Assembly (NCBI RefSeq): GCF_003287935.1
Contig: NZ_CP030287.1
Coordinates: forward strand, 8,682,058 to 8,746,057
Length of the DNA: 64,000 nucleotides
Direction: 5' to 3'
Origin: Streptomyces sp. ICC1
GTDB taxonomy: Bacteria; Actinomycetota; Actinomycetes; Streptomycetales; Streptomycetaceae
Every line of letters starts with the position of its first letter. The first letter of the stretch is position 1. The notes beneath the pieces were generated by a model. The model was given only the letters and a program-made list of their open reading frames with translations, did no database searches and was not told the DNA's origin. This document shows positions 1-64,000 of the stretch, in pieces. The translations under genes and the position numbers were made by a program.

Positions 1-1155
1 GGCCCGGCCCCGGGCTCGGCCGGCACCGCCGTCGTCTCCGGGGACTTCCTGCGCCTCGCCGAACTGCGGCGCGGACAGACGGTCGAGATCCCCCGCGCCG
101 ACCGGCGTACGGCCGTGTTCACCGGCATCACCCTCGCCCTGCTCTACGTCCTCGGCCCCGCCCTGGGCGCCGCCCCCACCCTGCGCCGGCTCCTCTGGCT
201 CGGCCTGGTCGTCGCCGTCTGGGTGGTCCTCGTCGTCCTCGCGCCGAGCTTCGCCTGGTGCGCCGTGCCGCTCTTCTACACCGCCCTGCGCACCCTGCGG
301 CCCCGCGCCGCGATCGTCCTCGTCGCGCTGCTGACGGTCTTCGTCGTCGCGGCCCAGCTCAAGCTCTCCCAGGCCGGCGCCGAGCCCTTCGACCCCAACC
401 TCCTCCTGGCCCCGCCGGCCGTCGCCGCGCTCGCCACCGCCGTCTTCGTCCACATGGAGCGCCAGGCCACGGCCCAGCGCACCCTGATCGACGACCTGAT
501 CCGCACCCGCCGGGAACTCGCCGCCACCGAACGCCGCGCGGGCACCCTCGCCGAACGCCAGCGCCTGTCCATGGAGATCCACGACACCCTGGCCCAGCAC
601 CTGTCCAGCCAGCAGATGCTGCTCCAGGCCGCGGACCGCACCTGGGACACCGACCCGGCCACCGCACGCGCCCACGTCCGCACCGCCACCGAGATCACCG
701 CGCGCGGCCTCGCCGAGGCCCGCCGCCTGGTCCACGACCTCGCGCCGCCCGAACTCGCCGGCGGCGGCGGCCTCGCGGACGCCCTGCGCGCGCTGGGCGC
801 CGGCCCGGACATCGAGGTCCGCTTCCATCTGGAGGGCACGCCGGTCCCGCTGCCCGACCGTGCGGAGTCGGCGCTGCTGCGCATCGCCCAGGGCGCGCTG
901 GCGAACGTACGGGAGCACGCGGGCGCCCGTACCGCCGCCCTCACCCTCAGTTTCCTCGGCGACCAGGTCGTCCTGGACGTCGCGGACGACGGTCACGGCT
1001 TCGCCGGTACCCGCCCCGCCTCCGGGGAACGGGGCCACGGCCTCCCCGCGATGCGCGCCCGCGTCCGCCAGCTCGGCGGCAGTCTGACCATCGAATCCAC
1101 CGCGGGCGAGGGCACGGTCCTCTCGGCGTCGATCCCCCTGGAGCACACTCCATGA
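1..1155 (+). CDS. NarL-family sensor histidine kinase (5' end outside window or fused)
   Basis: Membrane sensor kinase that phosphorylates the response regulator encoded immediately downstream. Counting from the GTG at 115, several hydrophobic segments fill residues 5-115, a HisKA_3 dimerisation box with LSMEIHDTLAQ puts the phospho-acceptor at about His156, and a HATPase domain with an N box (ANVREHAG) and G boxes (DDGHGF, GHGLPAMRAR) follows. The stop overlaps the next start as ATGA. The frame is open to base 1. The first 38 codons (GDFLRLAELRRGQTVEI, then RADRRTAVFTG) look to me more like the barrel of a sortase than a kinase N-terminus, so the upstream part may be a chimeric join near 110-125. 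The kinase assignment is firm; the true start is not. Confidence 0.85.
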   Translation, partial: GPAPGSAGTAVVSGDFLRLAELRRGQTVEIPRADRRTAVFTGITLALLYVLGPALGAAPTLRRLLWLGLVVAVWVVLVVLAPSFAWCAVPLFYTALRTLRPRAAIVLVALLTVFVVAAQLKLSQAGAEPFDPNLLLAPPAVAALATAVFVHMERQATAQRTLIDDLIRTRRELAATERRAGTLAERQRLSMEIHDTLAQHLSSQQMLLQAADRTWDTDPATARAHVRTATEITARGLAEARRLVHDLAPPELAGGGGLADALRALGAGPDIEVRFHLEGTPVPLPDRAESALLRIAQGALANVREHAGARTAALTLSFLGDQVVLDVADDGHGFAGTRPASGERGHGLPAMRARVRQLGGSLTIESTAGEGTVLSASIPLEHTP

Positions 1156-1772
1156 CCACGATCCTCCTGTGCGACGACCACGTGGTGGTCCGCGCCGGCC
1201 TGCTGGCCCTGCTCGGCAGCGAGCCGGACATCGAGGTCCTCGGCGAGGCCGGCAGCGGCGAGGAGGCGGTCGCGCTCGCGGCCAAACTCCACCCCGACGT
1301 GGTCCTGATGGACCTCCAGCTCGGCGAGGGCATCGACGGCGTCGAGGCCACCCGCCGCATCACCGCCGCCCCGAACCCCCCGTACGTGCTCGTCCTGACC
1401 ACCTACGACACGGACGCGGACATCACCCGCGCCATCGGCGCGGGCGCCACGGGCTACCTCCTCAAGGCCGAACGCCCCGAGGAGCTCTTCGCCGCGATCC
1501 ACTCGGCGGCGCAGGGCCGCACCACGCTCTCCGCGCCGGTGGCCAGCCGCGTGATGGCCCACATGCGCGGCACCCGGCCCACCCTGACCGACCGCGAGCT
1601 CGACATCCTCGGCCAGCTGGCCCGCGGCCTCGGCAACCGCGACATCGCCCGTGCGCTGTTCATCAGCGAGGCCACGGTCAAGACCCACCTGGGCCGCATC
1701 TACGACAAGCTCGGCGTCGACACCCGTGCGGGCGCGGTCGCGGTGGCCAAGGAGCAGCGCCTCCTGTCCTGA
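1152..1772 (+). CDS. NarL/LuxR-type response regulator
   Basis: DNA-binding partner of the preceding kinase (206 aa, normal for the family). The receiver domain has the acidic pair at CDDH, the phosphorylated Asp at about residue 54 (VLMDLQLGEG), the Thr of LVLTTYD and the Lys of YLLKAE. A LuxR-type HTH occupies roughly residues 140-200 (LTDRELDILGQLARGLGNRD, then SEATVKTHL). The ATG overlaps the kinase stop by 4 bases, so translation is probably coupled. The stop is followed by four copies of a 9-base unit (tgacggtcc) at about 1,770-1,800, the first of which supplies the stop codon. The regulon cannot be read from the sequence. Confidence 0.93.
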   Translation: MTTILLCDDHVVVRAGLLALLGSEPDIEVLGEAGSGEEAVALAAKLHPDVVLMDLQLGEGIDGVEATRRITAAPNPPYVLVLTTYDTDADITRAIGAGATGYLLKAERPEELFAAIHSAAQGRTTLSAPVASRVMAHMRGTRPTLTDRELDILGQLARGLGNRDIARALFISEATVKTHLGRIYDKLGVDTRAGAVAVAKEQRLLS

Positions 1773-1945
1773 CGGTCCTGACGGTCCTGACGGTCCTGAT
1801 CCGTCGGGCACATCGTCCATCCGTACGAGATCGCGGTCGTACGGCGCACCGATCCGCCGCGGACCCCGACACGGGAGGCTCGTCAGTGCCCGGACCGCCC
1901 CCGAACCGGCCCGGACGCCACCAGCCGTGTCGAGAGGAACCCGCC

Positions 1946-2575
1946 ATGCCGACCACCGAATTCGCCCCCGAACGCCGCCGCATGCTCACCATGCTGGGCA
2001 CCGGTGCCGCCGTAGCCGGGCTCGGCGCCCTCGCCGCCGCGACGCCGGCCGGCGCCGACACGACCGCCGCCACCAGCGCCGACGACTTCGAACTCGCCGC
2101 CTCCTACGGCTCGTCCACCGCCGTCGCGGACGAACTGGCCATCCGCCGCCTGCTGGAGACGTACCTCTACGCCGTGGACACCAAGGACAAGACGGTCTTC
2201 CGGACCCTGTTCACCGACGACGCCGTCCTGACCGTGATGGCCCACCCCGACGGCACCGCCGGCATCGTGAAGACCGGCATCGAGGCGGTCGTCGCCAACC
2301 TCGACGGCGCCGCGGCCTGGGGCTACTCCACCCACGTCACCGCCAACGCCTTCATCCGCCCCACCGGCCGGACGACCGCGACGGGCGACAGCCACGCCAC
2401 CGCCCAGCTCGTCTACCCGGCCACCGCGACCGCGCCGGAGACCGTCATCGTGCGCGGCATCCGCTACCGCGACGAGTACGTGAAGGCCGCGGGCGTCTGG
2501 AAGATCCGCAAGCGCGTCTTCTCCCCCACCTGGCAGTACAACGGCGCCTCCCTCCAGATCGCCTACCCCAACTGA
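1946..2575 (+). CDS. Tat-exported SnoaL-like (NTF2-fold) protein
   Basis: A 209-aa predicted secreted protein. The N-terminus has a twin-arginine-like signal (PERRRMLTMLGTG), a hydrophobic stretch and an Ala-rich cleavage region (ATPAGADT) near residue 40. The mature part, ADELAIRRLLETYLYAVDTKD then FRTLFTDDAVLTV, is typical of SnoaL-like polyketide-cyclase or dehydratase/nuclear-transport-factor-2 folds, which bind small hydrophobic ligands or act as isomerases. The catalytic role cannot be assigned. A purine-rich Shine-Dalgarno (gagaggaac) lies before the ATG. It sits between two two-component systems, with the second transcribed towards it. Confidence 0.85.
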   Translation: MPTTEFAPERRRMLTMLGTGAAVAGLGALAAATPAGADTTAATSADDFELAASYGSSTAVADELAIRRLLETYLYAVDTKDKTVFRTLFTDDAVLTVMAHPDGTAGIVKTGIEAVVANLDGAAAWGYSTHVTANAFIRPTGRTTATGDSHATAQLVYPATATAPETVIVRGIRYRDEYVKAAGVWKIRKRVFSPTWQYNGASLQIAYPN

Positions 2576-2601
2576 CCCGCGAGCCCCCGGGCGGAACAGA
2601 C

Positions 2602-3237
2602 CTAGTGCTGCGGCGCGATGAGGCCGCGGTCGACCGCCGCCCGCGCGGCCGCCGTACGGTTCTCCACCCCGAGCTTCTCGTAGACGTGCACCAGGTGGGT
2701 CTTGACCGTCGTCCCGCTGATGAACAGCGCCGAGCCGATCTCCCGGTTGGAACGGCCCGTCGCGATCAGCTCCAGGATCTCCGTCTCCCGGGCCGTCAGC
2801 ACCGTCTTCGGCGCCCGGTACCGGTTCATCAGCCGCGAGACGACCGAGGGCGACAACGCCGACTCGCCCGCGGCGACCGTCCGCAGCGACTGGAACAGCT
2901 GGTCGGGCGGGGATCCCTTCAGCAGGTACCCCGCCACGCCCGCCTCCACCGCCCGTACGACGTACGCGTCGGACTCGTAGCTCGTCAGCACGACCACCCG
3001 GGGCGGTGCGGGCAGCCGGCCGATCCGCCTGGTCGCCTCCAGCCCGCACATCCCGGCACCCAGCCGGATGTCCATCAGGACCAGGTCGGGGGCCAGTTCC
3101 CGGACCAGCCGCAGCGCCGCGGCCCCGTCCGGCGCCTCCGCGCACACCTCGAAGTCGGGGCACCCGGACAGCAGGGCCCGCAGCCCCGCCCGCACCACCG
3201 GGTGGTCGTCGACCAGCAGGATCCGCGTACGCGTCAT
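2602..3237 (-). CDS. NarL/LuxR-type response regulator
   Basis: A 211-aa transcriptional regulator. Its receiver domain starts ILLVDDHPVVRAGLRALL, with the phospho-acceptor Asp at about residue 56 (LVLMDIRLG), and has a LuxR HTH near residues 145-205 (LTARETEILELIATGRSNRE, then GTTVKTHLVHVYEKLGV). Its ATG overlaps the stop of the upstream kinase fragment by 4 bases, so the two form a kinase-regulator operon on the minus strand. It converges with the SnoaL-like gene; only about 26 bases separate the two stops. Confidence 0.93.
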   Translation of the reverse strand: MTRTRILLVDDHPVVRAGLRALLSGCPDFEVCAEAPDGAAALRLVRELAPDLVLMDIRLGAGMCGLEATRRIGRLPAPPRVVVLTSYESDAYVVRAVEAGVAGYLLKGSPPDQLFQSLRTVAAGESALSPSVVSRLMNRYRAPKTVLTARETEILELIATGRSNREIGSALFISGTTVKTHLVHVYEKLGVENRTAAARAAVDRGLIAPQH

Positions 3238-3608
3238 GCCGGATCCCGCACCGAACCCTGCACCGAACCCCGCACCGAACCCCGCACCAGACCCCGTACC
3301 GGATCCCCTACCGACCCCCGTACCGGATCCCCTACCGGAAGCCGGACCGACACCACCGTGCCGCCGCCCGGTGTGCTCTCCACCACGGCCCGGCCCCCCA
3401 GGTGCCCGACCCGCAGCCGCAGCAGCCGCAACCCGTCACGGCCGGCGCTCCCGCCCGCATGCCGCCCGGCCGGATCGAACCCGACGCCGTCGTCCCACAC
3501 GTCCACGCTCACCGCGCACGCCTGGTAGGTGAGCGTCACGACCACGGCCGAGGCCCGCGCGTGCCTGCGTACGTTGGCCAGCGCGCCCTGGACCTCGCGC
3601 GTATACAC
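3234..3608 (-). pseudogene. Histidine kinase, C-terminal fragment cut at an adapter
   Basis: Only the HATPase end of a NarL-type sensor kinase is present: N box (GALANVRRHARA), G1 box (WDDGVGFDPAG), a G2-like region (GRDGLRLLRLRVGHLGG) and the GGGTVVSVRLP terminus, about 120 residues. The transmembrane and HisKA_3 regions are missing because the reading frame runs into Nextera adapter sequence at about 3,618-3,650. The listed first codon is therefore not a real start. The last 40 residues are a run of GDPVRGSV-like repeats encoded by imperfect tandem repeats at 3,240-3,350. The stop overlaps the downstream response regulator start (ATGA). Confidence 0.85.
3240..3350. repeat. Tandem repeats in the kinase 3' end
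   Basis: Short direct repeats built from accgaaccccgc and accggatcccct units, 12-15 bases each, encode repeated PVRGSV-type residues at the C-terminus of the kinase fragment. Such repeats are prone to copy-number error in short-read assembly. Confidence 0.7.
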
Positions 3609-3617
3609 CTTCGACGA

Positions 3618-3650
3618 CGCCGACGAGCGTCAGATGTGTCTAAGGGACAG
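3618..3650 (+). other. Nextera Read 1 adapter remnant (chimeric join)
   Basis: The 25 bases at 3,626-3,650 match the end of the Nextera Read 1 transposon adapter (AGCGTC plus the Tn5 mosaic end AGATGTGTATAAGAGACAG) at 23 positions. The mismatches are single substitutions inside the mosaic end. The sequence to the left belongs to a histidine kinase in mid-domain and the sequence to the right begins a different operon with its own ribosome binding site, so this is an artificial join. Confidence 0.93.
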
Positions 3651-3665
3651 GCCAAGGAGCGCTCC

Positions 3666-4223
3666 GTGCCCAAGCTGCTCGCCCTCACCGGCAGCCCGTC
3701 CGTCCATTCCCGTACCGCCGTCGTCGCCGACCACGTGCTGCGCCGGCTGAACCACGCCGGGTTCGAGACCGCGCACCTCTCCCTGCGCGAGCTCCCCGCC
3801 GCCGACCTGCTCTCCGCCCGCCGCGGCGAGCCGGAGATCCGGCGGGCCCTCGAAGCCGTCGCCGAAGCCGACGGGGTCGTCATCGCGACCCCCGTCTACA
3901 AGGCCTCGTACACCGGACTGCTCAAGGCCTTCCTCGACCTGCTCCCGCAGGACGGACTGGCCGGCAAAACGGTTCTCCCGCTGGCCACCGGCGGCAGCCT
4001 CGCGCACGTCCTGACCATCGACTACGCCCTGCGCCCGGTCCTCGCCGCGCTCGGTGCCCGGCACGTGACCGCCGGCCGTTTCGTCCTGGACTCCTCCGTC
4101 GAGCGCGGGGACGGCCCCGACCGGCTGCGGCCCGAGGCCGAACTGGACCTCTTCCAGGCCGTCGACGAGTTCGCCGAGGCCCTGCGCGCCGCCCAGGCAG
4201 CCGTGCTCACCACCGCGCACTGA
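3666..4223 (+). CDS. NADPH-dependent FMN reductase (SsuE/MsuE family)
   Basis: A 185-aa flavin reductase of the type that supplies reduced FMN to alkanesulfonate monooxygenases. The flavodoxin-like fold begins LLALTGSPSVHSRTA, the phosphate-binding loop of the NADPH-dependent FMN reductase family, and contains the conserved ATPVYKASYTGLLKAFLDLL dimer/flavin segment. I chose the GTG at 3,666 because an AAGGAG ribosome binding site lies 7 bases upstream (3,653-3,658). That site begins just after the adapter, so the start is intact. It precedes a binding protein/ATPase/permease set, which supports a role in organosulfur assimilation. The monooxygenase itself is not in the window. Confidence 0.88.
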   Translation: MPKLLALTGSPSVHSRTAVVADHVLRRLNHAGFETAHLSLRELPAADLLSARRGEPEIRRALEAVAEADGVVIATPVYKASYTGLLKAFLDLLPQDGLAGKTVLPLATGGSLAHVLTIDYALRPVLAALGARHVTAGRFVLDSSVERGDGPDRLRPEAELDLFQAVDEFAEALRAAQAAVLTTAH

Positions 4224-4338
4224 CCTCCGTACGGACCAGCCGGCCCGTCAGCCCGCCAGTCAGCCCCGTCAGCCCGCCCGTCAGACCCGACCGAACCCAC
4301 CAGTGCGACGCGCCCGACCGGATCGACAAGGAATCGCC

Positions 4339-5370
4339 ATGACCGCAGCCTTCACCACGACCCGCACCTCCCGACGCCAGTTCCTCACCCTGCTCGGCAT
4401 CTCGGCGGCCGCGGTGAGCTGCGGGACGGCGACCGCCACCGGCGCCCGCGGCAGCCAGGTCACCTCCCTGAAGTACCAGGGATCCGTCGGCGCGGTCACG
4501 CTCCCCGAACTCGCCGCCGAACTCGGCTACCTCGCAGACGTCACCCTGGACTGGGTCGGCAACACCATCAGCGGCCCCCAGGACATCCAGTCCGCCGCCA
4601 CCGGCCAGACCCACTTCGGCGGCGCCTTCAACGGCGCGATCGTCAAACTGGCCTCCAGCAAGGCCCAGATCAAGGCCGTCACCTCCTACTACGGCTCCGA
4701 CAAGGACACGTACCTCGGCTACTACGTCCTGGAGGACAGCCCGATCCGCTCCGCCCGAGACCTGATCGGCAAGAAGGTCGGCATGAACACCCTGGGCGCC
4801 CACGCCCAGGCCCTGCTGGACATCTACCTGGAGCGCAACGGCGTCCCCAAGGCCGATGCGGCCAAGGTCGAGTCCCTCGTCGTGCCGCCCGTCAACACCG
4901 AACAGGCGCTGCGGCAGAAGCAGATCGAGGTCGGCGTCCTCAGCGGCGTGCTGCGCGACAAGGCCCTGGCGGCCGGCGGCATCCGCCCGCTGTTCAAGGA
5001 CTTCGAGCTCCTCGGATCCTTCAGCGCGGGCTCGTACGTGATGACCCAGCGCTTCATCAAGGAGAACCCGGACACCGTGCGGGCCTTCACCACGGGCGTC
5101 GCCAAGGCCATCGAGTGGTCCCGTTCCACCCCGCGCGAGGAGGTCATCGCCAAGATGACGGAGATCGTCAAGAAGCGCGGCCGCAACGAGGACACGGCGA
5201 CCCTGCAGTACTGGCGCTCGTACGGGGTCGCCGAGCCCGGCGGCCGGATCGCCGACAAGGAGTTCCAGCTCTGGATCGACTGGCTGGGCGAGCGCGGCGA
5301 GGTCAAGAAGGGGCAGCTGAAGGCCGCCGACCTCTACACCAACGAGTTCAACGGATTCGGGAAGGGCTGA
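4339..5370 (+). CDS. ABC transporter substrate-binding lipoprotein (sulfonate/nitrate/taurine type)
   Basis: A 343-aa extracytoplasmic binding protein. The N-terminus combines a Tat motif (SRRQFLTLLG) with a lipobox-like AAAVSC, so it is probably a Tat-exported lipoprotein. The body is a NMT1/SsuA-like fold (GAVTLPELAAELGYLADVTL, then VGMNTLGAHAQALLDIYLER). The gene is followed after 8 bases by the ATPase and then the permease. With the FMN reductase upstream, an organosulfonate substrate is the best guess, but binding specificity cannot be read from sequence. The leader at 4,240-4,290 contains short cccgtcag repeats. Confidence 0.88.
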   Translation: MTAAFTTTRTSRRQFLTLLGISAAAVSCGTATATGARGSQVTSLKYQGSVGAVTLPELAAELGYLADVTLDWVGNTISGPQDIQSAATGQTHFGGAFNGAIVKLASSKAQIKAVTSYYGSDKDTYLGYYVLEDSPIRSARDLIGKKVGMNTLGAHAQALLDIYLERNGVPKADAAKVESLVVPPVNTEQALRQKQIEVGVLSGVLRDKALAAGGIRPLFKDFELLGSFSAGSYVMTQRFIKENPDTVRAFTTGVAKAIEWSRSTPREEVIAKMTEIVKKRGRNEDTATLQYWRSYGVAEPGGRIADKEFQLWIDWLGERGEVKKGQLKAADLYTNEFNGFGKG

Positions 5371-5378
5371 GGCGCGCC

Positions 5379-6209
5379 ATGGCGAAGATCGTGTTCGAGT
5401 CCGTGACGAAGACCTTCCCGACGAAGGACAAGAAGAACAAGAAGAACAAGGAGCAGTTCACCGCCCTCGACGGCATCGACCTGGAGATCGCGGCGGGCGA
5501 GTTCCTGGTCGTCGTGGGCCCCAGCGGCTGCGGCAAGTCCACCCTCCTCGACCTGCTCGGCGGCCTGACCCCGCCCACCTCCGGCCGGATCCTGCTCGAC
5601 GGCAAGCCGGTCACGGGCCCGGGACTGGACCGCGGCATCGTCTTCCAGCAGTACGCGCTGCTGCCGTGGCGCACCGCGCTCGGCAACATCGAATTCGGCC
5701 TGGAGGCCACCGGCGTACCGCGCCGCCTGCGGACGGCGAGGGCCCGGGAGTTCCTCGACCTCGTCGGTCTCACCGGCTTCGAGGACCGCCATCCGCACGA
5801 GCTGTCCGGAGGGATGCGCCAGCGCGTCGCCATCGCGCGCTCCCTCGCCTACGACCCGGACGTGCTGCTCATGGACGAGCCGTTCGCCGCGCTCGACGCG
5901 CAGACCAGGGAGTCCCTCCAGGACGAACTGCGCCGGATCTGGCAGAGCACCGGCAAGACGGTCGTGTTCATCACGCACGGCATCGAGGAGGCCGTGTACC
6001 TCGGGCAGCGGGTGGCCGTCATCACCTCCCGCCCCGGGCGGGTCAAGGAGGTCGTCCCGGTGTCGTTCGGCGACCGTTCCGCCGGGGCCACCGGAGAAGA
6101 CCTGCGCTCCAGCCCGGAGTTCGCCCGCTACCGCCACGAGATCTGGACCCTCCTCCACGACGAGGTGGCCCGCGCCCAGCAACTGGAGAAGGAGGAGGCC
6201 ACGGTATGA
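5379..6209 (+). CDS. ABC transporter ATPase (SsuB/TauB-like)
   Basis: A 276-aa nucleotide-binding subunit. Walker A is GPSGCGKST (residues 47-55), the Q-loop lies in FQQYALLPW, the signature is LSGGMRQR, Walker B is VLLMDEPFAALD and the switch His is in ITHGIEEA. An unusual lysine-rich stretch (KDKKNKKNKEQ) at residues 17-27 sits where other members have a short loop. The length is typical. It overlaps the permease start by ATGA, so the two are translationally coupled. Confidence 0.93.
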   Translation: MAKIVFESVTKTFPTKDKKNKKNKEQFTALDGIDLEIAAGEFLVVVGPSGCGKSTLLDLLGGLTPPTSGRILLDGKPVTGPGLDRGIVFQQYALLPWRTALGNIEFGLEATGVPRRLRTARAREFLDLVGLTGFEDRHPHELSGGMRQRVAIARSLAYDPDVLLMDEPFAALDAQTRESLQDELRRIWQSTGKTVVFITHGIEEAVYLGQRVAVITSRPGRVKEVVPVSFGDRSAGATGEDLRSSPEFARYRHEIWTLLHDEVARAQQLEKEEATV

Positions 6210-7105
6210 GCACCACAGTGGAGTCGGCGCAGGTCCAGGAGGCCCGGGTCGCGGAGCCGCCGGTACGCGATCCCGCGCCCCCGGCGGTACGGGAGCCCGC
6301 GCGGCCCCCCGTACGGGTGCCGGCCGCGGCCCTGGCCCTGCGGGTCCTGCGCGTGCTGCGGGCGGTGGCGCTGCGCTCGGCCGCGATCCTCGCCCTGCTC
6401 GCGCTCTGGGAGACGGCGCCGCGGCTGGGGCTCGTCGACGCGACGTTCCTGCCGCCGGTCAGCGAGGTCGCCACGGCGTGGTGGGGGCTGCTGGCCGACG
6501 GACAGCTCGGCGAGCACACCCGGGCCAGCCTGGTCCGCTCCTTCGGGGGCTTCGGCATCGCGGTGCTGGTCGCGGTGCCGCTCGGACTGCTGATCGGCTG
6601 GTACCGGCCGGTGGCCGCGCTGCTCGGGCCGCTGCTGGAGGTGTTCCGCAACACGGCGGCCCTCGCGCTGCTGCCGGTGTTCGTGCTGCTGCTGGGCATC
6701 GGGGAGACCTCCAAGGTCTCGATCGTCGTGTACGCCTGCGTCTGGCCGATCCTGCTGAACACCATCAGCGCGGTGGGCAACGCCGATCCGACGCTGGTGA
6801 AACTGGCGCGGTCCATGGACCTGTCCACGCCGAGGCTCTTCCAGAAGGTGATCCTGCCCGCGTCGGTGCCGGCCATCTTCACGGGCGTCCGGCTGGCCGG
6901 GGCCGTCTCGATCCTGGTCCTGGTGGCCGCCGAGATGATCGGCGCGAAGGCGGGCCTCGGCTACCTGATCAACGCCTCGCAGTTCAACTTCGCGATCCCC
7001 CAGATGTACGCGGGCATCGTCACCATCTCCGCCATCGGGCTGGTCTTCAACCAGGTCCTGGTCGCGATCGAACGCCGCCTGAGCGTCTGGCGCGTCCCGT
7101 CCTGA
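6206..7105 (+). CDS. ABC transporter permease (SsuC/TauC-like)
   Basis: A 299-aa inner-membrane permease with a Pro/Ala-rich cytoplasmic N-terminus (residues 1-40), then about six hydrophobic helices. The cytoplasmic EAA loop, which contacts the ATPase, is the segment LVKLARSMDLSTPRLFQKV. It completes the binding protein/ATPase/permease set. No terminator is obvious in the 30 bases before the next gene, which is transcribed convergently. Confidence 0.92.
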   Translation: MSTTVESAQVQEARVAEPPVRDPAPPAVREPARPPVRVPAAALALRVLRVLRAVALRSAAILALLALWETAPRLGLVDATFLPPVSEVATAWWGLLADGQLGEHTRASLVRSFGGFGIAVLVAVPLGLLIGWYRPVAALLGPLLEVFRNTAALALLPVFVLLLGIGETSKVSIVVYACVWPILLNTISAVGNADPTLVKLARSMDLSTPRLFQKVILPASVPAIFTGVRLAGAVSILVLVAAEMIGAKAGLGYLINASQFNFAIPQMYAGIVTISAIGLVFNQVLVAIERRLSVWRVPS

Positions 7106-7136
7106 CCCGGCGTCCCACCAGCGCGGGTGGGGGGGG

Positions 7137-7328
7137 TCAGGGGGTGTCGCGGAGCTCCCCGAGGGCGTCGTTCCAGCCCAGGGCGTACGCGCGGGTCTCG
7201 CGGGTGGTCACCTCGGCGTACAGGGAGTCGAGCAGGGCCCTCTTGTCCAAGGGGGCGGGTCCGTCCAGGAGCTGGCTGAGGCGGTCGTGGAGCGTGGTCT
7301 GCGGTGAGCCCTCAGCCTGCTGGGTCAT
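7137..7328 (-). CDS. Small uncharacterised protein
   Basis: A 63-aa acidic protein I do not recognise. I start it at the ATG at 7,328 because a ggaagg ribosome binding site lies just upstream; a longer frame without such a site extends to 7,433. Its core (RETRAYALGWNDALGELRD) resembles the segment RRETASFTAGWAEAMGEDL of the divergent gene at 7,622, so the two proteins may be distantly related. It shares its upstream region with that gene. Confidence 0.65.
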   Translation of the reverse strand: MTQQAEGSPQTTLHDRLSQLLDGPAPLDKRALLDSLYAEVTTRETRAYALGWNDALGELRDTP

Positions 7329-7426
7329 GGAGGCCTGCCTTCCGATTGCTTGCCCTTGCCGTGTGGTGGCGCCGCGGACGAAGGGCGGGGGCACCGGTGA
7401 GCCGAACGGGTGTACGAATCGAGTTT

Positions 7427-7441
7427 GGAACATCCGTTCGA
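7427..7441. promoter_or_regulatory. Candidate LexA (SOS) box between divergent genes
   Basis: The sequence ggaacatccgttcga fits the actinobacterial LexA pattern GAAC-N4-GTTC closely, with one flanking mismatch on the left. It lies about 100 bases upstream of the minus-strand gene at 7,328 and 180 upstream of the plus-strand gene at 7,622. Damage control of either gene is inference. Confidence 0.4.
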
Positions 7442-7621
7442 TGTTTGTCGAGCCGGAAACCTCTGACGGCGTGTCCGGACCCTCATCCCCTAGGCCCCGT
7501 TGGCATCGGAACAGGGGGTTTCCGGACGACCGGGTACGCTGGGAGCCTGTTCCCCCGCCTGGGAAAATGCTGGTCGCGTGGGGCGTGGGGGAGCCCGGGG
7601 GCGGGAAGGCAGTGCTGACGC

Positions 7622-8536
7622 ATGAACAGGGACAGCGGTACCAGGGGGCGTGAACATGCGGTCGACTGGCTCGAAGTAGCAGTCGACCTGCCCCATTTGT
7701 TCGCCAGGCTGTCCGAGCTCGTCCACGGGGCGGGATACGCGCCCGGGGACCTGGTCCTGATACCGCGCTCCGAACTGGACCGCCGCGAGACCGCCTCCTT
7801 CACCGCCGGCTGGGCCGAGGCCATGGGCGAGGACCTGCCCCGCCTCCGGCGCGAGTACGAGAAGCGGGTCGCCGAGGCGTACGCCGCGGGTACCGCCGGC
7901 CGTCGCGGCGAGCCGAAGGGCGCGGGTCAGGGCCGAGGACAGGGCCGAGGACAGGGCCAAGGCCCGGGCCAGGGCGCCGATGTGATCCGGCTGCCGGTCA
8001 CCGCGCTGATCGAATCGCCCGCTCCTGTCCGCGAGGCCGAGGAGCGGATGCGCCGGGCCCACGCCATCCTCGACCGGCGGTCCGAGGCGGAAGCCGGCCC
8101 CGCCACCGGGCCGGACACCGCCGATGACCTCGACGGCACCGCCCACGCCCACGCCGCCGAGCCCGACGCGACCGCCGGAGAGCCTCGCGCGCACGAGGAG
8201 CCGGCCGCGTCGGCGGAACCGGTGGAACCCGCCGAACCGGTGGAACCCGCCGAACCCGAACCCGACGCCACCGCCGCGGCGTTGCTCCCCGCGCAGATCC
8301 GGGAGAAGCGCACGCCGCCGGCGAGCCGCAAGGTCGCACGCCGCAACGGGCGCCCGATCGTGCCCCCGCTGGACTCCGTACCCGTACAGCCGCGCGCGCA
8401 AGGCCCGGCCGCGGACTCCCAGGCGACCGCGGGAGCGGGGCGCCGGAGCCTGGCGGCCCGGGCCCGCGCGCTCGCGGACGAGATGGATTCGAAGTCCGGC
8501 GGTGGCAGGCCCGTGGCCCCGGAGGGCGGCCGCTGA
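7622..8536 (+). CDS. Uncharacterised protein with disordered middle
   Basis: A 304-aa protein of unknown function. Residues 1-90 form a compact conserved-looking head (WLEVAVDLPHLFARLSELVH, then SELDRRETASFTAGWAEAMG). Residues 95-250 are low complexity, with GQGRGQGRGQGQ and repeated AEPVEPAEP units. The last 60 residues are basic (RKVARRNGRPIVPPL). The similarity of the head to the small divergent protein at 7,137-7,328 suggests a paired function. It converges with the phage tail module downstream. Confidence 0.7.
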   Translation: MNRDSGTRGREHAVDWLEVAVDLPHLFARLSELVHGAGYAPGDLVLIPRSELDRRETASFTAGWAEAMGEDLPRLRREYEKRVAEAYAAGTAGRRGEPKGAGQGRGQGRGQGQGPGQGADVIRLPVTALIESPAPVREAEERMRRAHAILDRRSEAEAGPATGPDTADDLDGTAHAHAAEPDATAGEPRAHEEPAASAEPVEPAEPVEPAEPEPDATAAALLPAQIREKRTPPASRKVARRNGRPIVPPLDSVPVQPRAQGPAADSQATAGAGRRSLAARARALADEMDSKSGGGRPVAPEGGR

Positions 8537-8562
8537 CGCGCCGCCCCCCCGGGGTCCCGTGC

Positions 8563-8979
8563 TCAGCCGAAGAACCGCTGGAGGGTCTCCGGCGCGGGAG
8601 CCGGCTCCGCGGTCTGCGGGTCGGGCCCGTCCCCGTCGGCGGAGCCCTCGAAGGGCTTGCCGTCGGGCCGGGGCACCGGCTCGGGCGGATCCGGCGGATC
8701 GTCGTCCTCGGCGGTGTTGACCGAGGCGAACATCCAGTTGGCGGCCGCCAGGTGGTCCACGGCCGCCGCCAGCAGGTGGTCGGTCACCGACCAGTCCGCG
8801 GCCTCACCGAACAGCTCCCGGTTGAGCGAGCTGTCCCGCGGCAGGTGCTTGAGCAGGACCTGCAGGCGCCGCGAGGAGAGCTCCCCGCGGTGCCAGTCCA
8901 GCAGGTCCTTGCCGTAGTAGCGGAGCAGGTCCGCTTCGAGGGCCTCGGCGTGTTCGTCGACGAACTCGACGAGGCTCAG
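8563..8979 (-). CDS. Tail assembly chaperone, T-like extension (read by -1 frameshift)
   Basis: This frame has no convincing ribosome binding site or start codon of its own near its 5' end and overlaps the end of the gene at 8,976-9,266 in the -1 frame. Its product (FVDEHAEALEADLLRYYGKD, then SSRRLQVLLKHLPRDSSLNR and FGEAADWSVTDHLLAAAVDH) has the layout of the T portion of phage gpGT tail assembly chaperones, which is made only by programmed frameshifting. In that family the G and GT proteins chaperone the tape measure protein. A G-rich run (ctgggggaaggc on the minus strand) lies just before the zero-frame stop at the place where slippage is expected. An internal GTG at 8,787 exists but would miss the conserved core. 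Confidence 0.75.
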   Translation of the reverse strand: MSLVEFVDEHAEALEADLLRYYGKDLLDWHRGELSSRRLQVLLKHLPRDSSLNRELFGEAADWSVTDHLLAAAVDHLAAANWMFASVNTAEDDDPPDPPEPVPRPDGKPFEGSADGDGPDPQTAEPAPAPETLQRFFG

Positions 8980-9266
8980 CCTTCCCCCAGGCCGAGCCCG
9001 GTCTCCTTGCCGTACGCCTCGAGGATCGCGGCGATGTCCTGCATGGTGACGTCGTGCTGCTCGAAGCGGGAGAACTGCTTCTCGCCCATGAGGAGCCGGA
9101 GCAGACCGTCCACGTCGTTGTCGTCGAGCCCGCGCAGCCCCTGGGCGGCGGCCCGGGTGAGTTCGGTGGGAAGGGTGTACGTCTCGCCGTCCAGCTCGAA
9201 GGACCAGGTGCGGCCGAGGGCCTCCTGGCGCTGGGCGCGGGCCGCGTTGACGTCGAAGCCTGCCAT
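8976..9266 (-). CDS. Phage tail assembly chaperone (G-like)
   Basis: A 96-aa protein directly after the major tail protein in the transcribed order, the position of gpG in siphophages. It opens FDVNAARAQRQEALGRTWSF and contains RGLDDNDVDGLLRLLMGE, typical of actinophage tail chaperones. An agaggag ribosome binding site precedes the ATG. The zero frame stops at 8,976-8,978 (GLGEG then stop) and the -1 frame continues to 8,563. No tape measure gene follows, so the module is incomplete. Confidence 0.8.
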   Translation of the reverse strand: MAGFDVNAARAQRQEALGRTWSFELDGETYTLPTELTRAAAQGLRGLDDNDVDGLLRLLMGEKQFSRFEQHDVTMQDIAAILEAYGKETGLGLGEG

Positions 9267-9360
9267 GGTGGTGGGTTCTCCTCTGGGTGCGGGGAAGAGT
9301 CGGGGCGAAGAAGGGGGGCGGGGCGGCGCGAGGGCCGCCCCGCCCCCGTGGAGCGGTGGA

Positions 9361-9963
9361 TCAGAGGGCGGAGTACGCGCCGTCCTTCATGACGAAGCTC
9401 GCCAGCGGCTTGTCGTCGCCCGCGGACAGGGCGGTGAAGGTGATGCCCAGCGTGGACGCCGTCTTGCGGGCCAGCTTGATGTCGTCGGAGGCGGTGACCT
9501 GGCCGCGCGGGATGTAGAAGCGGTAGGTCACGACCGCGCCGTCGCTCGCCTTGGTGTCGGTGAACTCCAGGCCGAGGGCGCGGGCGTCCGACTTCGGCGA
9601 GTCCGCGATGTCGTAGCGGTAGATGCCGTTGGCCGGCGTGGCCTCGTCGACGACCGCGCCGCCGCCCATGAAGAACGGCAGCGTCAGCTCGTTGAACTGG
9701 AGCATCGAGAACTTGATGCTCAGGTCCCGGTCGGAGTAGGTGAAGTGGACCGGGCTGACCGCCTGCCACGAGTCGACCGGCTCGAGCTTGTCCTTCTTGG
9801 AGAAGGTGACGCCGTCCGCCGTGGTGAAGCCAACGTCCTTCCAGCTGGCGCCCCAGTCGACGTCCGGCTTGCCGGTGAAGGCGGTCGGCAGCGCCGTGCC
9901 GGCCGCGGCGACGAAGAGGCGACCGTTGCCGGCTACGCGGATCTCGGAAGAGTTTCCTGCCAT
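9361..9963 (-). CDS. Phage major tail (tube) protein
   Basis: A 200-aa protein with the character of siphophage tail tube proteins: a start (SSEIRVAGNGRLFVAAAGTA) followed by WKDVGFTTADGVTFS and a C-terminal immunoglobulin-like part. A strong aaggag ribosome binding site sits before the ATG at 9,963. Tube proteins polymerise as hexameric rings around the tape measure. It lies between the tail completion gene (10,104-10,511) and the chaperone pair, the canonical phage order. Confidence 0.85.
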   Translation of the reverse strand: MAGNSSEIRVAGNGRLFVAAAGTALPTAFTGKPDVDWGASWKDVGFTTADGVTFSKKDKLEPVDSWQAVSPVHFTYSDRDLSIKFSMLQFNELTLPFFMGGGAVVDEATPANGIYRYDIADSPKSDARALGLEFTDTKASDGAVVTYRFYIPRGQVTASDDIKLARKTASTLGITFTALSAGDDKPLASFVMKDGAYSAL

Positions 9964-10103
9964 GGTGATGCTTCTCCTTATATAGGGGTCCGCCGATCCG
10001 AACTCCGGTGCGTCCGGGGCCGGGTACGGCAAAGGCCCCGCCGGACGGCAGGGCCTTGGTCTGTGGGGCCGGCGCGCGGGGGGCGCGGCCGGCGGAGGGT
10101 GCG

Positions 10104-10511
10104 TCAGAAGACGCTGAGGGACACCTGGATCACGCAGACGTAGCGGTTGGCGCCCCGGTACACGTAGTCCGGGAGCCAGCGCGGCCCGTCCTGCTCGATG
10201 ACGTCGGTGAAGGTGTTCGGGCCGTACGTCTTGCCGAGCGCGGCGAGCAGGGCCCGCCGGGCGGAGTTGGCCAGCGTGTGCGCGGCGGCCTTGGTGGGGC
10301 CGTACACCTCGAACTCGATCAGCGGGATGTCCACGTGCAGGTCGCCGGTCCAGGCGCCGCCGCGCCGGTTGACCATGACGGCCCGCTGGGTGCCGTCGAA
10401 ACCGGCGGGCGGGCTGACGGCGACGACGGCCGTGGACAGCGCGGGATCAGCTTGGAGGACGTCGACGACCAGGGCCTCGACGTCGGGGAAGGCACTCGGG
10501 GGAGTGGTCAC
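10104..10511 (-). CDS. Phage tail completion/terminator protein
   Basis: A 135-aa protein with a GTG start preceded by gaggtgaatc. The pattern (FPDVEALVVDVLQADPAL, then IEFEVYGPTKAAAHTLANSA and a beta-rich C-terminus) fits small tail terminator or head-tail joining proteins encoded just before the major tail protein. It begins about 55 bases after an adapter junction, so the upstream phage genes (head, connector) may have been lost in assembly rather than in evolution. Confidence 0.7.
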   Translation of the reverse strand: MTTPPSAFPDVEALVVDVLQADPALSTAVVAVSPPAGFDGTQRAVMVNRRGGAWTGDLHVDIPLIEFEVYGPTKAAAHTLANSARRALLAALGKTYGPNTFTDVIEQDGPRWLPDYVYRGANRYVCVIQVSLSVF

Positions 10512-10565
10512 GACGATTCACCTCGGGCTGATGGGTGGAAGGGGGCTGTCGGGCGGTGCCCGGAG

Positions 10566-10598
10566 CGGTCCCTTCTACCCATCTCACGCTGCCGACGA
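10566..10598 (-). other. Nextera Read 1 adapter remnant (chimeric join)
   Basis: On the minus strand 28 of 33 bases match the full Nextera Read 1 adapter, starting TCGTCGGCAGCGT and ending in the mosaic end. Four of the five mismatches are read as G. It separates the modB permease from the phage tail module, so those two blocks are not shown to be neighbours. Confidence 0.92.
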
Positions 10599-11606
10599 TG
10601 TAGCCTTGGAAGAGGCGGGGGGATGGCGGCCCGGCGCCCGCGATGCCCCCGCGCCCCGCCCCCCCGCCGCCCCCGGACCCGCCGGACCCGCCGGCCGCCC
10701 CGGACCCGCCGGACCCGCCGGCCGCCCCGGACCCGGGTTGGCCGACGGGTCCGGGCCGGGAGCGTCGTCGGCGACCACCGGCGCGGCATCGGCGTCGCGG
10801 TGGGCGACGGGGGTCCCCGTCCACCTGCCGCGCAGGGCGACGAGCACGGCCATGGCGATCGCGAGCAGCAGCAGGGACACGGAGGTCGCGGCCTCGGGCC
10901 GGTCCTGGAGCAGCAGGTACACCTGGAGCGGCAGGGTCTGGGTGGTGCCGGGCAGGTTCCCGGCGAAGGTGATGGTGGCGCCGAACTCGCCGAGCGCCCG
11001 GGCCCAGGTCAGCGCGGCGCCCGCGACCAGCCCCGGGCCGACCATCGGCAGCGTCACCGTGAAGAACACGCGGACCGGCGTGGAGCCCAGCGAGGCCGCC
11101 GTCTCCTCGTAGCTCGGCTTGAGGCCGCCGAGCGCGCCCTCCAGGCTGATGACGAGGAACGGCATCGCGACGAAGGTGGCCGCGAGGACCGCACCGGAAG
11201 TGTGGAAGGGCAGCGTGATGCCGAAGGTGCCCTCCAGCCAGGGGCCGAGCAGTCCGCGCCGGCCGAAGGCGAGCAGCAGCGCCACACCGCCGACGGTGGG
11301 CGGCAGGACCATCGGCAGCAGCACGAGCGAGCGGACCAGCGCCTTGCCCCGGAACTCGACGCGGGCCAGGAGCCAGGCGAGCGGAACCCCGAGGACGAGC
11401 GAGATGCCGAGCGCCCACAGGGACACCAGCAGCGACAGCTTGAGCGCCTCGACCACACCGGGACTGGTGAGGTGCGCGCCGAGTTCGCTCCACTGGGTGC
11501 GGGCGAGGATGCCGAGCAGGGGCATCAGGAGGAACGCCACCGCGAGCACCGCGGGGATCGCGAGGGCCACGGGGGGCCGGGCGCGGCGGGTACGGACTCG
11601 GCTCAT
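10584..11606 (-). CDS. modB: Molybdate ABC transporter permease, C-terminus run into adapter
   Basis: Inner-membrane permease of the molybdate transporter. Five hydrophobic helices and the EAA loop (YEETAASLGSTPVRVFFTVT) lie within the first 250 residues. The ATG at 11,606 gives PPVALAIPAVLAVAFLLMPL as the first helix. After about residue 265 the sequence becomes GPGRPAGPAGPG repeats (10,675-10,740) and the frame finally stops inside the adapter, so the last 50-75 residues are unreliable. The ATPase (modC) that usually follows is absent. Confidence 0.85.
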   Translation of the reverse strand: MSRVRTRRARPPVALAIPAVLAVAFLLMPLLGILARTQWSELGAHLTSPGVVEALKLSLLVSLWALGISLVLGVPLAWLLARVEFRGKALVRSLVLLPMVLPPTVGGVALLLAFGRRGLLGPWLEGTFGITLPFHTSGAVLAATFVAMPFLVISLEGALGGLKPSYEETAASLGSTPVRVFFTVTLPMVGPGLVAGAALTWARALGEFGATITFAGNLPGTTQTLPLQVYLLLQDRPEAATSVSLLLLAIAMAVLVALRGRWTGTPVAHRDADAAPVVADDAPGPDPSANPGPGRPAGPAGPGRPAGPAGPGAAGGRGAGASRAPGRHPPASSKATSSAA

Positions 11607-11741
11607 GTGGGTTCCCGGCTGGTGGAACGGTGACGGCGGGTGAAGCGTAGTGCGGTGGGCGGCGGGTCCGGACACGCGGCGCGGGGCTGTCCGTCCCCCC
11701 GGACCGGGCAGCCCCGCCACGTCACCGCGTCCGGTGGCCGG

Positions 11742-12560
11742 CTACGCCTTCTGGAAGCCCGCGTCCTGGAGGATCTTCTGGGCCTCCGGGGTGCTCAGCC
11801 ACGCGACGAACGCGGCCGCGGCCTCGGCGTTCTTGGAGCCCTTGAGCGAGGCGGCCGGGTAGGAGGCCACGGCGTTCTCGGCGTCCGGGATGTCCACGAC
11901 GGCGACCTTGTCACCGGACTTGAGGGTGTCGGTCTTGTAGACCAGGCCGGCATCGGCCTCGCCCAGCTCGACCTTGCTCAGCACGGCGCGGACGTTGGGC
12001 TCCTGCGAGACCGGCTTGACCTCGATCTTCTGCGCTTCGAGGATCTGCTTGCTGTAGCGGCCGACGGGGACCTCGGGCGCGGCCAGCACGACCTTGATCT
12101 TGGTGTCGGCGAGGTCCTTGAGGCCGGCGACCTTGAACGGGTTGCCCTTGCCGGTCGCGATGACCAGGCGGTTCTTGGCGATGACGGCCGGGTCGTTCAC
12201 CTCGGTCTTGAGACCGTCCATGGTCTTGGTGTCCGCGGTGACCAGCGCGTCGGCCGGTGCGCCCTGCTTGACCTGGGCGGCGAGCTCCTGCGAACCGGCG
12301 AAGGAGAACGTGACCTTCGTACCCGGGTGGGCCTTCTCGTAGGCCGCGCCGGCGGTCTTGAAGACGTCGGTGAGGGAGGAGGCGGCGAGCACCGTCAGCT
12401 GGGCGGCCTTGGGCTCGGCGGATGCGGAGGTGCTCGGGGTGGCGGCGGCGTCGTCCTTCTTGTCGTCACCGCTGCCGCAGGCGGCGAGCGCCGGTACGAG
12501 CAGGGCGGCGGTCAGGGCGAGGGTCGCGGTGCGGCGGTTCAGGGGCAGGATCGGGGACAT
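11742..12560 (-). CDS. modA: Molybdate ABC transporter substrate-binding lipoprotein
   Basis: A 272-aa periplasmic-type binding lipoprotein. The signal ends in a lipobox (VPALAAC), followed by a Ser/Ala/Asp-rich linker. The ModA fold shows LTVLAASSLTDVFKTAG (the oxyanion-binding Ser loop), FSFAGSQELAAQVKQGAPAD and SYPAASLKGSKNAEAAAAFV. It is the first gene of the modAB pair, about 135 bases before modB. A TOBE regulator lies upstream in the same orientation. Confidence 0.93.
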   Translation of the reverse strand: MSPILPLNRRTATLALTAALLVPALAACGSGDDKKDDAAATPSTSASAEPKAAQLTVLAASSLTDVFKTAGAAYEKAHPGTKVTFSFAGSQELAAQVKQGAPADALVTADTKTMDGLKTEVNDPAVIAKNRLVIATGKGNPFKVAGLKDLADTKIKVVLAAPEVPVGRYSKQILEAQKIEVKPVSQEPNVRAVLSKVELGEADAGLVYKTDTLKSGDKVAVVDIPDAENAVASYPAASLKGSKNAEAAAAFVAWLSTPEAQKILQDAGFQKA

Positions 12561-12711
12561 GCTGGTGCTCCTCGGTCGGGTCGGCGGCCGGGCCGGTGCC
12601 GGGTCCGCGCGGTGGTGGCCCGCGCCGGGGACGGGCGGAGCGGGTACGTGGTGCGGGCGCGTGGTGCGGGCGCGTGGTGCTGAGCGGAAGCGGGTACCCG
12701 GGGTACGGGGC

Positions 12712-13107
12712 TCAGGTGCGGTCGATGTGCACGCTGGTGGACTTCACGCGGGCGGTGGCCTGCATGCCGACCTCCAGCCCGAGCTCGTCGACGGCTTCGC
12801 GGGTGAGCAGGGAGACCAGCCGGTGGGGACCCGCCTGGATCTCGACCTGCGCGGCGACGTCGCCGAGCTTGACGGCGGTGACGATGCCGGGGAAGGCGTT
12901 GCGCGCCGAGGTGTGGGTCTCCCCGTCCTCGGTGTGGGCTCCCTGGCCGACCTCGATGGAGAAGGCGGCCAGCGCCCGGCCGTCGATCAGGCGGCGGCCG
13001 CTGTCGTCGCGGTGGGTCGAGACTCGGCCGGCGTCGGCCCAGCGGCGTGCGGTGTCCGGGCTGACGCCCAGAAGGCGGGCCGCCTGACCGATGGTGTAGG
13101 ACTGCAT
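12712..13107 (-). CDS. TOBE-domain molybdate-responsive regulator
   Basis: A 131-aa protein with a MerR/excisionase-like HTH at the N-terminus (SYTIGQAARLLGVSPDTARR) and a C-terminal TOBE (molybdate-binding) domain (SARNAFPGIVTAVKLGDVAA, then LGLEVGMQATARVKSTSV). Such proteins sense molybdate and control mod genes. I prefer the ATG at 13,107 over the TTG at 13,116. No clear Shine-Dalgarno precedes either, so a leaderless transcript is possible. It lies directly upstream of modA in the same direction. Confidence 0.85.
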   Translation of the reverse strand: MQSYTIGQAARLLGVSPDTARRWADAGRVSTHRDDSGRRLIDGRALAAFSIEVGQGAHTEDGETHTSARNAFPGIVTAVKLGDVAAQVEIQAGPHRLVSLLTREAVDELGLEVGMQATARVKSTSVHIDRT

Positions 13108-13241
13108 GTGCGACAAGGTAGGGGCACATGGCCTGCATTTGCAATTCTCTTGGGATGATGTACATGGCAGATGCCACGCCTCTTGTCGTAACCGCCAAAA
13201 TCGATTCCGGTGACGCGGGTCCGGGTGGCTAGAGTCGTGGC

Positions 13242-13625
13242 ATGACTGAAGAGGGAACTGCGGGGTCGGCGCGGGTCGACGTGTGGATCTGGTCGGTCCG
13301 GCTCACCAAGACGCGGGCGATCGCGGCCGCGGCCTGCCGTGCCGGGCACGTCCGGGTCAACGGGGAGCGCGCGAAGCCCGCGCAGTCGGTGCGCGCCGGG
13401 GACGAGGTGCGGCTGTTCCACGCCGGCCGGGAGCGCATCGTGGTGGTCCGCCGCCCGGTGGCCAAGCGGGTCGGCCCGCCGGTCGCCGCCGAATGTCTGA
13501 TCGACAACAGCCCGCCGCCGCCGACCCCGGTGGAGGCGGCCGTGGTCGGCATCCGCGACCGCGGCGCGGGCCGCCCGACGAAGCGGGAGCGCCGCGAGAT
13601 CGAAACCCTGCGCGGCAACCGCTAG
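13242..13625 (+). CDS. S4-domain RNA-binding protein (HslR-like)
   Basis: A 127-aa protein with an S4 domain at the N-terminus (RVDVWIWSVRLTKTRAIAAA, then GHVRVNGERAKPAQSV), the layout of Hsp15/HslR, which binds stalled 50S-peptidyl-tRNA complexes. The C-terminus is basic (GRPTKRERREIETLRGNR). It is followed 15 bases later by a strong hairpin terminator, so it is probably monocistronic. Confidence 0.88.
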   Translation: MTEEGTAGSARVDVWIWSVRLTKTRAIAAAACRAGHVRVNGERAKPAQSVRAGDEVRLFHAGRERIVVVRRPVAKRVGPPVAAECLIDNSPPPPTPVEAAVVGIRDRGAGRPTKRERREIETLRGNR

Positions 13626-13640
13626 TGCAGTGACCTCGGG

Positions 13641-13675
13641 GAAGCCCGGTCCGGCAGTGTGCCGGGCCGGGCTTC
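13641..13675 (+). terminator. Hairpin terminator after the S4 gene
   Basis: Arms of 16 bases (gaagcccggtccggca and its near-perfect complement) around a 3-base loop, 15 bases after the stop. Stem-only terminators without a T tract are usual in Streptomyces. Confidence 0.8.
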
Positions 13676-13914
13676 GGCGTTTCCGAAGGGGGGCGGGTGT
13701 CCGGCGGCGCTGAGAAATTTTCTGCAAGGGATTGCTCCCGTTCTTCCGAGAAGGGCGGTCCCACGGGCTCTCGGAGTGCGGGAGGTGGTGAAATTCCTCG
13801 TTCACGAGGGCTTCACGCGCTGGTGACACCGCCAGTAACCTCCCCGCAAAACCTTGCGGAAAGTTTTCAACCCGCCGAAGCCGCAGGGACGTTGGCCCCG
13901 CTTCGAGGAGCAGA

Positions 13915-14031
13915 CCTTGAGATCACGCACGCGATCACGCCTCAGACGGCGGCCGACGGCCCTGGCCCTGGCCGTCGCGGGGTGCCTGGCAGCCGTACCG
14001 GCGGCCGCACTGCCGGCCCCCGGTGCCCCCG
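13915..14031 (+). pseudogene. Secreted protein, 5' end only, cut at an adapter
   Basis: A TTG start at about 13,917 behind a gaggagcag ribosome binding site opens a basic, hydrophobic signal peptide (RRRPTALALAVAGCLAAVP, AAALPAPGAP) of about 37 codons, and then the adapter begins. The upstream region contains two AT-richer motifs (ttttctgcaagg near 13,715 and ccttgcggaaagttttc near 13,852) that resemble halves of the MalR-type maltose operator of Streptomyces amylolytic genes. A secreted amylase or pullulanase is therefore possible, but nothing of the mature enzyme is present. Confidence 0.55.
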
Positions 14032-14090
14032 CTGTCTCTTATATACCTCTCCGAGCCCACTAGACTAGGCATGATTACGTATCCCGTCTT
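14032..14090 (-). other. Nextera Read 2 adapter with i7 index and P7 sequence
   Basis: A gapless match to the reverse-complemented Nextera Read 2 adapter: CTGTCTCTTATA, CCGAGCCCAC, AGAC, then an 8-base index TAGGCATG (14,066-14,073) and the start of the P7 flow-cell sequence (CGTAT, CCGTCTT). There are about six substitutions in 59 bases. The index is one I recall as Illumina N706. This is library sequence, not genome. Confidence 0.97.
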
Positions 14091-14096
14091 GTCGTC

Positions 14097-14474
14097 CGCC
14101 TGGTCGGCGGTCTTGTCGTCCCGTGTCAGGACGAACGTCCCGGTGGCGGCCGCCGTCACCACGACGGCCGAGGCCGCGATGATGGCCACGGTCTTGGTCG
14201 AGAACGGGCTCCCGCCGCGGGGCGGCTGCGGTGCGCCGGGCGGCGGCGTGCCCCCCCACTGCGGTACGGGAACGGTCGGGGGCTGTTGGCCCCATTGCTG
14301 GGGGGCGGGCTGCTGCTGCGGGTACCCGTAGCCGGGCCCGGGCTGCTGCTCGCCGTACGCCGTCGGCTGCTGCTGGTACGGGTTCGGCGTTCCCGGCTGC
14401 TGCTGGTACGGGTTCTGATGCGCGTCCTGGGGGTTCTGTTCTCCCCCGGGCGGCTGCTGCTGTCCTGGCCACAT
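14097..14474 (-). pseudogene. Pro/Gln-rich single-pass membrane protein, N-terminal part
   Basis: From the ATG at 14,474 the protein starts MWPGQQQPPGGEQNPQ, has repeated NPYQQQPG/TPNPYQQQPT units over about 75 residues, then one transmembrane helix (TVAIIAASAVVVTAAATGTF) and LTRDDKTADQADDKT before the frame enters the adapter. This is a common Streptomyces layout: disordered cytoplasmic tail, single helix, extracellular domain. The extracellular part is missing because of the join. Confidence 0.75.
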
Positions 14475-14569
14475 GGCCGGTAACGATAGTGGGAGGGGCG
14501 GCCGGGAGCCACGGCCGCCCCCGTACAGGTATGGCCAATGCCGCTTACTGGCGGGTAACATCGCGTTCC

Positions 14570-15022
14570 ATGAGCGCTGAACAGATGAACGTGGGCGAAC
14601 TGCTCGCCGCGACCGTGCCGATGGCCAAGACCCTGAACCTCCAGTTCCTGGAGACCACCCCCGAGCGCGCGGTCGTCCGGCTGCCGGACCAGCCCGACTT
14701 CCACAACCACCTCGGCGGCCCGCACGCCGGCGCCATGTTCACCCTCGCGGAGTCCGCGAGCGGCGCGATCGTCCTGGCCGCCTTCGGCGACCAGCTCTCG
14801 CGGGCCGTGCCGCTCGCGGTGAAGGCCGAGATCGGCTACAAGAAGCTCGCCAAGGGCGTCGTGACGGCCACCGCCACCCTCGGCCGCCCGGCCGCCGAGA
14901 TCGTCGCCGAACTCGACGCGGGCGGCCGCCCCGAGTTCCCCGTCACCATAGCCATCCAGCGCGAGGACGAGGCGGTGACGGGCGAGATGACCGTGGTCTG
15001 GACGCTGCGCCCCAACGCGTGA
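14570..15022 (+). CDS. Hotdog-fold thioesterase-like protein (DUF4442/PaaI type)
   Basis: A 150-aa protein with the hotdog signature FHNHLGGPHAGAMFTLAESA, in which a small-residue loop and central helix form the acyl-thioester site, and PLAVKAEIGYKKLAKGVVTA. Members of this group hydrolyse or bind acyl-CoA-like thioesters; the substrate is unknown. The ATG at 14,570 was chosen from the conserved start; no strong ribosome binding site is visible. Confidence 0.82.
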   Translation: MSAEQMNVGELLAATVPMAKTLNLQFLETTPERAVVRLPDQPDFHNHLGGPHAGAMFTLAESASGAIVLAAFGDQLSRAVPLAVKAEIGYKKLAKGVVTATATLGRPAAEIVAELDAGGRPEFPVTIAIQREDEAVTGEMTVVWTLRPNA

Positions 15023-15041
15023 CGAGCTCGTGGTGGAGGTG

Positions 15042-15194
15042 ATGGTCCTCGCCGGAGTGGGCTCGCCCCAGGACGCGGTCGAGGCCGTCGTACGGGACTA
15101 CATCGAGCGCGGCCACCGCACCGAGGCCCGGGTCCGGCTCCAGGACGAGCCCCGGCGGGACGGCGACATCGTGCAGCAGCCGCCGCAGGGCTGA
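15042..15194 (+). CDS. Small uncharacterised protein
   Basis: An ORF of about 50 codons (GSPQDAVEAVVRDYIERGHR, then TEARVRLQDEPRRDGDIVQQ) too short for most gene callers. Strong codon bias for this genome and a predicted amphipathic helix support coding. The start could be the ATG at 15,042 or the GTG at 15,030; ggaggtg overlaps the ATG. It follows the thioesterase by about 20 bases and may be co-transcribed with it. Confidence 0.5.
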   Translation: MVLAGVGSPQDAVEAVVRDYIERGHRTEARVRLQDEPRRDGDIVQQPPQG

Positions 15195-15323
15195 ACCTCG
15201 GGGCCGCGGTGGCGCGCCGGAGGCGGGCCCGCGCGGCGCACGGCGCACAGTGGGCGGCGGGAGCGGTCCGGCGCGGGCCGCTCCCGCCGCCCGGAGCCGA
15301 TGCCCGCGCCGCAGGGAGCGCCC

Positions 15324-17606
15324 ATGAGCGAGGCCGTGTCCAGACGCCGGGCCCTGGGCCTCCTCGGAGCGGTGGGCGCCGGCTGCGCGGCCGCCTGCGT
15401 ACCCGCGCCGCCGCCCGGCACGCAGCCCCGCAAGGCGCCCGCCCCCGCCCCCGCCGCGGCGACCCGGGCCGACGTCGGCGCGCGCGTCGACGCCCTGCTG
15501 GAACGGCTCACCCTGGAGGAGAAGACCGTCCTGCTGCACGGGGCGCCGGACCCGGCCCCGCTCGGCCAGGCCGGCTACGTGCCCGGCATCCCGCGCCTGG
15601 GCATCCCCGCGCTCCGCCTCGCCGACGGGCCCGCCGGGGTCCGCGTCGCCAAGCCCGCCACCGCGCTCCCCGCGCCCGTCCTGCTCGCCTCCGCCTTCGA
15701 CCCGGCGCTGGCCCGCGAGTACGGCCGGGTCATCGGCCGCGAGGGCCGCGCGCTCGGCCAGGACGTCCTGCTCTCGCCGATGGTCAACCTCATCCGCACC
15801 CCGTACGCCGGGCGGAACTTCGAGACCTTCTCCGAGGACCCGAAACTGACGGCGGACCTGGTCGCCGAGGTGGTCCGCGGCATCCAGGACGAGGGCCTCA
15901 TCGCCACCGTCAAGCACTTCGCGCTCAACAACCAGGAGAAGGGCCGCGACACCGTCGACGTGATCGCCGCCGAACAGACCCTCCACGAGACGGAGCTACG
16001 GGGCTTCGAGGCCGCGGTGGCCGCCGGCGCGGGCGCCGTGATGGGCGCCTACAACAAGGTCAACGGCGTCTACGCCTGCGAGAACAAGCCGCTGCTGGAC
16101 GAGCTGCTGCGCGGCCGCTGGGGGTTCGACGGCTGGGTGATGTCCGACTGGGACGCCGCCCACAGCACCGTCGCCTCGATCGGCGCCGGACTCGACATGG
16201 AGATGCCCGGAGGCACCCACTACGGCGCCCCGCTGCGCGAGGCGGTGCGCGGCGGCTCCGTCCACGAGAGCGCCGTGGACCTCGCGGTCCGCCGGATCCT
16301 GGTCACGATGGACCGCTTCGGACTGCTCGCGGAGCGGCCCGCCGCCCGGCCCGCCCGGGACCCCGCCGCCGGGGCCGCGACCGCCCGCCGGGTCGCCGTC
16401 GCCGGCGCGGTCCTGCTGCGCAACGAGCGCGCCACGCTGCCGTTGACGGGAGCCGCGGCCCGCTCGGTCGCCGTCATCGGCCCCACCGGGCGGACCCCCT
16501 TCGTCAGTGGCGGCGGCAGCGCCCACGTGGTCCCGGACGCGGCCGCCACCCCCCTCGCCGCGATCCGGCGGCGGGCCGGGGCCGTCTCCACCGTCTCCTA
16601 CGCGCTCGGCGAGGACCTGTACGGGCGCCCGCTCCCCGGGAACCTGCTGAGCCCCGCCGCCGCCCTCGACGACCGGGCGGTGGACGCCGGGCGCACCTGG
16701 ACCCACGAGGGAACCTTCCGGCTCGCGGCCGACGACGAGTGGACCCTGCTCGTCCACTACACCGGGAAGCGGCCGGCCGTCCGGCTCGACGGGGAGGAGC
16801 TGTTCCCCGTGCGGCAGGGCGTGGCCGAGCACTTCGCGGGCGGGCTGCTCGGGTCCGCGCCCGACGGGCTCACGGTGCGCCGGCGCACGCTCGCGCTCAA
16901 GGCGGGCGAGCACCGGCTCGCCGTCACCGCCGAGGGCGGCCCGAGGGGGCAGCGGCTGCGGCTGCGGCACACCACGAGGGCGACCCGGGCCGCCGACCTC
17001 GCCGAGGCGGTGAAAGCCGCCAAGGAGGCCCGCAGCGTGGTCCTGTTCGCCTACGAGGACGCCACCGAGGGCAGCGACCGCACCTCGCTGGGTCTCCCGG
17101 GCGGCCAGGCCGCGCTGATCGAGGCGGTCGCCGCCGCCAACCCGCGCACCACGGTGGTGCTCAACACCTCCTCCAGCACGACGATGCCGTGGCTGCGCCG
17201 CACCGGAGCGGTCCTGCAGATGTACTACCCGGGCCAGGAGGGCGCGGACGCCACCGCCGACCTGCTCTTCGGCGACGTGGACCCGGGCGGCCGCCTCACC
17301 CAGACCTTCCCGGCCGACGAGCGCGCGACCCCGGTCGGCGCGGACCCGGTGCGCTACCCGGGCGTGGGCGGGCGCCAGGAGTACGCCGAGGGCGTCCACG
17401 TCGGCCACCGCTGGTACGACGCGCAGCGGGTGGCGCCGCTGTTCCCCTTCGGGCACGGGCTCTCGTACACGACGTGGCAGTACGAGAAGCTCGTGGTGCG
17501 CCCGGGCGGCCCCCGCGACGGGAGCGGTGGGGGCGGTGGGAGCGGTCACCCTTCTTCGGACCCGGATTCTCGCGCGCTCCTGACCCCACCCACGCGCGCT
17601 ACGTGA
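15324..17606 (+). CDS. GH3 beta-glucosidase, Tat lipoprotein, C-terminus chimeric
   Basis: A family 3 glycoside hydrolase. The N-terminus has a Tat motif (SRRRALGLLGA) and a possible lipobox (GAGC). The catalytic barrel shows LRLADGPAGVR, KHFALNNQE and the nucleophile Asp in VMSDWDAAHS. The second domain begins AAGAATARRVAVAGAVLLRN, and a PA14-like insertion spans roughly residues 430-580 (WTHEGTFRLAADDEWTLLVH). The conserved FPFGHGLSYTTW is present, but the fibronectin-like terminal domain is absent: after about 17,525 the frame changes character (GGGGGSGHPSSD) and runs into unrelated DNA. The ATG at 15,324 has an agggag ribosome binding site. Confidence 0.88.
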   Translation: MSEAVSRRRALGLLGAVGAGCAAACVPAPPPGTQPRKAPAPAPAAATRADVGARVDALLERLTLEEKTVLLHGAPDPAPLGQAGYVPGIPRLGIPALRLADGPAGVRVAKPATALPAPVLLASAFDPALAREYGRVIGREGRALGQDVLLSPMVNLIRTPYAGRNFETFSEDPKLTADLVAEVVRGIQDEGLIATVKHFALNNQEKGRDTVDVIAAEQTLHETELRGFEAAVAAGAGAVMGAYNKVNGVYACENKPLLDELLRGRWGFDGWVMSDWDAAHSTVASIGAGLDMEMPGGTHYGAPLREAVRGGSVHESAVDLAVRRILVTMDRFGLLAERPAARPARDPAAGAATARRVAVAGAVLLRNERATLPLTGAAARSVAVIGPTGRTPFVSGGGSAHVVPDAAATPLAAIRRRAGAVSTVSYALGEDLYGRPLPGNLLSPAAALDDRAVDAGRTWTHEGTFRLAADDEWTLLVHYTGKRPAVRLDGEELFPVRQGVAEHFAGGLLGSAPDGLTVRRRTLALKAGEHRLAVTAEGGPRGQRLRLRHTTRATRAADLAEAVKAAKEARSVVLFAYEDATEGSDRTSLGLPGGQAALIEAVAAANPRTTVVLNTSSSTTMPWLRRTGAVLQMYYPGQEGADATADLLFGDVDPGGRLTQTFPADERATPVGADPVRYPGVGGRQEYAEGVHVGHRWYDAQRVAPLFPFGHGLSYTTWQYEKLVVRPGGPRDGSGGGGGSGHPSSDPDSRALLTPPTRAT

Positions 17607-17772
17607 CGAGAATGCTGGCCAGACCTGCGGCCCGCAGAGCCCAGGATGTCATCGATCTTCGCTGATCCGACATCAAGAAGACCCTGCCCGAACAGGCACA
17701 GTGACCCCTCCCAGGGGTGACCCACCCTGCCGGTCAGTAAGTCCTCTGACAGGTATCTGTAGTAGTCGCCAG
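17546..17772 (-). pseudogene. DUF2716-like protein, C-terminal fragment
   Basis: The minus strand reads SPYPAGDYYRYLSEDLLTG then GHPWEGSLCLFGQGLLDVG, the end of DUF2716-family proteins as I recall them. No start or N-terminal part is present. Both sides join unrelated genes (GH3 on the left, the dehydrogenase stop on the right), so this is a block of about 230 bp inserted by assembly. Confidence 0.55.
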
Positions 17773-17784
17773 CGGGATACGGGC

Positions 17785-18535
17785 TCAGGGGCGCAGGATC
17801 AGCCGGATCGGGTCGCCGCCCTTGGTGTAGAGGCGCGCGACGGCCTTCGCGGCGTCGGCGAGGGGCAGCACGTCGGTGATCGAGCGCGAGAAGTCCAGTC
17901 GGCCGCCTTCGGCCAGGCCGATCAGCTGCGGGACGGCGTTCTCCTCGGAGCCGTAGTGGCCGAGGATCTGGTGCTGGTGATAGCTGAACAGCGTGCCGTT
18001 GGTGACGGTCAGGGGTTTGTCGGTCAGTCCGACCAGGACCAGCCGTCCCCTGGGTGCGAGGACGCTCAGGGCTTGTTCGCGGACGGCGGCGACGCCAGCG
18101 AAGTCGAACCCGACCTCCAGGGCCCGGCCCCCAGTGGCGGCCAGGACCCGCTCGCGCAGCCGGGGGTCGGCCGGGTCCAGCGCCAGGTCCGCGCCGAAGT
18201 CCAGGGCTCGCCGGCGGGCGGCCGGGACGGGGTCGACGGCGATGACCGGGTAGGCGCCCACGGCGCGCAGCAGCTGGACGGCGTGGACTCCGCGCCCACC
18301 GATGCCCCAGACGCCTATGGCCTGGGCGGGGCGGACGTCCGCGGTGGTAGTGACGGCTCCCCAGGGGGTGGAGACCGCGTCCGGGATGATCGCGCCCTGC
18401 TCGAACGGTATCGAGTCGGGCAGCACGAAGAGGGTCTCCACGGCGGCCAGTGCGTACTCGGCCCAACCGCCGTCGTAGTCGACCCCGCGGGTCAGGAGGA
18501 CGCCGTCGCGGACCTCGCCCGCCTGCAAGAACTGG
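17785..18535 (-). pseudogene. Zinc-binding alcohol dehydrogenase, N-terminus missing
   Basis: About 250 residues of a medium-chain dehydrogenase/reductase. The Rossmann fold GVWGIGGRGVHAVQLLRAVG, the DPVPAARRRALDFGAD cofactor region and the C-terminus (LADAAKAVARLYTKGGDPIR) are intact. The N-terminal catalytic domain with the zinc ligands is missing; the remaining part starts at LQAGEVRDGVLLTRGVDYDG. At about 18,530 the sequence switches to a plus-strand TetR tail. Confidence 0.85.
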
Positions 18536-18675
18536 CTCCCGGCACCGACCCGCACCTGCTGGTGGAGGCCATCACCGGCCCCTTGCTCGCACGGGTACTC
18601 CTCACCGGCGAACCGGTGGAGGAGACCTTGGCCCCGCGTCTGGTCGCCCTGGTCCTGGACGGGGCCCGCGCCTGA
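18523..18675 (+). pseudogene. TetR-family regulator, C-terminal fragment
   Basis: Only the last 50 codons: LQELAPGTDPHLLVEAITGP, LLARVLLTGEPVEETLAPRL, then VALVLDGARA and a stop. This is the ligand-binding end of a TetR protein. There is no HTH. It abuts the truncated dehydrogenase in opposite orientation. Confidence 0.65.
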
Positions 18676-18799
18676 CCCATGGCCCCGTACGTGGTAGGAG
18701 GCCGGCACTCCACGCGGACTCCGCTCGCCGGCGTACCGGGTCGGCCCGTTCGTCCAGGACGTGGGGCTGCTCATGCCTCCGCGAGTGGTCGTGAGAGGC

Positions 18800-18937
18800 T
18801 CAGCCCGTGGTACCCGAGTCCAGCGGGAGGGTGAGAGTGGCCTGGGCGCCCCTCTCGAGCGGGTTGGTGAAGCTGAGCCGGGCGTGCCCCGCGGCGATGG
18901 TGAGGCCGAGTCCACTGCCTTCGCCTCGTGCGGGGGT
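18800..18937 (-). pseudogene. Histidine kinase, last ~45 residues
   Basis: The minus-strand frame ARGEGSGLGLTIAAGHARLS, FTNPLERGAQATLTLPLDSG, TTG, stop is the G2 box and terminal strand of a HATPase domain. Nothing upstream of the G2 box remains. About 25 bases downstream an ATG at 18,774 opens a short unrecognised frame (SSPTSWTNGPTRYAGERSPR) that is lost in the next join. Confidence 0.7.
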
Positions 18938-18949
18938 GGCGGTGCGGAG

Positions 18950-19233
18950 CGCTCGATGTGCTCGGGCTCCAGGCTGCGCCCCTCGTTCAGGACGATGGTG
19001 CTCTGGACGGGGTGGTTCGTACGGAACCGCACGGTCGCGGAGACGAGAGCCTCCAGACGTTCCGCCGGGTCATCCCCGACCTCCGCCAAGGCTGCGCCAC
19101 ACGCATCGAAGTAGGCGTCCAGCCCCTCGTCGAGGATGGCGACGAGCAGCTCCTGCTTGCCCTTGTAGTAGGAGTACAGGGCCGAGAGGCTGACCCCGGC
19201 CCGCTGGGCAATGTCACGGATCCGCGGGTCCGC
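18950..19233 (-). pseudogene. TetR-family regulator, N-terminal HTH fragment
   Basis: About 92 residues: the HTH RIRDIAQRAGVSLSALYSYY, then KGKQELLVAILDEGLDAYFD and the first helices of the ligand domain (EGRSLEPEHIERS). The initiator Met region and C-terminal domain are missing. It joins a kinase tail at about 18,940 and a new block at about 19,230. It belongs to a different subfamily from the TetR tail at 18,523. Confidence 0.7.
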
Positions 19234-19343
19234 TTAGCCGATCGGGTGACGTACGGGCGCGGCCGAACACCCGCCACGGCGGGCCTGGCTAGCGTGGACG
19301 AGCACCTCCCCTTCCCGTCCCCGAGCCCCCGCGGAGCAGGTCC

Positions 19344-19898
19344 ATGACCACCACCCCCCTCACCTCCCTGACCGGGAACTACACCATCGACCCGGCGCAC
19401 ACCCAGATCGGGTTCGTGGCCCGGCACGCCATGGTCACCAAGGTCCGCGGCGCGTTCAACGAGTTCGAAGGCACCGGGTACTTCGACGGCGAGGACCCCG
19501 CCAAGTCCACCGTGTCCGTCACCATCAAGGCCGCGAGCATCGACACCCGCAACGAGCAGCGCGACGGCCACCTGCGCACCAACGACTTCCTCGACGCACC
19601 GAACTACCCCGACATCACCTTCGCCTCCACCGGCGTGCAGCAGCTCGACGGCAGCAACTTCCGGCTGACCGGCGACCTCACCATCAAGGACGCCACCCGG
19701 CCGCTCAGCATTGACTTCGAGTTCCAGGGCAGCGCCACGGACCCGTACGGGAACCTGCGCGTCGGGTTCGAAGGCTCGGCGCCCATCAGCCGCAAGGAGT
19801 ACGGCATCACCTGGAACGCCGCGCTGGAGGGCGGCGGCGTCCTGGTGGGCGACAAAGTGGTGCTGGAGTTCGAGGTCTCCGCGATCCGGCAGCCCTGA
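19344..19898 (+). CDS. YceI-family protein
   Basis: A complete 184-aa YceI-like lipocalin fold: GNYTIDPAHTQIGFVARHAM, TKVRGAFNEFEGTGYFDGED, RDGHLRTNDFLDAPNYPDIT and SRKEYGITWNAALEGGGVLV. Family members bind long isoprenoids. No signal peptide is present, so it is probably cytoplasmic. The upstream 110 bases contain a plausible promoter (ggctagcgt) but begin at a join. Confidence 0.9.
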   Translation: MTTTPLTSLTGNYTIDPAHTQIGFVARHAMVTKVRGAFNEFEGTGYFDGEDPAKSTVSVTIKAASIDTRNEQRDGHLRTNDFLDAPNYPDITFASTGVQQLDGSNFRLTGDLTIKDATRPLSIDFEFQGSATDPYGNLRVGFEGSAPISRKEYGITWNAALEGGGVLVGDKVVLEFEVSAIRQP

Positions 19899-20043
19899 CC
19901 AGGTCTCTTGTTCACAGCAAGCGACGGGCCTCCCATCATGAACCTGTCTGATGCTGGGCTGTTCATGCAGGTGGACACCCGGGAGAATCCCGACCGGACG
20001 CAACCGGGACCCGCCCGTCCGCCGCTGACGAGGAGGCTGCCCC

Positions 20044-20490
20044 GTGGACACCGATGAACGCCGCCGCGTGATCCTCGCGATGACCCGCGGCAGCGGCTCC
20101 GTCGAAGTCCCCTCGCTCTCCGTGGAGTTGAACGTCTCATTGGAAACCGTAAGGCGTGACTTACGGGCGCTCGAGGAGCACGGCCTGATACGCCGCACCC
20201 ATGGCGGGGCCCATCCTGTGGAGAGCGCCGGGTGCGAGACGACGCTGGCCCAGCGCTCCACGCGCCATCTGCCGCAGAAGACCCGGATCGCGGCGGCCGC
20301 GGCGGGGCTCCTGGGTGAGGCGGAGACCGTGTTCATCGACGGGGGCTTCACTCCCCAGCTGATCGCGGAGGCACTGCCCTGCGACCGCCCGATGACGGTG
20401 GTGACCGCCTCCCTGTCCACCGCGGGCGCGCAGGCCGGGCGGCCGCACATCCACACGCTGCTCCTGGGCGGCCGTGTGCCGACCGGGTGA
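20044..20490 (+). pseudogene. DeoR-family repressor, C-terminal half missing
   Basis: A GTG start opens a DeoR-type HTH (RRVILAMTRGSGSVEVPSLS, then NVSLETVRRDLRALEEHGLI) and the sugar-phosphate-binding domain (FIDGGFTPQLIAEALP). The frame ends at residue 148 with LLLGGRVPTG, where family members (about 250 aa) continue. The text after 20,484 is unrelated, so the gene is truncated by a join. Confidence 0.8.
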
Positions 20491-20764
20491 ACGACACCAC
20501 GGGTCGGTACACCTAGACCGTCCTGCGATCCGCAGGAACTCCGCGGCCGGCAAGAGCGACCACGGCAGCCCGTGGTCACCGACGACATGCTGCACCCCGG
20601 GCTCCGCCACCGGGCGAACGGCGAGCGTGGACGCCCACACCAGAGCATGTGGCGTAGCGCTCCCGGGCGGCCAAGGATCGCAATGGCTACGTCTGGCACG
20701 CCCGCCCCGTCCCGGCGCCCCGCGCCCCGCGTGTTCCACAGGGTCGGTCCGAGGCAGGTGAAAC
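20484..20764. other. Unassigned stretch between truncated genes
   Basis: About 280 bases in which no frame on either strand shows a product I recognise. It lies between the cut DeoR gene and the GlmS piece and probably holds one or two further short blocks. Confidence 0.5.
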
Positions 20765-20930
20765 GGGCGGGCATCGGGTCCCCGACCAGCTCCGTCTCCA
20801 GATTGCCCAGCTTGCCGGCCTTCTTGACCGAGGCGAGCTCCCCGTCTGCGAGCACGGCGACACCCGCCGAGTCGTAGCCGCGGTACTCCAGCCGCTTGAG
20901 TCCGGCAATGACCACATCGAGCGCCGACTG
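20765..20930 (-). pseudogene. Glucosamine-6-P synthase (GlmS), short internal fragment
   Basis: About 55 residues of the glutaminase domain: SALDVVIAGLKRLEYRGYDS, AGVAVLADGELASVKKAGK, LGNLETELVGDPMPARF. The catalytic N-terminal Cys (MCGIVGY) is missing. Beyond 20,760 the reading degrades into LGPTLWNTRGA, which looks like a miscalled version of the family's LGHTRWATHGA. Both ends are joins. Confidence 0.7.
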
Positions 20931-20938
20931 CGCAGGTA

Positions 20939-21060
20939 AGGCGGAGCGGGAGGGGGCGGAGCAGAACGGGACGGGGCGGAGCGGGAGGAGGCGGAGCGGG
21001 AGGAGGCGGAGCGGGAGGAGGCGGAGCGCGCCGTGGCGGCGCGCCCCGCCCCCGGAGGGG
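20939..21060. repeat. Tandem 15-base GC repeats
   Basis: Three to four near-perfect copies of cggagcgggaggagg precede the surE stop on the other strand. Likely compressed or expanded in assembly. Confidence 0.7.
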
Positions 21061-21086
21061 CGTCGCGTGAGGGACGGCCCGACGGC

Positions 21087-22013
21087 CTACGGGCGCAGGC
21101 CCGCGAGCAGGGCGGCGGTGACGGCGAAGTCGACCGGTCCGGTGTTCCAGTCGGCGTTCATCGGGCTGACCGCGATCTTCCCGGCGCTCACGGCTTCCAC
21201 GTCGCTGCCCCGGGCCGGGGTCCGCAGGTCCACCTTCACGCCGACCTTCCAGGTGCCGTCGCCGGCATCGGTGAAGTCGGCCTTCAGCAGCGCCTGCGCG
21301 TCCTGGAAGGTGGTCGCCACCCCGGCCGGGGTGCCCTTGCCGTCGGCGCCGATGACGGGGTGGTTGACGTTGAGGCCGACACCCATGGGCAGCAGGGGGC
21401 CGGAGCGGGCCCGCGAGCGCAGCCGGTCGATCAGCTTGACGGCGAAGTCGAGCGTCGGCCCCATCGCGTTGACGGTGGTCACGGGATCGGGAGCCGCGAC
21501 ACCGCCGGTGCTCAGCGCGATGGCGGGGATCCCGGCGTCCAGTGCGGCGACGGCGCCGCCGACCGTGCCGGAGTGGGAGGCGAGGGCGGCGACGTTCGGG
21601 CCGAAGTTGGTGCCCGACACGACGAGATCGGGCGCGTTCCCCTCGAACACCTCGGAGAGTCCGAAGCCCACCGAGTCGCCGGGGGATCCGTCGACGGCCC
21701 ACACCTTCGGCTCGGGGTGGCGCACGGCGATGGACGGGGCGTTCGAGGTCTTCGTGCCCGCGCCGCTCTGGTTGGTGAGCGGGGCGACGATGGTGACGTC
21801 GTGCCCGGCGGCGGTGAGCCGCTCGAAGGCCAGGCGGATGCCGGGCGCGTTGTAGCCGTCGTCGTTGGTGAGCAGGATCCGCAGCTGGCGCGCGGGTACG
21901 GGGGCGGGCACCGGGCCGGCCTGCGGCACGGCCGCGGCGGCGGGCACCGTACCGGCGAGGGCGGGGGCGCACAGCAGCAGGGCGGCCAACGGCAGAACTC
22001 GCTTGCGTTGCAC
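21087..22013 (-). CDS. Secreted SurE-family 5'(3')-nucleotidase
   Basis: A 308-aa SurE homologue with an N-terminal signal peptide (VLPLAALLLCAPALAGTVPA), so exported, unlike E. coli SurE. The metal site is intact (ILLTNDDGYNAPGI), as is APLTNQSGAGTKTSN; LVVSGTNFGPNV and the PMNADWNTGPVD terminus are also present. Family enzymes dephosphorylate nucleoside monophosphates and 3'-phosphates. A GTG start was chosen because it opens the signal peptide. Confidence 0.88.
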   Translation of the reverse strand: MQRKRVLPLAALLLCAPALAGTVPAAAAVPQAGPVPAPVPARQLRILLTNDDGYNAPGIRLAFERLTAAGHDVTIVAPLTNQSGAGTKTSNAPSIAVRHPEPKVWAVDGSPGDSVGFGLSEVFEGNAPDLVVSGTNFGPNVAALASHSGTVGGAVAALDAGIPAIALSTGGVAAPDPVTTVNAMGPTLDFAVKLIDRLRSRARSGPLLPMGVGLNVNHPVIGADGKGTPAGVATTFQDAQALLKADFTDAGDGTWKVGVKVDLRTPARGSDVEAVSAGKIAVSPMNADWNTGPVDFAVTAALLAGLRP

Positions 22014-22176
22014 GGAACGCTCCTTGGGAGAGGGGATGGAGTCGGAAAGGAGTGAGGGCCGGGAAGGGGTGGGGACCGGCGGGCGCGCGACCCTCGGCGC
22101 GAGCCCGCCGGAGCGCGGACCGGGCCGCCGCCCAGGGGCAGGAAAGACGGCCCGGAGACTTTGGGGCGCCAGCGGA

Positions 22177-23430
22177 TCAGCGCACGCTGCGGATCGGGAG
22201 GATCGCCAGCGCGCCGATCAGCGAGAGGGCGCCGCCGACCAGGAACAGCGGGGTGTATCCGCCCAGGGTCGTGACGACCGCGGAGGCCACGAACGGGGCG
22301 ATGATCTGCGGCCCGGCGTTCGCGATGTTCAGGACGCCCATGTCGCGGGCGGCGTCCTCGGCCCGGGGCAGCACCAGGGTGACGAGCGCGGTGTCGACGG
22401 CCATGAAGCATCCGAAGGCGAGGCCGTTGAGCGCGCTGAAGACGATCATGCCCGTCCACGTCGGGCTGATGACGGGGACCACCATGACCAGCCCGGCGAG
22501 GGCCGCGGAGACGCCGACGAACACCTTGCGGCGGTTCCAGCGGTCGGACAGCAGTCCGCCGACCACCGTGGAGACGGCCATCGCGACCATCGAGACGGGG
22601 GTGAGCACGGCCATCGCGGCGGGCGGGGTCAGCCCGTCGGGGAGGCTGATGTGGTCGCCCAGGATGTAGAGCTGGTAGCCGACGACCGAGAAGTAGCCGA
22701 GGACCATCAGGGCCCGCCCGATGAAGGCCCACCGGAAGTCGTGGTTGGCGAGCGCCGAGAGGAAGGCCTTGAGCTGGGCCCCCTTGGGGGCGGCGGGCGC
22801 GTCCGCGGCGACCTCGGGGCGCGGTACGTCCCGGCAGAAGGTGGTGAGCAGCAGCGCGGCCCCGGCGATGACCCCGCCGAAGATGAGGTAGCCGGTGCGC
22901 AGGTGGTCCGCGGTCTGGGAGGCGATCAGCACGCCGACCGTGCCGCCGATGGGCAGGCCCAGTCCGACCAGTGCGGACGCGGTGCCGCGCCGGGCGGCGG
23001 GGACGCGGTCGGGCACGATCGCGGTGACGGCGGCCTGGTAGACGTTCATGGTCGCCTGGACCAGGCACCAGCCGATCCCGACGAGCAGCGCGGTGCTGAC
23101 GCTGCCGACGAGGGCGAGGCCGGCGAGCGAGGCGAGGGCGCCCCCCAGCACCCAGGGGTTGCGCCGGCCGCTGCGGTCGGAGAGGGCGCCGGCGATCGGG
23201 TTGAAGGCGGTCGCGAAGATCGCGCTGATGCCGCCGATCAGGCCCAGGACGGCGACCTTGTCATCGCCGGCGATGGCCTCGATCTGGGTGGGCAGCAGGA
23301 CGGAGCCGACACCCATGTAGACGGCCATCATCGCGGAGTTCGCGACCAGCAGGAGGAGCAGGAGCCCGCGTCCGCGGGAAGGTTCGGGATCCGCCGGAAC
23401 GGGCGGGTCGATGATCTCGTTCGTGGCCAT
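22177..23430 (-). CDS. MFS transporter
   Basis: A 417-aa major facilitator with about 12 helices. The loop motif ALSDRSGRRNPWVLGG and its second-half echo LLSDRWNRRKVFVG identify the family, which is close to the oligosaccharide/sugar MFS group. The ATG at 23,430 follows a long GT/GC-rich leader. It is on the same strand as the secreted SurE, about 165 bases upstream of it, so they may be co-transcribed. Substrate unknown. Confidence 0.87.
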   Translation of the reverse strand: MATNEIIDPPVPADPEPSRGRGLLLLLLVANSAMMAVYMGVGSVLLPTQIEAIAGDDKVAVLGLIGGISAIFATAFNPIAGALSDRSGRRNPWVLGGALASLAGLALVGSVSTALLVGIGWCLVQATMNVYQAAVTAIVPDRVPAARRGTASALVGLGLPIGGTVGVLIASQTADHLRTGYLIFGGVIAGAALLLTTFCRDVPRPEVAADAPAAPKGAQLKAFLSALANHDFRWAFIGRALMVLGYFSVVGYQLYILGDHISLPDGLTPPAAMAVLTPVSMVAMAVSTVVGGLLSDRWNRRKVFVGVSAALAGLVMVVPVISPTWTGMIVFSALNGLAFGCFMAVDTALVTLVLPRAEDAARDMGVLNIANAGPQIIAPFVASAVVTTLGGYTPLFLVGGALSLIGALAILPIRSVR

Positions 23431-23569
23431 GACGACTCCTCGGGGGACGGGGCGGGGAGGTGGCGTGGGGGGACCGCCGGAATGCGGTGCGCGGGGAGGA
23501 CGGAGACGCCGGGGGTGCTGTCGCGCACGGGGGCGTCGCCGGGGAGGGCCGTGCCGAGCGCGGTGCGGC

Positions 23570-23770
23570 TGACGCGGTGCGGGTGCTGGGCGCGGTGCGT
23601 GCGGTGCCTGCGGTCGGAAGCGGGTGCGGTGCGGGTGCGGGTGCAGTGCGGGTGCGGTGCGGTGGTGGCGCAATGCGGATGCGCTGCGATGCGGTGCGGG
23701 TGCAGTGCCGGTGCGGTGCGGTGGTGTTGCGGTGCGGAGGCAATGCGGGTGCGGTGCGGTGCGGTTTACG
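23570..23770. repeat. Degenerate GGTGC-rich repeats
   Basis: About 200 bases of gcggtgcgggt-type units between the MFS start and a joined block. It contains no credible gene. Low-complexity tracts like this often mark collapsed or error-prone assembly. Confidence 0.7.
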
Positions 23771-23990
23771 CGATGTTGTTACACGTGTCACTTGCAGTGC
23801 TTGGACACTGTGTAGCACTCGATCCCGGCTCTAGCCAAGGGTTGACGCGGGTCTCCGTACAGATCGTGACCCACGGACGAAGGCCAGGTGGATCACGTGT
23901 AACCAACTGGATGGGGCCACGGGCCGGGTCCGAGCCGTCCGAAAAGGCTCTTGCACTTGTGGCGGTGGTCACGCTTCCGCAATACTCCGT
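23771..23990. other. Intergenic block with a palindrome
   Basis: Lower GC than its surroundings; contains gttacacgtgtcac (about 23,777-23,790), a near-perfect palindrome suitable for a LacI-type operator upstream of the minus-strand MFS gene, and a ttgacg hexamer at about 23,842. No coding frame is supported. Confidence 0.4.
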
Positions 23991-24311
23991 GCCGCACCGC
24001 GACGGCCCCGCCGCCGCGCTGTACGCCTACGGCGTCAAGGGCAAGGGCGTCTGCGGTCCGACGACGGCCGCCGACGGCAAGCCCGACGTCCAGGCCGGTT
24101 CGATGGACATCGCCAAGGTCGAGATCCTCGGCAACGTCTACGACGAGTTCAACGTCGAGAAGTACGCCGCGCTCCAGCCCGACCGGCTGGTCACCAACAC
24201 CTGGGACGGCACGTACTGGTACGTGCCGGAGGCCTCCAAGGACAAGATCTTCAAGCTCGCCCCGGCCGCCGCGGTCAGCGTGGGCCGCGACGTCTCGATG
24301 GACAAGGCCTT
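23990..24311 (+). pseudogene. Siderophore ABC binding protein, internal fragment
   Basis: About 105 codons: AALYAYGVKGKGVCGPTTAA, DGKPDVQAGSMDIAKVEILG, ALQPDRLVTNTWDGTYWYVP, ASKDKIFKLAPAAAVSVGRD. This is the FepB/FecB-like lobe of an iron-siderophore lipoprotein. Signal peptide and C-terminus are missing. The frame is fused at 24,311 to the spacer after a 23S rRNA gene. Confidence 0.78.
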
Positions 24312-24339
24312 CAGAACTAACACAGTGGACGCGAGCAAC

Positions 24340-27456
<3,117 letters not shown>

Positions 27457-27650
27457 CTTGGCCTACAGATGCTCGCGTCCACTGTGTAGTTCTCAAGCAA
27501 CGACCAGTCACCCATCACCCTGACCCTGAGGTCAAGTTCACTGGGGCCGGCATCACAGAAGGCATGACCTTACGGCCGTACCCTCAGATACCCAACAACG
27601 TGCCAAGCACGATCCCCGGTGGGCGTGGGTTACGACTCGGGGCGGCGGAG
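27457..27650 (-). other. 16S-23S intergenic spacer, truncated
   Basis: The region immediately 5' of the 23S gene carries Streptomyces-type spacer elements (reverse complement of gatgccggccccagtgaac and of ttgcttgagaactacac). It fades into unrelated DNA around 27,610-27,660. No tRNA is encoded in it. Confidence 0.75.
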
Positions 27651-27706
27651 GCCTATTCGCGCGCAGGGGGATCCGAAAAGGTGAACATTGCTCTACTCTC
27701 ACGCGC

Positions 27707-29899
27707 ATGTCGTGGACCCGCAGGTTTCCTGCCGTGCCGGCGGCGCTCCTCGCCGCCCTCCTAGCCCTCCTGTCCCTCTTCGTCGCCGCGCCCCTCGCGA
27801 GCGCGCACGAGGAGCGCCCCGTCGAACTCCCCGACGGCACCGGCTCCGTACCCCAGTACCGCGCGGGCGAGCCGGACCTGGTCGTCTGCAAGACCGACCG
27901 GCCCGCCTTCGAGCGCCGGATATCCGCCTTCCCCGACGCCCTCAAGCAGCGCAACCTCGCCCTCTACGACCGCTGCGAGAAGAGCGGCTTCCGCCACCTC
28001 CAGGAGGCCGTCGACGCCGCGGACCGCCCGGGCATGAACATCGCGATCCTCCCCGGCCTCTACGAGGAGGAGCCCTCGCTGCCCAAGCCGACGGGGGAGT
28101 GCGCCTCGCTCACGGCGCCCAACTCCTCGCTCGGCTACCAGATCCTGACCTACGAGCAGCAGGTGGCCTGCCGCCACAACCAGAACCTCGTCGCCATCCT
28201 CGGCAAGACGAACCTCCAGATCGAGGGCACCGGAGCCTCCCGGCAGGACGTCGTCATCGATGCCAAGTACCAGAAGCTGAACGCGATCCGCGCCGACAAG
28301 TCCAACGGCATCTACTTCCGCAACTTCACCGCGCAGCGCACCACCTTCAACTCGCTGTACGTGCTGGCCGGCGACGGCTTCGTCATCGACGACGTCCTGA
28401 CCCGCTGGAACGACGAGTACGGCTTCCTGACCTTCGCCAGCGACCACGGGCTGTACAAGAACTGCGAGTCGTACGGCAACGGCGACTCCGGCATCTACCC
28501 CGGCAGCGCGTCCGACATCAACAACGGCCGCGGCTACGACGTCCCCCGCTACTCCATCGAGATCACCGGCTGCCGCAGCCACCACAACATGGTCGGCTAC
28601 TCCGGCACCGCGGGCGACTCCGTATGGGTGCACGACAACGAGTTCGACCAGAACATGGGCGGCGCCTCGATGGACAGCGCCTTCCCCGGCCACCCCGGAC
28701 TCCCGCAGAACCACGCGAAGTTCGAGCGGAACCTGATCCACGACAACAACGCCGACTACTACCACCACGTGGCCGACGGCACCTGCGCGAAGCCCCCGGC
28801 CGAGCGCGGCTACGAGCAGGGCGTCGTCTGCCCGCAGATCTCCATGCCCCCGGGCACCGGCATCATCACCGCGGGCGGCAACTGGAACCTCTACGAGAAC
28901 AACTGGGTGTACGGGCACCAACGCGCGGGCTTCTTCCTCTCGGCCGTGCCCGCCTTCATCCGGGGCGAGGAGAAGCTGTCCAAGCAGGCGGACACCTCGC
29001 ACCACAACCGCTACGCCGCCAACATCCTCGGCAAGGACAAGTCAGGCGCCTCCCGCCCCAACGGCATGGACGTGTGGTGGGACGGCCAGGGCCGGGGCAA
29101 CTGCTGGCAGCCCGGACCGGACGGCTCCACCCCGGGCACGCTCCCGCAGTGCGGAGAGCGCCGCGGTGCGGTCTCCGGCGCCTCGGCCCGCCTGGCCGGT
29201 GAACCGGTGAAACTGGCCCAGCTCCTCGTCTGCGCCGACTACAGCGTCCAGGCGCGCAAACTCCCGGCCGGCTGCGACTGGTACGGGGCCCGCGGCCTCC
29301 AGCGGGTGGAGACCCAGATCGCGCTGGCCGTCGCGGCGGTCCTGCTCCTGGTCGGCGGCCTCCTGTGGTGGCGCCGGTTCCGGCCCCTCCGGCCCTCCTT
29401 GGCCCGGCTGGGCACGGCGGCCACCCTGCTCGGTCTCGCGGGCCTGGCCCTGGACGTGGCGGGCTCCACCATGGGGCTGGTCGCCGGTTCCGTCCCCGCC
29501 CTGGCGCTGCTCTGCCTCGGCCTGTGGTGGACCGGCATCGGTGTCGCCCTGCGCCCCACCCGCCCGTGGCTGGCCCGCCTGACCCTGCTCCTCGGTGCGC
29601 TCACCCTCCTCGACGCCTTCGACAAGGCCGTCCTGATGATTCCCTGGATCCCGCTCAGCCCCGCCTGGATACGGGCCCTCGTCGCGGTGGTGTGGATCCT
29701 GTGGGCGGTCGTCGCCGCGGCCGGCCCCGGCGGGAGCCCGGCCGCCCCCACGGGCCCCGGCGGAGACCCGGCCGGCGACCGCGTCCCCGTCCCCGCGGCC
29801 CAGACGCGGACCGGCGCGGAACCCGGCGCGGAGCCCGGCGCGGCATCCGGCGCGGAGCCCGGCGCGGCACCCGGCGCGGCCGAGGGGGAGCAGCGGTGA
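27707..29899 (+). CDS. Secreted, membrane-anchored parallel beta-helix protein
   Basis: A 730-aa protein with an N-terminal signal peptide (PAVPAALLAALLALLSLFVA). A right-handed parallel beta-helix spans roughly residues 90-440, with repeated short strands ending in N and G (SNGIYFRNFTAQRTTFNSLY, ITGCRSHHNMVGYSGTAGDS, AKFERNLIHDNNADYYHHVA). C-terminal helices from about residue 530 (IALAVAAVLLLVGGLLWW) to 670 are followed by an AEPGAEPGAASG tail. Such folds act on or bind polysaccharides; no catalytic set is evident. The stop overlaps the next start (GTGA), and at least three genes form the operon. It begins about 50 bases after the rRNA spacer block, so its promoter may be lost. Confidence 0.85.
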   Translation: MSWTRRFPAVPAALLAALLALLSLFVAAPLASAHEERPVELPDGTGSVPQYRAGEPDLVVCKTDRPAFERRISAFPDALKQRNLALYDRCEKSGFRHLQEAVDAADRPGMNIAILPGLYEEEPSLPKPTGECASLTAPNSSLGYQILTYEQQVACRHNQNLVAILGKTNLQIEGTGASRQDVVIDAKYQKLNAIRADKSNGIYFRNFTAQRTTFNSLYVLAGDGFVIDDVLTRWNDEYGFLTFASDHGLYKNCESYGNGDSGIYPGSASDINNGRGYDVPRYSIEITGCRSHHNMVGYSGTAGDSVWVHDNEFDQNMGGASMDSAFPGHPGLPQNHAKFERNLIHDNNADYYHHVADGTCAKPPAERGYEQGVVCPQISMPPGTGIITAGGNWNLYENNWVYGHQRAGFFLSAVPAFIRGEEKLSKQADTSHHNRYAANILGKDKSGASRPNGMDVWWDGQGRGNCWQPGPDGSTPGTLPQCGERRGAVSGASARLAGEPVKLAQLLVCADYSVQARKLPAGCDWYGARGLQRVETQIALAVAAVLLLVGGLLWWRRFRPLRPSLARLGTAATLLGLAGLALDVAGSTMGLVAGSVPALALLCLGLWWTGIGVALRPTRPWLARLTLLLGALTLLDAFDKAVLMIPWIPLSPAWIRALVAVVWILWAVVAAAGPGGSPAAPTGPGGDPAGDRVPVPAAQTRTGAEPGAEPGAASGAEPGAAPGAAEGEQR

Positions 29900-30831
29900 G
29901 CGATCGCCCCGAGAGCCGGGTCCGGTGCGACGCCTGCGGTGCGCCGCCGCGCCGGATCCGGCGGGCGGGCCGCCGCACCGCCGCGCTGCTCGCCCTCGCG
30001 CTGCTCCTGGCCGGCGGCTCGGCGACGGGCTGCGGAGGGCGGGCCACCACCCACCACAAACCCGGCACCACCCATGAGCAGGCCTCCGGCGAGGCCGGCA
30101 CCCTGCTCACCGCCGACGACGGCGCCGGCCACCGGCTCCGTGAGGTCCCGGCCGAGGGCGCCCCGGAGGTCCAGCTCACCGCCCGGCCGGACACCGAGGA
30201 CGGCTGGAACCTCCAACTGGCGGTGAAGAACTTCCACTTCACCCCCGACAGCACCGGCGGCGGCGCCCTCCCGGGCGCGGGCCACGCACATCTGGAGCTG
30301 GACGGCCGCAAACTGGCCCGCCTGTACGGCCCTTGGTTCCACCTGCCCGCGGCGCAGGTGCCCGAGGGCGCGCACACCCTGACCGTCCGCCTCTACGCGG
30401 ACGACCACACGGCCTGGGCGGTGGCGGGCAAGCCGGTGGAGGGCACGCTCCAGCTCACCGCCACCGCCGGCCGGACCGGCCACGGCCATACCCCGCCCGC
30501 ACCCCCGGCACCGACCCAGTCCCCGACCCCGACCCCGTCCCCGACTCCGTCCCCGGAGGAGGCGCGGGCCGACCGCACGGTCACCATCGCCGTCCGGGAC
30601 GGCAAGGTCACCCCCGCCCCGGGCCGGGTCGAGGTGGCGCGCGGCGAACGCGTCGCCCTGCGCGTCACCAGCGACCGCGCGGACACCCTGCACGTCCACG
30701 GCTTCGACAAGGAACTCGCCCTTCCGGCAGGCCAGGAGGCCACCCTGATCCTGACGGTCGACCGGACGGGCCTCTTCGAGGTCGAGACCCACGAGTCCGA
30801 GCTCGTCCTGACCCAGCTCCTCGTCCGGTGA
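29896..30831 (+). CDS. Lipoprotein with cupredoxin-like domain
   Basis: A 311-aa predicted lipoprotein (lipobox in LALALLLAGGSATGC). An N-terminal beta domain contains GHAHLELDGRKLARLYGPWF. A Pro/Thr-rich linker (PTQSPTPTPSPTPSPEE) follows, then a cupredoxin-like fold (VTIAVRDGKVTPAPGRVEVA, LHVHGFDKELALPAGQEA). The canonical Cys-x-His-x-Met copper loop is absent; only His residues in HVHGFD and VETHESE remain, so copper binding is uncertain. GTG start overlapping the previous stop, and its own stop overlaps the next start. Confidence 0.8.
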   Translation: MSDRPESRVRCDACGAPPRRIRRAGRRTAALLALALLLAGGSATGCGGRATTHHKPGTTHEQASGEAGTLLTADDGAGHRLREVPAEGAPEVQLTARPDTEDGWNLQLAVKNFHFTPDSTGGGALPGAGHAHLELDGRKLARLYGPWFHLPAAQVPEGAHTLTVRLYADDHTAWAVAGKPVEGTLQLTATAGRTGHGHTPPAPPAPTQSPTPTPSPTPSPEEARADRTVTIAVRDGKVTPAPGRVEVARGERVALRVTSDRADTLHVHGFDKELALPAGQEATLILTVDRTGLFEVETHESELVLTQLLVR

Positions 30832-30906
30832 CGCACCCGACGCGGCAGCCGCAGCCGCAGCCCGCCGTCCCCGGTCCGCTGCCGGCCCCGCGCCCGCCCG
30901 GGGCCC
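30828..30906 (+). pseudogene. Third gene of the operon, 5' end only
   Basis: A GTG overlapping the lipoprotein stop opens THPTRQPQPQPAVPGPLPA, PRPPGALS and then the frame runs into a degraded adapter-like sequence at 30,906. The pattern of overlapping starts supports a real third gene whose body is not in this block. Function unknown. Confidence 0.5.
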
Positions 30907-30940
30907 TGTCCTCTATACCCCTCCCGGCCCTGACCAGTAC
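30906..30940 (-). other. Possible degraded adapter at a join
   Basis: ctgtcctctataccc followed by ctcccggccc resembles the Read 2 adapter in the same orientation as the one at 14,032, with about 15 of the first 24 bases matching without gaps. It sits exactly where a plus-strand gene and the minus-strand parB both lose sense, so a join is likely even though the match alone is weak. Confidence 0.5.
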
Positions 30941-31785
30941 CTGGTGCCCTCCCCGCAGGGGCTGGCGGTGGCCGGCGGGCGGTAGGCCGCCGGGTCCACC
31001 CACGCCGGCGCCGGGGGCTGGGCCTGGGCCGGGGCCTGGGCCTGGGCTGCCGCGGGGCGGGTGCGCTGGCGCGGGGGGTTAACGGCGTTAACGGCTTCCT
31101 CCGCCGCCGGCGCCTGGTCCTCCTGGGGGAGGCGGCCGATGCGGCGGGCCGGTTCCACCTTCAGCTCGCCCGTCTCCACCTTGTCCTGGAGTTCCGGGGT
31201 GAGGTTGAGGAGGGTCAGGCGCTGGGAGACCCAGGCGGGCGTCTTGCCGAGCCGCTTGGCCACCTGGGCCTGGGAGCCGTGGACCTCGACGAGCTCCTGC
31301 AGCGCGCGGGCCTGGTCCATGGGCGCCACGTCGACGCGGTGGACGTTGGCGATGAGGGCCGACTCCAGGATGTCCGCCGCCGAGGTGGAGAGTGAGTCGT
31401 TGACGTGGATGTGCATGGTCCGCAGGCCGGCCCGCTGGGCCGCCGCCAGGCGCCGGTTGCCGTCGATGACGACGTACGGGGCGCGGCCCAGGCCGTCGGT
31501 GTGGCCCGGGTGGGCCTCCATGAACGCCATCCGGGTGGCGACCGCCAGCGGCTGGAGCTGGCCGCGGACGGTCAGGGACGCCGCGAGCTCGTCGAGCTCG
31601 GTGAGGTCCTCGCGCAGGTTGAAGGGGTTGTGGGCGAGGGCTTCGATGGGAACTTCGGACGGGGGGACCACGCCGGAGGTGGGGGCGCCGGTCGCCTCGG
31701 CGATGGCGGTGCGACGGGAGCTGATGCCGACGGGCTGGGCACGGGCGAAGGACGGCGAGACTCCGAGTTTGTCGGCCTTGCTCAT
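30913..31785 (-). CDS. parB: ParB-family partition protein (C-terminus possibly cut)
   Basis: A 290-aa partition protein. The ParB/sulfiredoxin core is IEALAHNPFNLREDLTELDE, VIDGNRRLAAAQRAGLRTMH (CTP-binding region), followed by a KorB-like HTH (GSQAQVAKRLGKTPAWVSQR). The C-terminus is Pro/Ala/Gln-rich (AQAQAPAQAQPPAPAWVDPA) and stops inside the adapter-like sequence, so its end may be artificial. The ATG overlaps the parA stop by 4 bases. Codons for VNAVN contain one of the two 13-bp palindromes described separately. The arrangement resembles Streptomyces linear plasmids rather than the chromosomal parAB next to gidB. Confidence 0.9.
   Translation of the reverse strand: MSKADKLGVSPSFARAQPVGISSRRTAIAEATGAPTSGVVPPSEVPIEALAHNPFNLREDLTELDELAASLTVRGQLQPLAVATRMAFMEAHPGHTDGLGRAPYVVIDGNRRLAAAQRAGLRTMHIHVNDSLSTSAADILESALIANVHRVDVAPMDQARALQELVEVHGSQAQVAKRLGKTPAWVSQRLTLLNLTPELQDKVETGELKVEPARRIGRLPQEDQAPAAEEAVNAVNPPRQRTRPAAAQAQAPAQAQPPAPAWVDPAAYRPPATASPCGEGTRYWSGPGGV
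31079..31091. promoter_or_regulatory. Candidate partition-site palindrome, copy 1
   Basis: TTAACGGCGTTAA, six-base arms around one base, inside the 3' part of parB. An identical 13-mer lies at 34,158-34,170. The sequence is AT-rich for this genome and uses the rare GTT codon, so it is unlikely to be chance. Confidence 0.5.
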
Positions 31786-33044
31786 GAGATCTCCCTTGCG
31801 AGGGCGCGCAGGGCGATCGCCTGGTCGCCCTTGGGTGCGTAGACGAACAGCGGCTGCTTCACGCGTACCGCTTCGCGCTGTTCCTTGAGGTCGGGAACGA
31901 TGGCCACCACGCGCGGATCCTTTATGTCCATCCAGGCCTGGAGGGAGGAGGTCGCGATGTAGCCGCGCCGGCCGTCGTAGAGGTTGACGACGAGCCCGAG
32001 GTAGTCGATGTCGAGGCTGAGGTCGTCGCGCAGATCGTTGATCTGGGAGGTGAGCAGGTCGTAGGCGTCCGCGGAGGAGTCCTCGGCCTGTACGACGATC
32101 AGCGCGCCCGAGGCGCCGGGCTGTTCGGCGTCGCGGCGTCGGCCGTAGTAGATGGCGGCGTCCATGCTGAGGCCGAGGCTCGGGGGGCAGTCGATGAGGA
32201 TGACGTCGTAGTCGGACTCGACCGGGGCGAGGGCGCGTTCGAGGGCGGCCTCGCGGGCGCGGACCGTGGAGAGGCGGACGTCGAGGAGGAAGGCGTCCGT
32301 ACAGGCGGGGAGGATGTGGAGGCGGTCGCCGAAGCGGTCGTCCGGGATGGGGACGATCAGGTCGGCGAGGGGGCCCTTGGCTTCGCCCGCCATGTGGCAC
32401 GTGAGGCTGTCCCCGCCGATGGGCAGCGGCTGCCGGCCCAGCTGCTTGGTGAGGTGGCCCTGGGGGTCGAAGTCGACGAGCAGGACGCGCATGCCGAGGC
32501 CGGGCAGGTCCTCCAGGTCGACGGGTGCGCCGGACTCCGCACCCGGGACCTCGCCGTCCTCGACGGCCGAGAGCCGGGCCAGTTGGCGGGCGACGCGGAC
32601 CGGGTGGAGGCTGGCGGGATCCTCGGCGAGGGCCTCGGCGGTGCCGGCGGTGATGGCGGTCTTGCCGACTCCGCCCTTCTGGTTGCACACCACGATGCGG
32701 CGGACGACGGAGGGCCGCTTGACCGTGGGGGCCGGGTTCATCTCCAGCCAGAGGCGGACGGCTTGGGCGAGTCCCTGGATGAGGGAGACGCCACGGTCCT
32801 TGGAGTCGGCGCGGAAGGACTCCCACTGGCCCGCGGGCAGCCAGGTGGAGAAGGACTCGGCTCCGGAGGTGTCGACGGGGGAGGGGGCTGAGGCGAGCGC
32901 GCTCCAGTGGGCGATGCCCTGGTGCACGGCGTCCTGGATGTCCACACGCAGCTGGGCGGTGCGGATCTTCAGCTCCTGCCGCAGCCACGGGGGGAGTTTG
33001 GAGACGACCTTCTCTCGGTCGTTCGGGGACGAGGGCGAAGTCAT
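31782..33044 (-). CDS. parA: ParA-family partition ATPase
   Basis: A 420-aa Walker-type ATPase. The deviant Walker A is NQKGGVGKTAITAGTAEALA at about residues 121-140, the A' box is RVLLVDFDPQGHLTKQL and the B region is DVILIDCPPSLGLSMDAA. An N-terminal extension of about 110 residues (VSKLPPWLRQELKIRTAQLR) is characteristic of plasmid ParA proteins that bind their own operator. The stop overlaps parB. Two tttRctaacg repeats lie just upstream and are probable operator elements. Confidence 0.93.
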   Translation of the reverse strand: MTSPSSPNDREKVVSKLPPWLRQELKIRTAQLRVDIQDAVHQGIAHWSALASAPSPVDTSGAESFSTWLPAGQWESFRADSKDRGVSLIQGLAQAVRLWLEMNPAPTVKRPSVVRRIVVCNQKGGVGKTAITAGTAEALAEDPASLHPVRVARQLARLSAVEDGEVPGAESGAPVDLEDLPGLGMRVLLVDFDPQGHLTKQLGRQPLPIGGDSLTCHMAGEAKGPLADLIVPIPDDRFGDRLHILPACTDAFLLDVRLSTVRAREAALERALAPVESDYDVILIDCPPSLGLSMDAAIYYGRRRDAEQPGASGALIVVQAEDSSADAYDLLTSQINDLRDDLSLDIDYLGLVVNLYDGRRGYIATSSLQAWMDIKDPRVVAIVPDLKEQREAVRVKQPLFVYAPKGDQAIALRALAREIS

Positions 33045-33053
33045 GAGAGGGAC

Positions 33054-33105
33054 TTTACTAACGTTCTAGGGTGTCCGTGGGCGCCACGCTTGAGTTTTGC
33101 TAACG
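33054..33105. promoter_or_regulatory. Direct repeats upstream of parA (candidate operator)
   Basis: tttactaacg at 33,054-33,063 and tttgctaacg at 33,096-33,105, exactly 42 bases apart (about four helical turns). The nearer copy is 10 bases before the parA start codon. The region also holds the likely parA promoter. Confidence 0.5.
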
Positions 33106-33276
33106 AAGTGGTGTGGAAGTGTCCGGATCGAGCCTGAACAGGGCCGGATCGGGGCCGGATCGAGGTCCGGATCCAGGTCCGGATCAGGGCCGTGCGGGAC
33201 AGTGCCGGGCCGCAGGGCGGGGCCGGGCCGCAGTTCCGGGCCGGGCCGCACGGCGGGGCCGGGCCCGGGTACGCGA
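33106..33276. repeat. Imperfect ggtccggatc/gggccgggcc repeats
   Basis: A non-coding stretch between parA and the TetR terminator made of short ggtccggatc-like units (33,120-33,190) then gggccgg-like units (33,190-33,270). No gene is supported. It could contain further partition sequence, but it looks low complexity. Confidence 0.5.
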
Positions 33277-33345
33277 CAGGGCGGCCTCGCACACGCCGTA
33301 GCGAGCACCCCCGTGGTTCACCACGGCGTGTGCGAGGCCGCCCTG
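33277..33345 (-). terminator. Perfect 23-bp inverted repeat, terminator of the TetR gene
   Basis: Left arm 33,277-33,299 and right arm 33,323-33,345 are perfectly complementary over 23 bases around a 23-base loop. It lies 10 bases after the TetR stop on the minus strand and probably also insulates parA. Confidence 0.85.
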
Positions 33346-33354
33346 GATACGTCG

Positions 33355-34029
33355 TCAGCCGACCGCGACCCGCGATGAGTCGGAGGTCGGCAGACCGAGC
33401 TCGGCCCGGCACTCGGGCGAGCCGGCCAGGTCGAAGAGGGGGATGCGGTGCGCGGGCACGATCCCCGGGAGCAGGAAGGTCCACAGGTCGATGACCCGGG
33501 TGTGCAGGTCCTCGCGGCCGGTGCGCACGTGCGAGGTCACCTGGATGCCGGTGAACGAGCCGACGAGCATGGTCGACAGGTCGCGCACGTCGAGCGACGG
33601 CAGTACGTCGCCGCGTTCCTGGGCCGGCGTCAGACAGCCGCGGATGATGTCGATCCAGGAGTTGTACGGGTTCGGGTCCGGGTCGGTGAAGGAACCGAAC
33701 TCGATGAGCAGCCGGATCCCGGCGCGGATGCGGACATTGGTCCGCAGCCCGAACGCCATCTGGTGGGTCAGGTCGATGGCGGTCTGGAGGCCCGGCTCCT
33801 CGATGGCGGGGACGTTTGCGGAGACCTGGAACTGCTCTTCCACCAAAGTGTGGGCGAGGGCTTCCTTGGAGGGGAAGTGGAAGTACAGGGCTCCCTTGGT
33901 GACACCGGCGTGCCCGACCACGTCGGTCAGGCTGGTGCCGTGGAACCCCTTCTCGTCGAAGGCGAGGGCCGCGCCGTCGAGGATCGCCTGCCGGGTGATC
34001 TCCGCACGTTCCTGCCTGACCCTCGCCAT
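33355..34029 (-). CDS. Gamma-butyrolactone receptor-like TetR regulator
   Basis: A 224-aa regulator with the HTH of the ArpA/ScbR group: ITRQAILDGAALAFDEKGFH, TSLTDVVGHAGVTKGALYFH and FPSKEALAHTLVEEQFQ. The ligand domain has the family's PNPYNSWIDIIRGCLTPAQE and LWTFLLPGIVPAHRIPLF. Such proteins repress antibiotic or hormone-synthase genes until a gamma-butyrolactone binds; several are carried on Streptomyces linear plasmids, which fits the neighbouring parAB. No butyrolactone synthase (AfsA) is present here, so it may be an orphan or pseudo-receptor. Confidence 0.88.
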   Translation of the reverse strand: MARVRQERAEITRQAILDGAALAFDEKGFHGTSLTDVVGHAGVTKGALYFHFPSKEALAHTLVEEQFQVSANVPAIEEPGLQTAIDLTHQMAFGLRTNVRIRAGIRLLIEFGSFTDPDPNPYNSWIDIIRGCLTPAQERGDVLPSLDVRDLSTMLVGSFTGIQVTSHVRTGREDLHTRVIDLWTFLLPGIVPAHRIPLFDLAGSPECRAELGLPTSDSSRVAVG

Positions 34030-34106
34030 GCCTCTTCCCCCTGGGATCGCGGTACTTCGCCGTGCCCTTCGGGTTGATCAAGGGCGGCTGAAGGTCAATT
34101 TAGACA

Positions 34107-34142
34107 GATGACGGGTAAAAAAACCAGTCGACCAGTACTTTT
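34107..34142. promoter_or_regulatory. AT-rich candidate operator upstream of the TetR gene
   Basis: An A7 run, ccagtcgaccagt and a T6 run form an interrupted inverted repeat about 85 bases upstream of the TetR start. The ACCAGT half is repeated. Butyrolactone receptors bind 22-26-bp AT-rich ARE palindromes, and this is the only such sequence near the gene. Confidence 0.4.
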
Positions 34143-34157
34143 TTCGGTGGCCGGGCA

Positions 34158-34170
34158 TTAACGGCGTTAA
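34158..34170. promoter_or_regulatory. Candidate partition-site palindrome, copy 2
   Basis: TTAACGGCGTTAA, identical to the copy in parB at 31,079-31,091. It lies about 130 bases upstream of the TetR start codon and 90 bases upstream of the plus-strand gene at 34,260. Confidence 0.5.
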
Positions 34171-34259
34171 CACGGGAGCCTTGGCTGGTCTGTTGTGACG
34201 GGTGGGGGGTGTGGGGGGCGGAGGGCCGGGAAGGCCGGGCGGGCACGTACCATTGCGGC

Positions 34260-34760
34260 ATGTCCTTCCTCCGCCGCCACCGCGCCGCCACACCCGCCGG
34301 CCCGGACTTCGACGTCCTGGCCATGGACCCGGGGGACTGGCCGGGCAATCTCGGGGCCGGGCTGCTGCCCGCGCCCGACGGCAGCTGCCAGGGTGTCTTC
34401 CTCCGCTACGACCTCTTCGGCGGACGCGGCCCCGCGATGATCATCGGAAACCTCCCCGAGGGTTCCCCCGCCCGCGACCTCTCCGAGGGCCAGGTCCCCT
34501 TCGAGGTGGCCCAGCTCCTCGACGCCCTCGAGAACGAAGAGGACGTCGAGGTCACCGGCGCCGAGGACTGCCCCGTCATGCAGGGCGACAACCTCCTCAT
34601 CGTCCGGAAGATCAAGCTCTCGGAGAGCCGGATCAGCTGCGTGCAGTTCGACCGCAGCGACAATGTGCTGGTCACCATCGCGAGCTGGGACCGACCGATC
34701 ACCGACGACCTGTACGCGCTGCTGAAGCCGCTGCCCGCCGAGCTCTTCCAGCAGGGCTAA
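34260..34760 (+). CDS. Uncharacterised conserved protein
   Basis: A 166-aa protein without signal or membrane segments. It begins SFLRRHRAATPAGPDFDVLA and has an even mix of strands and helices (FEVAQLLDALENEEDVEVTG, QFDRSDNVLVTIASWDRPIT). Codon use is normal. I recognise it only as a type of hypothetical protein common in Streptomyces. The divergent TetR regulator shares its upstream region, so regulation by it is possible but unproven. Confidence 0.7.
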   Translation: MSFLRRHRAATPAGPDFDVLAMDPGDWPGNLGAGLLPAPDGSCQGVFLRYDLFGGRGPAMIIGNLPEGSPARDLSEGQVPFEVAQLLDALENEEDVEVTGAEDCPVMQGDNLLIVRKIKLSESRISCVQFDRSDNVLVTIASWDRPITDDLYALLKPLPAELFQQG

Positions 34761-34830
34761 GGCGCGACCAGACCCGCGGCGGGACCCGGGCCGTCAGACG
34801 GCCCGGATCCGGTGGGCGGCCCGGCCAGCC

Positions 34831-36627
34831 TCACGCGTCCGCGATGTCGTTCGCCGCCACGTAGCCGAAGGTCATCGCGGGACCGATCGTCGATCCGGCC
34901 CCCGCGTAGCTGTGCCCCATGACGGCCGCACTCGCGTTGCCCGCCGCCCACAGGCCCCGGATCACCGATCCGTCCGCCCGCAGCGCGCGGGCCCGCGCGT
35001 CCGTGACGATGCCTCCCTTCGTGCCCAGGTCGCCCGGCACGATCTTGAAGGCGTAGAACGGCGGAGCCCAGATCGGCGCCAGACACGAGTTCGGGCGGAC
35101 GCCAGGGTCCGTGTAGTAGTGGTCGTAGGCCGTGTCGCCCCGGTGGAAGTCGGGGTCGGAGCCGTTCCACGCCTGCGCGTTGAACCGGTTGAGCGTGGAG
35201 CGCAGGGCGCCCGCCGGCACCCCGATCTGGTTCGCCAGGGCGTCCCAGGTCAACGCCTTCTTCGCCGCGCCGACCTCGTACCAGGAGTCGGGGAAGACGA
35301 TCGTCGGCAGGACGTCCCTGAACAGGTACTTGTTGCGGTAGTTCTGGTCCACGATCAGCCAGGCCGGGATGTGCGAGCCGGCCGCACCCCGGTCCTTCTC
35401 GTACATCACGTGCACCACATCGCTGTACGGGGCCGCCTCGTTGACGAAGCGGGCGCCCTTCCCGTTGACCATCAGGCCGCCCGGCAGGGTCCGTTCGGCC
35501 AGGCAGAAGTACGGCTCGTTCGGCAGCGGGATCGACGGCCCCCACCAGGCGTCCTCCATCAACGACAGCGCCGCTCCGGCCCGTTGGCCGGCCCGGATGC
35601 CGTCGCCGGTGTTCTCCTTGGCGCCGATCGACCACTGGGTGCCGATGGGCTGCTGCTGGTACTGGGCGCGCATCTCCGCGTTGTGCTCGAACCCGCCCGA
35701 GCCGATGACGACGCCCTTGCGGGCCCGTACGACGCCCCGTACGCCCTGCTTCTCCACGACGACACCGGTGACCGTGCCGCCCTCCTGCACCAGGTCGACG
35801 AGGGGGCTGTTCAGCCACACGGGGACCCCCGCCTGCATCAGCCCGGCCCGCAGCCCGGTCGCGAGCGCCTGGCCCATGGTCAGCGGCTTCTGCCCGCACA
35901 GCGCGGCCGCCGTGCCGCGCGCCAGGCATTCGGTGGACACCGCGAGGCCCTTGGCGTTGACGGCAGCGATGTTGAGCCACTTGTAGTCCTGGCTGAACAC
36001 GACCATTCCGGCGGGCACCGGCATGTACGCCGGGTTCAGGTGGGCCAGTTCGGCGCCGAGGATGTTGCCGTCGATCTGGTCCGGCTCGATGGAGCGGCCG
36101 TTGGGGAGCCCGCCGGGGAGTTGGGGGTAGTAGTCGCTGTAGCCGTCCATGAAGCGGAACCGCAGCGGGCTGTTGGCCATCACGAAGTCCAGCATCCGGG
36201 GCCCGTTGGCGAGGAAGGCCGCCTGCCGGTCCGCCGAGGAGCCGTTGCCGACGACGGCCGCCAGGTAGGCGGCCGCCTTCGCCGGGGTGTCGGGGACGCC
36301 CGCCCCCAGGATCACGGAGTTGTTCGGCAGCCAGATCCCGGCGCCCGAACGGGCGGCCGATCCGCCGAAGGTGGGGGCCTTCTCGACCACGAGCACGCTC
36401 AGGCCCCGTTTGGCGGCCGCGAGCGCGGCGGTCATCCCGGACGCCCCGGATCCCACGACGACGACGTCGTACTCGCCGAGGGGGACACCGTCCGCGGCGC
36501 GCGCGGCGGCCGACGGCAGCACGGTGGCGGCGAGCACCCCGGCGCCGGTCCCGGCGAGGACCGTCCGGCGGGAGGGAAGGGCGGAACTCGGTTCGGAACG
36601 CGCGGCGGAGGCTGTTCTCGCGGTCAT
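34831..36627 (-). CDS. Tat-exported KstD-like FAD dehydrogenase
   Basis: A 598-aa flavoprotein of the 3-ketosteroid-1-dehydrogenase/fumarate reductase family. A Tat signal (PSRRTVLAGTGAGVLAATVL) directs it outside the membrane. The FAD dinucleotide fold is DVVVVGSGASGMTAALAAAK, the family's GGSAARSGAGIWLPNN follows, and the C-terminal flavin loop ends AAVMGHSYAGAGSTIGPAMT. Substrate might be a steroid or another ketone; the export signal is unusual for true KstD. The ATG at 36,627 was chosen because it opens the signal. Confidence 0.87.
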   Translation of the reverse strand: MTARTASAARSEPSSALPSRRTVLAGTGAGVLAATVLPSAAARAADGVPLGEYDVVVVGSGASGMTAALAAAKRGLSVLVVEKAPTFGGSAARSGAGIWLPNNSVILGAGVPDTPAKAAAYLAAVVGNGSSADRQAAFLANGPRMLDFVMANSPLRFRFMDGYSDYYPQLPGGLPNGRSIEPDQIDGNILGAELAHLNPAYMPVPAGMVVFSQDYKWLNIAAVNAKGLAVSTECLARGTAAALCGQKPLTMGQALATGLRAGLMQAGVPVWLNSPLVDLVQEGGTVTGVVVEKQGVRGVVRARKGVVIGSGGFEHNAEMRAQYQQQPIGTQWSIGAKENTGDGIRAGQRAGAALSLMEDAWWGPSIPLPNEPYFCLAERTLPGGLMVNGKGARFVNEAAPYSDVVHVMYEKDRGAAGSHIPAWLIVDQNYRNKYLFRDVLPTIVFPDSWYEVGAAKKALTWDALANQIGVPAGALRSTLNRFNAQAWNGSDPDFHRGDTAYDHYYTDPGVRPNSCLAPIWAPPFYAFKIVPGDLGTKGGIVTDARARALRADGSVIRGLWAAGNASAAVMGHSYAGAGSTIGPAMTFGYVAANDIADA

Positions 36628-36777
36628 GGGCAGGCTCCAGCGGAGAGGGGGTGTGGGGGTGGATCCGGCATTCTGATGCCGAGTCAGAAAAGGTCTTCGG
36701 GGGATCATGTGAAGTCAAGGCATACGCGCCAGTCGCACCGTCCGGAACCGGCCGACGAACCCTGGCCGGGACACGAA

Positions 36778-36822
36778 GGAATCCCGTGGCGCGCACACCG
36801 GATGTGCGCACCACGGGATTCC
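36778..36822 (-). terminator. Strong hairpin, displaced terminator
   Basis: Arms of about 20 bases (ggaatcccgtgg plus gcgcaca, one mismatch) around a 5-base loop. It points to termination of the small minus-strand gene at 37,028, from which it is separated by the MITE. Confidence 0.75.
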
Positions 36823-36866
36823 GGGAGACGGGCCGTCAGGTCTTTGCGGTCACCGCACGAACAGTG

Positions 36867-37031
36867 CTAGTGCTGTGACCGGAAAGGTTCACCGGGTCGC
36901 GGCGCCCGGCACGGCACCTCGCCGCGTTGTCGGACCACACCGGTACGTCCAGTACGAGGCGTGGTCCTCCGCCTTGCGATGCACCGCACCGGACACCGCG
37001 ACCCGGCAAACCTTTCCGGTCACAGCACTAG
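36867..37031. mobile_element. MITE-like element, copy 1 (165 bp)
   Basis: Terminal inverted repeats of about 40 bases begin ctagtgctgtgaccggaaag and end with the complement; the inner part includes ccggcacggcacctcgccgc and gttgtcggaccac. No ORF. The right-end CTAG supplies the stop codon of the secreted peptide gene. Non-autonomous; the parent transposase is not in the window. Confidence 0.85.
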
Positions 37032-37228
37032 GTCGTCCGGTTGGGCGTGAAGTCCTCCACGTGCGCCGTCCCGCCGTCCGCGCCGGCCGGGGGTCCGTAG
37101 TTGGCGTACGGAGTGACGCCCGCGAGCCCCTGCCCGTCTCCGTCGGCGGCTCCGCCGCCGGCTGCCACGACCGCCGCCACGGCGAGCCCGGCCGCGATCA
37201 CCACGGCCAGCGCCTTGCGCATGCGCAT
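37028..37228 (-). CDS. Small secreted peptide
   Basis: A 66-aa protein with a signal peptide (RKALAVVIAAGLAVAAVVAA) and a short Gly/Asp-rich mature part (GVTPYANYGPPAGADGGTAH, VEDFTPNRTT). The TAG stop lies in the terminal repeat of the MITE inserted at its 3' end, so the natural C-terminus may have been longer. Unknown function. Confidence 0.65.
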   Translation of the reverse strand: MRMRKALAVVIAAGLAVAAVVAAGGGAADGDGQGLAGVTPYANYGPPAGADGGTAHVEDFTPNRTT

Positions 37229-37444
37229 GGGTTCCCTCCCCCTGTTCCGCTCCCGCGCGCGCGGGAGTCACCGTCATTCTGCCCTCGCTCCCACCTGTCC
37301 GAAAAGCGCTGTCAGGGCTGTCGGTCTTCGCTGCCTGCGGCTTTAACGGGCGTTTAGCCGTGGGGAGTCCACTCCGGGTGTCTGCCGCAGGGGTGCGGCC
37401 GGATTCGTTTCACGCCGGATCGGGGATCCGGCGTCACTTGGGGA
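37229..37444. other. Intergenic stretch before MITE copy 2
   Basis: About 215 bases with two small hairpins (ctcccgcgcgcgcgggag near 37,250 and cgccggatcggggatccggcg near 37,420) and no supported ORF. It probably contains the promoter of the small secreted peptide. Confidence 0.5.
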
Positions 37445-37586
37445 AGTTGACACGATGCCCCCGGCACGGCACCTCGCCGCGTTGTCGGACCACCGAAGTA
37501 CGTCCAGTACAAGCGGCGGCCCTCCGCCTTGCGAGGCACCGCACCGGACACCGCGACCCGGCAAACCTTCCCGGCCACAGCACTAG
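37445..37586. mobile_element. MITE-like element, copy 2 (left end degenerate)
   Basis: The right 120 bases match copy 1 (ccggcacggcacctcgccgc through cacagcactag), but the left terminal repeat is eroded (ggggaagttgacacgatg). It is therefore an older or damaged copy about 420 bases from copy 1. Confidence 0.8.
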
Positions 37587-37641
37587 CAACCCCGAGCAAG
37601 CCCCGAGCCCCGAGATCCCGCGGAGATCCGAGAAGCGCCCC

Positions 37642-39042
37642 CTAGGGCTGGGCCGGGTTCGGCTCTGCCTCGGCGTCACGCACCACCTGCATGAGGGTTC
37701 CCGCCGCCGTGGTGAGCCGTTGCTCGCGGAGGTCCAGGACGGGCGTCGGGTTGGAGAGGCCGTGGGACGCGAGGAGGTTCATCAGGGCCCAGATCAGGTC
37801 GGGGCGCCCCGTCAGGGGGAGTTGCCGGCCGTCCGGGGTGATGACCTCGGCCGCGGCGGTGCCGGCGAGCAGGTTGGTGCGCGCCCAGTCGACGACGTAC
37901 GACCCGCCCTGCGGGTCGGCGCGGAGGACGACCTCCCTGGTGCGGTGCAGGACGGCGAGGTAGTCCATCGGCACCGTCAGCCGTCGGGCGGCGTCGAACG
38001 GGGGCGTGCCGTCCGGGGGGGTGGACGCGCAGCACCGTGTCGAGGACCGGACCGTGGCTCTGGAAGGTGTGCGTGCTGGTCATCTGCAGGAACCGGCCCC
38101 GCACCAGGATGCCGCCGCGGCGCGACCGGCGCCGGTCCACGGAGCCGAACGCCGCCGGTTCACCCGGCAGGTCGTCCACGATCCACCGGGACTCCTCGCC
38201 CGGCTCGGTCACCGGCGCCCGGTCCTCGGGGAAGGCGCGGTCACGGCCGATCGAGGCGGTGTAGCGCGCCGCGGTGTGCGCGTCCAGGCGCCGGAGGTCG
38301 ATCGTGTCGCCGGCCATCTCGATGCCTCCGGCTTCCCGCGCGATCCGCATCTGTCGCAGCAGCAGGCCGGGGCGCCGGGTCGCGTCCGTCCACCGGCCTT
38401 CGAGGTCGACCATGCGGCTGGTCCTCGTACCCGCCGGCAGGGCGCTGCGGGGCCACAGGGGCGTGACCTTTCCGGGGGCCTCCGGACCGGCAGGGTCGAC
38501 GAGGACGACCAGGCGGCCGGCCGTGACGGCCGAGAGGCACACGGACGGCACCCGCCACGCTTCCGTGACCTCGAACCCGCCGCCGTCGGGCCCGTCGGCG
38601 CCGTGGACCCGCAGTCTCAGCCGGACCAGCGGCGTGAATGCGTCGGGGAGGGGGTCGCCGACGCAGGTCGTGAAGGTCGCCTCGGTGTCGGGGTTCTACC
38701 GCGCGAGTGACGCCTCCAGGACGTCCGCCCGCACCAACCACGCCCGCGCCGGGCCTTGTTCGGCCTTCGGCGCCCACAACACGAAGGTGTCGTCGCCGTA
38801 GGTGACGCCCTCGCCCTTCACGCGGTCCCCGCGCGTGATGCGGGGGAACCGGCTCCGCGTGAGCTCGAAGGCCTCGACGGGGATCAGGATCGAGCCGGCC
38901 ACACCGATGGCGAGCGCGATCCACGCCCAGTCCTCGCCCTCGCGCCAGGCGCCGTATCCCACGAGGAGGGCGAGCGGGGCCGGGAAGCAGCAGAGCGCGG
39001 CGAAGGCGAAATGCCGACCAGCACGCTGGCGTAGCTGCGCAC
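37642..39042 (-). pseudogene. Broken membrane protein gene (two frameshifts and one stop)
   Basis: One protein of about 465 aa is spread over three pieces. From a GTG at 39,042 (SYASVLVG) a missing base near 39,013 moves the frame to FAFAALCCFPAPLALLVGYG and the helix WAWIALAIGVAGSILIPVEA. An in-frame TAG at 38,696-38,698 then interrupts EASLAR/NPDTEATFTTCVGD. Near 38,017 a run of seven Cs shifts the frame again, after which it continues MDYLAVLHRTREVVLRADPQ to the stop at 37,642. Homology of the continuous product is unknown to me. Either a real pseudogene or low-quality consensus. Confidence 0.7.
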
Positions 39043-39215
39043 GACCCCTCCTCGACCCCGTACCCCGTACCCCGTATCCCGGACCGGGGCCCGGGACGTC
39101 GATCGCTGATCACATCGTCCCGTCGCCCTCGCCGCAGCACCACCCGGGTCCGCACACCGTGTCCGCGGACAACGGCCGGGTCCGGACCGCCTCTTGCGGC
39201 CTGCCCCCGATAAGT

Positions 39216-39231
39216 ATCTTGACGTCAAGAT
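39216..39231. promoter_or_regulatory. MarR-type operator palindrome, site 1
   Basis: Perfect 16-bp palindrome ATCTTGACGTCAAGAT, about 70 bases before the MFS start. It shares the TCTYGA half-site with site 2, whose centre is 42 bases away. Confidence 0.7.
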
Positions 39232-39255
39232 TGATCTCGGGCAGTCTGCTGCCGG

Positions 39256-39275
39256 GTATCTCGATGTCGAGATAC
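39256..39275. promoter_or_regulatory. MarR-type operator palindrome, site 2
   Basis: Perfect 9-bp arms, GTATCTCGA and TCGAGATAC, around TG. It lies 25 bases before the MFS start codon, between the expected promoter and the ggagg ribosome binding site, a good position for repression. Confidence 0.7.
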
Positions 39276-39300
39276 TTTTACGGGGGCTTGGAGGTCCGGG

Positions 39301-40734
39301 ATGCGGCGGCGTGGCACGGGAGCGCGGAAGGAACCACGGAAGGAACCGCGGGAGCGGCAGGGCCTGGTGGCGCAGTTGCGCCGGCCGCCGGGGGGCCGGG
39401 ACGCCCGGATCATGCTGCTCGCCCAGTTCCTCGACCGCGCCGGTACGGGAGTGTGGGCCGCCGCCTCGGTCCTGTACTTCACCTTCGTCCTCGGCCTGGA
39501 CGCCGGCCGGATCGGCCTGCTGCTGGGCGCGGCCGCGGTGGCGGGCATCGCCGGGTCGCCCCTGGCGGGCCACCTGGCCGGCCGCTTCCCGGTGCGCTCC
39601 CTGCTGATCGGCTGTCACCTCCTGCGCCTGGGCACGCTCGGCGCGCTGCTCGTGGTCACCCGCTTCGACGTGCTGCTGCCCGTGGTCGCGGTCACGTACC
39701 TGGGCGACCGGGCGGCCAAGACCCTGGAGATGCTCTTCGCCACGCGGGTGGCGGGTGAGCGGCGGTCCACCTACCAGGCGCTGTCGCGCAGCACGGCGAA
39801 CGCCGGCTACGCCCTCGGCGCGGGCCTCGCCGCGGCCGGTCTCGCCGTCGGGACCCGCGAGGCCTACCAGGTGCTGATCCTGGCCAACGCGGTCTCCTTC
39901 CTCGTGGCCGCCGCGCTCGTCCGGCGCACCCGGGGGCCGCGCGGCCCCGGACGGGTGGCCGCGGGCACCGGGGACCCGGACGCGAAGGCCGCGGCAGCGG
40001 AGGCGGAGGCGGAGGCGGTGGCAGCGGCCCGGCCGTCGGGCGCGCCGAGTCCGTGGCGGGACCGGGGGTACCTGCGCTTCGTCCTGCTGGACATCCCGAT
40101 GCACCTGGACGACTCGATCCTCGCCGTCGGCCTGCCGCTGTGGCTGGTGGACCACACCGATGCGCCGCACGCCCTGGTCCCGGCCTTCCTCGTGATCAAC
40201 ACCGTGCTCGTCGTCGTACTCCAGCTGCGCGTGTCGGCAGCGGTCGAGGGGCCCCGCCAGGCCGCGGGGGCCGTCTTCCTGTACGGGCTGACGATGTGCG
40301 CCTGTTGCATCCTCCTGGCCCTCACCGCGGGGGCCGGAGCCGGGGCCGCGTCGGTCGCGCTCCTCGCCGCGGCGGTGCTGGCCACCGCGGCGGAGCTGAT
40401 GCGCTCGGTGAGTTCCTGGGAGCTGGCGGTCTCGCTCGCCCCCGCGCGGGCGCGGGCGTCCTACCTGGGCGTGGCGGGCATGGCCCAGTCGGTCCAGAAG
40501 TCCGCCGGTCCGCTGCTCCTGACCGGCGTGATGGTGGCCGGCCCGGCCGGCTGGCTCGCCCTCGGCGCGGCGGTCGCGGCCCTGTCGGCCGTCCAGCGCC
40601 GCTCCGCCGTACGCCGGCTGGACACCCTGACCGCCCTGTCCGCCCCGCCCGCCCCCACGAGGCCGGCACCGGGGGACGGGCGGGGCGGACAGCCCAAAAG
40701 CCCTTCCCCTCCCGCCAGCCGTCCGGAACGATGA
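39301..40734 (+). CDS. MFS efflux transporter
   Basis: A 477-aa transporter with about 12 helices (MLLAQFLDRAGTGVWAAASV, AGHLAGRFPVRSLLIGCHLL). The central cytoplasmic loop is long and Ala/Glu-rich (AKAAAAEAEAEAVAAARPSG). ATG start with ggagg upstream. Two strong palindromic operators precede it, so it is probably repressed by a MarR-family protein encoded elsewhere. The next gene starts within its stop (ATGA), so the two form an operon. Confidence 0.87.
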   Translation: MRRRGTGARKEPRKEPRERQGLVAQLRRPPGGRDARIMLLAQFLDRAGTGVWAAASVLYFTFVLGLDAGRIGLLLGAAAVAGIAGSPLAGHLAGRFPVRSLLIGCHLLRLGTLGALLVVTRFDVLLPVVAVTYLGDRAAKTLEMLFATRVAGERRSTYQALSRSTANAGYALGAGLAAAGLAVGTREAYQVLILANAVSFLVAAALVRRTRGPRGPGRVAAGTGDPDAKAAAAEAEAEAVAAARPSGAPSPWRDRGYLRFVLLDIPMHLDDSILAVGLPLWLVDHTDAPHALVPAFLVINTVLVVVLQLRVSAAVEGPRQAAGAVFLYGLTMCACCILLALTAGAGAGAASVALLAAAVLATAAELMRSVSSWELAVSLAPARARASYLGVAGMAQSVQKSAGPLLLTGVMVAGPAGWLALGAAVAALSAVQRRSAVRRLDTLTALSAPPAPTRPAPGDGRGGQPKSPSPPASRPER

Positions 40735-41378
40735 GCCGCATGGTGTCCACCGATCGACTGCTCGCCTTCGCCGCGATGTCGCTGCTGCTGATCCTGATTC
40801 CCGGGCCGAGCGTGCTCTTCGTCATCGGGCGCGCCCTCTCCCAGGGGCGGCGGGCCGTCCTGACGACCGTGGCCGGGAACACGCTGGGCGCGTACGTGCT
40901 GGTCGTCGCCGTGGCCTTCGGGGTGGGCTCGATCGTCGAGCGGTCGGTGCTCGTGTTCACGGCGCTCAAGCTCGCGGGAGCCGCGTACCTCGTCTACCTG
41001 GGGGTCAAGGCCTTCCGGCAGCGGCGCGCCCTGCGCGCGGACTTCGGTGCGGACGCGACCGATTACGGGACGTGGCGCTCGCTGTGGGAGGGCTTCGCGG
41101 TCGGCGTGGCCAACCCGAAGACCATCGTGTTCTTCGCCGCCGTCCTCCCGCAGTTCGTGGACCGCGACCGGGGCCACGTGGCGGCCCAAATGCTGATCCT
41201 CGGCCTGGTGTTCAACCTCATCGCCGTGGTCTGCGACAGTGCCTGGGGCATGCTCGCGGCGACCGCCCGCAGCTGGTTCTCGCGGTCGCCTCAGCGGCTG
41301 TCCGCGATCGGCGGGGCCGGCGGGCTCGCGATGATCGGTCTCGGCGTGACCGTCGCCGCGACCGGGCGCAAAGACTGA
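40731..41378 (+). CDS. LysE-family amino acid/metabolite exporter
   Basis: A 215-aa membrane protein of the LysE/RhtB type: LLILIPGPSVLFVIGRALSQ (with the conserved GP), AGAAYLVYLGVKAFRQRRAL and GVANPKTIVFFAAVLPQFVD. Six helices. Its ATG overlaps the MFS stop, so it is co-regulated by the double operator upstream. Confidence 0.9.
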   Translation: MSRMVSTDRLLAFAAMSLLLILIPGPSVLFVIGRALSQGRRAVLTTVAGNTLGAYVLVVAVAFGVGSIVERSVLVFTALKLAGAAYLVYLGVKAFRQRRALRADFGADATDYGTWRSLWEGFAVGVANPKTIVFFAAVLPQFVDRDRGHVAAQMLILGLVFNLIAVVCDSAWGMLAATARSWFSRSPQRLSAIGGAGGLAMIGLGVTVAATGRKD

Positions 41379-41462
41379 TTCGAAGCAAGGCAGAAGCACT
41401 GCTCGAACCACTGCTCGACGCACCGCTCGAAGCACGGCCCGTAGACCGTCCCAGGGGGATCC

Positions 41463-42017
41463 ATGCGCGTCCGCTTACTCCACCAGCTCCTCGTACCGGT
41501 CGCCGCCGGCGCCCTCCTGCTGACCGGCTGCGCCGGCGAGCCGGAGAGCAAGGCGCCGAACACGAACGTGAGCTTCAAGCCCGTCCCGAGCGCCACGGCG
41601 CCCGAGCCGTCGAAACCCGGCGCGGGCGTCATCCAGTGGTACCAGAGCGGCGGCCGCGAGCGGCTCAACGGCCTGATCACCTCGGCGAGGATCGCCCACG
41701 GCAGCCACGAGGCGGACAAGGTGTACATCGACATGGGCCCCCTGTCCACCAGCCTGGAGGACGCACATGGGTACGCGATGATCCCCGACCCGAAGACCCA
41801 CGAGTCGTGGACCAAGGCCCGCAAGCAGATCGGCTCGGGGCTGCGCCGGGTGATGGCCACGTCCGGTCTGGGCGTGCCCTCGAGGGACGTGGACGACATG
41901 GCCGGGGTGCCCGGCGACGGCTGGTCGTGGATCGCCGACGGCATCGAGACCCTCAGGGACACGGACGCGCAGCTGCGCGCCCTGGGCTGCGTATCCACCG
42001 AGGACCCCTGGAAGTAG
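41463..42017 (+). CDS. Uncharacterised lipoprotein
   Basis: A 184-aa predicted lipoprotein; the lipobox is LLLTGC in VAAGALLLTGCAGEPESKAP. The mature part is soluble and helical (GGRERLNGLITSARIAHGSH, MAGVPGDGWSWIADGIETLR). No known family. The leader carries short direct repeats of the actgctcga type at 41,395-41,440. Confidence 0.75.
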   Translation: MRVRLLHQLLVPVAAGALLLTGCAGEPESKAPNTNVSFKPVPSATAPEPSKPGAGVIQWYQSGGRERLNGLITSARIAHGSHEADKVYIDMGPLSTSLEDAHGYAMIPDPKTHESWTKARKQIGSGLRRVMATSGLGVPSRDVDDMAGVPGDGWSWIADGIETLRDTDAQLRALGCVSTEDPWK

Positions 42018-42068
42018 GCGGCGGGTCTGGGGAGGTCTGGCGAAGTCTGGCGAGAGGGAGTTCGGGGC

Positions 42069-42986
42069 GTGGGCGTGTGTGAGCAGGACGTGCTGGCGGG
42101 GCGGTTCGAGGAGCACCGGGCCCATCTGCGGGCCGTCGCCTACCGGATGCTCGGCTCGCTCGGTGAGGCCGAGGACGCGGTCCAGGAGTGCTGGCTGCGG
42201 CTGAGCCGCACCGATGTCGGTGACGTGGAGAACCTCGGCGGCTGGCTGACGACGGTCGTGGCGCGGCTGTGCCTGAACGGGCTGCGTGCGCGGGAGACGC
42301 GCCGCGAGGACTCCCTGGAGATCCGCATGCCCGATCCGGTCCTCAGCCGGGAGGGTGCGGTCGAGCCCGAGGACGAGGTGCTGCTGGCCGATTCGGTCGG
42401 GCTGGCGCTGCTGGTCGTCCTGGAAGAGCTCGCGCCCGCCGAGCGGTTGGCGTTCGTCCTGCACGACATGTTCTCCGTGCCCTTCGACGAGATCTCCCTG
42501 ATGCTCGACAAGACCCCGGCGGCCACCCGGCAGCTCGCCAGCCGGGCGCGCCGCCGCGTCCAGGGGCGGGCGCCCGCGCCGGATCCGGACCTCTCCCGGC
42601 AGCGCGCGGCCGTCAGCGCGTTCTTCGCGGCCACGCAGGACGGGGACTTCGAGGCGCTCCTAGCCCTGCTCCACCCGGATGTCGTCCTGCGTTCCGACGG
42701 CGGTGTCGAACGCGCCGGCCAGTCGGTAGTCCTGACCGGCGCCCGGACCGTGGGCTCCCAGGCGGCGCTGTACTCCGCGCTCGCCCCGTTCGTCCGCCCC
42801 GTGCTGGTCAACGGGGCCGCGGGCGTGCTGTGCGTGGTCGGGGGGCGGCTGATGTCGATGCTGGCCTTCACGGTCACCGACGGCCTGATCACCGCCATCG
42901 ACGTGCTCACCGACCCCGACCGGCTGGACTCCATCGACCTGGGCCCCATCCTCGACCCCCTCGTCGGGGACCGCCGCCGGGGCTAG
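42069..42986 (+). CDS. ECF41-type sigma factor with SnoaL-like C-terminus
   Basis: A 305-aa extracytoplasmic-function sigma factor. Region 2 is HLRAVAYRMLGSLGEAEDAV, region 4 is APAERLAFVLHDMFSVPFDE followed by TPAATRQLASRARRRVQGRA, and the last 110 residues form the fused SnoaL-like domain that tunes ECF41 activity (AFFAATQDGDFEALLALLHP, VVLRSDGGVERAGQ). ECF41 genes usually lie by an oxidoreductase or carboxymuconolactone decarboxylase, which is not the case here. The TAG stop shares CTAG with the convergent gene. Confidence 0.9.
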   Translation: MGVCEQDVLAGRFEEHRAHLRAVAYRMLGSLGEAEDAVQECWLRLSRTDVGDVENLGGWLTTVVARLCLNGLRARETRREDSLEIRMPDPVLSREGAVEPEDEVLLADSVGLALLVVLEELAPAERLAFVLHDMFSVPFDEISLMLDKTPAATRQLASRARRRVQGRAPAPDPDLSRQRAAVSAFFAATQDGDFEALLALLHPDVVLRSDGGVERAGQSVVLTGARTVGSQAALYSALAPFVRPVLVNGAAGVLCVVGGRLMSMLAFTVTDGLITAIDVLTDPDRLDSIDLGPILDPLVGDRRRG

Positions 42987-43771
42987 GGCCAGAACTGTGC
43001 CAGTGCCGCCTCCTTGTACGGTGCCGGGCTCACGCTCAGGTCCCCGGCGAAGGGCCGGTCCAGCGCCATCACCAGCAGCAGGCTGAAGCCGATCAGGCCG
43101 GCCACCGCCGAGACGAACAGCAGCTGCATCTTCAGGCTGCGCAGCCCGAAGAGGAAGGTGAGCGGGAGGATCACGAACGCTCCCCCGTAGACGAGGACTT
43201 GCAGCAGGATCGGCAGCGAGGTCTCGGCCATCGTCACCCTCGCCCGCCGCTGTGCGGCGACGTCGTTGAGGCGGCCGGCGGCCTCCCCGTAGAAGGTCTC
43301 GCTCCGGGCGCCGACGGGCTCGTAGGCCTGGAGTGCCGTGTACAGGGCGTGCGTCTGGTCGGCGGTGGCCTCGTAGCTGGGCCGACCCTCGCGCATGAGG
43401 GGCCACTGGACCTCGACGACGGCGTGGACGTATTCCCCCACGGCCCGGTCCACGCGGGCGCGTTCGGCCGGGGGGAAGACCTCCGCGCTGCGGACGACGA
43501 GGGCCAGGTCGGTGGCCTCGCTCGCGACGATCGTCTGGGTGTTCTCCAGCTGGGTCCACAGGGTGACGACGACGAAGGCCAGGATGATGCCGTAGATCGC
43601 GCCGAACATGCCGAGGGCGACACCGACCATCTCGTTGTGCTCGCCGCCCGCGAGGTGCGGGAACCGGCGGCGGGCGGCCAGGCTGCCGCCGATGGCGAGG
43701 GCGACGAAGCCGCCGACGAGGACGACGCCGAGGAGGAAGGTGCTGAGGTGGTTGAGCAGCCAGAGGATCAC
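42983..43771 (-). CDS. DUF4239-like membrane protein
   Basis: A 262-aa protein with two N-terminal helices (STFLLGVVLVGGFVALAIGG, VGVALGMFGAIYGIILAFVV), a cytoplasmic helical middle (VDRAVGEYVHAVVEVQWPLM) and two C-terminal helices (LQVLVYGGAFVILPLTFLFG). The pattern fits the bestrophin-like DUF4239 family. Its stop codon overlaps the convergent sigma-factor stop in a shared CTAG. Confidence 0.8.
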   Translation of the reverse strand: MILWLLNHLSTFLLGVVLVGGFVALAIGGSLAARRRFPHLAGGEHNEMVGVALGMFGAIYGIILAFVVVTLWTQLENTQTIVASEATDLALVVRSAEVFPPAERARVDRAVGEYVHAVVEVQWPLMREGRPSYEATADQTHALYTALQAYEPVGARSETFYGEAAGRLNDVAAQRRARVTMAETSLPILLQVLVYGGAFVILPLTFLFGLRSLKMQLLFVSAVAGLIGFSLLLVMALDRPFAGDLSVSPAPYKEAALAQFWP

Positions 43772-43859
43772 GTCCCGCTCAACGACCGCCCGGCGGGAAG
43801 GTCCCGCCCGTAGATCAGCGCGAGCCGTCGCCCGTGCCCGCCGCCCCGCCCGCGGGTGC

Positions 43860-44173
43860 TTGGTGCTGGTCCGCGGGTCCCGGGTGGGGGGGCGGGCACG
43901 GGGTGCGCGGCGGCGGCCAAGGCGGTGGCTGCGGCCAGGGCGGGCGTCGGGCGGCGGCGGCGGCTGCGGCTGCGGCCAAGGCGGCCAGCGGGCAGCGGCT
44001 GCACGGCGGCTGCGGCCAGGGCGGGCAGCGGGCAGCGGCTACATGGCAGCTACGGCCAGGGCGGGCAGCGGGCGGCGGCTGCGGCCAGGGCTGCGGCGGC
44101 GCGGCGGCTGCGGCCAGGGCGGGCGGCGGCTACGTGGCGGCTGCGCGACGGCTGCGGCCAGGGCGGCCGGCGG
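43860..44173. repeat. Tandem ggctgcggccagggcgg repeats
   Basis: About 310 bases made of imperfect 30-35-base units (cggctgcggccagggcgggc, agcgggcagcgg) downstream of the LacI gene. Predicted ORFs here are artefacts of periodic composition. It may act as a terminator region; copy number may be mis-assembled. Confidence 0.75.
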
Positions 44174-45208
44174 CTACGCCGAGTCGCGGACGACCAGTTC
44201 CGGCTCGAAGAGCACCGCCGCGGGCTCCGGGGCGGCCGCGCCCGACACCCGGTCCAGCAGGAGGCGGACCATCTCCGCCGCCATGTCCTCCACCGGCTGA
44301 CGGACCGTCGTCAGCCGGGGACGGGCCGCCACCGCCGCGCCGGAGTCGTCGAAGCCGACCACCGCGACGTCCTGCGGCACGCGCCGGCCGTGTTCGCGCA
44401 GCACCAGGCAGGCTCCCTGCGCCATCAGGTCGTTCGCCGCGAACACCCCGTCCAGGTCCGGTTGTTCCGCCAGCAGCGCACGCATCGCCTGTTCACCGCC
44501 GTCCAGCGTGAAGTCCGCCTCGGCCACCCGCACCGGGCCGCCGGCCAGCGCCTCCCGGAAGCCCGCCACCCGCTCCCGGCTCGCCGGCACGTCCGCCGGT
44601 CCGCCGATCACCGCGAGGCGCCCGCAGCCGCGGGCCAGCAGGTGCCGCGCCGCCAGCGCCCCGCCCTCGCGGTGGCGCAGGTCGACCCAGTCCAGCCCCA
44701 CCGGTGGCGCCGGCCGCGCGAAGAGCACCGCGGGCAGCCCGGCGGCCGCGAGCAGCCCCGGCAGCGGGTCGCGGCCGTCCGTGGTGACGAGCAGCGCACC
44801 GTCCGCGCCGCCCTGGGTGAGGTACGCCAGCACCTGTGCGCGGTCCTCCTGCCCGTCGGCGAACATCAGCACCGGGTGCACGCCGCGCGGGCGCAGCGCC
44901 CGTACGACCCCGCTCACCACCCGCCCGAAGAAGGGGTCCTGGAACACCCGGTCGGCGTCGGCGCCCGCGCCCGAGACCACCAGCGCCACGGCCCCCGACC
45001 GGCGGGTCACCAGGGAGCGGGCGGCCCGGTTCGGCACGTACCCGGTCTCGGCGACGGCCCGCTGGACCGCCTGCTGGATGCCCGGGTCCACGTTGCGCAC
45101 ACCGTTGACCACGCGCGACACCGTGGCCCGTGACACCCCGGCGGCACGCGCCACGTCTTCCAGGGTCGGGGCCGTCCCCGTGCCGGTGCCCGTGCTCGAT
45201 CCGTCCAT
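44174..45208 (-). CDS. LacI-family repressor
   Basis: A 344-aa sugar-responsive repressor. HTH: TLEDVARAAGVSRATVSRVV, with the hinge VPNRAARSLVTRRSGAVALV. The periplasmic-binding-like domain ends VPQDVAVVGFDDSGAAVAAR. It lies on the same strand as the GH3 glycosidase immediately upstream, so it probably regulates it. Confidence 0.9.
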   Translation of the reverse strand: MDGSSTGTGTGTAPTLEDVARAAGVSRATVSRVVNGVRNVDPGIQQAVQRAVAETGYVPNRAARSLVTRRSGAVALVVSGAGADADRVFQDPFFGRVVSGVVRALRPRGVHPVLMFADGQEDRAQVLAYLTQGGADGALLVTTDGRDPLPGLLAAAGLPAVLFARPAPPVGLDWVDLRHREGGALAARHLLARGCGRLAVIGGPADVPASRERVAGFREALAGGPVRVAEADFTLDGGEQAMRALLAEQPDLDGVFAANDLMAQGACLVLREHGRRVPQDVAVVGFDDSGAAVAARPRLTTVRQPVEDMAAEMVRLLLDRVSGAAAPEPAAVLFEPELVVRDSA

Positions 45209-45231
45209 GGCGGCACTGTAGCCGCCCCCGC

Positions 45232-46800
45232 TCAGACCTCGATCGCCGCCCGGAGCGGCAGGTCACCCGCGCTGCGCCCGGCCAGCACCTCGAACCGGCC
45301 CGGCTCCGTGGTCCAGCCCCTTCCCCCCGGTGACCAGTGCTGCAGGGCTCGCGCGGGGATGCGTACGTACGCCGTCGCCCGCTCCCCCGGCTCCGCCTCC
45401 GCCGCCGCCCAGCCCGCGAGCCAGCACACCGGCCGCTCGACGGCCGAGTCCGGCCGGGACAGGTGGAGTTGGACGATCTCGCGGCCGCTCCGGGCACCGG
45501 TGTTGCGCAGGGTGACCGGGATCTCGAAGTCCCCGCCGGGGGCCGGCTCCGGCATGCCGATCCGCTCGAACTCCCAGGTGGTGTAGCCGAGTCCGTGGCC
45601 GAACCAGTACGCGGGCCGCGCGGCGCCCGGGCGCAGCCAGGCGCGGTGGCCGATGTGCAGGCCCTCCTCGTACGCGAGCCGGCCGTTCGTGGGGTGCGTG
45701 GTGCGCACGGGGGCATCGGTGAGGGTGGCGGGCCAGGTGGTGGGGAGCCGCCCGCCGGGCTCTGCGCGGCCGAGGAGGACGTCGGCGAGGGCGTGCCCGG
45801 CCTCTTGGCCGGGGAACCAGGTGAGGAGGACGGCACCGACGGCCGCGCGCCAGGGCAGCTCGACGGGGCCGCCGGAGTTGACGACGACGATGGTACGGGG
45901 GTTGGCGCTGGCGATCTCCGCCACCAACTGGTCCTGGGGCGCGGGCAGTCGGAGCGTCTCACGGTCGAAGCCCTCGGACTCCGCGCCCTCCGTGGTGCCG
46001 ACGACCACGACGGCGGCGTCGGCCGCCCGGGCCGCGGCCACGGCGGCGGCGAGCGCCTCGGCGGGCCCGGCCGCGGGCGCGGCGGCCGTGAGGACGGTGG
46101 CCCGGCCGGTGCCGGGCGCGAGTTCGCGCCGTGCGACCACGCGCACGGGCCGGCCGGCCGTGAGCGGGATCCGGGCCGTGTGCTGCGGCGGGCGGACGTG
46201 GACGACCGCCGGATCGTCGGTCTCGGGCGGGAACTCGCCCTCGACCAGGGCCGTTCCGTCGACGGTGAGGCGCAGGGCTCCGAAGCCGCCGAGACCGAGG
46301 GTCCAGGGGCCGGTCGTGTCGGGGTGGAGCACGGCGGAGAGTTCGACGGTGTGGGCACCGGGCGGAAGTTCGGGCTCCAGCACGCGCCCGGAGGGCTGGT
46401 GCAGGGAGCGCAGCACCGCGCCGGCGGCGTCGAGCACGCGCAGCCGCACGCCCGGGGCCCCGCCCTCCGGGTCGCGGGCGTGCCGCGCGCCGAGCGGCTC
46501 CGGGCCCCCGGCGCCCTCGGGCGCGGGACCGGGCTCGTACCCGATCCGGACGTGGGGCGGCAGCGCCTGCCGGAGCCCGTCGAGCGGGCTGACCACGCGG
46601 TGCGGGAACACCCCGGAGCTCCCGCCGCCCTGGACGCGGGGGGCGTCGGCGTGCACCCCGATCACGGCGAGGCGGTTCAGCGCGCCGGGCTCCAGGGGCA
46701 GCGCGCCACGGCTCTCCAGCAGCACGAAGCTCGCGGCGGCCGCCGCGCGCAGCTCCCGGCGGAGGGCGGTGCCGGCCTCCGGGCCGGCGGCGGTGCGGGC
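45232..46800 (-). CDS. GH3 beta-glucosidase, C-terminal half
   Basis: The second domain of a family 3 glycosidase (ALRRELRAAAAASFVLLESR, GALPLEPGALNRLAVIG), a PA14-like insertion, the FGHGLGYTTWEFERIG motif and the fibronectin-like end (FEIPVTLRNTGARSGREIVQ) are present, about 500 residues. The N-terminal catalytic barrel with the SDW nucleophile motif is missing. Upstream of 46,800 the frame stays open to about 47,110 but runs into EAGTAA- and ALAPAPALA-type repeats. The active enzyme needs the missing half. Confidence 0.8.
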   Translation of the reverse strand, partial: ARTAAGPEAGTALRRELRAAAAASFVLLESRGALPLEPGALNRLAVIGVHADAPRVQGGGSSGVFPHRVVSPLDGLRQALPPHVRIGYEPGPAPEGAGGPEPLGARHARDPEGGAPGVRLRVLDAAGAVLRSLHQPSGRVLEPELPPGAHTVELSAVLHPDTTGPWTLGLGGFGALRLTVDGTALVEGEFPPETDDPAVVHVRPPQHTARIPLTAGRPVRVVARRELAPGTGRATVLTAAAPAAGPAEALAAAVAAARAADAAVVVVGTTEGAESEGFDRETLRLPAPQDQLVAEIASANPRTIVVVNSGGPVELPWRAAVGAVLLTWFPGQEAGHALADVLLGRAEPGGRLPTTWPATLTDAPVRTTHPTNGRLAYEEGLHIGHRAWLRPGAARPAYWFGHGLGYTTWEFERIGMPEPAPGGDFEIPVTLRNTGARSGREIVQLHLSRPDSAVERPVCWLAGWAAAEAEPGERATAYVRIPARALQHWSPGGRGWTTEPGRFEVLAGRSAGDLPLRAAIEV

Positions 46801-47100
46801 TGCGGGGCGGGCGGCGGTGCCGGCCGCGGCGCGGGCGGCGGTGCCGGCTTCCGGGCCAACGGCGGTGTCGGCGGCGGTGCCGGCTTCCGGGCAGACGGCG
46901 GTGCCGGCTTCGGCGCCGGCACCGCCGTCGGCCTCGGTGCCGGCTTCGGTGCCGGTTTCGGGATCGCCCTGCCGTGCGGACGGACCGAGCGACGAGCCCG
47001 CGTCGCGGACCTGGGCCAGGGCCGGGGCCGGGGCCAGAGCCGGGGCATCGGCCGGGACCGCGGCTGGGGCCAGGGCATCGGCCAGGGCCGGGGCCAGGGG
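46800..47100. repeat. Low-complexity gccggcttcgg/gccggggcc repeats
   Basis: About 300 bases of 15-20-base imperfect repeats where the GH3 catalytic domain should be. They encode different repeats in each frame and look like an assembly collapse. Confidence 0.65.
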
Positions 47101-47158
47101 AACCCGTCAGCGGTAGATTCACGCCCGTACGGGCGTGAATCTACCGCTGACGGGTTCC
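47099..47158. repeat. 60-bp perfect palindrome
   Basis: Thirty-base arms beginning ggaacccgtcagcggtagat and meeting at gcccgt/acgggc without any spacer. It lies between the broken GH3 frame and the methyltransferase gene. A loop-free palindrome of this length is unstable in cells and typical of a fold-back artefact, though a bidirectional terminator is possible. Confidence 0.8.
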
Positions 47159-47355
47159 GGGCGGAACGCGCATGTCGAGCGCGTGCCTGCCGTACGCGAT
47201 GCCGGGCCCATGTCCGGATCTTTGTGGGTTCTGCCAGTACGGCAGTCCGCCGGGCCCCGTGGAGACTGCCAGACAGGGGCCGCGGCACGTCCAGGGTGCG
47301 GGGTGCGGGCCGCGCGGCGGTCAAGAGCCTTGCGAAGCATGGGGGATGACAGAGC
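47159..47355. other. Leader upstream of the methyltransferase
   Basis: About 200 bases without a supported gene. A ttctgccagtacggcag inverted repeat lies near 47,230. Confidence 0.4.
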
Positions 47356-48096
47356 ATGAGCACGCAGCAGTACGACGAGATAGGTGAGGCGTACGAGGGC
47401 TTCAAGGCCCTGCCGCTGGAGCAGTACGCGGTGGTGCCCGCCTTCCTGGCCATGGTCGGGGACGTGACCGGCAAGTCGATCCTGGACCTGGCCTCCGGTA
47501 CCGGCTTCTACAGCAGGGAGTTCAAGCGGCGCGGCGCCGCGGAGGTGCTCGGCATCGACATCTCCGGTGAAATGGTTTCCGTGGCAAGGAAGTTGGAGGA
47601 AGGCGACCCGCTGGGTGTGCGCTACGAGGTGGGCGACGTCGCCGAACTGCGGCCGTTCGAGCAGGGCTTCGACATCGGCCTGGCGGTCCAGCTGCTGAGC
47701 TACGCGCCGGACATCGCCACCACGGAGCGGATGTGCCGCAACCTGCACCGGAGCCTGAAGCCCGGCGGCGAGCTCTTCGTCCTCAACCAGTCGCCCGATT
47801 TCCGCTTCGACGGGCCGACCCCGGAGAAGTACGGCTTCCGCTCCGAGCTCACGGGCGAGGAGGTCGAGACCGGCCCGCAGGTCCGGATCACCGCGTTGCT
47901 CGAGCCGCCCGTCTCGTTCGTCGCCAACCTCCCGCGCCGCGAGGTGTACGAGAAGTGCCTGCAGGCGGCCGGATTCAGTGAGGTGACCTGGGTCCCGCTG
48001 ACGGTGTCGGACGCCGGGGTGCGCGAGTTCGGTGCGGAGTTCTGGGTGGACTTCCGCGCCAACCCCGCGCTGGAGATGCTGCGCTGCCGCGCCTGA
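47356..48096 (+). CDS. Class I SAM-dependent methyltransferase
   Basis: A 246-aa methyltransferase. Motif I is SILDLASGTGFYSREFKRRG, motif II is VLGIDISGEMVSVARK, and the motif IV-like region is GFDIGLAVQLLSYAP. The start, QYDEIGEAYEGFKALPLEQY, resembles ToxA-type small-molecule methyltransferases. Substrate unknown. ATG at 47,356. Confidence 0.88.
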   Translation: MSTQQYDEIGEAYEGFKALPLEQYAVVPAFLAMVGDVTGKSILDLASGTGFYSREFKRRGAAEVLGIDISGEMVSVARKLEEGDPLGVRYEVGDVAELRPFEQGFDIGLAVQLLSYAPDIATTERMCRNLHRSLKPGGELFVLNQSPDFRFDGPTPEKYGFRSELTGEEVETGPQVRITALLEPPVSFVANLPRREVYEKCLQAAGFSEVTWVPLTVSDAGVREFGAEFWVDFRANPALEMLRCRA

Positions 48097-48173
48097 CACA
48101 CCCACCGGGCGCCTGGAACCCCCCGGCCCGTGAGAGCTCCGAGTTCTCGGGTGCGCCCGAAGCGGCCCACCGC

Positions 48174-48482
48174 TCAGGGAGTGGGCGTGGTCGCCCAGGT
48201 GCGGAAGAGCCCAAGGGCCTCGGCGAGGTTTCCGGGGCCGCACGCGGCGCGGAAGGTGTTCTCGGCGGTCCAGACCCAGACCCAGTCCCGCGTGCTGCGA
48301 TTGACGTCCTGGCGGGGGTGTTCGCGTCCTTCCAGGTCCGTTTCCTTCAGATCTATCTCGATCGTCCAGCCGGGATTGTCGAGTGTGGCGATCTTCACGC
48401 CCCACTCGTGCTCCCAGTCGCCGTCGCACTGCTCCGCGTACCAGTCCTGCAGCCAGGCAAGAAGATCGTTCGAATCGCTCAT
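48174..48482 (-). CDS. Imm53-family immunity protein
   Basis: A 102-aa protein with the Imm53 pattern LLAWLQDWYAEQCDGDWEHE then GVKIATLDNPGWTIEIDLKE, and a Trp-rich C-terminus (RDWVWVWTAENTFRAACGPG). Imm53 proteins neutralise polymorphic toxins delivered by contact-dependent systems. No toxin gene is adjacent, so this is an orphan immunity gene, perhaps protecting against related strains. The ATG at 48,482 begins MSDSNDLLAW. Confidence 0.82.
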   Translation of the reverse strand: MSDSNDLLAWLQDWYAEQCDGDWEHEWGVKIATLDNPGWTIEIDLKETDLEGREHPRQDVNRSTRDWVWVWTAENTFRAACGPGNLAEALGLFRTWATTPTP

Positions 48483-48642
48483 GACAGGGATGTTAAGGGA
48501 GTCGTGCGCTCGGCCTCGGGCGTGACCGCCGGTACGGGGCGCATCCGGGCCCGCGCCCCTGAAGCGTCTCGGGGGCGGTGTCGGGGTCGGCCCCGGGTGG
48601 TCCCTGATGTGGGACGCGAACGCCGTCTGTACCGTCATGGTC

Positions 48643-50205
48643 ATGTCGAAAAGTGGGAACAATGTGACCGGCGGCAAGCGCCGAATGCCGGGTTGGAAGC
48701 GGGCGTTGCTGATTCTCGGTTCGCTCGTCGCGACCTTCGCCCTTGTCATCGGCTCGCTGTTCACCTGGCTCTACACCGGGGCCAAGGTGTCCACCGTCGG
48801 CGAGGTGGACTTCCACAACGCCCTCGCGGTGCCGCCCCTCGCCGCGTCCACCGTGGACGCGGACGGGACCCGCGTCTTCGACCTGCGCATGCAGGCGGGG
48901 GAGACCGAGTTCACCCCCGGGAGCAAGACCCCGACCTGGGGGTTCAACGGCAGCTACCTCGGCCCCACCCTCCGCGCGGCGAAGGGCGAGAAGGTCCGGG
49001 TGAAGGTGGCCAACACCCTGCCCGAGGAATCCACCGTCCACTGGCACGGCATGCACCTGCCCGCCGCGATGGACGGCGGCCCCCACCAGATGGTGCCGGC
49101 GGGCGGCAACTGGGCCCCCGAGTGGACGATCGAGCAGCCGGCCGCGACCCTCTGGTACCACCCGCATCCGCACGGTGAGACCGAGACGCACGTCCAGCGC
49201 GGCCTCGCGGGCCTGTTCCTGCTGGACGACACGGCGTCGGCGGCCCTGCCCCTGCCCAAGTCGTACGGGGTGGATGACATCCCGGTCATCGTCCAGGACG
49301 TGACCTTCGACGGCGCGAAGTTCGACCACGGCCACAAGCTGATGCGCAACGTCGGCTTCCTCGGCGACCGGACGATGGTCAACGGCACGCTGGACCCGTA
49401 CGTCACCGTCCAGGACGAACTGGTCCGGCTGCGCCTGCTGAACGCCTCCACCGCCCGCGTCTACACCTTCGGCTTCGACGACGGCCGCACGTTCCGGCAG
49501 ATCGCCTCGGACGGCGGCCTCCTCGAAGCCCCCCACACGGCCGACCGCCTGGTCCTCTCGCCGGGGGAGCGCGCGGAGATCGTCGTACGGATGAAGCCGG
49601 GCGAGCGGACGGTCCTGCGCTCCTACCCCCTGGACGCCGGCCTGGACTTCTGGAACCAGCGCTTCGGTGGCGGCGACGACTCCTTCGACGTGATGCAGCT
49701 GCGCGCGGCGCCCACCCTGAGGCCGTCGGCAGAGCTGCCCGGGGCGCTGGTGGCATCGGCGCTCCCCACCGGTGAGGACTCGGCGCGCAACCGCTTCTTC
49801 GAGCTCAAGGCGTCCGGCATCAACGGTCGGAAGATGGACATGTCCCGGGTGGACGAGACGGTCACCCGCGGCACGGCCGAGACCTGGACCCTGCGCAACG
49901 ACGACGGGATGCCGCACAACTTCCACGTCCACGACGTGCAGTTCCGCATACTCGACATCAACGGCGTGGCTCCGCCGCCGCCGTTGCGCGGGCCGAAGGA
50001 CACCGTCTTCATCCCGTCCGGTTCGACGGTCCGCATCGCGCTGCGCTTCGACGGTCCCGCGGACCCGGATACCCCGTACATGTTCCACTGCCACCTGCTG
50101 TACCACGAGGACAAGGGCATGATGGGCCAGTTCGTGGTGGTCGAACCGGGCCAGTCGGCGGGCACCCTGAAGCCCCCGCCCTCGACCGGCTCACACCAGC
50201 ACTAG
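48643..50205 (+). CDS. Multicopper oxidase
   Basis: A 520-aa three-domain copper oxidase with an N-terminal membrane anchor (ALLILGSLVATFALVIGSLF). All four copper-ligand motifs are present: TVHWHGMHLP, LWYHPHPHGE, MPHNFHVHDVQF and MFHCHLLYHEDKGMMG, so types 1-3 copper sites should form. The relatives are CueO/bilirubin-oxidase-like enzymes that oxidise Cu(I) or phenols outside the cell. ATG at 48,643 (an in-frame ATG two codons upstream is an alternative). Confidence 0.92.
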   Translation: MSKSGNNVTGGKRRMPGWKRALLILGSLVATFALVIGSLFTWLYTGAKVSTVGEVDFHNALAVPPLAASTVDADGTRVFDLRMQAGETEFTPGSKTPTWGFNGSYLGPTLRAAKGEKVRVKVANTLPEESTVHWHGMHLPAAMDGGPHQMVPAGGNWAPEWTIEQPAATLWYHPHPHGETETHVQRGLAGLFLLDDTASAALPLPKSYGVDDIPVIVQDVTFDGAKFDHGHKLMRNVGFLGDRTMVNGTLDPYVTVQDELVRLRLLNASTARVYTFGFDDGRTFRQIASDGGLLEAPHTADRLVLSPGERAEIVVRMKPGERTVLRSYPLDAGLDFWNQRFGGGDDSFDVMQLRAAPTLRPSAELPGALVASALPTGEDSARNRFFELKASGINGRKMDMSRVDETVTRGTAETWTLRNDDGMPHNFHVHDVQFRILDINGVAPPPPLRGPKDTVFIPSGSTVRIALRFDGPADPDTPYMFHCHLLYHEDKGMMGQFVVVEPGQSAGTLKPPPSTGSHQH

Positions 50206-50226
50206 GACGTCCCTCACGGCCTGGCC

Positions 50227-50260
50227 GGCCGGGTGCGCGCTCACTGCCGTGCACCCGGCC
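50227..50260 (+). terminator. Hairpin after the multicopper oxidase
   Basis: Ten-base arms ggccgggtgc and gcacccggcc around a 14-base loop, 20 bases after the stop. Confidence 0.6.
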
Positions 50261-50458
50261 CGGAAGGGTGGGGCGGCACCATGGGGGGAACAGAACGGAC
50301 AGGCCGAGCGTCGGCGCATCCGACGCAGACGCAAGCTCCGCCTGAAGGAAGCCCTGCTCGGCAGGTCCCGGGGCGGCCTGACCAGCAAGATTCATCTCGC
50401 CGCGGACCGCAGAGGCCGGCGGCCCCGCTTGGTTCTGACCGCCGGGCGGGCCGGGGAC
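50250..50458 (+). pseudogene. IS5-type transposase fragment
   Basis: The frame contains LGRSRGGLTSKIHLAADRRG and RPRLVLTAGRAGDE, the catalytic-core segment of IS5-family (IS470-like) DDE transposases found in Streptomyces. It is about 70 codons, truncated at both ends, and is fused at about 50,459 to an insertase gene, so the present frame encodes an artificial fusion. Confidence 0.75.
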
Positions 50459-50746
50459 GAGGTCGCCGCGGCGATGGCCGGGGTGAGCGCCGAGCAGCGC
50501 GAGGTCATGCGCAAGCTGGGCGGCGTACTGCCCCTGCTGTCCTTCGGGACGCTGGTCACCGCCGCCCTGGTGCCGCTGGCCGCCGGGCTGTACCTGGTCA
50601 CCACCACCGCCTGGTCGGTGGCCGAGCGGATCTGGCTCCAGCACCGCAAGGACCGGGCCGCCGAGCGGGAGGTGGAGCGGGCCGCACAGCGGGACGCGGA
50701 GCGGGCCGAGCAGGAGATCGCCGGAGCGGGGCGTTCCAGTCTGTGA
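50459..50746 (+). pseudogene. YidC/OxaA-type insertase, C-terminal fragment
   Basis: About 95 codons: SAEQREVMRKLGGVLPLLSF, GTLVTAALVPLAAGLYLVTT, TAWSVAERIWLQHRKD, then a charged tail (EREVERAAQRDAERAEQEI). This is the last transmembrane part of a membrane protein insertase. The N-terminal five-sixths is absent; the fragment is joined to the transposase piece in frame. Confidence 0.7.
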
Positions 50747-50776
50747 ACTGGGTCTTGCGGATTGGGCCGACTTCTT

Positions 50777-50796
50777 GGAGGATCGACCAATCCTCC
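50777..50796. promoter_or_regulatory. Inverted repeat upstream of the FAH gene
   Basis: ggaggat and atcctcc around cgacca, about 75 bases before the start codon. Size and position suit an operator for a GntR or IclR regulator. Confidence 0.4.
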
Positions 50797-50868
50797 GATG
50801 GCCGCAACCCATCGGCCGGCCCGGGGCACGCCCATGGGCCGACCACCCACGACCACGGGAGAATGCCC

Positions 50869-51726
50869 ATGAAGCTGCTGCGTGTAGGACCCGTCGGGTC
50901 GGAGCGCCCCGCGCTGCTCGATCAGGACGGGACCCTGCGGGACCTGTCCGGCCTGATCACGGATGTGGACGGCGCGCTGCTCGCCGACGACTCCGTGCTG
51001 TCCCGGGTACGGGACGCGGCCGAGTCCGGTGAGCTCCCGGTGCTGGACGCCGAGGGTCTGCGGATCGGGTCCGCCGTCGGCCGCATAGGCAAGGTCGTGG
51101 GCATCGGCCTGAACTACCACGGGCACGCGGCCGAGGTCGGCGCCGAGGCGCCGGCCGAGCCGATCCTCTTCCTCAAGGCCTCCGACACCGTGGTCGGCCC
51201 CGACGACACCGTGCTGGTGCCGCGCGGCAGCGTCAAGACCGACTGGGAGGCCGAGCTCGGCGTCGTCATCGGCAGCACCGCCCGCTACCTGGCCTCCGCC
51301 GAGGAGGGCCTCGCGCACGTCGGCGGGTACGTGCTGGTCAACGACGTGACCGAGCGAGCCTTCCAGAACGAGCGCGGCGGCACCTGGGACAAGGGCAAGA
51401 ACTGCGAGACCTTCACGCCGCTCGGCCCCTGGCTGGTCACCGCCGACGAGGTCCCGGACCCGCAGGTCCTCGACGTCAAGCTGTGGGTCAACGGCGAGCT
51501 CAAGCAGGACGGCCACACCTCGGACCAGATCTTCCCGGTCGGCGAGGTCGTGCGGTACGTGAGCCAGTTCATGACCCTGTACCCGGGCGACGTCCTGATC
51601 ACCGGCACCCCGGCCGGCGTGGCCGCGGGCCAGCCGGAGCCGAAGCCGTTCCTGCGGGCCGGCGACGTGGTGGAGCTGGAGATCGACGGCCTCGGCCGTC
51701 AGCGCCAGGAGTTCAAGAGCGCTTAG
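50869..51726 (+). CDS. Fumarylacetoacetate hydrolase-family enzyme
   Basis: A 285-aa hydrolase or isomerase of the FAH/HpaG group. The catalytic region has VVGIGLNYHGHAAE, the metal-binding E..E..D set in KTDWEAELGVVIG and VNDVTERAFQNE, and the terminal loop LITGTPAGVAAG. Such enzymes cleave or decarboxylate acylpyruvates in aromatic degradation. It lies near a multicopper oxidase block but beyond a join, so no pathway can be inferred. Confidence 0.9.
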   Translation: MKLLRVGPVGSERPALLDQDGTLRDLSGLITDVDGALLADDSVLSRVRDAAESGELPVLDAEGLRIGSAVGRIGKVVGIGLNYHGHAAEVGAEAPAEPILFLKASDTVVGPDDTVLVPRGSVKTDWEAELGVVIGSTARYLASAEEGLAHVGGYVLVNDVTERAFQNERGGTWDKGKNCETFTPLGPWLVTADEVPDPQVLDVKLWVNGELKQDGHTSDQIFPVGEVVRYVSQFMTLYPGDVLITGTPAGVAAGQPEPKPFLRAGDVVELEIDGLGRQRQEFKSA

Positions 51727-51833
51727 GGCGCTTAGGGCGCGTAGGGCGCGTTGCGGAAGGGGCGGTGCCGTCGTCGACGGCGCCGCCCCTTTCCCGTCGG
51801 ATCCCGGCCGGCAGACTGCGGGCCCCGGCGGGG

Positions 51834-52928
51834 TCAGAGCTCCACCGTCACTCCGTCCCTCGACGACTTGCGCGCCGCCTCCAGCACGTCCAGGCACTGC
51901 GCCGCCTCCAGCGCCGTGACCGGGGCCGGCCCGCCGCCGCGCAGCGCGGCGGCCACGGCCGCGTAGTACGCCGGGTAGTCGCCCGGCACCGTCGGCACCG
52001 GCAGGCCGCCGCCGGTCAGCGGGGACTCCCCGGAGCCCAGCCGGCCCCACAGGTGCTCGGGCTCCTCGCCCCACGTGCGGTCGGGGTCGCCCGGTCGCAG
52101 CCCGTCGCGCAGTGCGCCCTCCTGGGGGTCGAGCCCGTACTTGACGTAGCCCGCGCGGGAGCCGAGCACCCGGAACCGCGGCCCCAGCTGGGCCGTGGTG
52201 GCGCTGACGTACAGGTGCGAGCGGACCCCGCTCGCGTGCGTGACGGCGATGAAGGTGTCGTCGTCGGCCTCCGCGCCCGGGCGGCGCACGTCGGCCTCGG
52301 CGTAGACCCGTACGGCCGGGCCGAACAGCACCAGCGCCTGGTCGACGACGTGGCTGCCGAGGTCGTACAGCAGCCCGCCGATCTCCTCCGGCGCGCCCGA
52401 TTCCCGCCAGCCGCCCTTGAGCTGCGGGCGCCAGCGCTCGAAGCGGGACTCGAAGCGCTGGACGTCGCCCAGCTCGCCGTCGGCGAGGAGGCGGCGCAGC
52501 GTGAGGAAGTCGTTGTCCCAGCGGCGGTTCTGGAAGACGGACAGGAAGGTCCCGGTCCGGTCGGAGAGCCAGGCCAGTTCGCGCGCCTCGGCGGCGGTGG
52601 CGGCGAGCGGCTTGTCCACGACCACCGGGACGCCGGCGGTGAGGGCGGCGGTGGCGAGCGGGACGTGCGTCTTGTTGGGGGAGGCGATGACGACCAGGTC
52701 GAGGGCGGGGGACCGGCCCCGGTCCCACAGCTCGGCGGCGCTGCCGGTGATCCGGACGTCCGGGTGGGCCTCGCGCACCTGGGCGGCGCGGCCCGGGTCC
52801 GAGGTGACGACGGTGTCGAGGACGAGGCCTTCGGTCGCGGACACGAGCGGGGCGTGGAAGACGGAACCGGCGAGTCCGTAGCCGATGAGTCCGACGCGGA
52901 GGGGGGTGGCGGGGGCGGTGTCGTTCAT
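51834..52928 (-). CDS. Gfo/Idh/MocA-family oxidoreductase
   Basis: A 364-aa NAD(P)-dependent sugar or polyol dehydrogenase. The Rossmann fold is LRVGLIGYGLAGSVFHAPLV, the nicotinamide site includes VDKPLAATAAEARELAWLSD (the EKP-like motif as DKP), and the C-terminal sheet contains GGLLYDLGSHVVDQALVLFG. It is divergent from the ROK repressor, with a palindromic operator between them. I start at the ATG at 52,928 rather than upstream codons because the operator precedes it. Confidence 0.9.
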   Translation of the reverse strand: MNDTAPATPLRVGLIGYGLAGSVFHAPLVSATEGLVLDTVVTSDPGRAAQVREAHPDVRITGSAAELWDRGRSPALDLVVIASPNKTHVPLATAALTAGVPVVVDKPLAATAAEARELAWLSDRTGTFLSVFQNRRWDNDFLTLRRLLADGELGDVQRFESRFERWRPQLKGGWRESGAPEEIGGLLYDLGSHVVDQALVLFGPAVRVYAEADVRRPGAEADDDTFIAVTHASGVRSHLYVSATTAQLGPRFRVLGSRAGYVKYGLDPQEGALRDGLRPGDPDRTWGEEPEHLWGRLGSGESPLTGGGLPVPTVPGDYPAYYAAVAAALRGGGPAPVTALEAAQCLDVLEAARKSSRDGVTVEL

Positions 52929-52940
52929 GGCGACCACTTT

Positions 52941-52955
52941 GGCAACAGTGTTGCC
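52941..52955. promoter_or_regulatory. Operator palindrome between MocA and ROK genes
   Basis: ggcaac and gttgcc arms around agt, in the 41-base gap between the two divergent start codons, the likely binding site of the adjacent ROK repressor. Confidence 0.6.
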
Positions 52956-52969
52956 TAAGTGCAAGGAGG

Positions 52970-53466
52970 GTGGACAATGGGCAGGTGGACAGGGGTAGCG
53001 GTAGCGGTGGCGGGGACAAGGGCGGCGGCGTGAACCTGCCGCTGCTGCGCGGGCACAACGACGCGCTGGTGCTGGACCTGCTGCGCGCCGCCGGCCCCGG
53101 GGGCCTGGGCCGCGCGGACCTCGCGGACCGTACGGGGCTCACCCCGCAGGCCGTCAGCAAGATCACGGCACGGCTCCGGGGCGACGGGCTGGTGGCCGAC
53201 GCCGGGCGCGAGGCGTCCACGGGCGGCAAGCCGCGCACGCTGCTGAAACTGGTGCGGGAGGCGCGGTACGCGGTCGGGGTGCATCTGGACCGCGACGAGC
53301 TCACGGCGGTACGGGTGGACCTCGCCGGTCGCGTCGTCGCCGACTGGCGGGGTCCGCTGGACTTCGGGGCCGGTCCGGACGTGGCGGTGGAGGAGGCGGT
53401 ACGGGCGGTCCATCGGGTGTGCGGTGGGTCGGGTGGTGTGGGTGGTGGTGGTGTCGGTGGGCCGGC
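52970..53466 (+). pseudogene. ROK-family repressor, cut at an adapter
   Basis: A GTG start opens a winged HTH (LRGHNDALVLDLLRAAGPGG, LTPQAVSKITARLRGDGLVA) and the first strands of the ROK sugar-kinase-like domain (YAVGVHLDRDELTAVRVDLA). After residue 150 the sequence becomes GGSGGVGGGGVGG from a G/T-rich run and then enters the Nextera adapter at 53,467. About 60% of a normal ROK repressor is missing. A GTG at 52,985 is an alternative start. Confidence 0.8.
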
Positions 53467-53508
53467 CATGCCTAGTCTCGTGGGCTCGGGAATGTGTATA
53501 AGAGACAG
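53467..53508 (+). other. Nextera i7 index plus Read 2 adapter and mosaic end
   Basis: CATGCCTA (index, reverse complement of the one at 14,066), then GTCTCGTGGGCTCGG and the mosaic end ATGTGTATAAGAGACAG: 40 of 42 bases match. The same library index in opposite orientation shows both come from one sequencing library. Confidence 0.98.
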
Positions 53509-55551
53509 GCCCTCGCCACCATCCGTAATCTGGGCATCCTCGCGCACGTGGACGCGGGCAAGACGACGATCACCGAACGGATCCTGTTCGCCACCGGCGC
53601 CGTGCACAAGCGCGGCGAGGTCCACGACGGCACCACCGTCACCGACTTCGACCCGCAGGAACGCGACCGGGGCATCACCATCTCCGCGGCGGCCGTGAGC
53701 TGCGCCTGGGGCGGCCACCGCCTCAACCTGATCGACACCCCCGGCCACGTCGACTTCTCCGACGAGGTGGAGCGTTCGCTGCGGGTGCTCGACGGGGCGG
53801 TCGCGGTGTTCGACGCCGTCGCGGGCGTCGAGCCGCAGAGCGAGACGGTGTGGCGGCAGGCGGACCGGCACGGCGTGCCGCGGATCGCCTTCGTCAACAA
53901 GCTGGACCGGGCGGGCGCGGACCTGGACACCGCGGTCGCCTCGATCCGGGAGCGGCTGGGCACCGTACCGCTGGTCGTCCAACTGCCCATCGGGCGCGAG
54001 GACGGCTTCACCGGCGTGGTCGACCTCCTGCGGATGCGCGCGCTGGTCTGGCACACCGGATCCGACACGTGCGAGACCGGACCGGTCCCCGAGCCGCTGC
54101 GCGAGGAGGCCGGCCGCCGGCGCCGGGCACTGGAGGAGGCGGTGGCCGAACTCCACCCGGCCGCGCTGGAGGAGTTCTGCGCGACGGCGGCCCTGACCGC
54201 GCACACCCTGGCCGCCGCGCTGCGCGACCTGACCCTCAGCGGGGACGGCGTCGTGGTGCTGTGCGGCTCGGCGTACCGCAACCGGGGTGTCGAACCGCTG
54301 CTCGACGCGGTGCTGGCGTACCTGCCTTCGCCCGCCGACGTACCGGCCGTACGCGGCCTGCGGGCCGGCTCGGAACAGGAGCGCGCCGCCGACCCGGCGG
54401 AGCCCTTCACCGCCCTGGCGTTCAAGGTGACGGCGACGGCCACCGGGCGGCTCACCTACGTGCGCGTCTACGCGGGTACGGCGCGCAAGGGGGAAACGGT
54501 GCTGGACGCCGGTACGGGCCGCACGGAGCGGATCGGCCGGATCCTGCGCGTGCAGGCCGACCGGCACGAGGAGATGGAGGAGGTGACGGCCGGTGACATC
54601 GTCGCCGTGGTGGGGCTGAAGAACGTACGTGCCGGGGCGACCCTGTGCGCGCCGTCGGCGCCCGTGGTCCTCGAACCGCCCCTGGTGGCGGAACCGGTGG
54701 TGACGGTCGCGGTGGAGGCCCGGCGCAGCGCCGACGTCGGCCGGCTGTCGTCGGCACTGGCGCGGCTCGTCGTCGAGGACCCCTCCCTCGTGGTGCGGTC
54801 CGACCCGGAGACCGGGCAGACCGTGCTGTCGGGGATGGGCGAGCTCCATCTGGAGGTCGCGGTGGAGAAGATCCGCCGCGGCCACGGGCTGGACGTCGCC
54901 GTCGGCCGGCCGCAGGTGTCCTACCGGGAGACCGTGGTGCGGGGCGTGACGGGCCTGGTGTACCGGCACGTCAAACAGGACGGCGGCGCGGGGCAGTTCG
55001 CCCACGTCGTCGTGGACGTCGAACCGTGGGAGGAGGCGGGGATGGAGTTCGGGTCGACGGTCGTCGGCGGCCGGGTGCCCCTGGAGTACGTGCGTGCCGT
55101 GGAGGCCGGCTGCCGGGACGCCCTCGCGGAGGGCCCCCTGGGCGGCTACCCGGTGACCGGACTGCGGGTCACGCTCACCGACGGCGCGACCCACTCCAAG
55201 GACTCCTCGGAGATGGCGTTCCGGGCGGCGGGGCGGTTCGCGCTGCGCGAGGCGCTGCGAGCGAGCGCGATGGAACTGCTGGAACCGGTCGTGGAGGTCG
55301 CGGTCACCGTTCCGGAGGACTCCGTCGGCGGGGTGCTCGGCGATCTCGCGGCCCGCCGGGGGAAGGTCTCGGGCTCCACTTCCCGGGCCGGTACCGCCGT
55401 GGTCACGGCGGCCGTTCCGCTGGCGGAGCTCTTCGGCTACGCGTCCGGGCTACGCGGCCGGACCCGGGGCCGGGGCACCTTCACCACCCGGCCGGCCGCG
55501 GCGGCGCCCGTACCGCGGTCGGTGGCCGAGGCGGTCCTGGCCGCGCGGTAA
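53509..55551 (+). CDS. Elongation factor G paralogue, first codons missing
   Basis: About 680 residues of an EF-G-like translational GTPase. G1 is [21 protein letters not shown]2 lies in [15 protein letters not shown]3 is [20 protein letters not shown] and G4 is [12 protein letters not shown]. Domains II-V follow, with [20 protein letters not shown] and SDSSEMAF-like [20 protein letters not shown]. Divergence from housekeeping EF-G suggests the second, FusB-type paralogue of Streptomyces. The initiator and a few codons were lost at the adapter; the frame starts at LATIRNLG. Confidence 0.88.
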
Positions 55552-55581
55552 CCGCGGGGAGGGCGCCGGCCTCGTCCCCTC

Positions 55582-55616
55582 CCTGCCCTGCCCCGACGCG
55601 TCGGGGCAGGACAGGG
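55582..55616 (+). terminator. Terminator of the EF-G-like gene
   Basis: A 24-bp perfect palindrome (cctgccccgacg and its complement) inside a longer imperfect stem, 31 bases after the stop. Confidence 0.75.
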
Positions 55617-55622
55617 TTCCTC

Positions 55623-55815
55623 CCGGTCCGCGCGATCACGAAGGTCGAGGAGGAGGCCCGGCGCCTCTACGTCGACCTCACCAAGGGGGAGATCGCGGAC
55701 GCTCCGGAGTTCGACCGGGACGAGAACCTCGGCAGCGCGGAGTACCGCTCCGCGCTCAGCGCGTACTACGCTCCGGCGCGTCCCTCACCGGCCACCCCGC
55801 CTGAGGCGCCCGAGG
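55623..55815 (+). pseudogene. PRC-barrel protein, C-terminal fragment
   Basis: In-frame residues RAITKVEEEARRLYVDLTKG, EIADAPEFDRDENLGSAEYR and SALSAYYAPARPSP match the end of Streptomyces PRC-barrel domain proteins. There is no start, and the frame runs on, antisense, into the gene at 55,818. A join is likely near 55,620. Confidence 0.55.
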
Positions 55816-55817
55816 AG

Positions 55818-56192
55818 CTACGGACCTTCGTCGTAGGTCCCCGCCTCGATCTCGAGGGCGAGTTCCTGGAGGACCTCGATCGCGGAGACGTCCGTCCGGC
55901 CGTTGTCGTGCGCGATGGCGAGGCTGGTGAAGGCCAGGCTGAAACCTGAAACCATCGTGTGCAGGGCCGGGCCGAGGGCCTCGGCGACCAGCGTCGCCAC
56001 CTGCCGCGGCGAGGCGTCGGCCGGCACGCTGATCGACGGCAGCATCTCGTTCAGGAGCGTCGTGGCCACTCCGGCCGCCGCCTCCTCCGGGCCGCCCTCG
56101 GCGTCCTCCTCGCCCGTCTCGACGGCCCGGCGGATGTCCTGGGCCTCGGTGAGGATGCCGATCACTCGCTTGAGTACCTCTGCGCGTTCCAC
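55818..56192 (-). CDS. Uncharacterised acidic helical protein
   Basis: A 124-aa all-helical, acidic protein (ERAEVLKRVIGILTEAQDIR, TLVAEALGPALHTMVSGFSL, VSAIEVLQELALEIEAGTYD). Conserved-looking but unrecognised. ATG start; no signal peptide. A MITE copy lies about 140 bases upstream. Confidence 0.65.
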   Translation of the reverse strand: MERAEVLKRVIGILTEAQDIRRAVETGEEDAEGGPEEAAAGVATTLLNEMLPSISVPADASPRQVATLVAEALGPALHTMVSGFSLAFTSLAIAHDNGRTDVSAIEVLQELALEIEAGTYDEGP

Positions 56193-56333
56193 CTGGTGAG
56201 CGTAGTCCCGCTCCCGGACACGGCGCGCGTGCCTTCCGAAATCAGCGCGCGCGGGATGACCGCGCCCGCGGGCCCCGCCCCGGCGGCGCGGCCCGCCCGG
56301 GCGGAGTACGGCATTCCACTGGACTGCCCAGTG

Positions 56334-56521
56334 CTAGTGCTGTGACCGGAAAGGTTCACCGGGTCGCGGCGCCCGGCACGGCACCTCGCCGCGTTGTCGG
56401 ACCACCGAAGTACGTCCAGTACAAGCGGCCCTCCGCCCGGGGGCCCCTCCCAGCGGTAGCTGGGGGAGAGGCACCGCACCGGACACCGCGACCCGGCAAA
56501 CCTTCCCGGCCGCAGCACTAG
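56334..56521. mobile_element. MITE-like element, copy 3 (188 bp)
   Basis: Same terminal repeats and core as copies 1 and 2, with an extra 23-base hairpin-like insert (ccctcccagcggtagctggg) in the middle. The CTAG at its left end provides the stop of the IclR-domain gene, whose frame crosses the whole element. Confidence 0.85.
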
Positions 56522-58412
56522 TGCTGTGACCGGAAAGGTTCACCGGGTCTGATGCTGTGCTGGCAGGATCGCTCCGTGGATCTTTCTGAGGGGCTGGCTG
56601 AGTGGACGGATTGGGACGGTGCCGCCTTCGTGGTGGGCCGCTCGGTCCGGACGGGTCCGCCCGGCCGCCCCGCCCCGGGGTGCCCGCGGCCCGGCTCAGC
56701 GGTGTCCGGAAGACGCTGCGCAGGTGCCGCAGCGTCTCCGCGGTGACCGGAACGGGCCCCGGCGGGACCCCCGGCACACCGGGGCCGGACCCGACCCCGG
56801 CCTCGGTGCCGTCCGCCGGGTCGCCAGTGCCGTCCGCCGGGTCCCCGGCGGCGTCCGGCGGGATCGCCCCCGCCAGCAGCAGCGCCAGCAGCACCGGGAC
56901 CGCCTTGCGCCGCAGCGCCCCGGTGGCCCGGCCCAGCCGGTGCGCGTGCGCGCCGGGCAGCGACAGCGCGAGGCTGCCGGCCCCGTCGCCGAGCGCGAGG
57001 GGAACCGCCGCGCAGACCACGCCGGGCGCGTATTCGAGCAGGTCGAAGACGGGCGCCCCGGGCGCCACCGCGTCCAGCGCGGTGAACAGGGCCCGGCTGT
57101 CGGTGATGGTCCGCTCGGTGAGCCGGGCCGGCCGGTGCCGGGCCACGTGGTCGGCGCGGCCGTCGTGGTCGAGCTGGCTCAGCAGGCACTTGCCCACCGC
57201 GCTCGCGTGCGCGGCGTCCCGGAAGTCCACCCACTCCCGCACGGGCGGGGCGCCGGGCCCGTCCGCCATCTGGGTGATCCGGACCTCCCCCTCCGCGTAC
57301 CGGCTCAGGTACACGGCCGCGCCCGCGCTGTCCCGGGCCAGTGCCAGCGTGCGCTGGAGCTGCCCCGCGAGACCCCGACCGCACGGGGCCGCGAGCCGGT
57401 CGAGGGCGGGCCCGGGCGCGTACACGCCGACGCCGGGGCGGTACGCGTACTCCTCCTCGCAGAGCATCGACAGCAGGGGCCCGAGCTCCGCCTCGGCCAG
57501 CCCGGCCTCCCGCCCGAGCAGGCCCGCGCGCACCCCGAGCGGCCGCCGCTCGAGGACGCGTACGACGGCCAGGGCGCTGCGCGCCCGCGCCAGCGCCTCG
57601 CCCCCGCCGGGCTGTACGACGGTCGTGCGGGACGCGGCCGTCAGCGCGGGGTGGCGCAGCGGGCCCGCGCCCAGCCGGGGGCGGCGCACCGGAGCCGCCG
57701 GCGGCAAGAAGGCGTCCAGTGCCCCGGACACTCCCGGTCTGGGCAGCGGCACCGGGCCCAGGTCGGGATCGTCGACCTGGTCGACGTAGCGCAGGACGGC
57801 CGCCTGCGCGCACAGCCGCACCTCCCGCAGGTCCCGGTGCCCGCGCGGCCGGAAGCGGCGCCGGCCCAGCTCCCGCGCCCAGACCCGGGCGTCGTGGTGC
57901 TCACCGCGCCGGGAGTGGTCCAGGAAGAGGCAGTACGCGGCGTGCGTGGTCCGGGCCCGCCCGGACCCGGCGGCGAACTGCCACCAGAACCGGGCCCCTT
58001 CGCGCAGGCCGGCCAGGTGCAGCAGGCAGCCGAAGACCACGGCCCCGGGCAGGTCGGCGTGGCCGCCGGCCGCGAACGCGTCGAGCCGCTCCCGGGCCCC
58101 CCGTCCGCACACCGAGGCCAGACAGGCGGCCTTGAGGTCGCGCCCGGCCCGTTCGGAGTCCAGCGGGAGGTCCCGCGAGGGATCGCTCCACCCCGTCGGG
58201 CGGCGCCGGCTCGGGGCCGTGCCGCGCCGGGGCCCGGGCGGCTTGGGCTTCGGCGCCGGGGCCCCGGCGCCGCGCAGCAACCGGGCCTCCGCGGCGCCGA
58301 GGTCGTAGTGCGGGTAGCGGTCGCGCACGCTCGCCCGGGCCAGGAACTGCTCCAGGGAGCGCGGGAGTCCGCCGTCCTCGCGCCGGACGCCGCGGCTCGT
58401 GCCCCGGCTCAT
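56334..58412 (-). CDS. IclR-domain regulatory protein with MITE-derived C-terminus
   Basis: A 692-aa frame. The N-terminal 250 residues are a basic Arg/Pro-rich region and a helical segment of unknown role (AFAAGGHADLPGAVVFGCLL). An IclR-like winged helix follows (LGVRAGLLGREAGLAEAELG), then the IclR effector domain (YLSRYAEGEVRITQMADGPG, ASAVGKCLLSQLDHDGRADH). The last 75 codons run through MITE copy 3 and end in its CTAG, so the natural end near 56,560 has been replaced. The ATG overlaps the sigma factor stop. Confidence 0.75.
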   Translation of the reverse strand: MSRGTSRGVRREDGGLPRSLEQFLARASVRDRYPHYDLGAAEARLLRGAGAPAPKPKPPGPRRGTAPSRRRPTGWSDPSRDLPLDSERAGRDLKAACLASVCGRGARERLDAFAAGGHADLPGAVVFGCLLHLAGLREGARFWWQFAAGSGRARTTHAAYCLFLDHSRRGEHHDARVWARELGRRRFRPRGHRDLREVRLCAQAAVLRYVDQVDDPDLGPVPLPRPGVSGALDAFLPPAAPVRRPRLGAGPLRHPALTAASRTTVVQPGGGEALARARSALAVVRVLERRPLGVRAGLLGREAGLAEAELGPLLSMLCEEEYAYRPGVGVYAPGPALDRLAAPCGRGLAGQLQRTLALARDSAGAAVYLSRYAEGEVRITQMADGPGAPPVREWVDFRDAAHASAVGKCLLSQLDHDGRADHVARHRPARLTERTITDSRALFTALDAVAPGAPVFDLLEYAPGVVCAAVPLALGDGAGSLALSLPGAHAHRLGRATGALRRKAVPVLLALLLAGAIPPDAAGDPADGTGDPADGTEAGVGSGPGVPGVPPGPVPVTAETLRHLRSVFRTPLSRAAGTPGRGGRADPSGPSGPPRRRHRPNPSTQPAPQKDPRSDPASTASDPVNLSGHSTSAAAGKVCRVAVSGAVPLPQLPLGGAPGRRAACTGRTSVVRQRGEVPCRAPRPGEPFRSQH
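56518..56551. mobile_element. Isolated left terminal repeat of the same MITE family
   Basis: A second left end (ctagtgctgtgaccggaaag, then gttcaccgggtc) abuts copy 3 and shares its CTAG, after which the sequence is unrelated. A remnant of a tandem insertion or an excision scar. Confidence 0.75.
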
Positions 58413-59014
58413 GACTCTGCTGCCGTGTCGAGCAGCAGGGCGAGCCGCCGCTGCGCCTGGCCGAGCTGCGAGCGGACCGTTGCCTCGTCGACGCCCATCA
58501 TGGCGGCGGCCTCGGCGGGGGTGCATTGGAGCCCGTACCGCAGCAGCACGGCGTCGCGCTGCCGTTCGGCGAGCCGGGAGACGGCGGAGTAGAAGCGGAT
58601 GGTGTCGGTGAGCACCTCGTACTGGTCGGCTTCCGCGTGGGCCTCCTTGAGCGCTGCCTCGAAGGCACTGATGTCCATCGGCTCCGGCCAGGGGCTGCGG
58701 CGGTACTGCCGGTCGACTATCCGCTGCTTGAGCACGGTCCAGGCGTAGGCGTCGAGGCGGTCCATGTGCAGCATCCGCAGCCATTCGCCCATGATCGAGT
58801 CGAAGGCGGCGTCCACCGCCTCCTCGGCCGCCGCGTCCGTGCCCAACTGCAGGAACGCGAACCGCATGTAGGCCGGGCGCCGGTCGGCGTGGAAGGCCCA
58901 GTACGACAGGCGCGCCGTCGAATCCCACTGGCTCATGGGGGTCGGCCGCCGTCGCCGGCTCGGCAGACCCACGGCCCCGCCACCGGACTCCTCCGGTCCG
59001 CTGCCATCGCTCAC
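58409..59014 (-). CDS. Sigma-70-family RNA polymerase sigma factor
   Basis: A 201-aa ECF-like sigma factor: region 2 FLQLGTDAAAEEAVDAAFDS and region 4 RLAERQRDAVLLRYGLQCTP with VDEATVRSQLGQAQRRLALL. A GTG at 59,014 with ggggtgga upstream is preferred; an ATG at about 58,936 would remove 26 residues. It is translationally coupled to the IclR-domain protein, so the two probably act together. Confidence 0.87.
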   Translation of the reverse strand: MSDGSGPEESGGGAVGLPSRRRRPTPMSQWDSTARLSYWAFHADRRPAYMRFAFLQLGTDAAAEEAVDAAFDSIMGEWLRMLHMDRLDAYAWTVLKQRIVDRQYRRSPWPEPMDISAFEAALKEAHAEADQYEVLTDTIRFYSAVSRLAERQRDAVLLRYGLQCTPAEAAAMMGVDEATVRSQLGQAQRRLALLLDTAAES

Positions 59015-59019
59015 CGCTC

Positions 59020-59248
59020 CACCCCATCCCGTGTGCGGGGCAAGGAAATCAGCGCGGGCGCACTCGGAGGGCGTAGAGATGAAACATAGAAGGATTACGT
59101 TCGGTGATGATCGACTCCTGATCGATGTCGACCACGCGAGGCCTCAACCAGCGCAAACGCATATGCCGATCTCCTGTGCGCCCGGTCCGCCCCGCCGGCG
59201 GGGGCGCACGGCGTGTGACCATCCCAAGATTCACTCGTTTGTCGGAGC
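59020..59248. other. Shared upstream region
   Basis: A lower-GC stretch between the divergent sigma factor and the gene at 59,249, containing a gatcgactcctgatcgat inverted repeat near 59,110. It probably holds both promoters. A short frame (MKHRRITFGDD) is not convincing. Confidence 0.4.
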
Positions 59249-59899
59249 GTGGGCACAACACAGCGATTCGGATCCACCGCCGTGGAACAGGCCGAGGCCG
59301 TCCTCGTCGAGCAGTACCCCCAACTGGTGCGGCTCGCCTACGTGACGCTGCCGGTCTCGCTCGGCCGCCATACCCGGGTGCTCCCCGCGCACAAGGCGGT
59401 CCAGCGGGCCCTCCCGCGCGGCGGCCGGGGCGCGGCGGGAGCCGCGGCCGGGCGCGACAGCCCGGGCGGTCCGCTGGCGGAGGTGCGCGTACGGGTCCTG
59501 CGCGCGAGCCTCGCTCCGTCCGGCCGGTCCCGCCTCGCCGCGGCCGCGCTCGGCTGGCCCCCGGTCCCGCCCTTCGTGTGGGGGCTGCGGCTGTGGCCCC
59601 CGGCGGGCGGGATCGACGAGGTGTCCCAGGCGCTGGCCGGGGTGCCGGGGCCGGTCCGGGCCGCCTTCGTGCTGCACCGCGTCGACGGGCTGCCGGAGGA
59701 GGCGGTCGCCCGGCTGCTCGGCGCGGCCGGGGTGGCGGACCCGCCGGACGCGGTGCGCGAGGCGCTGGCCGCCTGGAACCGGTGGGCGGGCGCAGCCCCG
59801 GGGACGGCGGGACCGGGGACCCACCCGGCCCCCGCCCGGCCAACCCCTTGCCAGGCGGGTCCCCTTGCCTCGAAACTGACACATCGTCAGATTAATTGA
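59249..59899 (+). CDS. Uncharacterised protein, probably truncated
   Basis: A 216-aa frame from a GTG start. VEQAEAVLVEQYPQLVRLAY and VPGPVRAAFVLHRVDGLPEE show a sigma-factor-like helical pattern typical of longer Streptomyces proteins that I recall continuing into a transmembrane domain. Here the end is a Pro/Ala-rich tail (GTHPAPARPTPCQAGPLASK), so a join near 59,860 is suspected. Confidence 0.6.
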   Translation: MGTTQRFGSTAVEQAEAVLVEQYPQLVRLAYVTLPVSLGRHTRVLPAHKAVQRALPRGGRGAAGAAAGRDSPGGPLAEVRVRVLRASLAPSGRSRLAAAALGWPPVPPFVWGLRLWPPAGGIDEVSQALAGVPGPVRAAFVLHRVDGLPEEAVARLLGAAGVADPPDAVREALAAWNRWAGAAPGTAGPGTHPAPARPTPCQAGPLASKLTHRQIN

Positions 59900-59914
59900 G
59901 GGAAGGAACCGAGG

Positions 59915-60361
59915 ATGCAGACCATCTGGCTCGGCGGACCCGAGTGGGTCGCCGTTCTGCGGATCGGGCTCGGGCTGTGGTGGCTGGAGAGCTGGCGGCA
60001 CAAGGACAAGAAGGACTGGTTCGGCGGAGGCGGCATCCGCTGGGCCGCCGGGGTGGCCGCCGAGCACCGCTGGGGGTTCGTCACGCGCGGCTTCGACCTC
60101 GTCGTGAAGCCGTACCCGCGCTTCATGGCCTATCTGGTCGCCTACGCGGAGCTGGCGCTCGGGCTCGGCCTCATCGCCGGCTTCCTGACCCCGATAGCCC
60201 TGATCGCGGGCCTGGTGCTCAACCTGGTCTACCTGGTGCTGATGATCCACGACTGGGGCGAGCAGGGGCAGAACCTGATGATGGCCCTGATCTCCGGGGT
60301 CGCCTTCTTCGCGATGGGCTGGCAGGTCTGGTCCCTGGACAACGCGCTGGGGCTGTTCTGA
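59915..60361 (+). CDS. DoxX-like membrane protein
   Basis: A 148-aa protein with about four helices (WVAVLRIGLGLWWLESWRHK, AYAELALGLGLIAGFLTPIA, LVLNLVYLVLMIHDWGEQGQ). It resembles the DoxX/DoxD family (thiosulfate:quinone oxidoreductase small subunit); the partner subunit is not nearby, so the role is open. ATG at 59,915 with gggaagg upstream. It starts about 15 bases after the previous frame ends. Confidence 0.83.
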   Translation: MQTIWLGGPEWVAVLRIGLGLWWLESWRHKDKKDWFGGGGIRWAAGVAAEHRWGFVTRGFDLVVKPYPRFMAYLVAYAELALGLGLIAGFLTPIALIAGLVLNLVYLVLMIHDWGEQGQNLMMALISGVAFFAMGWQVWSLDNALGLF

Positions 60362-60486
60362 CCCGGGCGGCGGATCGAGCCCCCTGACGGCGGCGGCACC
60401 GGGGCCGCGTGCTCACGGCGGCAGCGCCGGAGCCGGGCGCTCACGGCACCGCCGCCGCGCGCTCACGGCGCTGCCGGGCCGCGGCG

Positions 60487-61086
60487 TCAGACCTGCCGGT
60501 CCAGCGGGTTCGCCGCGATCCGGGCCTGCGCGCCGCTCGCCACGTAGGCCGCCGCCGCGCACTGCGGCTTGCGGGCCGCCTGGTCCGAGACGAGTGCGAA
60601 GAAGGCCTCGCCGAAGCCGAGCCGCGGGTACTCCGCGAGGAGCGCGGCCGTGAAGACCGGGTCCGCGTCGGTGACCCCGACCCCGGAGACGTCCGCGGTC
60701 GTGCCGACCTGGAGCAGGTGGCTCTCCACGTCCTCGGCCGCCGTGACGTCGTCGCGCATGTGCAGCACGATGATCCGCTCGGCGCGCGCCCGGCGCTTCG
60801 CCGGCCAGCCCAGGCCCGCCGTCAGGACGCGGGCGACGTGCCCGCCGGCCTCCTCGAAGGGCAGGGTGTGGCTGTCGAAGGGCGCGGTCAGCCCGAGGTC
60901 GTGCACGAGCGCGCTGACGTAGAGGAGCTCCCGGTCGTACGAGAGCCCGTGCCGGTCCGCGTACTCGGCCGCGAAGGCGTACGAGCGGACGGAGTGGTTC
61001 AGCAGCGCCGCGTCCGTGTACTCGCCCGCGATCTCCAGCGCGGCGCGGGCCGACGGAGTGTCAAGTGTCCATGTCACAAAGGTCAT
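60487..61086 (-). CDS. HD-domain hydrolase (cyanamide-hydratase-like)
   Basis: A 199-aa HD metal-dependent hydrolase with the motif LLYVSALVHDLGLTAPFD (HD pair) and the helical core (NHSVRSYAFAAEYADRHGLS). The arrangement fits the cyanamide hydratase-like branch. Its start is 6 bases after the stop of the amidohydrolase gene on the same strand, so the two are an operon, perhaps for a nitrogen-rich heterocycle or cyanamide derivative. Confidence 0.85.
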   Translation of the reverse strand: MTFVTWTLDTPSARAALEIAGEYTDAALLNHSVRSYAFAAEYADRHGLSYDRELLYVSALVHDLGLTAPFDSHTLPFEEAGGHVARVLTAGLGWPAKRRARAERIIVLHMRDDVTAAEDVESHLLQVGTTADVSGVGVTDADPVFTAALLAEYPRLGFGEAFFALVSDQAARKPQCAAAAYVASGAQARIAANPLDRQV

Positions 61087-61092
61087 GGGAGG

Positions 61093-62400
61093 TCAGCGTA
61101 GGCGGCGGCGGAAGTCCACCTCCGACGGGCCCGTATCCCCCGGCCACGACAGCAGGCGGGCCGGAGCCGCCGGGGTCTCGGCCAGGACCGTGCCGCGGGA
61201 GACGACGTAGCGCGGGCGGACCTGGCGGCGGACCGCCTCGGCCGGCGACTCGGCCGGCAGCAGGACGAAGGAGGCCGCGGCGCCCTCGGTGATGCCGTAC
61301 TCCGCCCCGGACAGGCCGAGGACGCGGGCCGCGCGCTCCGTCACCATCTCGAAGGCCACCGGGATCTCGTCCGCTCCCGTGAGCTGGGCGGCGTAGATCC
61401 CGACGAGGGCTGTCTGCAGCGGGTTCCCGGTGCCCAGCGCGTTCCAGGGGTCCATCACGTCGTCGTGGCCGAAGGCCACGTTCACTCCGGCCGCCAGCAT
61501 CTCCTTGACCTGGGTGAGGCCGCGCCGCTTGGGGTAGGCGTCGAAGCGGCCCTGGAGGCCCAGGTTGGCGAAGGGGTTCGAGACGAGGTTGATCCCGGAG
61601 CGCGACAGCAGCCGCTGGAGCTTGTAGCTGTAGGCGCCGCCGTAGGAGCCCATGGCCGTCGTGTGCGAGGCCGTCGCGCGCTCGCGCAGCCCGGAGCGCA
61701 GGGCGAGCGCGGCCAGCACCTCCACGAAGCGCGACTGCTCGTCGTCGATCTCGTCGCAGTGCGCGTCGATCCGCAGTCCGTGCTCCTCGGCGAGCGCGAA
61801 GGCGATCGACAGCGAGGCCACCCCGTCCTCCCGGGTGTCCTCGAAGTGCGGGATCGCGCCGACCACGTCCGCGCCGCGCCGGACCGCCTCGCGCAGCAGC
61901 GCCTCGCCGTCGGGGAAGGAGACGATGCCCTCCTGCGGGAAGGCGACGATCTGCAGGGTCAGCACGTCCCGGACCCGGTCCCGCACCTCCAGCAGCGCAT
62001 CCAGCGCGGTCAGCGCCGGGTCGGTGGTGTCGCAATGCGTCCGCACGTGCAGCACGCCCTGCGCCGCCTGCCAGCGCAGCACCTCCGTGGCCCGCGCGAC
62101 CACGTCCTCGCGGGTCAGGGTCCGCTTGCGCTCGCTCCAGCAGGCGATGCCCTCCCAGAGCGTCCCGGAGGCGTTCGGGCGGGGCTCGCCGGCCGTCAGG
62201 GCGGTGTCGAGGTGGATGTGCGGTTCGACGAAGGGGGCGCTGAGGAGGCCGCCGTGCGCCTCGATCAGCACCCCCGTCGCGGGTGGCTCCTTCTGGTCGT
62301 CGTACGGGATCACGCGCGCGATCCGGCCGTCCTCCGCGACCTCGACGTCGTGCAGGCCTTCGCTGTGGAGCAGCCGGGCGCCCCGGACGATCATCCGCAT
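61093..62400 (-). CDS. Cytosine deaminase-type amidohydrolase
   Basis: A 435-aa amidohydrolase. Metal ligands: LSAPFVEPHIHLDTAL (HxH), RIDAHCDEIDDEQ and AFGHDDVMDPW. This is the CodA/N-isopropylammelide-type branch, which removes amino groups from pyrimidines, triazines or related rings. The HD hydrolase downstream suggests a two-step catabolic pair. ATG at 62,400. Confidence 0.9.
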   Translation of the reverse strand: MRMIVRGARLLHSEGLHDVEVAEDGRIARVIPYDDQKEPPATGVLIEAHGGLLSAPFVEPHIHLDTALTAGEPRPNASGTLWEGIACWSERKRTLTREDVVARATEVLRWQAAQGVLHVRTHCDTTDPALTALDALLEVRDRVRDVLTLQIVAFPQEGIVSFPDGEALLREAVRRGADVVGAIPHFEDTREDGVASLSIAFALAEEHGLRIDAHCDEIDDEQSRFVEVLAALALRSGLRERATASHTTAMGSYGGAYSYKLQRLLSRSGINLVSNPFANLGLQGRFDAYPKRRGLTQVKEMLAAGVNVAFGHDDVMDPWNALGTGNPLQTALVGIYAAQLTGADEIPVAFEMVTERAARVLGLSGAEYGITEGAAASFVLLPAESPAEAVRRQVRPRYVVSRGTVLAETPAAPARLLSWPGDTGPSEVDFRRRLR

Positions 62401-62464
62401 GGCGCCAGCCTACGCACGCCGCGCCGCCACGGCCCGGCGTGGCCCGGCTTGGTTTCGCGCCGCG

Positions 62465-62632
62465 TCAGCCGCGCTTGGCCTGGGCCTTCTGCTGCATGCC
62501 CCGCGTCTTCGCGGCGATCGACTGCACGTCCCGGACGGCGGCCTTGGCACGGGCTTCGGCCGCCGTGTTCTTCGCCATCGCACGCTCGGAATCCTGGTGG
62601 CCGTGCTGACCTGTACGCGCCTTCTTCGCCAT
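62465..62632 (-). CDS. Small basic protein
   Basis: A 55-aa, Ala/Lys-rich helical protein (KKARTGQHGHQDSERAMAKN, AKAAVRDVQSIAAKTRGMQQ). Codon bias and the typical Streptomyces layout favour a real gene; function unknown. ATG at 62,632; a second ATG at about 62,578 is possible. Confidence 0.6.
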   Translation of the reverse strand: MAKKARTGQHGHQDSERAMAKNTAAEARAKAAVRDVQSIAAKTRGMQQKAQAKRG

Positions 62633-62760
62633 GACCGCTGCTCCTCCGCCGGAAAACGGGCTGAACTTCGTACGCAGACCACCTTGCGCCCGTTCGGCCC
62701 AGTCGGCATCTCGGACGATCGGGTGACGCGGGCGCGCGATCGGAGGGTTACGTGACTCCT

Positions 62761-62787
62761 CCCCGCCATAAATGACGGGGCTTCCTG
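62761..62787 (-). ncRNA. TnpB right-end hairpin (omega-RNA-like 3' end)
   Basis: On the minus strand gaagccccgtca, a four-base loop and tggcggggaggagtcac lie right after the tnpB stop, as in IS200/IS605 elements where this transcript end is the omega-RNA scaffold. With only a tnpB remnant left, activity is unlikely. Confidence 0.55.
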
Positions 62788-63003
62788 TTACGCCGGGTTG
62801 GCGTTGCAGCGGACCAGCCCGGCCCGGTTCAAAACGTTGATCGCGCCCACGGTGTCGGCGTGCGCGGTGTGGCCGCATGCCTGGCAGTGGAATGTGTCTT
62901 GCGTGGGGCGGTTCTCCTTCGCGGTGTGCCCGCATTCGGGGCACTCGCGGGAGGTGTTGCGGGGATCCACGGCGATGATTCTCCGGCCGGCGCTTTCGCA
63001 CGG
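62788..63003 (-). pseudogene. TnpB (IS200/IS605-type) C-terminal remnant
   Basis: About 70 codons: ESAGRRIIAVDPRNTSRECP, ECGHTAKENRPTQDTFHCQA, CGHTAHADTVGAINVLNRAG. The CPECGH and CQACGH pairs form the TnpB zinc ribbon, and the catalytic Asp of HADTVGA is kept, but the rest of the RuvC-like domain and the N-terminus are absent. No tnpA is present. Confidence 0.85.
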
Positions 63004-63033
63004 GGAGCGCTCGGCGGCTGGCCGGCGCCGCGG

Positions 63034-63414
63034 CTACCGGCGGCGGGCCGCGCCGTGGGCGAGTGCGTCGCCGACGACCCGGATGGCCCGGGCCAGCCGG
63101 GCGAGCTGCCTCAGCTCCCCCGCGTACATCCTGATCGAGGTCTCGATGACCGCCTCGGCCACCCCGAGGCCGGGGAGTTCGGCGCGGCTGGTCTCCAGGG
63201 CCACGCGTACGGCGCGCATCTCGTGCTGGACCTGGAGCTGGGCATGGCGGGCGAGCAGTACGGGGCTGCGGGTCAACGTCGCGTAGCCGGCGTAGCGGGC
63301 CGGGACCAGGTCGCGGAGCCATCGGGTGGCCGTGCGTTCCCAGTCGTGGTTCCCGGGACGCTTGACCTGGCTGGGCCAGTCCGGGCTGTGCGTGACGAGC
63401 GTCGTCTGAGACAT
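63034..63414 (-). CDS. Uncharacterised helical protein
   Basis: A 126-aa protein (SQTTLVTHSPDWPSQVKRPG, LQVQHEMRAVRVALETSRAE, TSIRMYAGELRQLARLARAI) with mostly helical prediction. I start at the ATG at 63,414; a longer frame to 63,639 crosses an AT-rich promoter region and is less likely. It lies after the tnpB remnant; no family recognised. Confidence 0.65.
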   Translation of the reverse strand: MSQTTLVTHSPDWPSQVKRPGNHDWERTATRWLRDLVPARYAGYATLTRSPVLLARHAQLQVQHEMRAVRVALETSRAELPGLGVAEAVIETSIRMYAGELRQLARLARAIRVVGDALAHGAARRR

Positions 63415-63614
63415 TCTTGCCGCTTCCACAAGGTGTCGAACGGTGATCGAGAACGTGCCGGTGGCGGCCTCGGCCCAGGGGTTGGCCGAGGCCGCGGGGG
63501 CGCTCCGGGTTCCGAAGGCCGGACGGGACGCCTGGTGCGACGTGAGGAGGAGGTGCGTCGCACCGGGTGTCTGTTCTGGGAGGGCTGGGGTGGCTCTCCT
63601 GGCGTCTTGACGGA

Positions 63615-63717
63615 TGACCGCGCCGCCATCAGTAAACATATATACCGTTGAGTAAGCAAGAGTATGAAAATATTCATGCCCGGGTGGGGTGTGAATACGG
63701 GCGCCCGGCGAACGGTC
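63615..63717. promoter_or_regulatory. AT-rich promoter region
   Basis: catatataccgttgagtaag and aagagtatgaaaatattc form the AT-richest non-rRNA tract in the window, upstream of the minus-strand gene at 63,414. A TATATG-like -10 on the minus strand and a ttgctt -35 are possible. Confidence 0.4.
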
Positions 63718-64000
63718 TCAGAGGAAGAATCCGTGCTGGTCGGCGGCCTGCTCATAGCTTTCGAGCCGCGCCTGCGTCCGCTCGGGATCCGCGTCGGACA
63801 TCGCCTGGAGCAGCGCGGCGGACAGCACGCCCGGCGCCGCGTAGGAGTCGAAGACCAGCCTGGAACCGGTGCCGGCCGTCAGCGCCACATCGGCCTCGTC
63901 CACCAGCGGGCCCAGCGTGCCGTCCGTGATCAGAACGACCCGCAGCCCCGCCCGGCGCGCGACCCGCAGCGCCGCCAGGGTCTCCTTGGCGTGCCGGGGC
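63718..64000 (-). CDS. MurR/RpiR-family regulator, C-terminal part (runs off the window)
   Basis: The end of a sugar-phosphate-sensing regulator: the SIS domain KETLAALRVARRAGLRVVLI, TDGTLGPLVDEADVALTAGT, then LQAMSDADPERTQARLESYE and a stop. The N-terminal HTH lies beyond the right edge. Such proteins control amino-sugar catabolism. Confidence 0.82.
   Translation of the reverse strand, partial: PRHAKETLAALRVARRAGLRVVLITDGTLGPLVDEADVALTAGTGSRLVFDSYAAPGVLSAALLQAMSDADPERTQARLESYEQAADQHGFFL

Follow-up and report, generated by a model that had tools for sequence, protein, structure and literature searches.

The 64,000-nucleotide stretch analyzed here (the window) belongs to a Streptomyces genome that is deposited as a single contig of 9.03 Mb (G000), and it raises the question of how sequences resembling Nextera library adapters came to lie inside a chromosome and whether the genes on either side of them are neighbors in the organism. 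A preliminary description had placed such adapters at four sites (Table 1), and the positions and match counts given there held on realignment to the Nextera oligonucleotide sequences. Site 1 matches the Read-1 arm and mosaic end at 23 of 33 positions of the full oligonucleotide, and at 23 of 25, the count previously reported, over its 3' 25 bases. Site 2 matches the reverse complement of the Read-1 adapter (28/33); site 3 the reverse complement of the Read-2 adapter followed by TAGGCATG and the start of P7 (53/59); and site 4 CATGCCTA followed by the Read-2 adapter (40/42), so that sites 3 and 4 do carry one common i7 index, as had been proposed. The 19-nt mosaic end was found three times in the window with up to three mismatches, as against no occurrences in 100 shuffles, the copy at site 2 falling beyond this cut-off with four. 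For the full 33-34-nt adapters, the four sites showed 10, 5, 3, and 2 mismatches, respectively, and the best of 10 first-order Markov shuffles showed 12. A chance origin of the four matches is excluded. Site 1 is the weakest on the full-adapter scale and is supported by its mosaic end, which has two mismatches; a second, poorer copy of the Read-1 adapter (24/33) lies there in the opposed orientation, and two adapters therefore seem to meet at this site.

To examine the flanks, we used as references a genome in one contig (G014) and two drafts that are about 90% identical to our sequence, ISL-43 and H27-H1 (G041 and G042 in Table 1). The proposal that the adapters are not genomic and that the genes across them are not neighbors was borne out by this independent evidence. 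The two flanks of sites 1 to 4 lie 3.0, 1.9, 5.6, and 3.5 Mb apart in G014, all four pairs being separated, and they fall on different contigs in both drafts. At six of the eight flanks, homology to ISL-43 or H27-H1 ends or begins within 7 bp of the adapter, the exceptions being the left flank of site 1, where the boundary (3590-3600) falls at the degraded copy in opposed orientation, and the right flank of site 2 (10750). Judged from the relatives rather than from reads, the adjacency is false at all four sites. The accompanying statement that every site cuts a gene in mid-frame was correct only in part. The genes to the left of site 1, on both sides of site 3, and to the left of site 4 look cut, and the gene to the right of site 4 seems to have lost only its first few codons. 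Two genes, on the other hand, look whole: that of the FMN reductase, which begins with GTG at 3666 and lies to the right of site 1, and a phage-tail-like gene that begins at 10511, to the left of site 2.

Could the contigs nevertheless be in their correct order, as placed by a reference or by mate-pair scaffolding, with true neighbors on either side of badly filled gaps? Sites such as 53467-53508 would then represent only tens of false bases, and sequences matching 51.8-53.4 kb (75-79%) and 56.9-57.4 kb (69-74%) do lie 11-26 kb apart, in the order of the window, in nine relatives (G004, G005, G006, G007, G009, G011, G012, G014, and G015). The matches to 56.9-57.4 kb are probably paralogues, however, because this block matches at 87-91% elsewhere (G041 C116 and G042 C77). 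Against this explanation stand the separations of 1.9-5.6 Mb in G014 and the separate contigs in the two drafts. Moreover, in H27-H1 the DNA corresponding to 37.6-39.1 kb comes after that corresponding to 53.5-56.3 kb, which is the opposite of the deposited order. The DNA 3' of an EF-G-like gene in H27-H1 matches window positions 37646-39145, and the DNA 5' of that gene in ISL-43 matches G000:6640654-6643753, which is 2.1 Mb away and ends in read-through sequence. We therefore regard a correct order as very improbable.

The four adapters are not the only points of discontinuity. The window contains about 20 breaks, one per 3.2-3.5 kb, and an adapter (up to four mismatches) is present at just four of them. 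Thus, the view of the adapters as the false joins was right for the four sites, but the stretches between them are also discontinuous, mostly at breaks that are free of adapter, and allowing for the four adapters would not rescue the window. Synteny with other strains, taken alone, would still allow any one of the unmarked breaks to be a true rearrangement.

Table 1. Contig ends and junctions in the window (positions are those of the window; C numbers denote contigs)
Feature	Positions	Strand	Observations
Contig end	1..124		Final 124 bases of exact 127-nt repeat, other copy G000:4811919-4812045; homology to ISL-43 from 125 on
Site 1	3594..3650	+	Read-1 adapter 3618-3650 (+) with degraded opposed copy 3594-3626; homology ends 3600 (G041) / 3590 (G042), starts 3651 (G042)
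Putative adapter-free junction	7105..7121		3651-7105 (G042 C96) versus 7121-10568 (G041 C51); sides at 7403356 versus 4717783 in G014
Site 2	10566..10598	-	Reverse-complement Read-1 adapter (28/33), then GC-rich filler to ~10750; ISL-43 homology ends 10568, picks up at 10750 on different contig
Site 3	14032..14090	-	Reverse-complement Read-2 adapter, i7 index TAGGCATG, P7 start; homology ends 14038 (G041), picks up 14085 (G042)
Putative adapter-free junction	17510..17620		Homology of both relatives ends 17508-17510; upper limit assumed
Putative adapter-free junction	20933..21035		Short G041 C51 block versus G042 C165 block
Putative junction (coarse)	24020..24309		Precedes 23S rRNA contig in window
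Collapsed 23S rRNA contig	24309..27618	-	23S at 24341-27463; 127-nt repeat 27491-27617 common to last 127 nt of genome
Putative adapter-free junction	30911..31026		
Putative adapter-free junction	34215..34216		
Contig end	37332..37459		128-nt exact repeat, other copy G000:8917539-8917666
Putative adapter-free junction	40626..40696		
Putative adapter-free junction (coarse)	43788..44178		
Putative adapter-free junction (coarse)	46769..47190		
Putative junction	50204..50453		Near multi-copy repeat
Site 4	53467..53508	+	i7 index (CATGCCTA) and Read-2 adapter; homology ends 53465 (G041), picks up 53510 (G042)
Contig end	56518..56644		127-nt exact repeat, other copies G000:8807624-8807750 and 8947891-8948017
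Putative adapter-free junction	59807..59820		
Contig end	62871..62997		127-nt exact repeat, other copy G000:9019580-9019706

The order of the contigs appears to follow their size. The 20 break intervals are compatible with lengths that never increase, with zero violation, and none of 500 random and none of 500 permuted sets were. Given that the intervals were chosen by hand within the window, that several are coarse (up to ~430 bp), and that the same lengths in reversed order fail by only 33 bp per step, the smooth trend is firmer than its direction or exact form. These synteny-derived intervals were used after a model of smoothly changing length had given no useful separation: for adapter spacing in the 400-kb tail of the genome, the smooth-curve fit was 0.49, which is not separated from permuted (mean 0.43, maximum 0.53) or jittered (mean 0.45, maximum 0.52) controls. 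Nor did the minimum adapter spacing in the tail fall in every bin. The adapter densities and spacings computed alongside the break-interval test are incomplete, deriving from 100 of the 162 sites described below and lacking some two-mismatch sites found by other scans, and we have not relied on them. Ordering by size would presumably extend over the whole genome.

Two further features of the sequence bear on its origin. Over the final 400 kb, the lengths of maximal exact repeats peak at 127 nt (12 pairs) and 128 nt (eight pairs), with two pairs of 126 nt, three of 130 nt, and none longer than 130 nt; the repeat at the start of the window is exactly 127 nt. This pile-up at 127-128 nt resembles that of an assembly with k=127. 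Also, the 9.03 Mb contain one 23S rRNA gene, versus, among four relatives that are each in one contig, seven full-length copies in G014, six in G012, six in G005, and five plus fragments in G007. Both fixed-length de Bruijn overlap repeats at contig ends and collapsed rRNA are thus present, as in concatenated draft contigs. It might be argued that the genome is genuinely rearranged on a large scale relative to its relatives and that adapter contamination is coincidental, inasmuch as the comparison genomes are other species-level genomes and Streptomyces chromosomes undergo rearrangement. But many of the breaks lie within a few bp of adapter or of 127-nt repeats, they come every 3.2-3.5 kb, at lengths that shrink, and there is only the one 23S copy, all of which makes a true rearrangement exceedingly improbable.

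Adapter sequence is found throughout the genome. Sites resembling the mosaic end (up to three mismatches) number 162 in the 9.03 Mb, as compared with one in a reversed control. The 67 such sites in 816 kb of fetched sequence had one (2 sites), two (47), or three (18) mismatches, and none was exact. Among 85 sites examined, the mosaic end was joined to a Read-1 (40) or Read-2 (21) arm (61 in all, with at least nine matching bases), ran into N (8), or had no recognizable arm (16); at three, the end of P7 was followed by poly-A. The index TAGGCATG was exact at six of the 21 Read-2-arm sites, five others beginning with TAGG and 10 showing neither, and at three of six sites with the P7 pattern. When the sequence surrounding site 3 was compared with plasmids, only two partial matches resulted, with query coverages of 12% and 1%. 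Nine of the 10 N runs in 800 kb lie within 20 bp of an adapter site and one has no adapter beside it; being 26-47 nt long and so placed, the runs fit masking better than scaffold gaps. We also considered whether a short spacing of 55 kb at 924 kb marks an adapter inside a true contig, but in G014 the two sides map to 5.11 and 1.31 Mb and it looks like a false join as well. Finally, although the 19-nt mosaic end is derived from the Tn5 end, and natural Tn5/IS50 ends are related to it in sequence, the idea that the sites are real DNA from a strain with Tn5-type transposon ends, such as a laboratory insertion library, is extremely improbable, in that the mosaic ends bear Illumina arms, index, P7, and poly-A, the sites span only tens of bases with flanks from different loci, no copy among the 67 is exact, and no transposon or insertion sequence between two ends with flanks from one locus was found at the four sites.

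The window is a data artifact and not biology: unrelated assembly fragments have been deposited as one chromosome. We hold with high confidence (about 95%) that a draft assembly of Illumina Nextera reads was concatenated, largest contig first and without spacers, into the 9.03-Mb sequence. Short inserts would have led to read-through into adapters carrying the i7 index TAGGCATG. It appears that clean adapter copies were lost to trimming or replaced by N, and those with read-end errors may have survived. At contig ends with low coverage, surviving read-through reads could have extended the contig into adapter, which would account for the marking of some contig ends by adapter. The contigs would then have been joined end to end to yield the single deposited sequence.

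It follows that gene neighborhoods in this genome are unreliable. The earlier warning that any cluster claimed across the four sites would be false can be extended: no cluster in the window longer than about 3.5 kb is to be trusted. With scores of 100% for completeness and 1.19% for contamination, this one-contig genome would be accepted as a finished chromosome. In the window, however, the order of genes is meaningless beyond ~3.5 kb, and adapter spacing suggests that the meaningful span is even shorter towards the end of the genome. Claims of operons, clusters, synteny, or islands drawn from this genome should be discarded or confined to single contigs. It is conceivable, if rather doubtful, that size-sorted, spacer-free concatenations deposited as single contigs form a class that recurs among reference genomes and has escaped detection. 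If so, they could be detected without raw reads by shrinking break spacing, exact repeats capped at the k of the assembler, and a lone rRNA operon, and gene clusters inferred from them would be false.

Among the literature matches listed, none described contigs concatenated by size. A close known counterpart is the pseudochromosome of concatenated draft contigs, which shares with this sequence the lack of spacers, the ceiling on repeats at ~127 nt, the single 23S gene, and broken synteny. Joining contigs into a single sequence as an aid to viewing has been described (PMC3630013); there the contigs are ordered against a reference genome, whereas here the order appears to be based on size. Adaptors are counted among common contaminants in PMC10898089. 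The genome resembles ordinary Nextera read-through contamination in its mosaic end, Read-1 and Read-2 arms, recurrent i7 index, and P7 followed by poly-A, but differs from it in that the copies seen (the 67 in 816 kb) are all imperfect and lie at the joins of a nominally single-contig chromosome. With natural Tn5/IS50 insertions it has in common a related end sequence, but here no element lies between the ends and the flanks come from different loci.

The adapter sites in the window are an artefact, and the deposited ICC1 sequence is a draft assembly written as one molecule. The four stretches are listed in the table; their assignment to Nextera adapter holds for every one of them, as do the match counts of the preliminary description. 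The 19-nt Tn5 mosaic end was found three times in the window at up to three mismatches, as against none in 100 shuffles; site 2 has four mismatches, and a fifth site was not found in the window at up to four. Site 1 also has a damaged, opposed copy of the adapter (24/33) at 3594-3626, so that the tails of two adapters seem to face and join each other there.

Adapter stretches in the window and their surroundings (homology, last and first matching positions in ISL-43 and H27-H1; G014, positions of the left and right flanks)
Site	Position	Strand	Adapter	Homology end/start	G014 (Mb)	Left gene	Right gene
1	3618-3650	+	Read-1 arm, then mosaic end	3600/3651	4.36, 7.40	histidine-kinase ATPase fragment	FMN reductase, GTG 3666, apparently intact
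2	10566-10598	-	reverse complement of the site 1 type (Read-1 arm and mosaic end)	10568/10750	4.72, 6.58	gene with sub-threshold phage-tail match, apparently intact	ABC permease, end running into filler
3	14032-14090	-	reverse-complement Read-2 adapter, index TAGGCATG and start of P7	14038/14085	6.58, 1.01	signal-peptide-like start, cut after 38 residues, no Pfam match	cut protein with membrane segment, no Pfam match
4	53467-53508	+	site 3 index in opposite direction, then Read-2 adapter	53465/53510	2.87, 6.41	MarR-type regulator, cut	EF-G-like gene without first few codons

Genes on either side of a site had been said not to be neighbors in the organism, and two lines of evidence agree. The first is the position of the flanks in the one-contig genome G014, whose nearest matches do not always reach the adapter: the match left of site 1 stops at window position 1774, inside a stretch (125-3600) that lies within one contig in ISL-43. 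The flanks of site 4 are likewise apart in four other relatives (G004, G007, G009, and G012). The second is the homology boundary in the near relatives Streptomyces sp. ISL-43 and H27-H1 (94% and 93% identity, respectively, in the EF-G-like protein; mostly 86-94% in DNA blocks, 76-78% in a few). At six of the eight flanks this boundary is no more than 7 bp from the adapter; only the left flank of site 1 and the right flank of site 2 depart from this. Past the block ends the relatives' fetched DNA continues, mostly for kilobases, with no match to the adjoining window; three stretches (L167, L177, and L178) stop less than 1.5 kb past the block, where the relative's own contig ends. Fragmentation of these draft assemblies is ruled out as the general reason for the lost homology by the left flank of site 2, 307 kb into an ISL-43 contig of 430 kb, and by that of site 1, where the ISL-43 contig ends 1.4 kb away but the nearest contig end in H27-H1 is at 85 kb.

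DNA that adjoins the EF-G-like gene in the relatives has its match elsewhere in the deposit. ISL-43 DNA upstream of the gene, ending about 90 bp before it, matches ICC1 positions 6640654-6643753, after which come AT-rich sequence, a P5-like stretch, and an adapter. (The contig end at 6643754-6643876 is AT-rich with a poly-T run, the GC content of the window being 72%, and is apparently read-through past the P5 adapter.) H27-H1 DNA after the gene matches window 37646-39145, deposited 14 kb to its left. The claim that every site interrupts a gene is borne out at sites 1, 3, and 4, where at least one gene looks cut, and is doubtful at site 2.

The preliminary description recognized the artefact correctly and understated its extent. 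Adapter occurs genome-wide, and breaks occur without it. The window is positions 8682058-8746057 of a single contig of 9,034,319 bp, which holds 162 mosaic-end sites at up to three mismatches (74 forward, 88 reverse), and a reversed-pattern control gave none forward and one reverse. None of the 100 sites listed was exact, nor was any of the 67 in 816 kb of fetched sequence (one mismatch, two sites; two, 47; three, 18). The last 400 kb has 55 sites at up to four mismatches, as against none in a same-size Markov null. A survey of 85 sites for arms (these 55 and 30 from the genome-wide listing) showed the Read-1 arm at 40 and the Read-2 arm at 21; eight sites run into N, and 16 have no arm. The exact index TAGGCATG was present at 6 of the 21 Read-2-arm sites and 3 of the 6 sites with the P7 pattern; at three surveyed sites P7 continues into poly-A, which is what reads give once past the fragment end. 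Ten N runs were examined in 800 kb, and all but one have a mosaic end within 20 bp, as if recognizable adapter had been masked there. The one without recognizable adapter nearby is at 9012087-9012133. The surviving copies are the damaged ones.

A single 23S rRNA gene was found in ICC1, at window 24341-27463; full-length copies number seven in G014, six each in G012 and G005, and five, plus two fragments, in G007. The block holding it (24309-27618) is shared at 99-100% identity with two other Streptomyces genomes and is probably a collapsed repeat contig. Other repeats were seen. An interspersed element of about 165-190 bp (56334-56523 and 36867-37031) has long terminal inverted repeats (CTAGTGCTGTGACCGG...), and 200 bases that include it have a folding energy of -121 kcal/mol. 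It resembles a MITE-type family; the matches listed include eleven further ICC1 copies (92-97%) and many in H27-H1 and ISL-43. Stretches 62752-62997 and 50270-50458, at contig ends and with several copies each in relatives, have the look of transposase fragments.

The contigs were most likely ordered largest first. For 20 break intervals in the window, hand-chosen from synteny and repeat data, a never-increasing set of lengths fits with zero violation (one solution runs from 3490 to 2924). No such fit exists for any of 500 random sets (median violation 8409 bp) or for any of 500 sets with these lengths permuted (194 bp). When the order is simply reversed, the violation is only 33 bp, which a smooth trend would also give. 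Minimum adapter spacing in nine successive tail bins was 3466, 2950, 2441, 2096, 1715, 1499, 2725, 3204, and 658, a fall interrupted at the seventh and eighth bins, which we read as spans of several contigs; fitting a smooth curve to tail spacing did not discriminate.

Finally, the window is a series of blocks that match separate places in the relatives and whose length goes from about 3.5 kb in the first part of the window to about 3.15 kb in the last; five contig ends in the window carry exact repeats of 127-128 nt. A repeat search of the last 400 kb, which for direct repeats excluded words that occur at least 20 times, found no exact maximal repeat longer than 130 nt; pairs numbered 12 at 127 nt, eight at 128, two at 126, and three at 130, and one pair reaches the genome's final base. 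This is the pattern given by contigs from a k=127 de Bruijn assembly.
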